34,508 nucleotides of DNA from Bacteroidaceae bacterium. GTDB lineage: Bacteria; Bacteroidota; Bacteroidia; Bacteroidales; Bacteroidaceae. A program made the position numbers and the translations under genes. The notes beneath the pieces were generated by a model, which saw only the letters and a list, made by a program, of their open reading frames with translations, was not told where the DNA came from and ran no database searches. Each line of letters begins with the position of its first letter. Position 1 is the stretch's first letter. Location of the stretch: assembly GCA_017617805.1 (NCBI GenBank), contig JAFZVN010000052.1:1-34508 (forward strand), in the 5' to 3' direction. This document shows positions 1 through 34,508 of the stretch, in pieces.

Positions 1-781
1 CAATCAGAAATCTCATGGGTGAATGGACTCCGATTTTTGCCCATTTATAACATCGCTGGGAGAAAGTCAAATTGATATTGCATGCACAAACCAAAGTTTG
101 GAGATGAACTTCCTTTTTATTATATAATTGTACATTACCATGCCGTCCTCTATCGTGAAATACTCTTGCCCTTGGAGCCACTAGCACTTTACGCTGATGG
201 TAAACAAGACGTGTATAATAATTATTGTCTTCACCATATTGAAAAAACAAAGGGTCAAATCCACCTATTTCTTCCAACATATTGACAGGCATAAACCAAC
301 AAGCAGCACACACTTCCCCAACCACATACACCGATTCCACAGATTGCCTAAGCAGCAGATCATCCAAGAGTGAGTTCTCGGCTCTCCGCAATGAAGCTTT
401 AAACATAAAGTCCAATTTGCTACCATCACCATTCAAATGTAATGGGCTGACCAGATTGCGTCCGTCTGCTATTTTCAGCATCTCCTCTATAGCCGTCGCT
501 TGCAGATAGGCATCTTGATTTAACAAAAGCACGTAATCAGCCTCGTGTTCCAATGCGTAACGCATCCCTAAATTGTTCCCTTGTCCAAAACCGAGGTTCT
601 CCTTCTGAGGCATCCATACAGCCTCGGGGAAATGAGTCGGAACATAATCCTGTGTACCATCCACAGATCCATTATCCACAACAATGGGAATGACCGAAAC
701 CGTGCTCTTTTTGAGGCATTGCAAACAATGTTCAATCCACCTCATTGCATTGTATGTCACAATAATGGTAAATATCTTCAT
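1..781 (-). CDS. Glycosyltransferase family 2, C-terminus cut by window edge
   Basis: This gene reads leftwards off the window, so only about 260 N-terminal residues are visible. The protein opens with MKIFTIIVTYN, typical of GT-A fold family 2 glycosyltransferases. The nucleotide-binding VVDNGSVDGT follows at about residues 34-43. LLLNQDA near 86-91 takes the place of the metal-binding DxD, and FFQYGEDNNYYTR at about 179-191 carries the acceptor-side ED pair, as in rhamnosyl- and galactofuranosyltransferase-like enzymes. It should act on the cytoplasmic face of the inner membrane and add one sugar to the lipid-linked repeat unit. Its ATG overlaps the TGA of the upstream polymerase gene by four bases (ATGA), which implies translational coupling and the same operon. 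The galactopyranose mutase in the operon makes a furanose donor possible, but the substrate cannot be read from the sequence. Confidence 0.9.
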   Translation of the reverse strand, partial: MKIFTIIVTYNAMRWIEHCLQCLKKSTVSVIPIVVDNGSVDGTQDYVPTHFPEAVWMPQKENLGFGQGNNLGMRYALEHEADYVLLLNQDAYLQATAIEEMLKIADGRNLVSPLHLNGDGSKLDFMFKASLRRAENSLLDDLLLRQSVESVYVVGEVCAACWFMPVNMLEEIGGFDPLFFQYGEDNNYYTRLVYHQRKVLVAPRARVFHDRGRHGNVQLYNKKEVHLQTLVCACNINLTFSQRCYKWAKIGVHSPMRFLI

Positions 782-2043
782 TTGTACACAAATTTGATTT
801 TAGACAAAACATACACAAGCCCAACAAGCATGAACATAATGGTATATTTATAGGAGAAATATTTATAGTAGAAGATACCAAATATTGGCACCACAGCCAA
901 AGCAAATATTGCTAAGACTTCACCTAACGATAGTTCTTCCCGATGAGGACTTTGTATAATCTGATAACAAAGCAATACGTAGCAGATAACCCACACTATC
1001 ATTCCGATAGGACTGAGATCTAACATAAGATCTCCAATAAACGATGGGAACACACTAATAAAGAATCCCTGTTGTCCAGACCTTGCGACTCTTCGCTCAG
1101 GATTAGAATCGATGTGATAAATAAAGTGATGTATCAATGGAAATTCTCGTTCAGCAGAAATCAGATCGGGGTTTGCATTCTCCCAGAAATAGCAGAAATT
1201 CAAATAGCTTTGTCCTGTATATTGCACGGCGCCAGCTCCCGCTCCTCCTTCACGTTCATCGAAACGTGCTTGAGATACCGCCACAATATAGATGAGAGCC
1301 GCAGCCACAACTGGTATGCCCATAATCATGAAAATAACCTTCACCTTTTTGGAAAGGAATTTATAAAAGAACATAAGACAATATATAAACATCATCGCAA
1401 AGAAAACGATTTCCGTTCGGTCCGCCACTTGCATCTCTTTAATCGGTACACTCAACGAGGCAAAGAACAATAATCCATTATACCACCAAGGACGATGCTC
1501 AAAACATATAGAATAGAAGAATAAGGGCAAAGCCAACAATGTGGATGTATTCAGAATAAAGTAGAAATAGCGTAACGGGGCAGACATAGACTGTGCCTTC
1601 ATTTCAGCAGGCGAAAGTATTCCAGCATAATGGTCAGAACGCACAGACGAGAGGTCTCCTTGCAAGATTTCCAACGTTGAATCCGCGACAAGGTATAGGT
1701 TGAGTATTGATACAGCTATAAGCATACACCCTAACACCAATGGGAGCCACGACATAGACACATAAACATTCTTCAAATCCTTTCCATACAACATAGAAAA
1801 AGGCAATATGCTTCCTGTCAATACCGCACAGTATAATAATGTGGGGATAATTCCTAATGTCAAGCCTATTTCATCATACAAAATGCCGCCTTCACCTAAC
1901 ATATTCCCATAAACTATTATGATGGCAAACAGCGATACCAAAGCATACAACCCCGACATATAGACACATACATCCATCGCCCGATGCTTTATCCACCAGT
2001 AAACGGTTAATAACAGGAAATATATGAAAGGTACTAATATCAT
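778..2043 (-). CDS. Wzy-like polysaccharide polymerase
   Basis: A 421-residue, very hydrophobic protein with about ten predicted membrane segments and a large polar region near residues 250-330. No sequence motif proves its function. Size, topology and position between a flippase and a glycosyltransferase fit an O-antigen or repeat-unit polymerase (Wzy), which joins undecaprenyl-linked repeat units on the periplasmic side. The soluble stretch, with RFDEREGG and an aromatic-rich QSYLNFCYFWENA, would be the periplasmic loop that binds substrate in such polymerases. Its ATG overlaps the flippase stop by one base (TAATG), and its TGA overlaps the next start, so all three genes are coupled. Wzy proteins diverge quickly, so the call rests mainly on context. 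Confidence 0.75.
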   Translation of the reverse strand: MILVPFIYFLLLTVYWWIKHRAMDVCVYMSGLYALVSLFAIIIVYGNMLGEGGILYDEIGLTLGIIPTLLYCAVLTGSILPFSMLYGKDLKNVYVSMSWLPLVLGCMLIAVSILNLYLVADSTLEILQGDLSSVRSDHYAGILSPAEMKAQSMSAPLRYFYFILNTSTLLALPLFFYSICFEHRPWWYNGLLFFASLSVPIKEMQVADRTEIVFFAMMFIYCLMFFYKFLSKKVKVIFMIMGIPVVAAALIYIVAVSQARFDEREGGAGAGAVQYTGQSYLNFCYFWENANPDLISAEREFPLIHHFIYHIDSNPERRVARSGQQGFFISVFPSFIGDLMLDLSPIGMIVWVICYVLLCYQIIQSPHREELSLGEVLAIFALAVVPIFGIFYYKYFSYKYTIMFMLVGLVYVLSKIKFVYK

Positions 2044-3386
2044 TAGCTCTTAACAATTTGCTTGATATGAACAATATCTCTCCAACCATACAGGAGCGTT
2101 TTCGTCTGACGCATAAACAGATGGCGATAAGGAGGAATCAGTACATCGGCAATATAACCTGCACATACATAGCTCGCTATCGCCACAGCAGCCGCTGCCA
2201 TAATACCATAACGTGGTAAAAGCAGATAGTTAAGCATCAAACAAACGACACATCCAAAACCATCCCGAAAAATTGCAAAACGCTGCAAACCTTCAATAAC
2301 CAACATACATCCCGCTGTCGTTGAAAGGGCAAAACCCGCAGCCTTAAAGGATAAAAGCTGTAAAACAGGAACTGCCGCGAGATATCCAACACCAAAAGTG
2401 TAGCGTACCAGATAATAGGCGCTTACAGAAACCAGTACAGACAAGATTAACGTTCCCCAAAAAACGATATTCATAAAGTGCTGTGCTCTGTCTTCATACA
2501 GAGACTGAGAATCCTTTCTTTTTCGTACCAAAATCGGTGATATGGTCTGTGTAAGCATCATTGGCACATACATCATCACCTCGACTAATCGAGCCGCTGT
2601 AGAGAAATAGCCAACAGATTCCTTGTCAATCATAGCACCAATCATGACCTGATCTATACGTTGATAGATAAACACCGCAGCACTTGTCAACAGTAATGGA
2701 AAAGACTCGCGCAACATATATTTCGCATAACCAAAATCAAATTTCCAATCACTTATTGAACCTATCATTTGGCGATACGCCACATTATATCCACCTGCTA
2801 ACAAAATAAAATCGAAGGCAGAAGCTGCCACAAAGAAAATGAGGGGAGCGTGATACCACAGCAAAACCAGCTTGAGAACAATTCCCACCAGCGTTCTGGA
2901 TATTTCCGATTTCACTACAGGCTCATTTTTTACGACAGATGTAAAATAATTGCGGATAACGGTAAACGTATTGGCAATAATCGAGATAGAATAAATCAAG
3001 ACATACAGCGTGACTGTATTATCAGCCTCCATCCACCATGATGTGGCGATTGTCAACAAAACCATCAAAATAGCAAATGCCATTTTCAGTCCAAACGCTG
3101 TTCCCATCACCACCTGTACAGGAATAGAACCTTTAGACTCCTCTCTGATTTCTATATTGTCAAGTCCGCACCATGCAATTATTTGGAAAATAGTTACATA
3201 GCTAATGACATAATTCATTAAGCCATATTGCTCTGGTCCCAAATAGCGGGCGATGACGATTCCAACCAGTAGTCCTCCTAAAAGTGTGACACTTTTACCA
3301 ATAACAGCCCAGAAAAGATTGCGAACAATCTTTTCTTTAGTCCCAGACAAATGCATGCGGGATAATATGGAATGGAGGATTGACAC
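2043..3386 (-). CDS. Wzx-like polysaccharide flippase (MOP superfamily)
   Basis: A 447-residue membrane protein with about 12 predicted helices. The N-terminal segment, with RNLFWAVIGKSV followed by GIVIARYLGPEQYG at about residues 22-55, is the hallmark of polysaccharide biosynthesis flippases of the MOP/MATE superfamily. QRIDQVMIGAMIDKESVGYFSTAARLVE in the middle is the start of the second bundle of the same fold. It should move the undecaprenyl-pyrophosphate-linked repeat unit from the cytoplasmic to the periplasmic leaflet. It lies 19 bp after wzz and overlaps wzy by one base. The length is normal for Wzx. Confidence 0.9.
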   Translation of the reverse strand: MSILHSILSRMHLSGTKEKIVRNLFWAVIGKSVTLLGGLLVGIVIARYLGPEQYGLMNYVISYVTIFQIIAWCGLDNIEIREESKGSIPVQVVMGTAFGLKMAFAILMVLLTIATSWWMEADNTVTLYVLIYSISIIANTFTVIRNYFTSVVKNEPVVKSEISRTLVGIVLKLVLLWYHAPLIFFVAASAFDFILLAGGYNVAYRQMIGSISDWKFDFGYAKYMLRESFPLLLTSAAVFIYQRIDQVMIGAMIDKESVGYFSTAARLVEVMMYVPMMLTQTISPILVRKRKDSQSLYEDRAQHFMNIVFWGTLILSVLVSVSAYYLVRYTFGVGYLAAVPVLQLLSFKAAGFALSTTAGCMLVIEGLQRFAIFRDGFGCVVCLMLNYLLLPRYGIMAAAAVAIASYVCAGYIADVLIPPYRHLFMRQTKTLLYGWRDIVHIKQIVKS

Positions 3387-3405
3387 ACTCAGAAAGGCAC
3401 TAATG

Positions 3406-4470
3406 TTATACTGATTCTTCCATAATCTGTCCTCGACTAATCCAATAAGCCGTAATCACAGAACTCAAGAACAACATACCCAATACAAAGAGCATACGTT
3501 TAGGACCTGCAGGCTTCACGGGTACGACAACACTCTTCAAGGTTGTGAATGAAGGCGTCCGTTCTTGCACTTTGGCTTTTGCTGTTTCAAGCTGCACATT
3601 TAAGGCATTATAAGTGTTGAATTTCAATGACATCTTGTTCTCCAATTCCTCACGTTCAGAAATGTAGGCCTGAAGAACCGTATTTTTATGTGTATCACAA
3701 TAATCGCTGTATTCCTTCAGAGCTACCTCATAGTCATGAAAAGCTTGACTGGCTAATTCTTGATAATACTCAACATCCATTCGCGCCTTGCTTGTACGAT
3801 ATTGAGTGATAAAGTCTTGAAGACGCTGTTTAACGGAATCCGCCAGAAGCGCAGACACCAATGCATCTTGATCTTGTACAGTAATGGTTGTAACATCCGT
3901 CTTCTGATCCACAGCACAGGTGATATTATTCTGAATACTTTCCATCAGGGCGAAATCCTCTTCCGACATACGGAAAGCACTCCTTTCCCCGTCACCACCC
4001 CAACTCTCTTTTTTCGACTTGAATAAGCCTATTACCCATTTCATAGCATCCTTAAAAGGTTGCGTTAACCAATTAGACTGCTGATGCTTGGTCATATAAG
4101 TATAGTAGTCTGTTGTCAATTCGCCATCAGATGTCGTTATCTTTATATCATATAGACTGGTTGTGAACTCTGGCGATTCGAACAAATCTGGATACAAGAT
4201 GGGATAAATGGCATCGTTATTAGCCATTCCTCCGATATTGATGCCAAAGGAAGAGGCAATAGAAGACAATCCACCACCAGCTTCTGCCCCACCTGTTTCA
4301 GGCGCAACAGTTACAGAAGACACATAATATCGCGGTTGCGGAAAAATCCAAATACAGGAGAGGACGAACACAATTGCCCATACCTTATAGAACAATCGTT
4401 TTCTCTGCACCAGCAGTTTAAACAATTTACGCAAGTTGACGGTTTTAATTTTATTACGATTATCTTCCAT
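3406..4470 (-). CDS. Wzz-type chain length determinant protein
   Basis: A 354-residue inner-membrane protein with the classic Wzz layout. A transmembrane helix lies at about residues 27-43 after a basic N-terminus, followed by a long periplasmic part that is helical and coiled-coil-like near 215-300. The proline-rich VVVPVKPAGPKR leads into a second helix at about 326-346. Such proteins form oligomers in the periplasm that set the length of the polymer made by Wzy. There is no cytoplasmic tyrosine kinase domain at the C-terminus, and no separate kinase gene is visible in this operon, so control by BY-kinase phosphorylation is not evident here. The glycine-rich GGAEAGGGLSS near residue 60 is usual for Bacteroidetes members. 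Confidence 0.88.
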   Translation of the reverse strand: MEDNRNKIKTVNLRKLFKLLVQRKRLFYKVWAIVFVLSCIWIFPQPRYYVSSVTVAPETGGAEAGGGLSSIASSFGINIGGMANNDAIYPILYPDLFESPEFTTSLYDIKITTSDGELTTDYYTYMTKHQQSNWLTQPFKDAMKWVIGLFKSKKESWGGDGERSAFRMSEEDFALMESIQNNITCAVDQKTDVTTITVQDQDALVSALLADSVKQRLQDFITQYRTSKARMDVEYYQELASQAFHDYEVALKEYSDYCDTHKNTVLQAYISEREELENKMSLKFNTYNALNVQLETAKAKVQERTPSFTTLKSVVVPVKPAGPKRMLFVLGMLFLSSVITAYWISRGQIMEESV

Positions 4471-4536
4471 ATTAAAAATCTTTTATCTATTACGGAGAGG
4501 TTTTTTCAATTCAATATATCGTTTCAAAGATAGTTG

Positions 4537-5691
4537 CTATAATTGTCCGATCACTTCAAAGGCACGTTCAATCACCTTGTGCATGTCATAATATTTGTAT
4601 TCAGCCAAACGCCCACCAAAGATGACCTTGTTTTGAGCATCAGCCATCGCCTCATATTGAGCATATAACGCTGAGTTTTTATCATCATTCACAGGATAAT
4701 AGGGTTCATCCCCTGGCTGCCATTCCTTACTGTACTCACGAGAGATAATGGTGTCTGGACAAGAAACAACATCAGCACCTATCATTTCAAAGTGCTTATG
4801 CTCAATGATGCGGGTATAAGGTGTCTCAGCATCTGTATAGTTGACCACCGCATTACCTTGATAGTTCGTCACATCTTCCAGTACCTCGGTCTCGAAGGAA
4901 ACTGTACGATACTGAAGATGTCCATGTTGATAATTAAAATAGCGGTCTATCTCACCAGTATATATTACTCGGTCAGCCATTGCGTCCAGCTCATCCTTTT
5001 GCTGAAAATAGTCGATGCCAAGCCGCACCTCACATCCTGCTATCATCTTCTCAATCAGATGTGTATAGCCACCGATTGGAATACCTTGGTAAGTATCATT
5101 GAAATAGTTATTGTCGAATGTGAAACGAACGGGCAAACGCTTGATGATAAACGCTGGCAATTCCGTGCATTGACGTCCCCATTGTTTCTGCGTATAGCCC
5201 TTGATGAGAGCCTCATAAATATCCCTACCAACCAATAGCAAGGCTTGTTCCTCCAAGTTCTGTGGTTCACAGGGAATCCCCAATTGTTCACTCTTCGCTC
5301 TTAACTTTTCACTGGCCTCTTTCCGCTGTTCCTCAATCTTTAACTGTGCCTCAGCAGGGGTTTTCACTCCCCACATCTGATAGAAGGTGTTCATGTTGAA
5401 CGGCAAGTTATAGAGCTTACCCTTGTAGTTTGCGACAGGCGAGTTGGTGTAGCGGTTAAACTCCACAAAGCTGTTGACAAACTGCCAAACCTCTTTATTG
5501 CTTGTATGGAAGATGTGGGCACCATATTTATGAACGTTGATGCCGTTCACTTTCTCCGTATAAACATTTCCTCCGATATGAGCACGTTTATCAATCATCA
5601 AAACAGAATACTCCTTCTGCTTGAGCAGGTAAGCAGAGACTGCACCAAAGAGTCCTGTCCCGACAATCAAAAAATCGTATTTTGTCTTCAT
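4537..5691 (-). CDS. glf: UDP-galactopyranose mutase
   Basis: Full-length (384 residues) flavoenzyme that converts UDP-galactopyranose into UDP-galactofuranose, the donor for Galf in polysaccharides. The FAD-binding loop FLIVGTGLFGAVSAYLL is at residues 7-23 and IGGNVY at about 39-44. The family signature HKYGAHIFHT is at about 54-63, YTQKQWG near 166-172, and FGGRLAEYKYYDMHKVIERA close to the C-terminus. The strong match suggests that the polymer made by this operon contains galactofuranose. The gene sits 37 bp after the SLBB export gene and 66 bp before wzz, on the same strand. Confidence 0.97.
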   Translation of the reverse strand: MKTKYDFLIVGTGLFGAVSAYLLKQKEYSVLMIDKRAHIGGNVYTEKVNGINVHKYGAHIFHTSNKEVWQFVNSFVEFNRYTNSPVANYKGKLYNLPFNMNTFYQMWGVKTPAEAQLKIEEQRKEASEKLRAKSEQLGIPCEPQNLEEQALLLVGRDIYEALIKGYTQKQWGRQCTELPAFIIKRLPVRFTFDNNYFNDTYQGIPIGGYTHLIEKMIAGCEVRLGIDYFQQKDELDAMADRVIYTGEIDRYFNYQHGHLQYRTVSFETEVLEDVTNYQGNAVVNYTDAETPYTRIIEHKHFEMIGADVVSCPDTIISREYSKEWQPGDEPYYPVNDDKNSALYAQYEAMADAQNKVIFGGRLAEYKYYDMHKVIERAFEVIGQL

Positions 5692-5728
5692 ATCACAAGG
5701 TTACTTAGAGTGAGGAACAATCATCCTG

Positions 5729-8287
5729 TTACTTGAGGATATTAGCAATCGTTACCATCATGGTTGCAATAGATGCTGCCGAAGTACCCATTGCTGCATA
5801 TTCCGCTGTGGTCATCTTCTGCTTCTGCTTCTTCGATGGCACCACGATTGTACATCCAGGTTCAACAGCCTTCTTACTCCTATGACTTAGCAGTTCCACC
5901 GCACCATTCATATAGATGGCATAGACGCGAGCTTTACGGGCATTGTCACCATATCCACCAGCACGTTTGATGTAGTAGTTAAGCGATTCGCCCTTCTTGT
6001 AGTTCATGGAGATTGGGTACATCACATCACCACTAATCTTCACAATAGAAGAATACTGAGGCACAATCACCCTATCACCCTCTCTGAGAACGATGTCCTC
6101 TTCACAACCAGGGTTCTTCATGGCTTTCTCCAAGTCGATAGATACAGGGAAGCTAGTACCGATATCGAGTTTCAGCATCAACAAGGAGTCTGCGCGGTTC
6201 AAATCGAAGTTCTTGTTATCTCCCTGCATGGACTCTTCATACAGAGCAATCTGAGAAGCTCTGAGTGAAGCTTCCTGCTGTTGACGCTCCTCATCCGTCA
6301 TCTTTCTTTCCAGACGGGCACCTTTAGCATAACCCAAAGAACTGAGACCACCAGCTGCCTTGATGAGATCACTCAGCTTATAGTTCTTGTTTGACATTGC
6401 ATACGTGCCTACGAAGTTGACAGCACCCGAAATCGTCACATTCTGCTGTTCTGAATAGGAAGGACTCTTTCTCACAGCTACCTGGTCATAGGGTTGCAAG
6501 GTAAAACCTTGTTGACCATCCACTATAAAGCCATCCTTCAAGGCGAACGTGAAGGTCTCTGTCATCTCCTCATTATCCACCATAGCTGTTGGATCATCAA
6601 TACGACGGTACACGTCCACCTTCACAGTAGATGCTGCATCCGTCAGACCACCAGCTTGAAGCACCAAGTCTTCCACCGTCGTATTCTCTGCATAAACATA
6701 AACACCAGGGTAATTCACCTCACCTGTGATGCTCAAAGTTTGTTCACCAATCAGATCCAGCTTACTGGGAATATACAGCACATCATTCTTGCGGAGAGGA
6801 ACATCTGCCACGGAGCCATCCATGATGCCTTTGATGTCCACAGCCAAAACCTCCAACGTCAAGTCTTCTTTCTGACGATGCATCACCGCACGTGCTGTAA
6901 AAGCATCCTCACGAAGTCCTTCCGCTGCATTGACCAGTTCTCTCACCGTATTGATATGACCGTCCATCTGATACATACCGCTATGGAAGACGGCACCACG
7001 TACTTCCACCATGTTCGAATAGCGTGCCACCACGCTGTCCACAAACACAGAGTCACCATCAGCTACCGTGAAGTTGCTCCAGTCAAACTCACCCACCGTA
7101 TGGATGGAGTATTCCGCACCATCCTTACGTGTCACACGGATGCTCTTCTTATAGGCATCGCCTGTGAAACCACCCGTATAACGAAGCAGCGTGGACAGAC
7201 TTTCGTTCTTCTTCATCTCATAAAACATCGGACGTTTCACCTTTCCTCGGATATCAACCAAGGCATCGTATGGACCTACCACCACGACATCGTTGTCATT
7301 CAACCTCACATCACCACTCGAATTGCCATTCAAAATGTAGTCATACACGTCGATGGAAGCGATGGAACGACCTTGGCGATACACCTTGATGTCGCGCAAC
7401 GTACCAATGTCGCTGATACCACCAGCTGCATAGAGGGCATTGAATGCGGAAGAAAGGGCACTCAGCGTGTAGGTTCCAGGCACATTCACCTCGCCCAACA
7501 CTTGCACTTGAATGCTTCTTGTATTGCCAACCGCCAGCGATATTTCCGTGTCAGCATAGAACTTGCCAAGACGTGAACGGAGATAAGCCGTCGCTTCCGA
7601 CACGCTCATGCCACCAATTTTGCAAGGTCCCACACCTTCAATCACCACAACACCATCGGGTGAGATGGTTTCCATGAAGCTTTCCTGCGAGGCTCCCCAC
7701 AAGTCAATCACCACCTCATCACCAGCACCCAAACGATAATTCGATGGAGTGGCCATGTTGATAGGAGGTTCAAACGTCAGCATCTGGTTGTTGAAGATAT
7801 TGCGTCCGAACACCTCACTCTCATCCTTGAAATAGTTCTGATAATAGATGAGTGAGTCGATGTCCAAGAACCCTATTTCATCGTTCAACGCCTGCTCACG
7901 TTCCTCACGTGTGCCATAGTAACGGTTCTGATTCCTCAACTGCGACTGAATCATGTACTGATTCCTCCGCTGATCAGGCTCTGCCTTCTCTTGTTTCACC
8001 TGACGCTGACGCAGTCTCGACTGCTGCTGTCCTTTTCCCAACAAGTCCTGGGCACCCAAATTTTCCTGTTCTGCCTCATACTTCTTGCGGATACGGCGCA
8101 GTTGTTCGGTTGTCACACCACGCTGCAAGAGCTTGGTAACAATCTGCTGTTGGGTCGAACCCTTCGCCTGTTCCGTCTGCACCAACTTCATCACCTGCTC
8201 GTCAGTCATCGACTGTGCATTGACCGACAGCACAAGGATTGAAAGTCCAAAGGTCAAAAGGAATTTCCTTAAATATGACATCTTCAT
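5729..8287 (-). CDS. SLBB-domain polysaccharide export protein (Wza-like)
   Basis: An 852-residue exported protein. A signal peptide ends near VLSVNAQS (about residue 25), with no lipobox cysteine, unlike E. coli Wza. A charged, glutamine-rich region at about 26-125 follows. A Poly_export domain lies at about 180-240 (YRLGAGDEVVIDLWG). I count six SLBB-like beta-grasp repeats, starting near 260, 344, 427, 518, 617 and 748, each with a V-x-G-x-V-x-x-P-G-x-Y type opening and an AGG turn. A hydrophobic C-terminus (about 826-852) could be a membrane anchor. By family it should form the periplasmic/outer-membrane channel through which the polymer leaves. Six repeats make it larger than Wza, as is common in Bacteroidetes. 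It lies 17 bp after the initiating transferase gene. Confidence 0.92.
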   Translation of the reverse strand: MKMSYLRKFLLTFGLSILVLSVNAQSMTDEQVMKLVQTEQAKGSTQQQIVTKLLQRGVTTEQLRRIRKKYEAEQENLGAQDLLGKGQQQSRLRQRQVKQEKAEPDQRRNQYMIQSQLRNQNRYYGTREEREQALNDEIGFLDIDSLIYYQNYFKDESEVFGRNIFNNQMLTFEPPINMATPSNYRLGAGDEVVIDLWGASQESFMETISPDGVVVIEGVGPCKIGGMSVSEATAYLRSRLGKFYADTEISLAVGNTRSIQVQVLGEVNVPGTYTLSALSSAFNALYAAGGISDIGTLRDIKVYRQGRSIASIDVYDYILNGNSSGDVRLNDNDVVVVGPYDALVDIRGKVKRPMFYEMKKNESLSTLLRYTGGFTGDAYKKSIRVTRKDGAEYSIHTVGEFDWSNFTVADGDSVFVDSVVARYSNMVEVRGAVFHSGMYQMDGHINTVRELVNAAEGLREDAFTARAVMHRQKEDLTLEVLAVDIKGIMDGSVADVPLRKNDVLYIPSKLDLIGEQTLSITGEVNYPGVYVYAENTTVEDLVLQAGGLTDAASTVKVDVYRRIDDPTAMVDNEEMTETFTFALKDGFIVDGQQGFTLQPYDQVAVRKSPSYSEQQNVTISGAVNFVGTYAMSNKNYKLSDLIKAAGGLSSLGYAKGARLERKMTDEERQQQEASLRASQIALYEESMQGDNKNFDLNRADSLLMLKLDIGTSFPVSIDLEKAMKNPGCEEDIVLREGDRVIVPQYSSIVKISGDVMYPISMNYKKGESLNYYIKRAGGYGDNARKARVYAIYMNGAVELLSHRSKKAVEPGCTIVVPSKKQKQKMTTAEYAAMGTSAASIATMMVTIANILK

Positions 8288-8304
8288 GATGATGGTATTG
8301 TGAT

Positions 8305-8916
8305 TTAGATATTAAATAACGTTTTGAAAATAATCTTGGCATCCATCCACAGAGTTCTGTTCCGCAGATAATCCAAATCCATATCGAGTCTCCGCAACAT
8401 CTTCTCCATCGTGTCCGTATAGCCATTCTCAATGGTAGCCAGCGAAGTGACACCTGGTGTGGATTGATACAGGAGCCGATAGTCGGGATTATGTTCCATG
8501 ATTTTGTCAATAAAATACTGACGTTCTGGACGATAGCCAACGAAGGACATGTCGCCAATCAGCACGTTCCAAATTTGAGGCAACTCGTCCAAATGACGCT
8601 TGCGCAATATTCTTCCGAATTCTGTCAAGCGAGGGTCATCATCCTGTTCCAACTGGGGCACGCCATCCTTCTCGGCATCCACCACCATCGTGCGGAACTT
8701 GAATATCTTGAAAGGCTTTCCTCCCTTGCCGATACGCTCCTGGCTATAGATGACGGGGCCAGACCCATCCATCTTCTGCCTCACATATATATACAAATAA
8801 ATAGGAGACAGCACCACCATCAGCAGTATTGCTCCCACGACATCACCCACACGTTTCAACGCCCTCTCAAGCCCGTTCATTCCATCTATATTCGATGTCT
8901 CTATATCTAAACTCAT
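8305..8916 (-). CDS. Initiating undecaprenyl-phosphate sugar-phosphate transferase (PglC/WcaJ catalytic type)
   Basis: A 203-residue bacterial sugar transferase that should load the first sugar-1-phosphate onto undecaprenyl phosphate and so start the repeat unit. One hydrophobic segment at about residues 26-46 is followed by the signature SQERIGKGGKPFKIFKFRTM (about 58-77). The catalytic Asp-Glu pair lies in LDELPQIWNVL (about D110, E111), then DMSFVGYRPER and PGVTSLATI. The length fits the short, monotopic PglC-like form without the extra N-terminal membrane domain of WcaJ. The ATG at 8916 is used; an in-frame Met at codon 13 is an alternative. It is the first gene of the operon, which fits its role in starting synthesis. 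The sugar it transfers is not deducible. Confidence 0.93.
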   Translation of the reverse strand: MSLDIETSNIDGMNGLERALKRVGDVVGAILLMVVLSPIYLYIYVRQKMDGSGPVIYSQERIGKGGKPFKIFKFRTMVVDAEKDGVPQLEQDDDPRLTEFGRILRKRHLDELPQIWNVLIGDMSFVGYRPERQYFIDKIMEHNPDYRLLYQSTPGVTSLATIENGYTDTMEKMLRRLDMDLDYLRNRTLWMDAKIIFKTLFNI

Positions 8917-8936
8917 CTGTACATTACTTTATTCCG

Positions 8937-8952
8937 TATATACATGTATATA
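8937..8952. promoter_or_regulatory. 16-bp perfect palindrome in the exopolysaccharide leader
   Basis: TATATACATGTATATA is a perfect inverted repeat. It lies between the probable -7 box at 8999-9006 and the start codon at 8916, so it is transcribed as part of the leader. It could be an operator or a short RNA hairpin. AT-rich palindromes can also arise by chance. Confidence 0.4.
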
Positions 8953-8998
8953 ACGAAATTCTTTCACATTTATTACATTAAATTTTACAAAAATCGGG

Positions 8999-9006
8999 CA
9001 AAGTTA
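8999..9006 (-). promoter_or_regulatory. Probable -7 box of the exopolysaccharide operon
   Basis: On the minus strand this reads TAACTTTG, a match to the Bacteroidetes -7 consensus TAnnTTTG, about 83 bp before the first codon of the operon. No good TTTG lies at the usual 19-21 nt further upstream, so the -33 element is weak or a regulator may be needed. Confidence 0.5.
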
Positions 9007-9024
9007 AACAAAATTAGTGAATAA

Positions 9025-9057
9025 TTGATGTCAATACAGAGATTTTTCCTAATTTCG
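9025..9057 (+). promoter_or_regulatory. Possible promoter of the C1B peptidase gene
   Basis: TTG at 9025-9027 is separated by 22 nt from TAATTTCG (9050-9057), a one-base variant of TAnnTTTG, 35 bp before the ATG at 9093. The spacing is slightly long, so this is a tentative call. Confidence 0.35.
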
Positions 9058-9092
9058 CACTCAGAAAACTCAATTATAACCAAAAAACAAGC

Positions 9093-10478
9093 ATGAAAGA
9101 AAGACTTTTAGCACTTACAATGCTGTGTTGGAGCATCGGAGCCTCTGCACAAAACATCTCTCAGGAGATGCTCGCGAGATTCGCCAAGGAGAACCCCATT
9201 TCGGGCAGTCAACGGGCCATCAAGAACGCCTTGGCGGCCGGTCCTGTATCAGTTTTGGCACTCAACCAAGACAACCAAGTGGAGCAGAACACCTACTTCT
9301 CCAATGCAGTACCTTCCAAGGGCATCACCGACCAAGCTTCCTCTGGACGTTGCTGGCTTTTCACAGGCATGAACATGCTGCGCGCCAAGATGATCAAAGA
9401 ACAGAACCTGCCACAGGGCATGGAGTTCTCGCAGAACTACCTCTTCTTCTATGACCAGCTGGAGAAAGCAAACCTCTTCCTCCAAGCCATCATCGACACA
9501 CGAAAGAAGCCCATGGATGACCAGACCGTCATGTGGCTCTTCCAGAATCCGCTCTCCGATGGCGGCACTTTCACAGGTGTGGCTGACCTCGTGGCGAAGT
9601 ACGGACTTGTGCCCAAAGGCGTGATGCCGGAGACTTACACTTCCAACAATACCAGCCAGTTCACTCAGTTCCTCAAACGCAAACTCCGTGAGGATGCCTT
9701 GGCGCTCCGTGCTGATACCAAGGCCAACGACAAGACCCTCCAAGAGCAGAAGGAGAAGTATCTTTCTGAGATTTACCACATGCTCACCCTCGGTCTCGGC
9801 ACACCTGTCACCGAATTTACTTGGGCACCCAAAGACAGCGATGATCGCTACGTCTATCCACCCAAGAAATATACGCCACGTTCTTTCTACGAAGAGTTCA
9901 TCAACCTCGACCTCCAGAACGACTACATCATGCTGATGAACGACCCGGCCCGCGACTATTGGAAGACTTACGAGATTCAGTATGACCGCCACACCTACGA
10001 TGGCCACAACTGGCTCTACCTCAACGTGCCGATGGATGACATCAAGCAGGCCGCCATCGCTTCCATCAAGGACAGCACAATGATGTACTTCTCCTGCGAT
10101 GTGTCCAAATTTCTCGACCGCAAACGTGGTATTGCCGACCTCAACAACTTCGACTTCGATGCCATCTTTGGCGTCCACTTCGGCATGGACAAGGCTCAGC
10201 GCATCCGCTCATTCGATTCTGGTTCCACCCACGCCATGACCCTCAAGGCTGTTGACCTCGACGAGGAAGGCAAACCCATCAAGTGGGAGGTGGAGAACTC
10301 TTGGGGAGCCAGCAACGGCTTCAAGGGTCACATCATCATGACCGACGAATGGTTTGACAACTACATGTTCCGCCTCGTCATCAACAAGAAATACGCATCC
10401 GAGAAGATACTCCAAGCCTGCAAGCAGAAGCCCACACTCCTGCCCTGCTGGGACCCAATGTTCAGTTCAGAAGAATAA
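9093..10478 (+). CDS. Exported C1B cysteine aminopeptidase (PepC/bleomycin hydrolase family)
   Basis: A 461-residue papain-fold peptidase of the C1B type. The signal peptide [20 protein letters not shown] predicts export to the periplasm, whereas classical PepC and bleomycin hydrolase are cytoplasmic. The catalytic cysteine is C87 in [10 protein letters not shown], with the oxyanion Gln at 81. The catalytic His is H380 in [12 protein letters not shown], and the Asn is N402 in WEVENSWG, so the triad is intact. Members form hexameric barrels and trim N-terminal residues from peptides. The gene ends only 2 bp before pepT, so the two are probably cotranscribed: one would trim peptides outside and the other split tripeptides inside the cell. 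Substrate range is not deducible. Confidence 0.93.
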
Positions 10479-10480
10479 CC

Positions 10481-11710
10481 ATGACCATAGTAGAACGATT
10501 TTTGAATTATGTTGCCTTCGACACCCAATCGTCGGAGGAAACAGGTACGACGCCTTCCACCGAGAAGCAACGTGTCTTCGCGCAATATCTGAAAGAAGAA
10601 CTCATCCAAGAGGGGCTGCAAGACGTGGTGCTCGATGACCTCGGCTACCTCTACGCCACCCTACCTGCCAACACCGACAAGCCAGTGCCCACCATCGGTT
10701 TCATTGCCCACATGGACACCAGCCCCGATGCCTCTGGACAAAACGTGAAACCTCGCATCATCAGCAACTACGACGGCAAAGACATCCAGCTATCCCCTGG
10801 CATCGTCACCTCTATCGAGAAATTCCCAGAACTCCTCGACCACGTGGGCGAAGACCTCATCGTGACTGACGGAACCACCCTGCTTGGCGCCGATGACAAG
10901 GCTGGCATCGCAGAGATAGTGCAGGCAATGGTCTATCTCACCCAACATCCTGACATCCAGCATGGAACCATCCGCGTAGGCTTCAACCCTGACGAGGAAA
11001 TCGGTCTTGGAGCCCACCACTTCGATGTGGTGCGCTTCGGATGTGAGTTCGCCTACACGATGGACGGCAGCGAGGTGGGTGAGATAGAGTTCGAGAACTT
11101 CAACGCAGCCTCAGCCAAAATCACCCTCAACGGCTGCTCCGTCCATCCTGGCTATGCCAAAGGAAAGATGGTCAATGCCGCCCGCATCGCCACAGAACTG
11201 GTCAGCATGCTCCCTGCCGATGAAACGCCCGAAACGACTGAAGGCTATGAAGGTTTCTTCCATCTCACCAGCATCAGCGGCGGCTGCGAACATGCCCAAC
11301 TCACCTTCATCATCCGCGACCACGACCGCGAATACTTCGAGAGCCGCAAGTCCGAACTCACCGACATCGTAGAGGCCATCAATGAGAAGTACGGCCCTGG
11401 TGTCGCCACCCTCGACCTCAAAGACCAATACTACAACATGCGTGAGATGGTGGAGCTCAAGATGTACATCATCGACATTGCCCGCCAAGCCATGACAGAA
11501 GCAGGCATCACACCCCACATCAAAGCCATCCGAGGCGGCACCGACGGCGCTCAGCTCTCCTTTAAGGGACTCCCCTGCCCCAACCTCTTCGCAGGTGGCC
11601 TCAACTTCCACGGTCCTCACGAGTTCCTGCCCGTGCAGAGCATGGAGAAAGCCATGATGACGGTGGTGAACATCTGCAAACACACCTTTAATCATATATG
11701 GAGTGTGTAG
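10481..11710 (+). CDS. pepT: Peptidase T (tripeptide aminopeptidase)
   Basis: A 409-residue M20 zinc peptidase that removes the N-terminal residue from tripeptides in the cytoplasm. The metal and catalytic motifs are in order: HMDTSPD (H77, D79), LLGADDKAG (bridging Asp about 137), [14 protein letters not shown] (catalytic and metal Glu about 171-172), [19 protein letters not shown] (about 191-209), and the last metal His in [13 protein letters not shown] near the C-terminus. No signal peptide is present. The length is standard. The start is two bases after the peptidase C1B stop, so it depends on the promoter upstream of that gene. Confidence 0.97.
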
Positions 11711-11775
11711 AGCGGGGCGAAGCATGGGATGGTGCCTGCATCGGAACATCCCCATTCGGAAAAACTAAAATATAT

Positions 11776-11806
11776 TTTGTTTTTCGCTCACTTAATCGTA
11801 CCTTTG
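11776..11806 (+). promoter_or_regulatory. Bacteroidetes-type promoter of the thioredoxin-fold lipoprotein
   Basis: TTTG at 11776-11779, a 19-nt spacer, and TACCTTTG at 11799-11806 match the consensus exactly. The start codon follows 19 bp downstream. The 24 nt at 11786-11809 differ by one base from 14388-14411, before the ABC ATPase gene. Confidence 0.85.
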
Positions 11807-11825
11807 CACAAAAATTGGAGAGACA

Positions 11826-12980
11826 ATGAAAAAGACTTTAGCGATATGGATGGCAGGAGCGGTGATGCTGACTGCCTGCGACAAGACCCCGAAGTTCCAA
11901 GTGGAGGGAACGATTGAGGGGGCGAAGGACTCGATGTTGTACTTCACGCAAAGCACGCTGGACGGGGTGCAACGGCTGGATTCGGTGAAGCTGAAGGAGG
12001 ATGGTGCGTTCTCGTTCAAGGCGACGGCTCCGGTGGATGCGCCTGAATTTTATGCGTTGCAGATTGGAGCACATGTGATCAACTTCTCTGTGGATAGCAC
12101 GGAGAGCATCGTGGTGAAGGCAGAACTGCCGACCATGGAGCGAGACTACACGATTGAGGGCAATGAGAGCAGCAAGCGCATCAGGGAAATCAGCCGATTG
12201 CAGCAGGATGTGCAGGCAAGGCTCGTCGCCATCGAGCGGAATGAGGACATGCTGCCAGGCGACCAGCGCGACAGCCTGGAGAGTATTCTCAACGCCTATA
12301 AGGAACGGATGAAGATGGAGTATATCTTCACGGATCCGACTTCTGCTTCGGCCTACTATGCGGTATGCCAGAGCATCACGGATTTGGGAGGCACGTTCAT
12401 GCTGTTCAATCCACTGACAGAACGCAGCGATGTGAAATGCTATGCCACAGTGGCGACGGCTTGGGACGGGACTTATCCGAATGCGCCTCGCACGCAACAA
12501 CTCTGCAACATGGCCATCAAGGGCATGGACAACACTGCGGTACCTCGTCAGCAGGTGATTGATGTGGACGAGGATAAGGTGTCGGAGACGGGCATCATCG
12601 ACATCAACCTGCCGGACATCAACGGAAAGTTGCGGAGCATCACGGAACTGAAGGGAAAAGTGGCACTCATCGACTTCACAGTGTATGGAGCGAAGGAGTC
12701 AGCAGAACGCACACGAGTGATGCGCTCGCTCTATGAGAAGTATCACGCGCAGGGATTCGAGATCTATCAGATTTCACTGGATGAGGACATCCACTTCTGG
12801 AAGTTCTCATGCGAGAAACTCCCTTGGGTTTGTGTCCACGAGACGGACGGCACTTCCACGCGTATATATAATGTGGTGAACATCCCCACGTTCTTCCTGG
12901 TGAACCGCGACAACGAAATTGTCCTCCGCAGCGATTTCATGGAAGGGAGCATAGAGGAGAACCTCCAAAAACTTTTGTAA
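11826..12980 (+). CDS. DUF4369/thioredoxin-fold lipoprotein lacking the CxxC
   Basis: A 384-residue lipoprotein (signal peptide with LTAC, lipidated C18). The N-terminal part, about 24-110, resembles the DUF4369 beta domain (FQVEGTIEGAKDSMLYF). A helical middle region follows, then a TlpA/AhpC-like thioredoxin fold at about 255-384 (INLPDINGKLRSITELKGKV, cis-proline loop NIPTFFLVN with P354). At the place of the redox CxxC the protein has TVYGAKESAE (about 285-294), so both active-site cysteines are missing. It therefore cannot act as an ordinary thiol oxidoreductase and may bind or scaffold something instead. Cysteines occur at 18 (lipidated), 181, 205, 227, 329 and 336, none of them in a CxxC. 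It has its own strong promoter and a palindromic element behind it. Confidence 0.85.
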   Translation: MKKTLAIWMAGAVMLTACDKTPKFQVEGTIEGAKDSMLYFTQSTLDGVQRLDSVKLKEDGAFSFKATAPVDAPEFYALQIGAHVINFSVDSTESIVVKAELPTMERDYTIEGNESSKRIREISRLQQDVQARLVAIERNEDMLPGDQRDSLESILNAYKERMKMEYIFTDPTSASAYYAVCQSITDLGGTFMLFNPLTERSDVKCYATVATAWDGTYPNAPRTQQLCNMAIKGMDNTAVPRQQVIDVDEDKVSETGIIDINLPDINGKLRSITELKGKVALIDFTVYGAKESAERTRVMRSLYEKYHAQGFEIYQISLDEDIHFWKFSCEKLPWVCVHETDGTSTRIYNVVNIPTFFLVNRDNEIVLRSDFMEGSIEENLQKLL

Positions 12981-12994
12981 GAGAAAAAGGATAA

Positions 12995-13066
12995 GTGATA
13001 AATGAAAAATTTGCTACCGCAACTGTTGGATAACTCTTGCGGAAGCAAATTTTTCACTTTTCATTT
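12995..13066. terminator. Large imperfect palindrome between convergent genes
   Basis: The left arm, 12995-13022, and right arm, 13037-13066, can pair around a 14-nt loop. The inner stem holds AATTTGCTACCGCAA against TTGCGGAAGCAAATT, with one mismatch. The outer part is A/T-rich with a 7-nt rhythm. It lies just behind the lipoprotein gene and before the opposing manC, where a two-way terminator is expected. Because of the symmetry, both strands spell MKNLLPQ from an ATG, but these ORFs are not believed to be genes. Confidence 0.6.
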
Positions 13067-13085
13067 TTCACTTTTAACTTTACAC
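13051..13085. repeat. Heptad array 1 (TTTTCAC type, 5 units)
   Basis: Five consecutive 7-nt units of the form TTTTCAC, the last two more divergent. The array overlaps the manC stop codon (13080-13082) and the right arm of the palindrome. Confidence 0.75.
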
Positions 13086-14168
13086 GTATTCCTCTCCGAG
13101 GTTCAGTTGGGCATCGTTCACAAACTTGCGGATGTTCTTCTGGTCGCCCTTCTTGCAGATGACGAGGACGTTGCCCTCTTCCACCACCACGTAGTCGTCC
13201 AGACCCTGCACCACAGCAACGTGTCCATCGGGCAGTTTGATGATGCAGTCGTGACAGTCGTAGAGGAGCGACTTGGAGTCGATGACCACGTTGCCCATGT
13301 CGGACTTCGGCATCGCCTCATGCACAGCAGCCCAAGTACCAAGATCGGCCCATCCGAAATGGCTGAGCATCACATCCACATTGTCAGACTTCTCAAGCAC
13401 ACTCTGTTCAAGGCTCATGTTGGGGCACTTGGTGAAGAGTTCCAACAACAGGTCGGCCATATATGCGCCCGTTTGGTAAGCTTCCTTGACTCGCTGCACG
13501 ATGCCAGCAAACTCCTCGCTGGCTCCCTTGACAGCATTCAGAAATGCATCTGCACTCCATAGGAAAAGACCCGTATTCCACAAGAACTCACCACTCTCGT
13601 AGAAGATCTTGGCAAACTCATTGGCAGGCTTCTCCGTGAAACTCTGCACCTTATATATTTGCGACTCTGCGTCCACCAAGTCTGCCATCTGAATATATCC
13701 GTAGGAGACTTCTGGACGAGTAGGCTTGGCACCCATCGTCAGCAATGCATCGCTGCTCCCCACGAAATCAAGTCCTCGAAGCACATCCTGTTGGAAGGCT
13801 TCATAATCCGTGATATTCTGATCGGAGGGACTGACGATAAGCCTGCCCTCTGGACAACGGCGCTTCACTTCCAAAGCCGCCCATGTCACCGCAGGAACAG
13901 TGTTGCGCCGCATCGGTTCCATCAGCACATTCTCATATTTGATACCAGGAATCTGATCAATCACCAACTGACGATAGGACTCGTTGGTCACAATGATGAT
14001 GTTGTCGGCATCAATGCAAGCAGCAAACCGCTCATACGTCATCTGCAGAAACGATTTCCCTGTGCCCAGCACATCAATAAACTGTTTCGGCTTCTTCTCG
14101 CGACTCATGGGCCACAAACGGGAGCCTTGTCCGCCTGCAAGTATCACACAAAAATTTCTTTTGTCCAT
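13080..14168 (-). CDS. manC: Mannose-1-phosphate guanylyltransferase
   Basis: A 362-residue cytoplasmic nucleotidyltransferase that makes GDP-mannose from mannose-1-phosphate and GTP. The pyrophosphorylase signature FCVILAGGQGSRLWPMSREKKPKQF is at residues 6-30, split here by the G-rich loop GGQGSRLWP and the substrate-activating KKPKQF. SPSDQNI, near 113, contains the metal-binding Asp. TEKP at about 178-181 and the NTGLFLW motif near 198-204 are also present. The protein stops before the C-terminal phosphomannose isomerase domain found in type II enzymes. GDP-mannose could feed polysaccharide, fucose or glycoprotein synthesis; it lies 4 kb from the exopolysaccharide operon in its own transcript. 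Confidence 0.95.
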   Translation of the reverse strand: MDKRNFCVILAGGQGSRLWPMSREKKPKQFIDVLGTGKSFLQMTYERFAACIDADNIIIVTNESYRQLVIDQIPGIKYENVLMEPMRRNTVPAVTWAALEVKRRCPEGRLIVSPSDQNITDYEAFQQDVLRGLDFVGSSDALLTMGAKPTRPEVSYGYIQMADLVDAESQIYKVQSFTEKPANEFAKIFYESGEFLWNTGLFLWSADAFLNAVKGASEEFAGIVQRVKEAYQTGAYMADLLLELFTKCPNMSLEQSVLEKSDNVDVMLSHFGWADLGTWAAVHEAMPKSDMGNVVIDSKSLLYDCHDCIIKLPDGHVAVVQGLDDYVVVEEGNVLVICKKGDQKNIRKFVNDAQLNLGEEYV

Positions 14169-14224
14169 AAATTCACTTTATCGACTATGTCGGTATCACT
14201 GAGGTTAGTTTTCTTTTCACTTTG

Positions 14225-14256
14225 CGAATGTAGGACTAAAAACCTAACTGACCAAA
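14225..14256 (-). promoter_or_regulatory. Promoter of manC
   Basis: On the minus strand, TTTG (14256-14253), a 20-nt spacer, and TACATTCG (14232-14225), one base off the TAnnTTTG consensus. It gives a leader of about 50 nt before the ATG at 14168. Confidence 0.7.
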
Positions 14257-14315
14257 TTTTTTCGGAGAATAATTAAAAAAGTAACATAATTTAGGAGAAA
14301 ATCAGACAAATTTCG

Positions 14316-14344
14316 TACCTTTGGCTATGCAGAAAGTACTTTCT
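14316..14344 (+). promoter_or_regulatory. Distal -7 box followed by a 14-bp palindrome
   Basis: TACCTTTG at 14316-14323 matches the -7 consensus but has only a weak -33. AGAAAGTACTTTCT at 14331-14344 is a perfect palindrome sitting where transcription from this box would begin. It could be an operator for the ABC ATPase operon, with the stronger promoter at 14378-14408 downstream. Confidence 0.4.
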
Positions 14345-14377
14345 CTCGACAATAAAAGTGAAAAATTGCTTTTCCCC

Positions 14378-14408
14378 TTTGTATTGTGCTCGCTTAATCG
14401 TACCTTTG
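14378..14408 (+). promoter_or_regulatory. Main promoter of the ABC ATPase operon
   Basis: TTTG (14378-14381), 19-nt spacer, TACCTTTG (14401-14408), an exact consensus match. It lies only 8 bp before the ATG at 14417, so the transcript would be nearly leaderless. This decides the start codon: a longer reading frame from TTG at 14321 would run through the promoter. Confidence 0.8.
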
Positions 14409-14416
14409 CACTCATT

Positions 14417-15490
14417 ATGAGCATATCCATTGAATTGAAGAACCTGACAACAGGTTATAAAGTGAAAGGCGGTGAGAAAATCATCGCCAAGAATTTGAAC
14501 GCATCGCTGAACAGCAGCGAGATGATTTGTCTGCTTGGTCCTAACGGTGCCGGCAAATCGACTTTGCTTCGCACTTTGGCTGCTTTCCAACCTGCCTTGG
14601 GAGGAACGGTCGAGATACTGGGTCGCGACCTGAAGAAGTACACGAACAAGGAACTGGCAAGACTCATCAGTGTGGTGCTGACCGACAACTCCGACATCAA
14701 AAATATGACAGCCGAAGAGGTGGTTGCCATGGGGCGCAGTCCTTACACAGGCTTCTGGGGACGACTGAACGAAAAGGACAAGACAGTCATCAAGAAGTGT
14801 CTTGGATGGGTCGGCATCGAGGAGCTGGCCAAGCGGAAAATGCAGACCCTCTCCGATGGTGAGCGACAGAAGGTGATGATTGCCAAAGCCATTGCCCAAG
14901 AGACGCCCATCATCTTCCTCGACGAGCCCACGGCCTATCTCGACTATCCGAGCAAAATTGCCATGATGCTTCTGCTCCACCGTCTGGCCAAGGCGCTGAA
15001 GAAGACCATCTTCATGAGTACCCACGACTTGGAACATGCCTTGCAAGTGGCTGACCAAGTATGGCTGATTGACCCAGAGAAAGGGCTGACCACTGGCACT
15101 CCTGAAGACCTGAGCATTGACGGCAGTATCGAGACGTACTTCGCCAAGGAGGGTATGACGTATGACAGCGAATCATGTACCTTCTCCATCGAGCATGAGA
15201 CAGCACGCGACATTGTGGTGGAAGGTTCGGACTCACAGGAGTATCGTCTCTGCTGCAAAGCCCTCGTCCGCAACGGCATCAAGCCCGTCTCAAAAGCCGA
15301 AGGCACGCAAGCCAGCAGCGATGTGAAAATCCGCATCCCTGGCGATGGCTCCTACCGTCTCATCGAGCAGGGCAAGGAAAGCATCAAGGTGGAGAAAATC
15401 GGACATCTCGTCCAGATGATTGTGCCCGCCATCACCAAGTATCAAATCTCAGCCATCCGCGAGGCTGCCGAAATGAACCAGTATGAATAG
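14417..15490 (+). CDS. Metal-chelate/cobalamin-type ABC ATPase with C-terminal extension
   Basis: A 357-residue ATPase of the iron-siderophore/cobalamin importer class (FecE/BtuD-like). Walker A GPNGAGKST is at 41-49, the Q-loop region near 88-92, the signature LSDGE at 145-149, Walker B IIFLDEPT at 165-172 and the H-loop His at 203. VVAMGRSPYTGFWG is typical of the siderophore class. About 110 residues beyond the normal end (245-357) form an extra domain of unknown role, with mixed beta/alpha character and IRIPGDGSYRLIEQG. No permease or binding protein is visible here, so its partner lies elsewhere. It overlaps the next gene by 8 bp. The start is at ATG 14417, because the promoter sits directly upstream. 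Confidence 0.88.
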   Translation: MSISIELKNLTTGYKVKGGEKIIAKNLNASLNSSEMICLLGPNGAGKSTLLRTLAAFQPALGGTVEILGRDLKKYTNKELARLISVVLTDNSDIKNMTAEEVVAMGRSPYTGFWGRLNEKDKTVIKKCLGWVGIEELAKRKMQTLSDGERQKVMIAKAIAQETPIIFLDEPTAYLDYPSKIAMMLLLHRLAKALKKTIFMSTHDLEHALQVADQVWLIDPEKGLTTGTPEDLSIDGSIETYFAKEGMTYDSESCTFSIEHETARDIVVEGSDSQEYRLCCKALVRNGIKPVSKAEGTQASSDVKIRIPGDGSYRLIEQGKESIKVEKIGHLVQMIVPAITKYQISAIREAAEMNQYE

Positions 15491-16349
15491 ACTCTTTTCT
15501 TTTCTCTTTTCACTGCTCTTAGGCAGCGTGTCTCTTTCGGCTCAAACATCTGAAATGGAACAAGACATGTTCGAGACGATGCGGGAAGATGACAAAGCCG
15601 TCATCGTGGCAGTACACGAAGACGCCGTCAGCGGAATCGGCCAGCAAGGCATCGACCGTCTCACCCTACGGCTGCATGAGCTTTATCCCAACTACGACTT
15701 TCGCGAGGCTTGTACCAACCAAGGGCAGATGAGTCAAGCATCCGACCCCGACCAACTCTTCATTCAGCTGCAGAAGGATGGCTACACCCATGTGCTGGTG
15801 CAATCATCGAGCATCACGAACGACCTCGACATGCAGTACTTGCGCCATCTGGTGGAAGCGGCCAAAGGGAAGTTCAAGCAAATGCGATTAGGAGAACCTC
15901 TGCTGAGCAGTCTCACTGACTACCAAGAGGTGGCGAAAATGCTCATCAGCCATTTCAGCATGCCCAAACAAGTGAACGTGCTCGTATGCAATGGCTCCGA
16001 CGAGGAGAGCGACGCCACCTACACCTTGCTTGACTACATCCTGCGAGACCAAGGGCAGGATTGGTTCCTCTCCACCATCAATGGTCATCCCTCGCTCGCC
16101 CATCTAATCAAGCAACTGAAAAAGCAGAAGCTCAAGAAGGTGCATCTCGTCCCCTTCAATGCTGAAGCAAACAAGATGATAGGAGGAGAATGGATCAAGA
16201 TGTTGCAGCAAGCAGGATACAAGGTGACAGCCGAGCCTCAAACCTTAGTAGAACAAGAGGGTATCATCCATCTCTTCGAGCAACATATTCATCATGCAGA
16301 GCAGTTTCGTACATTGACCGCCAAAGAACAAAAACTTTTAGTGCATTAA
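15483..16349 (+). CDS. Exported CbiK-like chelatase-fold protein, likely inactive
   Basis: A 288-residue protein with a signal peptide (MNRLFSFLFSLLLGSVSLSAQ). The rest aligns along its length with anaerobic sirohydrochlorin cobaltochelatase CbiK: VLVQSSSITNDLDMQYL, LGEPLLSSLTDYQEV, NGSDEESDATYTLLDYIL, VHLVPFNAEANKMIGGEW, and the ending LFEQHIHHA. Compared with Salmonella CbiK as I recall it, the GHG that carries the first metal His (145) is CNG here. The segment with the second His (207, AGDHA) is shortened and has no His. The Glu at about 89 aligns with Asp. It may therefore bind a tetrapyrrole or metal chelate in the periplasm rather than insert metal. The gene overlaps the ABC ATPase by 8 bp, so they probably work together. 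Confidence 0.75.
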   Translation: MNRLFSFLFSLLLGSVSLSAQTSEMEQDMFETMREDDKAVIVAVHEDAVSGIGQQGIDRLTLRLHELYPNYDFREACTNQGQMSQASDPDQLFIQLQKDGYTHVLVQSSSITNDLDMQYLRHLVEAAKGKFKQMRLGEPLLSSLTDYQEVAKMLISHFSMPKQVNVLVCNGSDEESDATYTLLDYILRDQGQDWFLSTINGHPSLAHLIKQLKKQKLKKVHLVPFNAEANKMIGGEWIKMLQQAGYKVTAEPQTLVEQEGIIHLFEQHIHHAEQFRTLTAKEQKLLVH

Positions 16350-16376
16350 CCGAAGAACTTCGTTATTCTCCCCAAT

Positions 16377-18140
16377 ATGGCAAGCCCCTATCTCGAAATC
16401 AAAGGACTGACCAAACGCATCGGACATCGTGTGCTGTTTGAGGATATCTCGTTCACAGTGAATGAGCGTGAACATATTGGACTCATCGCCAAGAACGGAA
16501 CGGGCAAATCGACTCTCCTCAGCATCATCGCAGGCAAAGAAGGCGACGATGGCGGTACCATGATATTCCGCAACGATCTCAAGGTAGGCTATTTGGAACA
16601 GACCCCCACCATCGATGCCCACGAGATAGCAGGCAAAGACGAAGATTTCCAGCTACGCTACAAGCAGTACCTCACCTTGATGAAAATCACGGAGGAGGAA
16701 GCCAACCGACCTGCCGAGCAACTGAGCGGTGGACAGGTGAAGCGTATTGCCCTATCGAGAGTGCTGGCTGGGGAACCCGACCTGCTCATCCTCGACGAGC
16801 CGACCAACCACCTTGACCTTGAGATGATAGAGTGGCTTGAGAATACGCTGAGCCGTTCGACCATGGCAATTCTGATGGTAACCCACGACCGCTACTTCCT
16901 CGACCGCATCTGCTCGAGCATCATTGAGATGGACAATTCGCGCATCTATCCCTACAAGGGCAACTATTCCTACTATTTGGAGAAGCGTCAGGAGCGTATC
17001 GACAACATGAATGCGGAGATTGCTCGTGCAAACAATTTATATCGAACAGAACTGGAATGGATGCGCAGCACACCCTGTGCCCGCAGTTCGAAAGCCCGCT
17101 ACAGGATTGAGTCCTTCTACGAACTGGAGAAGCGTGCCAAACAGCGCATCGAAGAACGCAACGTGCGATTGGAGATGGGCGGCACCTATATCGGCAACAA
17201 GATTTTCGTGGCGGAGCATGTATGCAAGGCATTCGGTGACCGTGTCATTCTGAAGGATTTCAACTATAACTTTGCCCGTTACGAGAAGTTGGGCATCGTG
17301 GGCAATAACGGAACAGGCAAATCAACCTTTGTGAAGATGCTCCTCAGTCTGGAACCCCACGACAGCGGCACTATCGACATCGGCGAGACTGTCCGCTTTG
17401 GCTACTACTCTCAGCAGGGCATGACGTTCAAGGATGACCAGAAGGTGATTGATGTCGTGCGAGACATCGCCGAATACGTAGATATGGGCAATGGCGAGAA
17501 ACTCTCCGCCGGACAATTCCTGCAACACTTCCTCTTTTCGCCCGAGGAGCAGTACAGCTACATTTATAAATTAAGTGGTGGCGAGAAGCGGAGGCTCTAC
17601 CTCTGTACCGTGCTGATGAAAGCCCCCAACTTCCTCATCCTTGACGAGCCGACCAATGACCTTGACATCGTGACGCTGCAAATCCTCGAGGATTATCTGA
17701 AGAACTTCCGTGGATGCCTCATCATCGTCAGCCACGATCGCTACTTCATGGATCGGGTGGTTGACCACACGTTAGTCTTTCATGGCGATGGAAACATTCA
17801 GGACTTCCCTGGCAGTTATAGCCAGTACAGAGAGTGGAAAGAACAGAATGAGAAGGAGCAGGGGGCAAGGAACAGGGGGCAAGAGAAGGATGAGAAGAAG
17901 CCTGACGGTCGCAATCAAAACCGTGCCCGCCGACTCACTTTCAAGGAACGGCAGGAATTCAACCAACTGGAACAGGACATTGCCGCCCTCGAAGAAGAGA
18001 AGAAACACATCGAGGCTGCCCTCTGCGGAGGTACCACTTCGGTAGATGAAATCACTCAGATGAGCAAACGCCTCCCCATCCTCTCCGACGAACTGGAAGA
18101 AAAAGAAATGCGCTGGCTCGAACTTTCCGAATTTGTATAG
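16377..18140 (+). CDS. ABC-F family ATPase (Uup-like)
   Basis: A 587-residue soluble protein with two ABC domains in tandem and no membrane segments. Domain 1 has Walker A AKNGTGKST (38-46), LSGGQ (116-120) and LLILDEPTNHLDL (137-148). A basic helical linker covers about 200-265 (ELEWMRSTPCARSSKARYRIE). Domain 2 has Walker A NNGTGKST, LSGGE (399-403) and LILDEPTNDLD. A C-terminal coiled coil at about 520-587 is typical of Uup. ABC-F proteins act on ribosomes; Uup members are linked to translation quality and to DNA branch intermediates. A 7-nt periodic array at 17854-17888 codes for EQGARNRGQEK in the flexible link before the coiled coil. It lies 27 bp after the CbiK-like gene and just before engB. 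Confidence 0.92.
   Translation: MASPYLEIKGLTKRIGHRVLFEDISFTVNEREHIGLIAKNGTGKSTLLSIIAGKEGDDGGTMIFRNDLKVGYLEQTPTIDAHEIAGKDEDFQLRYKQYLTLMKITEEEANRPAEQLSGGQVKRIALSRVLAGEPDLLILDEPTNHLDLEMIEWLENTLSRSTMAILMVTHDRYFLDRICSSIIEMDNSRIYPYKGNYSYYLEKRQERIDNMNAEIARANNLYRTELEWMRSTPCARSSKARYRIESFYELEKRAKQRIEERNVRLEMGGTYIGNKIFVAEHVCKAFGDRVILKDFNYNFARYEKLGIVGNNGTGKSTFVKMLLSLEPHDSGTIDIGETVRFGYYSQQGMTFKDDQKVIDVVRDIAEYVDMGNGEKLSAGQFLQHFLFSPEEQYSYIYKLSGGEKRRLYLCTVLMKAPNFLILDEPTNDLDIVTLQILEDYLKNFRGCLIIVSHDRYFMDRVVDHTLVFHGDGNIQDFPGSYSQYREWKEQNEKEQGARNRGQEKDEKKPDGRNQNRARRLTFKERQEFNQLEQDIAALEEEKKHIEAALCGGTTSVDEITQMSKRLPILSDELEEKEMRWLELSEFV
17854..17888. repeat. Heptad array 2, inside the ABC-F gene (5 units)
   Basis: Five 7-nt units alternating AGGARCA and GGGGGCA, ending in a divergent unit. 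They are in frame and code about 11 residues in a flexible linker (near residues 493-504). Confidence 0.65.
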
Positions 18141-18144
18141 ACTT

Positions 18145-18738
18145 ATGAAAATAACTTCCGCCACCTACATCGGCTCCAAGGCCACCCACACCCAGTGTCC
18201 CACTGACGGACGTCCTGAATACGCATTCATCGGACGAAGCAACGTGGGTAAGTCATCACTAATCAATGCCCTCACAGGCAGAAAGAATCTTGCCCTCACC
18301 TCCTCCACCCCAGGCAAGACCATGTGCATCAACCATTTCCTCATCAACGAGAAATGGTATTTGGTCGATCTGCCTGGCTATGGCTATGCCCAACGTGGCA
18401 AGAGTGCGATGGAGAAACTGAAAACGATGATCAGCGGTTATGTGCTGGAGCGTGAGCAACTGACCTGCCTCTTCGTGCTCATCGACATCCGCCATGACCC
18501 ACAAAAGGTGGATCTCGCCTTCCTTCACTTCCTCGGCAGTCATGGAGTGCCCTTCGCCATCGTGTTCACCAAGGCCGACAAACTCGCATTCTCCAAAATC
18601 AAACCCACTGTAGATAAATATCTCGACACGCTGCGCGAAGAATGGGAAGAACTGCCCCCACACTTCATCACCAGCGCCACCAGTAAGCTGGGAACCGATG
18701 AATTGTTGGGGTACATCGACGGAATCAACAAAAATTGA
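18145..18738 (+). CDS. engB: Ribosome biogenesis GTPase EngB (YihA/YsxC)
   Basis: A 197-residue GTPase needed for assembly of the large ribosomal subunit. G1 GRSNVGKSS is at 30-38, G2 around TSSTPGKT (52-59), G3 DLPGYG (75-80), G4 TKAD (142-145) and G5 TSATSK (176-181). The length is normal. The ATG at 18145 is chosen: it follows the ABC-F stop by 4 bp and leaves the usual family N-terminus; a TTG in frame at 18133 would overlap the upstream gene without homology. Grouping with an ABC-F factor links both to ribosome function. A terminator follows 9 bp after the stop. Confidence 0.97.
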   Translation: MKITSATYIGSKATHTQCPTDGRPEYAFIGRSNVGKSSLINALTGRKNLALTSSTPGKTMCINHFLINEKWYLVDLPGYGYAQRGKSAMEKLKTMISGYVLEREQLTCLFVLIDIRHDPQKVDLAFLHFLGSHGVPFAIVFTKADKLAFSKIKPTVDKYLDTLREEWEELPPHFITSATSKLGTDELLGYIDGINKN

Positions 18739-18747
18739 TAAAGAAAA

Positions 18748-18779
18748 ATGCTCAAGAGAAGATTCTTGGGCATTTTTTC
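18748..18779 (+). terminator. Intrinsic terminator after engB
   Basis: ATGCTCAAGA (18748-18757) pairs with TCTTGGGCAT (18764-18773), with one G-U pair, around a 6-nt loop. It is followed by a run of T to 18779. It should end the 14417-18738 operon before the rho promoter. Confidence 0.85.
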
Positions 18780-18789
18780 TGCAAAAAAG

Positions 18790-18820
18790 TTGGTGCTTTC
18801 AGAAAAACTCCCTACATTTG
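18790..18820 (+). promoter_or_regulatory. Promoter of rho
   Basis: TTG (18790-18792), a 20-nt spacer and TACATTTG (18813-18820), a good match to the consensus. It gives a leader of about 165 nt before rho, long enough for autoregulation. Confidence 0.75.
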
Positions 18821-18953
18821 CACCATCATTTCGGGACGCATGGGCAATTATCATCAATTACAGCGTCTTGAAACCAAAACTCTCACAACATAATTTTCCA
18901 ATCATTCATCGGGTACTGAAACTTTCCAGCATCATGCTTCGGAAGGATTCGAT

Positions 18954-18988
18954 ATTTCAAACTATATTTCGACATTTCAAACTATATT
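18954..18988 (+). repeat. 15-bp direct repeat at the rho ribosome entry site
   Basis: ATTTCAAACTATATT occurs twice, at 18954-18968 and 18974-18988, with a 20-bp period. The second copy ends 6 nt before the rho ATG, over the ribosome entry region. The rest of the 256-base gap between engB and rho holds the terminator, the promoter and an otherwise featureless leader. Confidence 0.7.
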
Positions 18989-18994
18989 ATAAAT

Positions 18995-21001
18995 ATGTAT
19001 AATTTAGAAGAACTTAACCGCAAGGAGAAGACTGAACTTCTCAACATTGCAGCAGAACTGGGCATCAAGAATGCCGAAAAGATGGAGGATATTGACCTCA
19101 GACTCGCCATCATCGACGAACAGGCCACCAATTTCGCTTCCAATGCCGCATCAGCTGAGAAAACCACACGCAAACGTGCTCGCGTCAGCATCAAGAACGT
19201 GGATCGTGTCTATTCAGCCAATCAGGAAAAAATCAGAAAGATAGATAAAAATATGACCATTAAGAGGGACGAATCGATCTTTGCCGCCCTGTCTCCTGAG
19301 GAGAAAGCCATGCTTTCGTCAGAGGAGAAGGCTGAGCCAATTCAGGAAGCCGCTGCTCCAGCGCCTAAAAAACGTGGTCGCAAACCCAAGGCAAAAGAAG
19401 AGGCTCCAGCTGTTGAGGAAAAGAACGTAGAGTCCCCAGCCACAGAAGTTGCCACTGAGACTTCGACCGAAGCCGCTCCCAAAAAGCGTGGTCGCAAGCC
19501 TAAGGCAAAAGTCGAGGAGGCTATGCCTGAGGTCGAAGAGGTCAAAGAAGACACACAGGACAATGCTCAAGAGGAAGCCAACACAGAAGCCGAAGCCATT
19601 GTGCCAGAGGCAGCATTCGCTGTGGGCAATAGTGATTCCCTCCAGACAATCTACTCCAATGCCGGCAAGCCTTCATTACATGGTAATTCAGACTTCGTCA
19701 TCCTTGAAGACATTCCTGATGAGTCGCAATACTTCACGCCTGCTGTCAACATCCTCAATCGCTTCGAGGTGGAAAGTCATATCGCACAGAACAATAATGA
19801 AGCTCCCATCTACGAGGAATACAATGAGGCTGCTCCCATCGCCGCTTCACGTAAGGAGAAAGTCGTGAAAGAGAAGCCCTATGAGTTCGACAACATCATC
19901 CGCGTGAGCGGTGTCCTCGAGACCGTCGATAACTACGGATTCCTCCGCAGTAGCGACTACAACTACCTGCCCTCACCCGACGATGTCTATGTAAGCCTGC
20001 AACAGATCAAGCACTACGGACTCAAGACTGGCGACGTGGTCGATGGTTTCGTACGTCCTCCAAGGGAAGGCGAGCGCTTCTTCCCATTGGCCAGCGTCGA
20101 GAAAATCAATGGTTGCGAACCCGCCCGAGTGCGTGACCGCGTGGGGTTCGAATTCTTAACGCCTCTCTTCCCTGACGAGAAATTCAAACTTTGCAAAGGA
20201 CACGATGACAGCAAGTCATCACGTATCGTTGACCTCTTCTCGCCTATCGGTAAAGGACAGCGTGCCCTCATCGTGGCACAGCCCAAGACAGGTAAAACCC
20301 TGCTCATGAAGGACATTGCCAATTCCATTGCTGCCAACCATCCAGAGGCCTATCTTATGATGCTGCTCATCGATGAGCGTCCAGAGGAAGTGACTGACAT
20401 GGCCCGCACCGTCAATGCCGAGGTGATTGCCTCCACTTTCGATGCCCCAGCCGAGAACCACGTCAAGATTGCAGGCATCGTGCTCGAGAAAGCCAAACGA
20501 ATGGTTGAGTGCGGACACGACGTTGTCATCTTCCTTGACTCCATCACCCGTCTGGCACGTGCCTACAACACTGTATCACCAGCATCAGGCAAGGTGCTCT
20601 CAGGTGGTGTCGATGCCAATGCTCTCCACAAGCCCAAGCGCTTCTTCGGAGCTGCACGTAATATCGAAAACGGAGGTTCGCTCACCATCATCGCTACAGC
20701 CCTCATCGACACAGGCTCTAAGATGGATGAAGTCATCTTCGAGGAATTTAAGGGAACCGGTAACATGGAACTGCAACTTGACCGCAGCCTTGCCAACAAG
20801 CGCATCTTCCCTGCCGTCAACCTCACAGCTTCTTCTACTCGTCGAGATGACCTGCTGCAGGATCAGACCACGCTCAACCGCATGTGGGTGCTCCGCAACC
20901 ATATCGCCGACATGAACGTGATAGAGTCCATGGAATTCCTCTCCAAGCAGATGGATCGCACGAAAAACAACGAAGAATTCTTAATCAGCATGAACGGATG
21001 A
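18995..21001 (+). CDS. rho: Transcription termination factor Rho with large disordered insertion
   Basis: A 668-residue Rho, about 250 longer than E. coli Rho (419). The N-terminal Rho_N helix bundle is at 1-45. A low-complexity, acidic/basic, Ala/Pro/Glu-rich insertion runs from about 85 to 290 and contains two copies of [12 protein letters not shown] (123-134 and 161-172), resembling AT-hook cores. The RNA-binding cold-shock-like domain is at about 300-365. The ATPase has Walker A QPKTGKT (429-435), Walker [17 protein letters not shown] (510-525) and the Q-loop SGGVDANAL (536-544), all intact. Rho is the hexameric RNA helicase that ends untranslated transcription. In Bacteroides thetaiotaomicron the comparable insertion drives phase separation of Rho. 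The gene is monocistronic, with its own promoter. Confidence 0.97.
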
Positions 21002-21005
21002 TAAA

Positions 21006-21093
21006 GAATTGAATAATTGAAAAATTGAAGGATTGAAGTTTTGGCTAACGCGATGACCAACTTCAATCCTTCAATTTTTCAATCTTTCAATTC
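21006..21093. terminator. Octad palindrome between convergent rho and lipoprotein gene
   Basis: The left arm (21006-21043) holds four 8-nt units ending in ATTGAA. The right arm (21059-21093) holds four of the inverse form starting TTCAA. The arms are nearly complementary around a roughly 15-nt loop, giving a hairpin that could end transcription from both sides. It belongs to the octad repeat family. Confidence 0.65.
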
Positions 21094-21097
21094 TATT

Positions 21098-21793
21098 TCA
21101 CTTACATTGGCTCATGTACTCCTTCACGTCCTTGTTCTCCTTAAACGCCTCAGGCGCCTTGCCATATATCTCGTCAATCTGCGGAGTCGTCGTTGGATAG
21201 CCAAACTGATTATAGGCATTGTCGCAAAGCACCAAGAAATAGGTCAGACCAAGTACATTGTCGAAATTGGAGGTCACGAATTCCGTTTCCAATTTGTCGA
21301 TAGCGATACGGAGTTCACCTTCCTCCTCACCCAACTGACGGAGAATCTCGTCTGAGTCGTAGCCATCCAGAATCATGCGGCTTTCTTTCCTTGGCAATTC
21401 CTGCAGGAGAAACAACAATGAGTCACGCTCCGTCATAAAGGCGTAGAACTTGTCGTTCAAAGGAGTACCCTCCACCTTCATCGCATTGTTCAAGTCTATC
21501 ACCTTGATTTCACCACCCTCCAGAATGATGGGGATATTGTCTCCACTCGTACCGAAGAACATCCGCACACACATGACCGAATCCACAGGACCCGACATCG
21601 TGAATGTGCCATGCAAAATCCTGCACGAATCCACAGCCTTCGTATCATCACCGCCCAGAGGACGCAGGTACACCATGTCACCATCATAGAAAGACTGCAA
21701 CGATGTGCCGGAGATATTGTAACTGGTAGAGCAAGCCGCCAGCAATGTCATCACTGCCAGAACACCAAGCCCATTATAGAAAAACCTTTTCAT
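21098..21793 (-). CDS. DUF4369-type lipoprotein
   Basis: A 231-residue lipoprotein with signal peptide and lipobox LLAACS (C21). The region just after the lipobox (YNISGTSLQSFYDGDMVYLRP) has the pattern of DUF4369 domains, which in Bacteroidetes often precede a thioredoxin fold; here the protein ends without one. The middle is helical and acidic. The start at 21793 is chosen because it gives the signal peptide; a longer frame from 21841 would run through the promoter. Its role is unknown; a cell-envelope location is inferred from the lipobox. Confidence 0.75.
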   Translation of the reverse strand: MKRFFYNGLGVLAVMTLLAACSTSYNISGTSLQSFYDGDMVYLRPLGGDDTKAVDSCRILHGTFTMSGPVDSVMCVRMFFGTSGDNIPIILEGGEIKVIDLNNAMKVEGTPLNDKFYAFMTERDSLLFLLQELPRKESRMILDGYDSDEILRQLGEEEGELRIAIDKLETEFVTSNFDNVLGLTYFLVLCDNAYNQFGYPTTTPQIDEIYGKAPEAFKENKDVKEYMSQCK

Positions 21794-21812
21794 CGTTCGA
21801 AAAATTGCAGTG

Positions 21813-21844
21813 CAAAAGTACGAATCCTTTCCCAACCCCACAAA
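21813..21844 (-). promoter_or_regulatory. Promoter of the DUF4369 lipoprotein
   Basis: On the minus strand, TTTG (21844-21841), a 20-nt spacer and TACTTTTG (21820-21813), an exact match to the consensus, 19 bp before the ATG at 21793. Confidence 0.8.
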
Positions 21845-21903
21845 CCATTTAGCATTTCTTAAGACATCGTTAATCTTTTTTAATATAACACCACACTGCT
21901 ATC

Positions 21904-22674
21904 TCATTCCGATTGTTGCTGTACGAATGCTTCTGCCTTAGCAATGGTATCGAGCTTGCCCACGTCGAGAAGCTGAAGCTGAGGGGCGAAGTGGCAACGG
22001 ATATCCACTTTATCACAGATAGAAAGATAGAAATCAATGATGGAGAACTTACCCTGCCAAGTATCCATGAGGGGAAGCAGAGAAGGATGGAAAACCTGAA
22101 TGCCAGAGAAAGCGAACTTCTTTAGTTGATAGTTGACAGTTGACAGTTGACAGTTGGATTCCAGTGCCTTGATCTCGGGAAAGGGGGAGCGAATTTCTCC
22201 TGTAGCAATATTCGTCCATCCGACAAGACGATTTGCATCGTCAAAAAGGAGATAGCGTTGGGTGTCGCGTTGGGAAACAAGAAGGGTTGTAGTACCCGTT
22301 GCGACACCTTCGTTGTAAAGACCGAGGAGATCAGCATTGGAGAGAATATCCACATTATGGACAAGAATAGGATCGGCATTGGAGAAGAGACGGGCAGCCT
22401 TCTTTAGTCCTCCACCTGTCTCGAGGAGTTGGTCTGTTTCGTCGCTGAAACGAATATCAATGCCGAAGCGGTCATTGGCCTCGATAAAGTCAATAATCTG
22501 CTGGGCGAAGTGATGGACATTGATGACCACCTCACTTACACCAATACTTTTCAACTTCTCGATCAGAATCTGCACGAGAGGTTTTCCATTGATGGGCACC
22601 ATCGCCTTGGGCATGGTGTCAGTGAGGGGTTTGAGGCGGGTGCCGAGACCGGCAGCAAATATGAGAGCGTTCAA
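21904..22674 (-). CDS. MurU-like sugar-1-phosphate nucleotidyltransferase
   Basis: A 256-residue NTP_transferase. The G-rich loop AAGLGTRLKPLT is at 7-18, MPKAMVPINGKPL at 21-33, LLETGGGLKKA near 83-93, and the metal-binding Asp in VHNVDILS near 110-117. Together with the kinase just upstream it resembles the AmgK/MurU pair, in which the kinase makes MurNAc-1-phosphate (or GlcNAc-1-phosphate) and MurU adds uridylate, feeding UDP-MurNAc to cell-wall synthesis. A 7-nt periodic array (22124-22157) adds about 12 residues (SNCQLSTVNYQL, about 172-183) in frame. The gene lies 26 bp after the kinase gene, with part of another array between. The true substrate is inferred only. Confidence 0.85.
   Translation of the reverse strand: MNALIFAAGLGTRLKPLTDTMPKAMVPINGKPLVQILIEKLKSIGVSEVVINVHHFAQQIIDFIEANDRFGIDIRFSDETDQLLETGGGLKKAARLFSNADPILVHNVDILSNADLLGLYNEGVATGTTTLLVSQRDTQRYLLFDDANRLVGWTNIATGEIRSPFPEIKALESNCQLSTVNYQLKKFAFSGIQVFHPSLLPLMDTWQGKFSIIDFYLSICDKVDIRCHFAPQLQLLDVGKLDTIAKAEAFVQQQSE
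22124..22157. repeat. Heptad array 3, inside the MurU-like gene (5 units)
   Basis: One AGTTGAT unit, three AGTTGAC units and a partial AGTTGG. It is in frame on the minus strand, where it reads NCQLSTV-type peptide. Confidence 0.85.
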
Positions 22675-22677
22675 GGG

Positions 22678-22712
22678 AGTTGAGAGTTAAAAGTTAAAAG
22701 TTAAGAGTTTGA
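22678..22712. repeat. Heptad array 4 across the kinase-RapZ stop codon (5 units)
   Basis: One AGTTGAG, two AGTTAAA, then AGTTAAG and a divergent AGTTTGA. The TAA stop of the kinase-RapZ gene (22703-22701) lies within the array, so the repeat supplies the stop. Confidence 0.8.
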
Positions 22713-24311
22713 GGGTATGAATTGAGTGATTCCCTGTTCACGATGGCAGATGTGGACTTCCACACCAAACTTCTCGTGGATGTGCTCTGCCACATGCTGA
22801 GCACTATAGACTGAACGATGACGGCCACCTGTGCAACCAAAACTGATTTGCAAATGAGTAAAACCGCGCTCGATGAAACGTGACACATGGAAATCGACCA
22901 ATTTATAGACACTATCAAGGAAAGTGAGGATTTCTCCATCAGCCTCAAGAAAATCGATAACGGGCTGGTCAAGTCCCGTGAGGGGCTTATACTCGTCGTA
23001 TCGACCAGGGTTGTGGGTGCTTCGACAATCAAACACGTAGCCACCACCGTTGCCAGATTCGTCGGCTGGGATGCCTTTCTTGAAGGAGAAGGAGAAAACA
23101 GAGACGGAAAGAGAAGACCCTCTCTGTCCTACGGACATCTCCCCCATAATGGGGAGAGAGCCATGCGGGGTGTAGGTTTTATCATTTTGAAGATAGGCTG
23201 CCACTTTGGCTTGCTTGGCTGCTTCCTCCGCCCTACTCTTTTCTTCCTCAGAGTTGAGGGCAATTAGGGAAAGCGCCACCTCTTTGAGATTGGGGTATGG
23301 ATCGCAAGTGCCAAGAGCTATTTCCTGTTGCAAGTTATGGATGGCGAGAGGAATGCTGTCGATGAAATAGGTTTTCTTCTCCCATAGACCACGATAGCCG
23401 TATGCACCTAACACCTGCAAAATGCGGAAAAGAACGAAGAGGTGGAGACGGGGAAGGAAGAGTGAAGAGTTAAAGGTTGAGAGGTGAGAAGTGAGGGCAT
23501 CGAGATACTCGTCGATAAGAAGGTTGCGTACCTCATCGGAGAACTTGGCAGAGGACTGCCAAAGGAAAGAGGCGACATCGTAGTAGATAGGGCCTCGGCG
23601 ACCACCCTGAAAGTCGATAAAATAAGGCTTTCCATCCTTCAACATGATGTTACGCGATTGAAAATCACGATAGAGAAAAGTCGGTTCGTCATCGACGAGG
23701 AGATCATCAGCCAGCTGCTCAAAATCCTGCTGCAAACGGAACTCATTGAACTCCACACCTTTCAGTTTGAGGAAACAATACTTGAAATAGTTGAGGTCAA
23801 ACATCACACTCGTCCTGTCCATCGATTGTTGAGGAAAGCAATGAGAGAAAAAAGTTGACAGTTGACAGTTGACAGTTGACAGTTGGGTAAGAGGTAGGAG
23901 CTGGAAACGGGGGAGTTCACGGATGGTAGCTTTGAGGGCTGCTAAAGCTTCGGCATCGAAAGAACCATCCGCCTGACGATGCTGTGACATGAAAGCATGC
24001 AAGGACACATCGCCACAATCTTCCTGCAAATAGACCATCCTATCATCGGAAACCGCCAACAAGGAAGGAACAGGCAAACCACCCTCTCTGAAACGTTTGG
24101 CCAAGTCGATAAACGCCTCGTTCTCCTCTTGATTGGTGCCAATGACTGCGATGAGAGAGTTGAGGGGCAAGGAGCAAGGGGCAAGAGTTGAGAGTTCCTC
24201 GCCACCACACACACGGAAATAACGACGATTGCTGCCAGCACCAGCCAGAGGAACGATGTTCTGAGGCTCTGTGCCTGTCAAACTTTTATATAATTGAATG
24301 ATTCTTTCCAT
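22701..24311 (-). CDS. AmgK-like sugar kinase fused to RapZ C-terminal domain
   Basis: A 536-residue two-domain protein. Residues about 1-345 are an aminoglycoside-phosphotransferase-fold kinase: GAGSNRRYFRV nucleotide loop (24-34), FLYRDFQSRNIML catalytic loop (212-224) with Asp and Asn, and FIDFQGG metal motif (231-237). Residues about 400-530 match the C-terminal domain of RapZ/YvcJ: VFDCRSTHNPG, PLTGLDQPV, and FGCTGGRHRSV (491-501). In E. coli this domain senses glucosamine-6-phosphate. The NTPase half of RapZ is absent. Next to a MurU-like gene this suggests amino-sugar recycling with built-in sensing. Three heptad arrays add short peptides (ELSTLAPCSLPLNSL, QLSTVNCQLST, TSHLSTFNSSLF), and a double-hairpin element codes for residues about 384-398. 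The frame stays open and catalytic motifs are intact. Confidence 0.85.
   Translation of the reverse strand: MERIIQLYKSLTGTEPQNIVPLAGAGSNRRYFRVCGGEELSTLAPCSLPLNSLIAVIGTNQEENEAFIDLAKRFREGGLPVPSLLAVSDDRMVYLQEDCGDVSLHAFMSQHRQADGSFDAEALAALKATIRELPRFQLLPLTQLSTVNCQLSTFFSHCFPQQSMDRTSVMFDLNYFKYCFLKLKGVEFNEFRLQQDFEQLADDLLVDDEPTFLYRDFQSRNIMLKDGKPYFIDFQGGRRGPIYYDVASFLWQSSAKFSDEVRNLLIDEYLDALTSHLSTFNSSLFLPRLHLFVLFRILQVLGAYGYRGLWEKKTYFIDSIPLAIHNLQQEIALGTCDPYPNLKEVALSLIALNSEEEKSRAEEAAKQAKVAAYLQNDKTYTPHGSLPIMGEMSVGQRGSSLSVSVFSFSFKKGIPADESGNGGGYVFDCRSTHNPGRYDEYKPLTGLDQPVIDFLEADGEILTFLDSVYKLVDFHVSRFIERGFTHLQISFGCTGGRHRSVYSAQHVAEHIHEKFGVEVHICHREQGITQFIPSNS
23119..23160. repeat. Double-hairpin (REP-like) element inside the kinase-RapZ gene
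   Basis: TGTCC/GGACA (23125-23137) with a 3-nt loop, followed directly by TCTCCCC/GGGGAGA (23138-23157) with a 6-nt loop, and CTCTC/GAGAG outside. It codes for LPIMGEMSVGQRGS in the linker between kinase and RapZ domains. It looks like a small palindromic repeat that inserted in frame. Confidence 0.6.
23461..23495. repeat. Heptad array 5, inside the kinase-RapZ gene (5 units)
   Basis: Five 7-nt units of types AGTGAAG, AGTTAAA and AGGTGAG. Read on the minus strand they give TSHLSTFNSSL near residues 272-284. Confidence 0.7.
23853..23887. repeat. Heptad array 6, inside the kinase-RapZ gene (5 units)
   Basis: Four perfect AGTTGAC units and AGTTGGG. It codes for QLSTVNCQLST near residues 143-153, the same cyclic peptide as array 3. 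Confidence 0.85.
24158..24199. repeat. Heptad array 7, inside the kinase-RapZ gene (6 units)
   Basis: Six units: AGTTGAG at both sides of three GRGCAAG units, then a divergent AGTTCCT. It codes for ELSTLAPCSLPLNSL near residues 39-52, just before a core strand of the kinase N-lobe. Confidence 0.7.
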
Positions 24312-24323
24312 AAACTTCTATTC

Positions 24324-24403
24324 TTCAATCCTTCAATTCTTCAATCCTTCAATTCTTCAATCCTTCAATTCTTCAATCCTTCAATTCTTCAACTCTTCAA
24401 TCC
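24324..24403. repeat. Octad array, 10 units
   Basis: Ten 8-nt units, alternating TTCAATCC and TTCAATTC, with one TTCAACTC. It fills the gap between the kinase-RapZ start (24311) and the permease stop (24399-24397), and its last unit overlaps that stop. There are no spacers, so it is not a CRISPR array. Confidence 0.92.
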
Positions 24404-25605
24404 TTTCGTTTCCAAATGCTCATCACCTTACCATAAACAGCAATGATATTGAAAATGCTCACAATGACAAGCAATGCCAAACCAACACCTAACGCCTGCC
24501 AGATACCAGGGGCTTCGAAATCTGGGAAGAAATTCTCGAACATGTTGAGATAAGCACCACGTACCACCAGCATAATCACCACTGCCAAAAGAAGCACCAA
24601 CACATTCAGCCCCACCGTCAAAGCCTGATATGGAAAAGAAACCTTGGCAGGTGAATATCCAATGAGCAAGAGGTTCTCCAACTTCGTGCTGTTCTTCTGC
24701 ACAAGGAGGAATACACTCAACATCAAGATATAGAACGAAAGTATGCTGATGACCACACCCACCACCATCACAATGCTGACGATGACACGCAAGATGAAGG
24801 TGGTCTTCGAGGCATCCAATTTCTCCTCGTCCGTTTCATAATCATGGTCTTGCAAATAACTTGTGATGCGTTCATCCGTCGGATTGCTCACTTCCAGAAT
24901 GAGGCGTGTTGGTTCCTTCACCACGGCCTGATTGGCAAAGCGTCCATTCGCCCACTGCATGAATGCCTCAGGCACAAGAATGGTGTTCAGACGCGATGAG
25001 AAGCCTACAATTCGTCCCACAAACTCACCACTGTTCTCACCTCGACCTATTTGGATGTTCAACTTCATGGCTCCCAAGATGCCCTCACTGAGTTTGGGCA
25101 GTCCCTTGCCTTGGGCATAGCCAAAGTTATAGAGGTCGAGATAATTTTTCGGCAGGATGATGGGGATCTCATTGTCACCCTCTTGATATTTCCAAGCATC
25201 GCTCTTCACATCGACAAACTCATCAGGCACACTCTCAAAAAACATCTCTGTGGAGAAACTCACAAAACCCTCCACATCGAATCTTGCCCGCACATTAAAG
25301 GAACTTGGAGTGAAAGCACCTATATGTTCTGCGAACCCAGCCTCTTTGATATCATCCACATCTTCCTGACTGAAAGTGCTCCCTGCCCCCGTCAATCCTG
25401 ACAACGCCCCAATCTTCTTGTTCACAATCATATAGTCAGCCTTCATGAAGCTGTCTTCCTGATCGATGGCCTGATAGTCATTGTAAAACTGAACGCCCAA
25501 CAAGATGATGACCACACCCACGAGGTTGGCAAAGAAGAATCCCACAAACTGCGGAATGCTGATGTGTTGACGTAATAGTTTCCAAACCAATTTCATCTTC
25601 GTCAC
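24397..25605 (-). CDS. ABC transporter permease, FtsX/MacB-like
   Basis: A 402-residue membrane protein. One helix near residues 20-40 is followed by a periplasmic domain of about 230 residues, then three helices near 273-297, 323-345 and 365-390. This is the four-helix FtsX/MacB topology. The stretch KLENLLLIGYSPAKVSFPY between helices 2 and 3 matches the cytoplasmic coupling segment of such permeases. It lies 3 bp after the ABC ATPase gene, so the two should form one complex. MacB-type systems move power across the envelope rather than transport small molecules, often for lipoproteins or export; the cargo is unknown. The upstream lipoprotein could be a partner. A Met at codon 4 is an alternative start. 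Confidence 0.85.
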   Translation of the reverse strand: MTKMKLVWKLLRQHISIPQFVGFFFANLVGVVIILLGVQFYNDYQAIDQEDSFMKADYMIVNKKIGALSGLTGAGSTFSQEDVDDIKEAGFAEHIGAFTPSSFNVRARFDVEGFVSFSTEMFFESVPDEFVDVKSDAWKYQEGDNEIPIILPKNYLDLYNFGYAQGKGLPKLSEGILGAMKLNIQIGRGENSGEFVGRIVGFSSRLNTILVPEAFMQWANGRFANQAVVKEPTRLILEVSNPTDERITSYLQDHDYETDEEKLDASKTTFILRVIVSIVMVVGVVISILSFYILMLSVFLLVQKNSTKLENLLLIGYSPAKVSFPYQALTVGLNVLVLLLAVVIMLVVRGAYLNMFENFFPDFEAPGIWQALGVGLALLVIVSIFNIIAVYGKVMSIWKRKD

Positions 25606-25608
25606 ATA

Positions 25609-26253
25609 TTAGAGTTTAAACACTTGGTGGTAAGGCATCTCAATGTGTTTGCCGATGCTGGTGGCAATGATGCCCGCCCCCTGTTTTTCAGCCTCAGCCA
25701 TCATGATGCTTCCCATGATGTCGGCATTGGTATCGTCGAGGTGGCTGATTGGCTCATCCACAAAAAGAAAGTCGAAGGGTTGGCACAAGGCACGAATGAG
25801 TGCCACACGCTGCTGCTGACCAAACGACATACGTCCCATTTTGGCATCCAATTTGTCCGAGATGCCCAACATCTCAAACCACAACAGAATCTGCTCCTTC
25901 GTCTGATGTCCCGTCAATTTGTTTTTGATGTCCACATTCTCCCACGCGGTCAGTTCAGGAAACATGCGCAGTTCTTGCCACAAAAGGGCAAAATGCTTCT
26001 GGCGGATGTTTGTCCACTGAGCCACAGAATACATACGGATGTCTTCTCCATCAAAGAGAATCTCACCCTGATAATCATGGCGGTAACCATAAATATAGCT
26101 GCACAAAGATGACTTGCCTGTGCCCGAATTGGCCTCCACTAAGTAGCGTTTTCCCTTCTCGAACGTCACATCACGCAACCAAATATCGCTCACCATGTCC
26201 GTTCGACTCTGAAAGACATTTGGCAGCGTGTGACGCAATTGTATCTTCTCCAT
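25609..26253 (-). CDS. ABC transporter ATP-binding protein (LolD/MacB-like)
   Basis: A 214-residue ATPase. Walker A ANSGTGKSS is at 41-49, Q-loop LLWQEL near 90-95, signature MSFGQQQRVALIRAL near 141-155 and Walker B FLFVDEPISHLDD near 161-173. The signature is MSFGQ instead of LSGGQ. The H-loop His found after Walker B is not clear: ATSIGKH stands where a serine/threonine-His pair is expected. It ends 3 bp before the permease gene and starts 6 bp after the DUF4836 lipoprotein gene. It should power the FtsX-like permease. The changed signature and unclear H-loop may mean altered ATP turnover. Confidence 0.85.
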   Translation of the reverse strand: MEKIQLRHTLPNVFQSRTDMVSDIWLRDVTFEKGKRYLVEANSGTGKSSLCSYIYGYRHDYQGEILFDGEDIRMYSVAQWTNIRQKHFALLWQELRMFPELTAWENVDIKNKLTGHQTKEQILLWFEMLGISDKLDAKMGRMSFGQQQRVALIRALCQPFDFLFVDEPISHLDDTNADIMGSIMMAEAEKQGAGIIATSIGKHIEMPYHQVFKL

Positions 26254-26259
26254 GTATGA

Positions 26260-27735
26260 TCAGAAAAGTTGTTTCAAGAAATTCTCGTCCTCATTTTGGA
26301 GCATGACCGTGATGGACATCTCGCTGGCAGATGGTGCCTTTGCCACCACAGCCTTCAGAGCCTCCAACATCTTCTTCTCCGCTGCAGACGGGTGACGATT
26401 CAATTCCTCCTGTGCCAGTGGTTCCAAATTAAAGAAGAGGAAGAACTTGCTTTCCTTGATTTCCTTGGCGTATGGCTTCAGAATGCTCTCCTTTTTCCCT
26501 TGTTCACGATCGGCTTCAGCAGAACCCATGAAAAGGGTCTTGTCTTCCACGCCCCACACATAGGATTCTCCATCGATGCTGAGCTGGTACTGATCCTTTG
26601 CGAGTGCAGACATGGTGATACCATAGTCCTTCATGCTCTTCTTCCAGTAGTCCACATCCTCCAAGAAGTCTGTGTTCTTCAACTGGGCATAAGCCAAGTA
26701 TTCAGGTTCACTGGAACGAAGCTCGCCCTGTTGCAGTTCGATGGCCAAATCGCCATCTACAGCCTTCAGCATTTGCTCAATGTCGATGGCACGCTCCATC
26801 ATGAAGAGCATCTCCTTGATGGATGCATCAGCCTTCAGACGCTCCAGCACCCAAGAACCCTTCAGATTGGCACCTATCCACACCATCATCTTGTCTGACA
26901 CCTTATCGAGGAACACACCATCAATGTTGTCCAGTTCGTCATCAGCAGTCTTGATGATTTTCTTCGCTTCGCTCGAATTGCCATACACACGTCCCTTGAG
27001 GGTGGCTTTACCATTCTCAAATTTCAGATCAGCAACTACATCCAGGTCTTTCGGATCGAGATTGTTTGGGAGAAGCCTCAACAAAGGAGCAATCATCTCT
27101 TTGGGAAGGTTGCCGACATTGGTGTAAAGAGAAACATCTCCATCCGCATCATCTAAACGATCAAAGCCATCCGTGTCAAGGAAACTGTTACTTTCCTTCT
27201 GATTCATTAACTCGCGTGCCATGCGACTGGTTGTCGATTTGCCTTTCCCCTGAGGCGAAGCCATCAGCAGGCAAGCATTGGCATCATACGAATAGTGAAT
27301 CTCATCGATCAAAGTACCACACATCAAACCATCCTTCTCCACAGGCTTTGTCGCTAACCCTTGCTGTTGGAGCAATGTGATGAAATCTTTCAAAGCCCCC
27401 TCATCATCTACCTTCATGGTCAAGCCGAATGTTTCCATACCTACCATGAAGAAATACGCTGGTTCTCCGAAGTCCAAACCCATCTCAGTCGGGTCATCCA
27501 GATAAGCCTTCACTTTTTCCAAGTCTCCTTTCTTCACGGCGGCTTCCAAAGACTGCTCAAGCGTCTTCATGGCCTCTGATTTCTGGAACTCAGCCTTCTG
27601 AGCAATGTCTCCAAATTCCACTCTCATTACCAACGATGCATCCGCAGGGATGGCTTTCTGGTAATCCTTGTTGGTGCATGAGCAGAACACTCCGACCACC
27701 AACAGCAACATTGAAATCAAATGAAACTTTTTCAT
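26260..27735 (-). CDS. DUF4836-type lipoprotein
   Basis: A 491-residue protein with a signal peptide and likely lipobox FCSC (C20). The body begins with KAIPADASLVMRVEFGDIAQKA, the characteristic opening of DUF4836 proteins of Bacteroidetes, a family without known function. The rest is rich in charged helices and beta strands with no catalytic motif I recognise. KGKSTTSRMARELM near 170-183 looks like a P-loop fragment but lacks the rest of an NTPase. The gene is 4 bp after rsmE and 6 bp before the ABC ATPase, so it is likely cotranscribed with the ABC pair and may be its envelope partner. Confidence 0.8.
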   Translation of the reverse strand: MKKFHLISMLLLVVGVFCSCTNKDYQKAIPADASLVMRVEFGDIAQKAEFQKSEAMKTLEQSLEAAVKKGDLEKVKAYLDDPTEMGLDFGEPAYFFMVGMETFGLTMKVDDEGALKDFITLLQQQGLATKPVEKDGLMCGTLIDEIHYSYDANACLLMASPQGKGKSTTSRMARELMNQKESNSFLDTDGFDRLDDADGDVSLYTNVGNLPKEMIAPLLRLLPNNLDPKDLDVVADLKFENGKATLKGRVYGNSSEAKKIIKTADDELDNIDGVFLDKVSDKMMVWIGANLKGSWVLERLKADASIKEMLFMMERAIDIEQMLKAVDGDLAIELQQGELRSSEPEYLAYAQLKNTDFLEDVDYWKKSMKDYGITMSALAKDQYQLSIDGESYVWGVEDKTLFMGSAEADREQGKKESILKPYAKEIKESKFFLFFNLEPLAQEELNRHPSAAEKKMLEALKAVVAKAPSASEMSITVMLQNEDENFLKQLF

Positions 27736-27739
27736 GTTT

Positions 27740-28483
27740 TTATTGATTGATTAAGTTGATAATATGCACCGCTACCAGAGCCGCTGTTTCTGTTCTCAAT
27801 CGGCTCTTGCCTAATGTTACACTTTGAAAACCCTTTGACTCTGCCATCTTCACTTCATCGAGGGAAAAATCGCCCTCAGGACCTACCATCACCAGCACAT
27901 CCTCCCCAGCTTTCACGACATCCTTCAATGCCACTTTCTGTCCCAACCCTTCCTCTTCGTAACAGTGGCAAATGAATTTCTGCATCTTCTTGCCGCTCAG
28001 CTTTTCCCGTTCCTCTATCTCTTGCAAGAAAGCCTTGAAATCCGTCATCTCGTTCAAGACAGGCTTCCATGCTTTGTGGCTCTGCTTCATGGCTGACACG
28101 AGAATCTTCTCGATGCGTTCCGTCTTGATGACCGTCCGTTCCGACCATCTGCAACGCAAGAAGCTCAGTTCGTCAAAACCTATCTCCGTCGCCTTCTCTG
28201 CGAACCACTCAGTTCTGTCCATGTTCTTGGTTGGTGCCATCGCCAGATGCAGATGCGGTTGCCATTGACGTGCTTGCGGCAAGGTTTCTTCTATACGGAA
28301 AAGACAACGTTTCTTGGTCGCTTCTGTCACAACGGCACGATAGAAAGTACCCTGTCCGTCCATCAGCATCATCTCATCGCCCATCTCCATGCGAAGCACA
28401 CGCACAGCATGCTGCGCCTCCTCTTCGGGCAACTCATTCACACTCGAAGCGTTTGGAACATAAAAGAAACGAACCTCTTTCAT
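27740..28483 (-). CDS. rsmE: 16S rRNA (uracil-1498-N3)-methyltransferase
   Basis: A 247-residue SPOUT methyltransferase that methylates U1498 of 16S rRNA. The N-terminal PUA-like part (HAVRVLRMEMGDEMMLMDG) covers about 1-70. The knot motifs are MVGPEGDFSLDEV (about 196-208) and LGKSRLRTETAALVAVHIIN (about 223-242), which bind S-adenosylmethionine. The N-terminal MKEVRFFYVPNA is typical. It lies 30 bp after tsaD, with octad repeat units in between. Confidence 0.96.
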   Translation of the reverse strand: MKEVRFFYVPNASSVNELPEEEAQHAVRVLRMEMGDEMMLMDGQGTFYRAVVTEATKKRCLFRIEETLPQARQWQPHLHLAMAPTKNMDRTEWFAEKATEIGFDELSFLRCRWSERTVIKTERIEKILVSAMKQSHKAWKPVLNEMTDFKAFLQEIEEREKLSGKKMQKFICHCYEEEGLGQKVALKDVVKAGEDVLVMVGPEGDFSLDEVKMAESKGFQSVTLGKSRLRTETAALVAVHIINLINQ

Positions 28484-28486
28484 TTT

Positions 28487-28539
28487 TTCAATCCTTCAAT
28501 TAACTACGTTGAGCTAAAGGTTCTTCAATTTTTCAACTC
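28487..28539. repeat. Two short octad clusters around the rsmE/tsaD junction
   Basis: TTCAATCC and TTCAATTA at 28487-28502, then TTCAATTT and TTCAACTC at 28524-28539. The second pair codes for the C-terminal VEKLKN of TsaD, so here an octad pair forms the end of a conserved protein. Confidence 0.6.
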
Positions 28540-29539
28540 TCGCGTAGGCAGGCAAGTCGATGGACGCAAAATCTTTGTCAAGATACTTGAAATAACCCGT
28601 GATGCCAATCATGGCAGCATTGTCAGTCGTATAGGAAAACTTAGGAATGAATATCTTCCAATGATATCGTCTCGCATGGTCACGGAAGGCATTGCGAAGT
28701 CCATTGTTGGCACTCACACCACCAGCCACAGCCACCTGCTTGATGCCTGTATCTTTCACTGCCTTACGCAGCTTCTTCATCAGAATATCCACAATGGTCT
28801 TCTCCAACGAGGCAGCTAAGTCTTCCTTATGATGCTCAATGAAGTCAGGGTCTTCCTGCATCCAATCCCTCAGATGATAGAGGAACGAGGTCTTCAACCC
28901 TGAAAAACTGTAATCGTAACCAGCTATATCAGGTTTCGAAAATTCAAACGCATCAGGATTCCCTTGACGCGCCAGTTTGTCGATGATCGGACCACCAGGA
29001 TAACCCAATCCCATCACCTTCGAGCATTTGTCTATCGCCTCACCAGCCGCATCGTCAATGGTCTGACCCAGAATCTCCATATCCTTATACGAATTCACCT
29101 TCACAATCTGGCTATTGCCACCACTGACAAGCAGACAAAGATAAGGAAACGTGGGTTGATCGTGGTCTTCTTCACTCTCACGGATGAAATGCGCCAGCAC
29201 ATGACCCTGCAAATGGTTCACGTCTATCATCGGAATACCCAGACTTCTGGCAAATCCCTTCGCAAAGCTCACACCCACCAAAAGACTTCCCATCAAGCCT
29301 GGTCCTCTGGTGAAAGCCACCGCATTCAGATCTTCTTTCGTGATGCCTGCCCGCTTGATAGCAGCATCCACCACAGGTACAATGTTCTGCTGATGCGCAC
29401 GGCTGGCCAACTCTGGCACCACCCCACCATATTCCTCATGCACAGCCTGAGAGGCCGTCACATTACTCAGCAAGATGCCATCCTTCAGCACGGCCGCACT
29501 TGTATCATCGCACGAACTTTCTATCGCTAATATATACAT
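28514..29539 (-). CDS. tsaD: tRNA N6-threonylcarbamoyladenosine synthase subunit TsaD
   Basis: A 341-residue ASKHA-fold enzyme that transfers the threonylcarbamoyl group to A37 of ANN-decoding tRNAs. MYILAIESSCDDTSAAV opens the protein, GPGLMGSLLVG is near 79-89, the metal-binding HLQGH is near 108-112, SGGNSQIV at about 134-141, and DDAAGEAIDK near 157-166. The length is normal. It lies 43 bp after map and 30 bp before rsmE, in a run of housekeeping genes on the minus strand. Confidence 0.97.
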   Translation of the reverse strand: MYILAIESSCDDTSAAVLKDGILLSNVTASQAVHEEYGGVVPELASRAHQQNIVPVVDAAIKRAGITKEDLNAVAFTRGPGLMGSLLVGVSFAKGFARSLGIPMIDVNHLQGHVLAHFIRESEEDHDQPTFPYLCLLVSGGNSQIVKVNSYKDMEILGQTIDDAAGEAIDKCSKVMGLGYPGGPIIDKLARQGNPDAFEFSKPDIAGYDYSFSGLKTSFLYHLRDWMQEDPDFIEHHKEDLAASLEKTIVDILMKKLRKAVKDTGIKQVAVAGGVSANNGLRNAFRDHARRYHWKIFIPKFSYTTDNAAMIGITGYFKYLDKDFASIDLPAYARVEKLKNL

Positions 29540-29553
29540 GGTTTCAATTCTAA

Positions 29554-29588
29554 ACTGTCAATTGTCAACTGTCAATTGTCAATTAATA
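29554..29588. repeat. Heptad array 8 at the map 3' end (5 units)
   Basis: ACTGTCA and ATTGTCA alternate twice, then a divergent ATTAATA that contains the map stop codon (29585-29583). It fills most of the map/tsaD gap. Confidence 0.85.
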
Positions 29589-30446
29589 CGTTAAAGTCTC
29601 CAATCCCTCCTCTGTCATCACATAGGTATGTTCCCATTGGGCAGAGTCGCTGTAGTCGTCCGTCACCACCGTCCAATCATCCTCACTATCCACAAACACC
29701 TGCCAACCGCCAGCGTTGATCATCGGCTCAATGGTGAACACCATGCCAGGAACCAACAGCATGCCAGTTCCTTTCTTTCCATAATGTTCCATGTCTGGGT
29801 CTTCGTGGAAGGCATTGCCCACGCCATGACCACATAAATCTCGAACGACCGTGCAACCATTGCGATGAGCATGCTTCGTGATGGCAGCCGCCGAATCACC
29901 CACAAACGTATAAGGTTTGCAAGCCTCGGCCCCAATCTCCATACACTCTTTAGCTACCTGCACCAACCGTTCTCGTTCAGGTGTTGTCTTGCCGATGATG
30001 AACATGCGGCTCGCATCAGCAAAATAACCATCCAGAATCGTCGTGCAATCCACATTGATGATGTCACCCTCCTCCAGAATGTCTTCCTCGCTGGGGATGC
30101 CATGACACACCACTTCGTTGATGCTGGTGCAACAACTCTTGGGGAAACCTTCATAATTGAGCGGCGCAGGAATGCCACCATGCTGTGTGGTGAAATCATA
30201 CACCAACTTGTCAATCTCCAGTGTGCTCATACCCTCACGAATCTTTTCTTGCACCAGGTCGAGCACACCCGTATTCAGCACACCCGCTCTACGGATGCCA
30301 TCTATTTGTTCAGGCGTTTTGATGAGCTCACGCTTAGGCACCAGATGTCCCTTATTCTGAAAGTACAGAATACGCTTGTCCATCTCTGTCAGCGGCTGAC
30401 CACTCTTCACATGCCAGTTTCTTGGATTTTTCTTCAACAGTCCCAT
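29583..30446 (-). CDS. map: Methionine aminopeptidase, type I
   Basis: A 287-residue enzyme that removes the initiator methionine. The five metal ligands are visible: Asp in INVDCT, Asp in YFADASRM, His in GHGVGNAFHEDP, Glu in FTIEPM and Glu in QWEHTYV. The substrate-binding His is in VVCHGIP. About 40 extra residues at the N-terminus (MGLLKKNPRNWHVKSGQPLT) precede the catalytic core, which begins near LIKTPEQIDGIRRAG; there is no Cys-rich zinc motif in this extension. It is the first gene of the minus-strand series running down to murU. Confidence 0.97.
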   Translation of the reverse strand: MGLLKKNPRNWHVKSGQPLTEMDKRILYFQNKGHLVPKRELIKTPEQIDGIRRAGVLNTGVLDLVQEKIREGMSTLEIDKLVYDFTTQHGGIPAPLNYEGFPKSCCTSINEVVCHGIPSEEDILEEGDIINVDCTTILDGYFADASRMFIIGKTTPERERLVQVAKECMEIGAEACKPYTFVGDSAAAITKHAHRNGCTVVRDLCGHGVGNAFHEDPDMEHYGKKGTGMLLVPGMVFTIEPMINAGGWQVFVDSEDDWTVVTDDYSDSAQWEHTYVMTEEGLETLTY

Positions 30447-30474
30447 TGTCTTCTTAAAAACTCATTTTTCACTG

Positions 30475-30482
30475 CAAAGTTA
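30475..30482 (-). promoter_or_regulatory. -7 box of map
   Basis: Reads TAACTTTG on the minus strand, 28 bp before the ATG at 30446. No clear -33 TTTG is seen at the expected distance. Confidence 0.55.
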
Positions 30483-30592
30483 CCACTTTTTCATTAGGAA
30501 AGAGGAATGAGAAAGAAGGATTTAATACTTTTTCACTGAAAAAACGCACGGAACCACAAAAAAATCCCCAATCCTAATTCCTAAATCTTTAC

Positions 30593-30600
30593 TACTTTTG
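30593..30600 (+). promoter_or_regulatory. -7 box of the small lipoprotein gene
   Basis: TACTTTTG, an exact match to TAnnTTTG, 30 bp before the ATG at 30631. The -33 element is not clear. Confidence 0.6.
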
Positions 30601-30630
30601 CAGCCAGAAATACCTAAACAAACAAGACTG

Positions 30631-31221
30631 ATGAAAACATTGACCATTACCGCCATCGCTGTCCTCGCGCTGATGATGGCTGGATGTAAAGAAGAGAAAA
30701 AAGAACCTGTCCAGGAGCGTGTCATCGAAACCACCGATCCCAAGACAGGTATCACCACCTTGCGCAGTTACACCATTGATGATACCATCACCATCAATGG
30801 CAAACTCTATAACTACTCGTGCAAATTCGAACCCGTTGACACGATGCCCGTGCTCATCAACTCTCAAGGATTGGAATACCGCGAGAGCCGCGTCAGCATC
30901 AACATCAAACAAGGGGACAACCAAGTGTTCAGCAAGACTTACTACAAAAAAGACTTCCGCGAATGGGTACCAGCCGACTTCCTCAAGACCTCCACGATGG
31001 TGGGTGTGAACTACAACTACATGAAGCGTGACACAGACCGTTCTGCCCTCTACTTCATCATTACTGTAGGTGACCCCGACGAGACTTCCGACAACATGGC
31101 CATCTCCCTCGAACTCAAAGTGGCACCTGATGGCAGTCACACCATCAAGAGGGCTGAAAACCTGGAAACAGAACCTCTTCGTCCAGGGCTCAACATCGAC
31201 CCCAGCGAGGATGCTGTGTAA
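30631..31221 (+). CDS. Small lipoprotein of unknown function
   Basis: A 196-residue lipoprotein with signal peptide and lipobox MMAGCK (C19). The mature part starts with a charged linker [10 protein letters not shown], then a single beta-rich domain ([19 protein letters not shown]). I think of the DUF4738-type lipoproteins of Bacteroidetes, but this is a weak recollection. The ATG at 30631 is chosen because it starts the signal peptide and lies 30 bp after a good -7 box; a TTG in frame at 30598 overlaps that box. It is 13 bp before trmD, so the two are probably cotranscribed. Confidence 0.75.
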
Positions 31222-31234
31222 GTTTACTGAGAAT

Positions 31235-31933
31235 ATGCGTATCGACATCATCACGGTTCTGCCTGAGTTGATAGAACCGTTCACCCAAGAGAGTATTCTC
31301 GGCAGGGCTCAGAAAAAAGGGCTCGCAGAGATTCATGTACATAACCTTCGAGACTATACGACGGACAAGCATCGGCGTGTGGATGATTACCCCTTCGGTG
31401 GGGCGGCTGGCATGCTCATCCAATGCCAACCGCTCGATGCTTGCATCTCGGCGCTGAAGGCAGAGCGCAACTACGACGAGATCATCTTCACAGCTCCTGA
31501 TGGTGAGAAGTTCGACCAGCCCATGGCGAACGAACTGTCGCTGAAGGAGAACATCATGATCATCTGCGGCCACTACAAGGGCATCGATTACCGCATCCGC
31601 GAACATCTCATCACCCGCGAGGTCAGCATCGGTGACTACGTGCTGACAGGCGGTGAATTGGCAGCAGCGGTAATGGCTGACTCCATCGTGCGAGTCATTC
31701 CTGGTGTCATTGGCGATGTGGAGAGTGCCCTCTCCGATTCCTTCCAAGACAATCTCTTGGAACCTCCAGTCTATACGCGTCCTGCTGAATATCACCCTGT
31801 CAGCAATCCTAACGAAACTTGGCCTGTGCCAGAGATTCTTCTCTCAGGACACGAGGCCAAGATTAAGGAATGGGAATATGAACAGGCGCTGGCACGCACA
31901 AAAGCGTTGCGACCGGATTTATTGGAAGAGTAA
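31235..31933 (+). CDS. trmD: tRNA (guanine-37-N1)-methyltransferase
   Basis: A 232-residue SPOUT enzyme that methylates G37 next to the anticodon, which prevents frameshifting. The protein starts [16 protein letters not shown], followed by [27 protein letters not shown] and the knot motif [14 protein letters not shown], then [16 protein letters not shown], all characteristic. The ATG at 31235 is chosen over longer frames that overlap the lipoprotein gene. Usually trmD sits with rpsP, rimM and rplS; here it is separate from them, which is common in Bacteroidetes. Confidence 0.97.
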
Positions 31934-31935
31934 AT

Positions 31936-31970
31936 TTTTCACTTTTAGTTTTTCACTTTTACCTTTTTAT
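31936..31970. repeat. Heptad array 9 between trmD and the Na/Pi cotransporter (5 units)
   Basis: Five units: TTTTCAC twice, TTTTAGT, TTTTACC and TTTTTAT. The last holds the stop codon of the cotransporter gene (31969-31967). The array is the whole gap between the convergent genes. Confidence 0.8.
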
Positions 31971-33736
31971 GCTCCGTGGAAGCGGGTACCCATACGTGCC
32001 TCTACCACATTGACCACATAGTCGCCAAGTTTCTCGCACTCGTTGATAATGTCCATATAGATGGTACCAACAGCATAGGTGTACTTGTGGTTGTTCACAT
32101 CGGCAATGTTCTGCGACTTGAGTTGATTGCGGTAGTTGTTGATTTCGTTCTCTGTGTTAAATGTACGATTCACATTGAACGCCTCCTTTCTACCTGCCAT
32201 CAGCGCATTCATTTGGGTGAGTGCCGTATCGGTCAAGTCCATCATCTGATGAATGCAATCATACTGCTCATCCACAAAGTGATCTTGCTTGCCGTTATAC
32301 TTGCGGCTGATGGTGCGTGCCAAATTGTAGCAGGAGTCACCGATACTCTCCAGCTCTGAGATTTCACGCAACATGGCACGAATCTTAGCCTTCGTATCGT
32401 CAGAAAGATGGGCATCGCTGACCTGATCGAGGTATTTGGCAATCTCCAGTTCCATATTGTCCGAGATTTCCTCATATTTCTCGATACGTGAGAAGAGCTT
32501 GCTGAAATCTTTGTTTTGTGCGTCTTTCTTGGTGGCAATGGCCGTGCTCGAGAGCAACAGCAATTCTCGCACCATGCCAAACATACGTTGCATACGCTCT
32601 GCAAACGATTGGATTTCTTTCTGTGCTTCGAAAACGGAAAGCTCGGGAGTTTTCATGAAGCCAGCAGTAATGAAATGCAGACGGAAATCTTCCTCTTCGT
32701 CCACACGCTTGGGCTTGATGACCCAGCACACGAACTTCTCAATCTGAGGAATGAACCAGATGAGTATCATCGTATTGACCACATTGAAGGTCGTATGGAA
32801 AGCAGCCAGCACAAAGTTCAGTTTCGCGGCGTTGGCCAAAAACGCTGCGCTGCTGGCATTTGCCTTGGTCATTTCCACATCATAACCAACCCATCCGCAC
32901 ACCATGTCGATAAAATAGCGGAAGACAAACAAAATCCACAGAACGCCAAACACATTGAAGAACATGTGGGCGAGAGCTGCGCGACGAGCCTGTGTGTTGG
33001 CTGAGAGGGCTGCAAGGTTAGAGGTGATGGTGGTTCCGATATTCTCACCAAGCACCAATGCAATACCTTGGTAGATGGGCATAGCACCCGTGGAACAGAG
33101 CAACATCGTGATGGCCATCACAGCCGCCGATGACTGCACACAGAAGGTCATGATGCCACCTAAAAGCAGGAAGACGATCGTTGTCCAGAAGGAATCGGGA
33201 TCGAACGACTTGAAGAATGAAGTGATCGTATCGTTATTGGCCAAATCCATCGACATACCTGTTGCCTTCAGGGTTGTCAGACCCAGCAGCAACAGACCTA
33301 TACCAAACAGGAAATCGCCAATATAGCGATGTTTCTTCATATAGATGAGCACGATACCTATAAAGAAACCGACATAGGAGACGATGCTGATGTCAAATGG
33401 TGAGGCTTCGTTGCCTGATGTACCTATGGCCATGATCCAGGCGGTTAGCGTCGTACCGATGTTGGCACCCATGATGACAGAAATGGCCTGAGCCAAAGTC
33501 AGTAAGCCTGCGTTGACAAAAGAGACTGTCATGACGGTGGTTGCGGTTGACGACTGAACGGAGGCTGTCACAACTGTACCCGTCAGCATGCCTGTGAAAC
33601 GGTTGGTGGTCATTGCCCCAAGCACGTGGCGCAACTGCGGACCCGCCATCTTCTGGAGGGCTTCACTCATGGCCTTCATACCGAACATGAGGAGCGCGAG
33701 CGAACCCAGAAGTTTGAAAATAATCCAAATTGACAT
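31967..33736 (-). CDS. Na+/phosphate cotransporter with PhoU-like tail (NptA/YjbB type)
   Basis: A 589-residue membrane protein. Two inverted Na_Pi_cotrans repeats carry the signature QSSTATTVM (about 61-69) and QSSAAVMAI (about 202-210), each followed by a glycine/asparagine-rich MGANIGTT- or LGENIGTT-type loop. Membrane helices fill about 1-335. The cytoplasmic C-terminal part (about 355-589) is PhoU-like, all helical with an acidic metal-binding pattern. It should move phosphate with sodium; related YjbB exports phosphate in E. coli. It converges with trmD. Confidence 0.92.
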   Translation of the reverse strand: MSIWIIFKLLGSLALLMFGMKAMSEALQKMAGPQLRHVLGAMTTNRFTGMLTGTVVTASVQSSTATTVMTVSFVNAGLLTLAQAISVIMGANIGTTLTAWIMAIGTSGNEASPFDISIVSYVGFFIGIVLIYMKKHRYIGDFLFGIGLLLLGLTTLKATGMSMDLANNDTITSFFKSFDPDSFWTTIVFLLLGGIMTFCVQSSAAVMAITMLLCSTGAMPIYQGIALVLGENIGTTITSNLAALSANTQARRAALAHMFFNVFGVLWILFVFRYFIDMVCGWVGYDVEMTKANASSAAFLANAAKLNFVLAAFHTTFNVVNTMILIWFIPQIEKFVCWVIKPKRVDEEEDFRLHFITAGFMKTPELSVFEAQKEIQSFAERMQRMFGMVRELLLLSSTAIATKKDAQNKDFSKLFSRIEKYEEISDNMELEIAKYLDQVSDAHLSDDTKAKIRAMLREISELESIGDSCYNLARTISRKYNGKQDHFVDEQYDCIHQMMDLTDTALTQMNALMAGRKEAFNVNRTFNTENEINNYRNQLKSQNIADVNNHKYTYAVGTIYMDIINECEKLGDYVVNVVEARMGTRFHGA

Positions 33737-33769
33737 GTAAGATAAGATATTTAGTTAGTTATCTGTGTG

Positions 33770-33777
33770 CAAAGATA
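33770..33777 (-). promoter_or_regulatory. -7 box of the Na/Pi cotransporter
   Basis: Reads TATCTTTG on the minus strand, 33 bp before the ATG at 33736. The -33 element is weak. Confidence 0.55.
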
Positions 33778-33789
33778 GGAAAACTTTGA

Positions 33790-33821
33790 GAATTGAAGAA
33801 TGGAAAGATTGAAAAATTGCA
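33790..33821. repeat. Octad cluster in the divergent promoter region (4 units)
   Basis: Four 8-nt units of the form NNATTGAA (the second GAATGGAA, the last AAATTGCA). It lies upstream of both the Na/Pi cotransporter and GH35 promoters, where a regulatory effect is possible. Confidence 0.6.
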
Positions 33822-33876
33822 GTTTTTTGCCTCTTTCATGCTTTTTCGTGCCATTTTCATCATTTAATTCTTAATT

Positions 33877-33909
33877 TTTGCGATTCTTCATTTTTTTTCT
33901 CTACCTTTG
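33877..33909 (+). promoter_or_regulatory. Promoter of the GH35 gene
   Basis: TTTG (33877-33880), a 21-nt spacer and TACCTTTG (33902-33909), an exact consensus match, 31 bp before the ATG at 33941. Confidence 0.8.
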
Positions 33910-33940
33910 TGGTGCGATTAACAACCAACCTATTTATACA

Positions 33941-34508
33941 ATGAAAAAAATCTTCTGTTTGTTTTCCCTGATGATGGCTTTGATGGCCTCACCTGCTTTC
34001 GCACAGAAAGCCAAGGGAACTTTCGAAGCGGGCAACGGCACGTTCCTGCTCAATGGCAAACCTTTCGTCGTGAAGGCTGCCGAGATTCATTACCCCCGTA
34101 TTCCCAAAGCCTATTGGGATCACCGCATCAAGATGTGCAAGGCATTAGGCATGAACACCGTGTGCATCTACATCTTCTGGAACATCCACGAGCAGCGTGA
34201 GGGACAGTTCGACTTCACAGGCAACAACGATGTGGCTGAGTTCTGCCGTCTGGCACAGAAGAACGGCATGTACGTCATCGTGCGTCCAGGTCCCTACGTT
34301 TGTGCCGAGTGGGAGATGGGCGGTCTGCCTTGGTGGCTCCTGAAGAAGAAGGACATCAAGCTTCGCGAGCGCGATCCTTATTTTATGGAACGTGTGAAGA
34401 TTTTCGAGGAGAAGGTCGGCGAACAGCTGAAGCCGCTGACCATCCAGAACGGCGGTCCGATTATCATGATTCAGGTGGAGAACGAGTATGGCTCGTATGG
34501 CGAGGATA
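33941..34508 (+). CDS. GH35 beta-galactosidase, C-terminus cut by window edge
   Basis: The first 189 residues of an exported glycoside hydrolase of family 35. The signal peptide MKKIFCLFSLMMALMASPAFA is followed by FLLNGKPFVVKAAEIHYPRIP, NTVCIYIFWNIHEQREGQFDF, VRPGPYVCAEWEMGGLPWW and IQVENEYGSYG, which carries the catalytic acid/base Glu (E182). These are the diagnostic GH35 stretches. The nucleophile Glu lies beyond the window. It should cleave terminal beta-galactose from plant or host glycans. It has its own promoter. Confidence 0.95.
   Translation, partial: MKKIFCLFSLMMALMASPAFAQKAKGTFEAGNGTFLLNGKPFVVKAAEIHYPRIPKAYWDHRIKMCKALGMNTVCIYIFWNIHEQREGQFDFTGNNDVAEFCRLAQKNGMYVIVRPGPYVCAEWEMGGLPWWLLKKKDIKLRERDPYFMERVKIFEEKVGEQLKPLTIQNGGPIIMIQVENEYGSYGED

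Follow-up and report, generated by a model that had tools for sequence, protein, structure and literature searches.

The short tandem arrays of 7- and 8-nt units in this Bacteroidaceae genome are best read, with a probability that we put at roughly two in three, as a Bacteroidales form of heptanucleotide simple-sequence repeats, which would be born by slippage, copied and homogenised within the genome and tolerated in spacers and loops. The arrays are short, belong mostly to one degenerate unit family and occur genome-wide, and both their presence and their unit vary between related species. Their sites are intergenic spacers and in-frame peptide inserts in variable loops. In the proposed scheme, replication slippage would duplicate a seed of 7–8 nt, template switching onto arrays elsewhere in that genome may seed or overwrite short ones, homogenisation would hold the units alike, and selection would spare arrays at sites where they do little harm.

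Arrays in the Window and in the Host Genome

The arrays consist of about 4–5 repeats of seven, at times eight, nucleotides and lie between genes and within genes; those of the window (the whole stretch of 34,508 nt that was analysed) are collected in Table 1. Nine arrays had been listed in the first-pass annotation, and an independent scan recovered all of them, beyond chance. Seven are recovered at lag 7 (13049, 22123, 22677, 23457, 23853, 24163 and 29544), with those at 23457 and 24163 just reaching the threshold (score 12), and the arrays at 17853 and 31935, where two units alternate, are recovered at lag 14 alone. Tandem Repeats Finder listed eight of the nine; the one at 23461 was missing. 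The description of the period as strictly 7 nt was too strong, as 8-nt arrays at 21004–21038, 21061–21092 and 24315–24405 had been missed. No Rfam family matched the window at gathering thresholds.

Table 1. Arrays and hairpin elements of the window.
Feature	Position	Strand	Details
Core-A hairpin element, AGTGAAA-type heptamer tails	13002..13085	.	GCTACCGC .. GCGGAAGC, one mismatch; convergent neighbours; fold -29.3 kcal/mol, z -7.6
7-nt array AGTTAAA AGTGAAA AATGAAA AGTGAAA	13049..13085	-	Right tail of the core-A element; first-pass array 13051
7/14-nt array AAGGAGC AGGGGGC AAGGAAC AGGGGGC	17853..17883	+	In frame, within ABC-transporter-type (ABC-F-like) gene
Core-B hairpin element, core GGCTAACGCGATGA	21004..21092	.	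Arms are 8-nt arrays of AATTGAAG type; fold -40.9 kcal/mol, z -10.0
7-nt array (AGTTGAC)n	22123..22156	+	Within nucleotidyltransferase gene 21904-22674(-); peptide NCQLSTVNYQL
7-nt array AGTTGAG AGTTAAA AGTTAAA AGTTAAG	22677..22709	+	Fills spacer of two minus-strand genes
Weak 7-nt array	23457..23495	+	Within APH-RapZ fusion gene 22701-24311(-); loop holding other arrays in some congeners
Perfect 7-nt array (AGTTGAC)4.7	23853..23885	+	Within APH-RapZ fusion gene 22701-24311(-)
7-nt array, in-phase switch AGGGGCA/AGGAGCA to AGAGTTG	24163..24196	+	Within APH-RapZ fusion gene 22701-24311(-)
8-nt array, 11.4 units, AATTGAAG/GATTGAAG	24315..24405	-	Spacer upstream of APH-RapZ gene
7-nt array AATTGAC/AGTTGAC	29544..29584	-	Fills spacer of peptidase M24 and TsaD genes
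7/14-nt array AGTGAAA AACTAAA AGTGAAA	31935..31967	-	Fills spacer of convergent trmD and Na/Pi cotransporter genes

A host sample of 434.5 kb, made up of the window and 20 further stretches, was scored for lag-match segments with a threshold of at least 12. It was found to hold 50 lag-7 segments, against none in one order-3 Markov sequence and one in another Markov control, and 17 lag-8 segments, against none in one order-3 Markov sequence. Lags 6, 9 and 12 gave 7, 5 and 9 segments, and lags 5, 10, 11 and 13 gave 0, 0, 1 and 0. With 50 segments against none, the arrays fall under the definition of heptanucleotide long simple sequence repeats (tandem units of 5–11 nt and above-chance length). 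An origin in chance, composition or an assembly artefact is refuted by these controls. The assembly is fragmented (92 contigs, 66% complete), but the Markov controls gave only 0–1 segments, similar arrays turn up in many independent assemblies as well as in cyanobacterial records, and orthologous arrays are common to several species.

The plain autocorrelation at lag 7, which had been suggested as a check, shows no excess over the whole window (0.2528, z 0.13) because the arrays occupy little of the sequence; the excess lies instead in long runs (three exact lag-7 runs of at least 10 in the window, 0.03 expected) and in the segments of the host sample. The lack of arrays in the first 12.9 kb, which had also been pointed out, is unremarkable: about 2.2 would be expected from 75 per 434.5 kb, and the Poisson probability of finding none is about 0.11. 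When reading frames were picked by length, 24 of these 75 host arrays lay within them. Spacers of every gene orientation and gene interiors hold arrays of 7- and 8-nt periods alike, and the purine strand coincides with the coding strand in 23 of 32 co-directional spacers. The arrays account for odd peptides in proteins, such as (STVNCQL)n. For one array search, the reversed-pattern control was uninformative, since the array reads alike backwards.

Unit Family and Array Length

A unit that changes freely from array to array had been described, and this is mostly an effect of how the sequence was viewed. Of 95 host arrays, 81 differ in their consensus from AGTTGAC or AGTGAAA by at most two substitutions (62 of these by at most one, ties counted once), compared with 37% of random 7-mers from spacers, which points to one degenerate family. 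Unit switches in phase do exist inside arrays, with the period kept. An exact unit is common to 125 of 946 array pairs, where the null has a mean of 2.4 and a maximum of 10.

The common array length that had been noted is real, and a peak at about 28–35 nt was seen again in a second sample. At score 8, the 107 host segments were distributed as follows: 13 of up to 17 nt, 14 of 18–20 nt, 14 of 21–23 nt, 8 of 24–26 nt, 9 of 27–29 nt, 21 of 30–32 nt, 11 of 33–35 nt and 3 of 36–38 nt. Markov replicates at this score gave 10 segments each, short for the most part. The second sample (315 kb, score 9, 65 segments) held 12 segments of 27–29 nt, 20 of 30–32 nt, 6 of 33–35 nt and 2 of 36–38 nt. This peak, with its fall above 35 nt, runs counter to the prediction of free slippage.

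The length peak near 30–35 nt is found in the host and in the congener G044, and in the AGTTGAC register of the host arrays base four is the least variable (0.02) and base seven the most (0.19). Together with the strand preference in co-directional spacers, these features would fit bound or regulatory elements, whose heptamers are read by a protein or an RNA-binding factor; a protein that reads a 7-bp rhythm had been proposed in the first-pass annotation. However, such a role is improbable, given that 8-nt arrays occur in equal contexts, that arrays lie within reading frames and in spacers of all orientations, and that many relatives have no array at the orthologous site, many orthologous spacers included.

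Comparison of Array Sites between Related Species

Sites were compared between species of the Bacteroidales genus to which the host and Prevotellaceae RUG242 belong, for which 45 species genomes were at hand. The host TrmD is 96–97% identical to the TrmD of the genomes Bacteroidales RUG11335, Bacteroidaceae RUI029 and Prevotellaceae RUG242. With alignable sites, conserved genes included, at which arrays were gained, lost or rewritten, models of array birth become directly testable.

Among the 24 congener loci listed for the spacer at 24315–24405, one (G012) holds about three octamers, three hold 7-nt arrays and 20 have no clear array; the equivalent spacer is only 3–6 nt long in several congeners. 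The octamer arrays of G012 (about 3 units) and of the window (about 11) both begin from the gene-end sequence AAGGATTGA. In the same spacer, GTTTACN occurs twice in G045 and three times in G005, ending in GTTTATG with the start codon included, and G025 has CAATATA twice with a final CAATATG. Of the mechanisms raised in the first reading, slippage-type growth is favoured, because array ends merge with the local stop- or start-codon sequence and one spacer is empty or holds a short or a long array depending on the species. Template-independent synthesis is not supported, because the arrays share units far beyond chance. Array ends that merge with the flank would also be expected if ready-made arrays were inserted by microhomology.

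Within the APH-RapZ gene, one loop holds arrays of CAACTGT, CAACTCT or TGCCCCT type, or none, by species. At 22123, inside a gene, the array is equally long and built of near-perfect units in four species (the host, G036, G041 and G044) with diverged flanks, and this equal length shows no slippage at the site. The reading frame permits only three-unit steps there. The number of lag-7 segments per 100 kb differs strongly among congeners (1 in G009, 8 in G002, 10 in G003 and 16 in G044), and slippage alone does not account for this range of 1–16.

Hairpin Elements with Conserved Cores

Later host counts covered 749.7 kb of the 2,145-kb genome and 123 arrays. A quarter to a third of the arrays are hairpin arms, and some of these hairpins have conserved cores; 86 of the 123 have neither a core nor an inverted partner. 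Another 18 were scored as bare hairpins, some of which may be due to chance, as the threshold for an inverted partner was set by hand and about four passes in 123 would be expected with flanks taken from other arrays. Core A (GCTACCGC..GCGGTAGC) is present in 25 of the 45 genus genomes, with 46 two-strand matches in the host (about 23 places), and core B (GGCTAACGCGATGC-N6-CCGCATGG) in 16 of 45, with none for the reversed control. The cores mark a countable element family, and in the literature searched no description was found of heptamer arrays as hairpin arms with conserved cores.

An intrinsic terminator has a stable stem and then a T run, and lies at the 3' end of a gene. The folds of both hairpin kinds are stable, and core A has a T run on both strands. 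Ten of the 14 host core-A copies with both neighbours sit between convergent genes, compared with 56 of 315 gaps. The core-A hairpins are probably two-way transcription terminators. Core B has a convergent setting in nine of 30 loci, and the core-B element of the window, which was missing from the first list, is flanked by convergent reading frames. At one convergent core-A junction, ordinary hairpins of terminator-like form are seen by eye in several relatives, and after one gene the kinds of hairpin differ among related species. A wider reading would be that the genus has at least two new dispersed hairpin families (A and B) with species-typical array arms, and that lone arrays are partial products of one active process that writes or overwrites arrays of about 33 nt genome-wide from a shared unit pool. 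This we regard as tentative and on the unlikely side.

It is likewise unlikely that the arrays derive from dispersed palindromic elements, as their arms or as remaining halves, with a REP-type (RAYT) transposase or another one as the mobilising enzyme. REP/BIME and RAYT-associated palindromes are dispersed and intergenic. The host hairpins are alike in this respect, but their arms are tandem 7–8 nt arrays. The spread of cores A and B over the genus and the different hairpins after one gene would suit mobility, and a host protein weakly matches the REP-associated tyrosine transposase NF047646 (41.6 bits, under the 80-bit cut-off). A RAYT-like protein is present in all 11 genomes with at least 14 core-A matches and in 27 of the 34 others (p = 0.17). 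Against mobility, however, stand the 86 arrays that lack both core and partner, and the exact core A and B patterns were not found in IMG/VR contigs. Furthermore, RAYT-like proteins occur in 21 of 25 genomes with core A and in 17 of 20 without it (Fisher p = 1). A core-A pair lay near the RAYT-like gene in none of six loci (one of two close host copies, five congeners). REP elements with RAYT are thus not supported, as there is neither a pair at these loci nor an association over the 45 genomes.

It is very unlikely that the arms arise by snap-back synthesis, in which one arm would serve as the template for the other. In a set of 30 core-B loci, the two arms of an element resemble each other more closely than shuffled pairs do (0 of 20,000), but within species the effect is weak (1,924 of 20,000 shuffles reach it, for 17 elements from species with at least two, orthologues dropped), and therefore the arm match largely reflects the species-typical unit. 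For 12 core-A copies, own arms are no closer than the arms of others, since 16,115 of 20,000 shuffles reach the observed match.

Relation to Known Repeats

A CRISPR array has longer repeats, unique spacers and cas genes, and the host units of 7–8 nt without spacers do not match this description. The STRR are short tandemly repeated repetitive heptanucleotide sequences of filamentous cyanobacteria. The host arrays resemble them in their degenerate 7-nt units and short dispersed arrays, and differ in the host phylum and in an 8-nt class that is commoner in the host. In the sampled Microcoleus genome, the top unit is AGTTGAC (41 of 113 arrays, score 12), as in the host, although this sharing is partly selection, as Microcoleus and Tychonema were chosen for holding AGTTGAC arrays; in Tychonema, AGTTGAC is no top unit. 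The Microcoleus arrays have a median length of 33 nt (first sample). Neither core was found in 98 kb of Tychonema; in Microcoleus, core A was absent from 85 kb and core B from 384 kb (core B searched by regex in both). The host arrays are read as working like STRR, but are not classed as STRR since the host is not cyanobacterial. Heptamer repeats raise questions about the length of seven, the particular units and the occurrence of AGTTGAC in both the Bacteroidales genus and Microcoleus.

Heptanucleotide repeats are already in print (PMC4679880, PMC4692102). In PMC4679880, TAACTGA direct repeats are described from Beggiatoaceae, from cyanobacteria and from five Bacteroidetes; in the best-studied genome most of them lie just upstream of start codons. 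For those upstream of start codons in Beggiatoaceae, binding by a protein or an RNA-binding factor is proposed. The TAACTGA repeats are, like the host arrays, heptamer arrays with a patchy distribution over the same phyla, some in tolerated places of reading frames. According to that account, they have a single fixed unit and related heptamers are rarely repeated, whereas related heptamers are repeated in the host. TAACTGA is absent among the 12–14 commonest host units listed. The GGGAATC-type heptamers of Xanthomonas and Nostoc, as outlined in PMC4692102, are likewise mostly intergenic and of a length that varies between relatives, with paired repeats noted in Xanthomonas; they are G-rich quadruplex formers, and the common host units are not of that type. 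As cited in both papers, heptanucleotides are the most common long simple sequence repeats (Mrazek 2007), and slippage was proposed for their excess, since the polymerase may be in contact with about 7 nt. The host arrays share the over-representation of 7-nt units with the repeats of Mrazek 2007, to the extent these are relayed there, and differ in having several units under one degenerate consensus and common 8-nt arrays.

Period and length of the arrays

The nine 7-nt arrays listed in the first-pass annotation are real, as a scan for segments repeating at a fixed distance (lag scan) recovered all nine and Tandem Repeats Finder recovered eight. Applied to 434.5 kb of the host assembly (2.145 Mb in 92 contigs, the window being contig 4), the lag scan found 50 lag-7 segments and 17 lag-8 segments. 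The first simulated Markov control gave none at either lag, and the second gave one at lag 7 and none at lag 8. There were 21 exact runs of at least 12 for lag 7 and 11 such runs for lag 8, where 0 were expected. The annotation had proposed autocorrelation as a check; the plain lag-7 value across the window was not raised (z 0.13), and therefore the period signal sits in local runs. Its claim of a strict 7-nt period goes too far, since the window also contains 8-nt arrays that it did not list (see table).

A shared length near five units had been claimed as well and was borne out. With lax thresholds, array lengths in the host peak at 30–35 nt and fall beyond 35 nt, the peak standing on many shorter segments, part of which are due to chance. 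The same peak was found in a second host sample of 315 kb (20 of 65 segments at 30–32 nt, 6 at 33–35 and 2 at 36–38). In the congener G044 the lengths peak at 30–33 nt with a longer tail, and in Microcoleus they cluster at about 24–25 and 31–34 nt, again with a long tail.

The window TrmD is 96–97% identical to that of Bacteroidales RUG11335, Bacteroidaceae RUI029 and Prevotellaceae RUG242. Because the coordinates of these matches equal those in genomes G045, G041 and G003, the host is a member of their genus. RUG in such names denotes rumen genomes.

Repeat units and genomic position

With the register set to begin with AG, frequent host units include AGTGAAA, AGTTGAC, AGTTAAA, AGGAGCA, AGTTTAG and AATGAAA. 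In 749.7 kb of the host, the consensus of 81 of 95 arrays differs from AGTTGAC or AGTGAAA by no more than two substitutions; among random spacer 7-mers, 37% come that close. An exact unit is common to 125 of 946 array pairs (random spacer 7-mers: mean 2.4, maximum 10); when the AAAAGTG class was removed, 26 sharing pairs were left against a mean of 1.0 and a maximum of 10. Some arrays switch unit in phase, for example at window position 24163 and at 19420 of stretch L026. The arrays in general probably arise by slippage plus copying between arrays.

The 434.5 kb contains 75 arrays, 24 of them within reading frames, which were picked by length for this count, and 51 outside. Several of the non-coding arrays occupy a whole spacer, ending a few bases short of the stop and start. 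The coding strand is the purine strand in 23 of 32 co-directional spacers. In two genes examined, the arrays encode peptides such as STVNCQL repeats.

Hairpin elements

Array 13051 forms one tail of a palindromic element whose core is GCTACCGC..GCGGTAGC (core A). With a covariance model, core A was detected in 25 of the 45 genomes of the genus, the host giving 46 two-strand matches, and in seven of 121 genomes drawn from the family, six of them from the genus and one a weak match in another genus. The element was confirmed in all 20 loci fetched (one per genome); by eye, the tails are repeat-like in most and less regular in L251, L252, L253, L259 and L260. The 749.7 kb of host sequence holds 15 copies, and 10 of the 14 having both neighbours lie between convergent genes, versus 56 of 315 gaps. 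The inner loop consensus GTCAACAGTTGAC (alignment A1) includes AGTTGAC, a common array unit.

A second core, GGCTAACGCGATGC (core B), occurs 57 times across 16 of the 45 genomes (reversed control 0); this pattern search found no exact copy in the host. Of the 57 places, 30 were read by eye, and the arms are tandem 7–8 nt repeats in most, some (including L393, L395, L399 and L407) being exceptions. Nine of the 30 are convergent. Apart from the window copy, core-B near-copies in the host come after a C-rich/G-rich palindrome, the core-B-like sequence following it immediately.

Hairpin and 8-nt array features in the window, host and congeners
Feature	Location	Sequence or remark
Core-B copy	window 21004-21092	GGCTAACGCGATGA, 8-nt arms
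8-nt arrays	window 21004, 21061, 24315	unlisted in the first-pass annotation
C-rich/G-rich palindrome and core-B-like sequence	host L016 2678 and 10148, L022 16411, L291 11070 and 13816, L294 602	CCCCCCAACCCCCAAAGGGGGAG-like, then GGCTAACGCGATG
Palindromic repeat downstream of trmD	L262, L264; also L275, L281	GGTGTGACTCACACC-like

The two arms of a core-A copy resemble each other no more than arms from different copies. Those of core B are far closer than shuffled partners (0 of 20,000 shuffles equal), but within species 1,924 of 20,000 shuffles reach an equally good match. The tail unit is therefore largely species-typical, not copy-typical. The 749.7 kb of host sequence contains 123 arrays. 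Of these, 86 stand alone, 17 adjoin core A, two adjoin core B, and 18 have no more than an inverted partner (about 4 such partners expected by chance among the 123).

A 351-aa protein with a weak match to REP-associated tyrosine transposases is encoded at L210 1237-2292 (G000:C52). Relatives occur in 38 of 45 genus genomes, and the host has a second close copy.

Variation at orthologous sites

The comparison of orthologous sites put forward in the annotation gave a divided result: presence and kind vary at some sites, and array 22123 is shared at equal length. Window 22701-24311 encodes an APH-type kinase domain fused to a RapZ C-terminal domain, with loops that are array-coded in several congeners. 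Across 29 congener loci, the same loops hold differing arrays or none, by species. In spacer 24315-24405, clear arrays of three kinds were seen by eye in four of 24 congener loci printed: the 8-nt kind begins within the gene-end sequence and both 7-nt kinds finish in the start codon. One further locus, in G032, shows AGTTGAC-like pieces, also by eye. At the trmD junction, a 7-nt array was seen by eye in the host alone among 30 loci, some without the same neighbour gene. Array 22123 was found in four of the 30 sequences compared, those of the host, G036, G041 and G044; its stability may be explained by the reading frame, which permits three-unit steps only.

After gene 13080-14168, core A with the same neighbour is found in the host only, and G033 has core A with a different neighbour. 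Arms of 7 or 8 nt with core B or a similar core follow the gene in G029, G012, G051, G044, G009 and G010, a bare AGTGAAG hairpin in G049, and ordinary terminator-like hairpins or short spacers in other congeners. Downstream of the matching nucleotidyltransferase gene in G003 (L357), the hairpin arms resemble a 9-nt array (CGAATTNNN), possibly a third period class. Directly after trmD, G029, G012, G051 and G026 carry two or three copies of a different palindromic repeat (GGTGTGACTCACACC-like).

Relation to known repeats

The heptamer repeat kind is already known. TAACTGA repeats are described in MacGregor 2015 (PMC4679880) for Beggiatoaceae, cyanobacteria and five Bacteroidetes. A 2007 survey, as cited there, found heptanucleotides to be the commonest category in most genomes and suggested polymerase slippage as their cause. 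Heptamers in Xanthomonas and Nostoc are the subject of a description in Rehm 2015 (PMC4692102). Our searches, in which subscription journals were thinly covered, found no description of the arrays or cores for Prevotella-like bacteria; as far as they go, the genus form, the shared hairpin cores, the 8-nt class and the length peak are undescribed.

In a sample of 21 genomes, a 20-base AGTTGAC pattern was present in seven of the 13 that belong to the host genus and absent from all eight that belong to other families. It matches at least 113 stretches of named genomes, of which one genome can supply several; a hand count by title gave at least 92 from cyanobacteria, at least 16 from Bacteroidota and at least five others. 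Lag-7 segments number 25 in 85 kb of Microcoleus and 26 in 98 kb of Tychonema.
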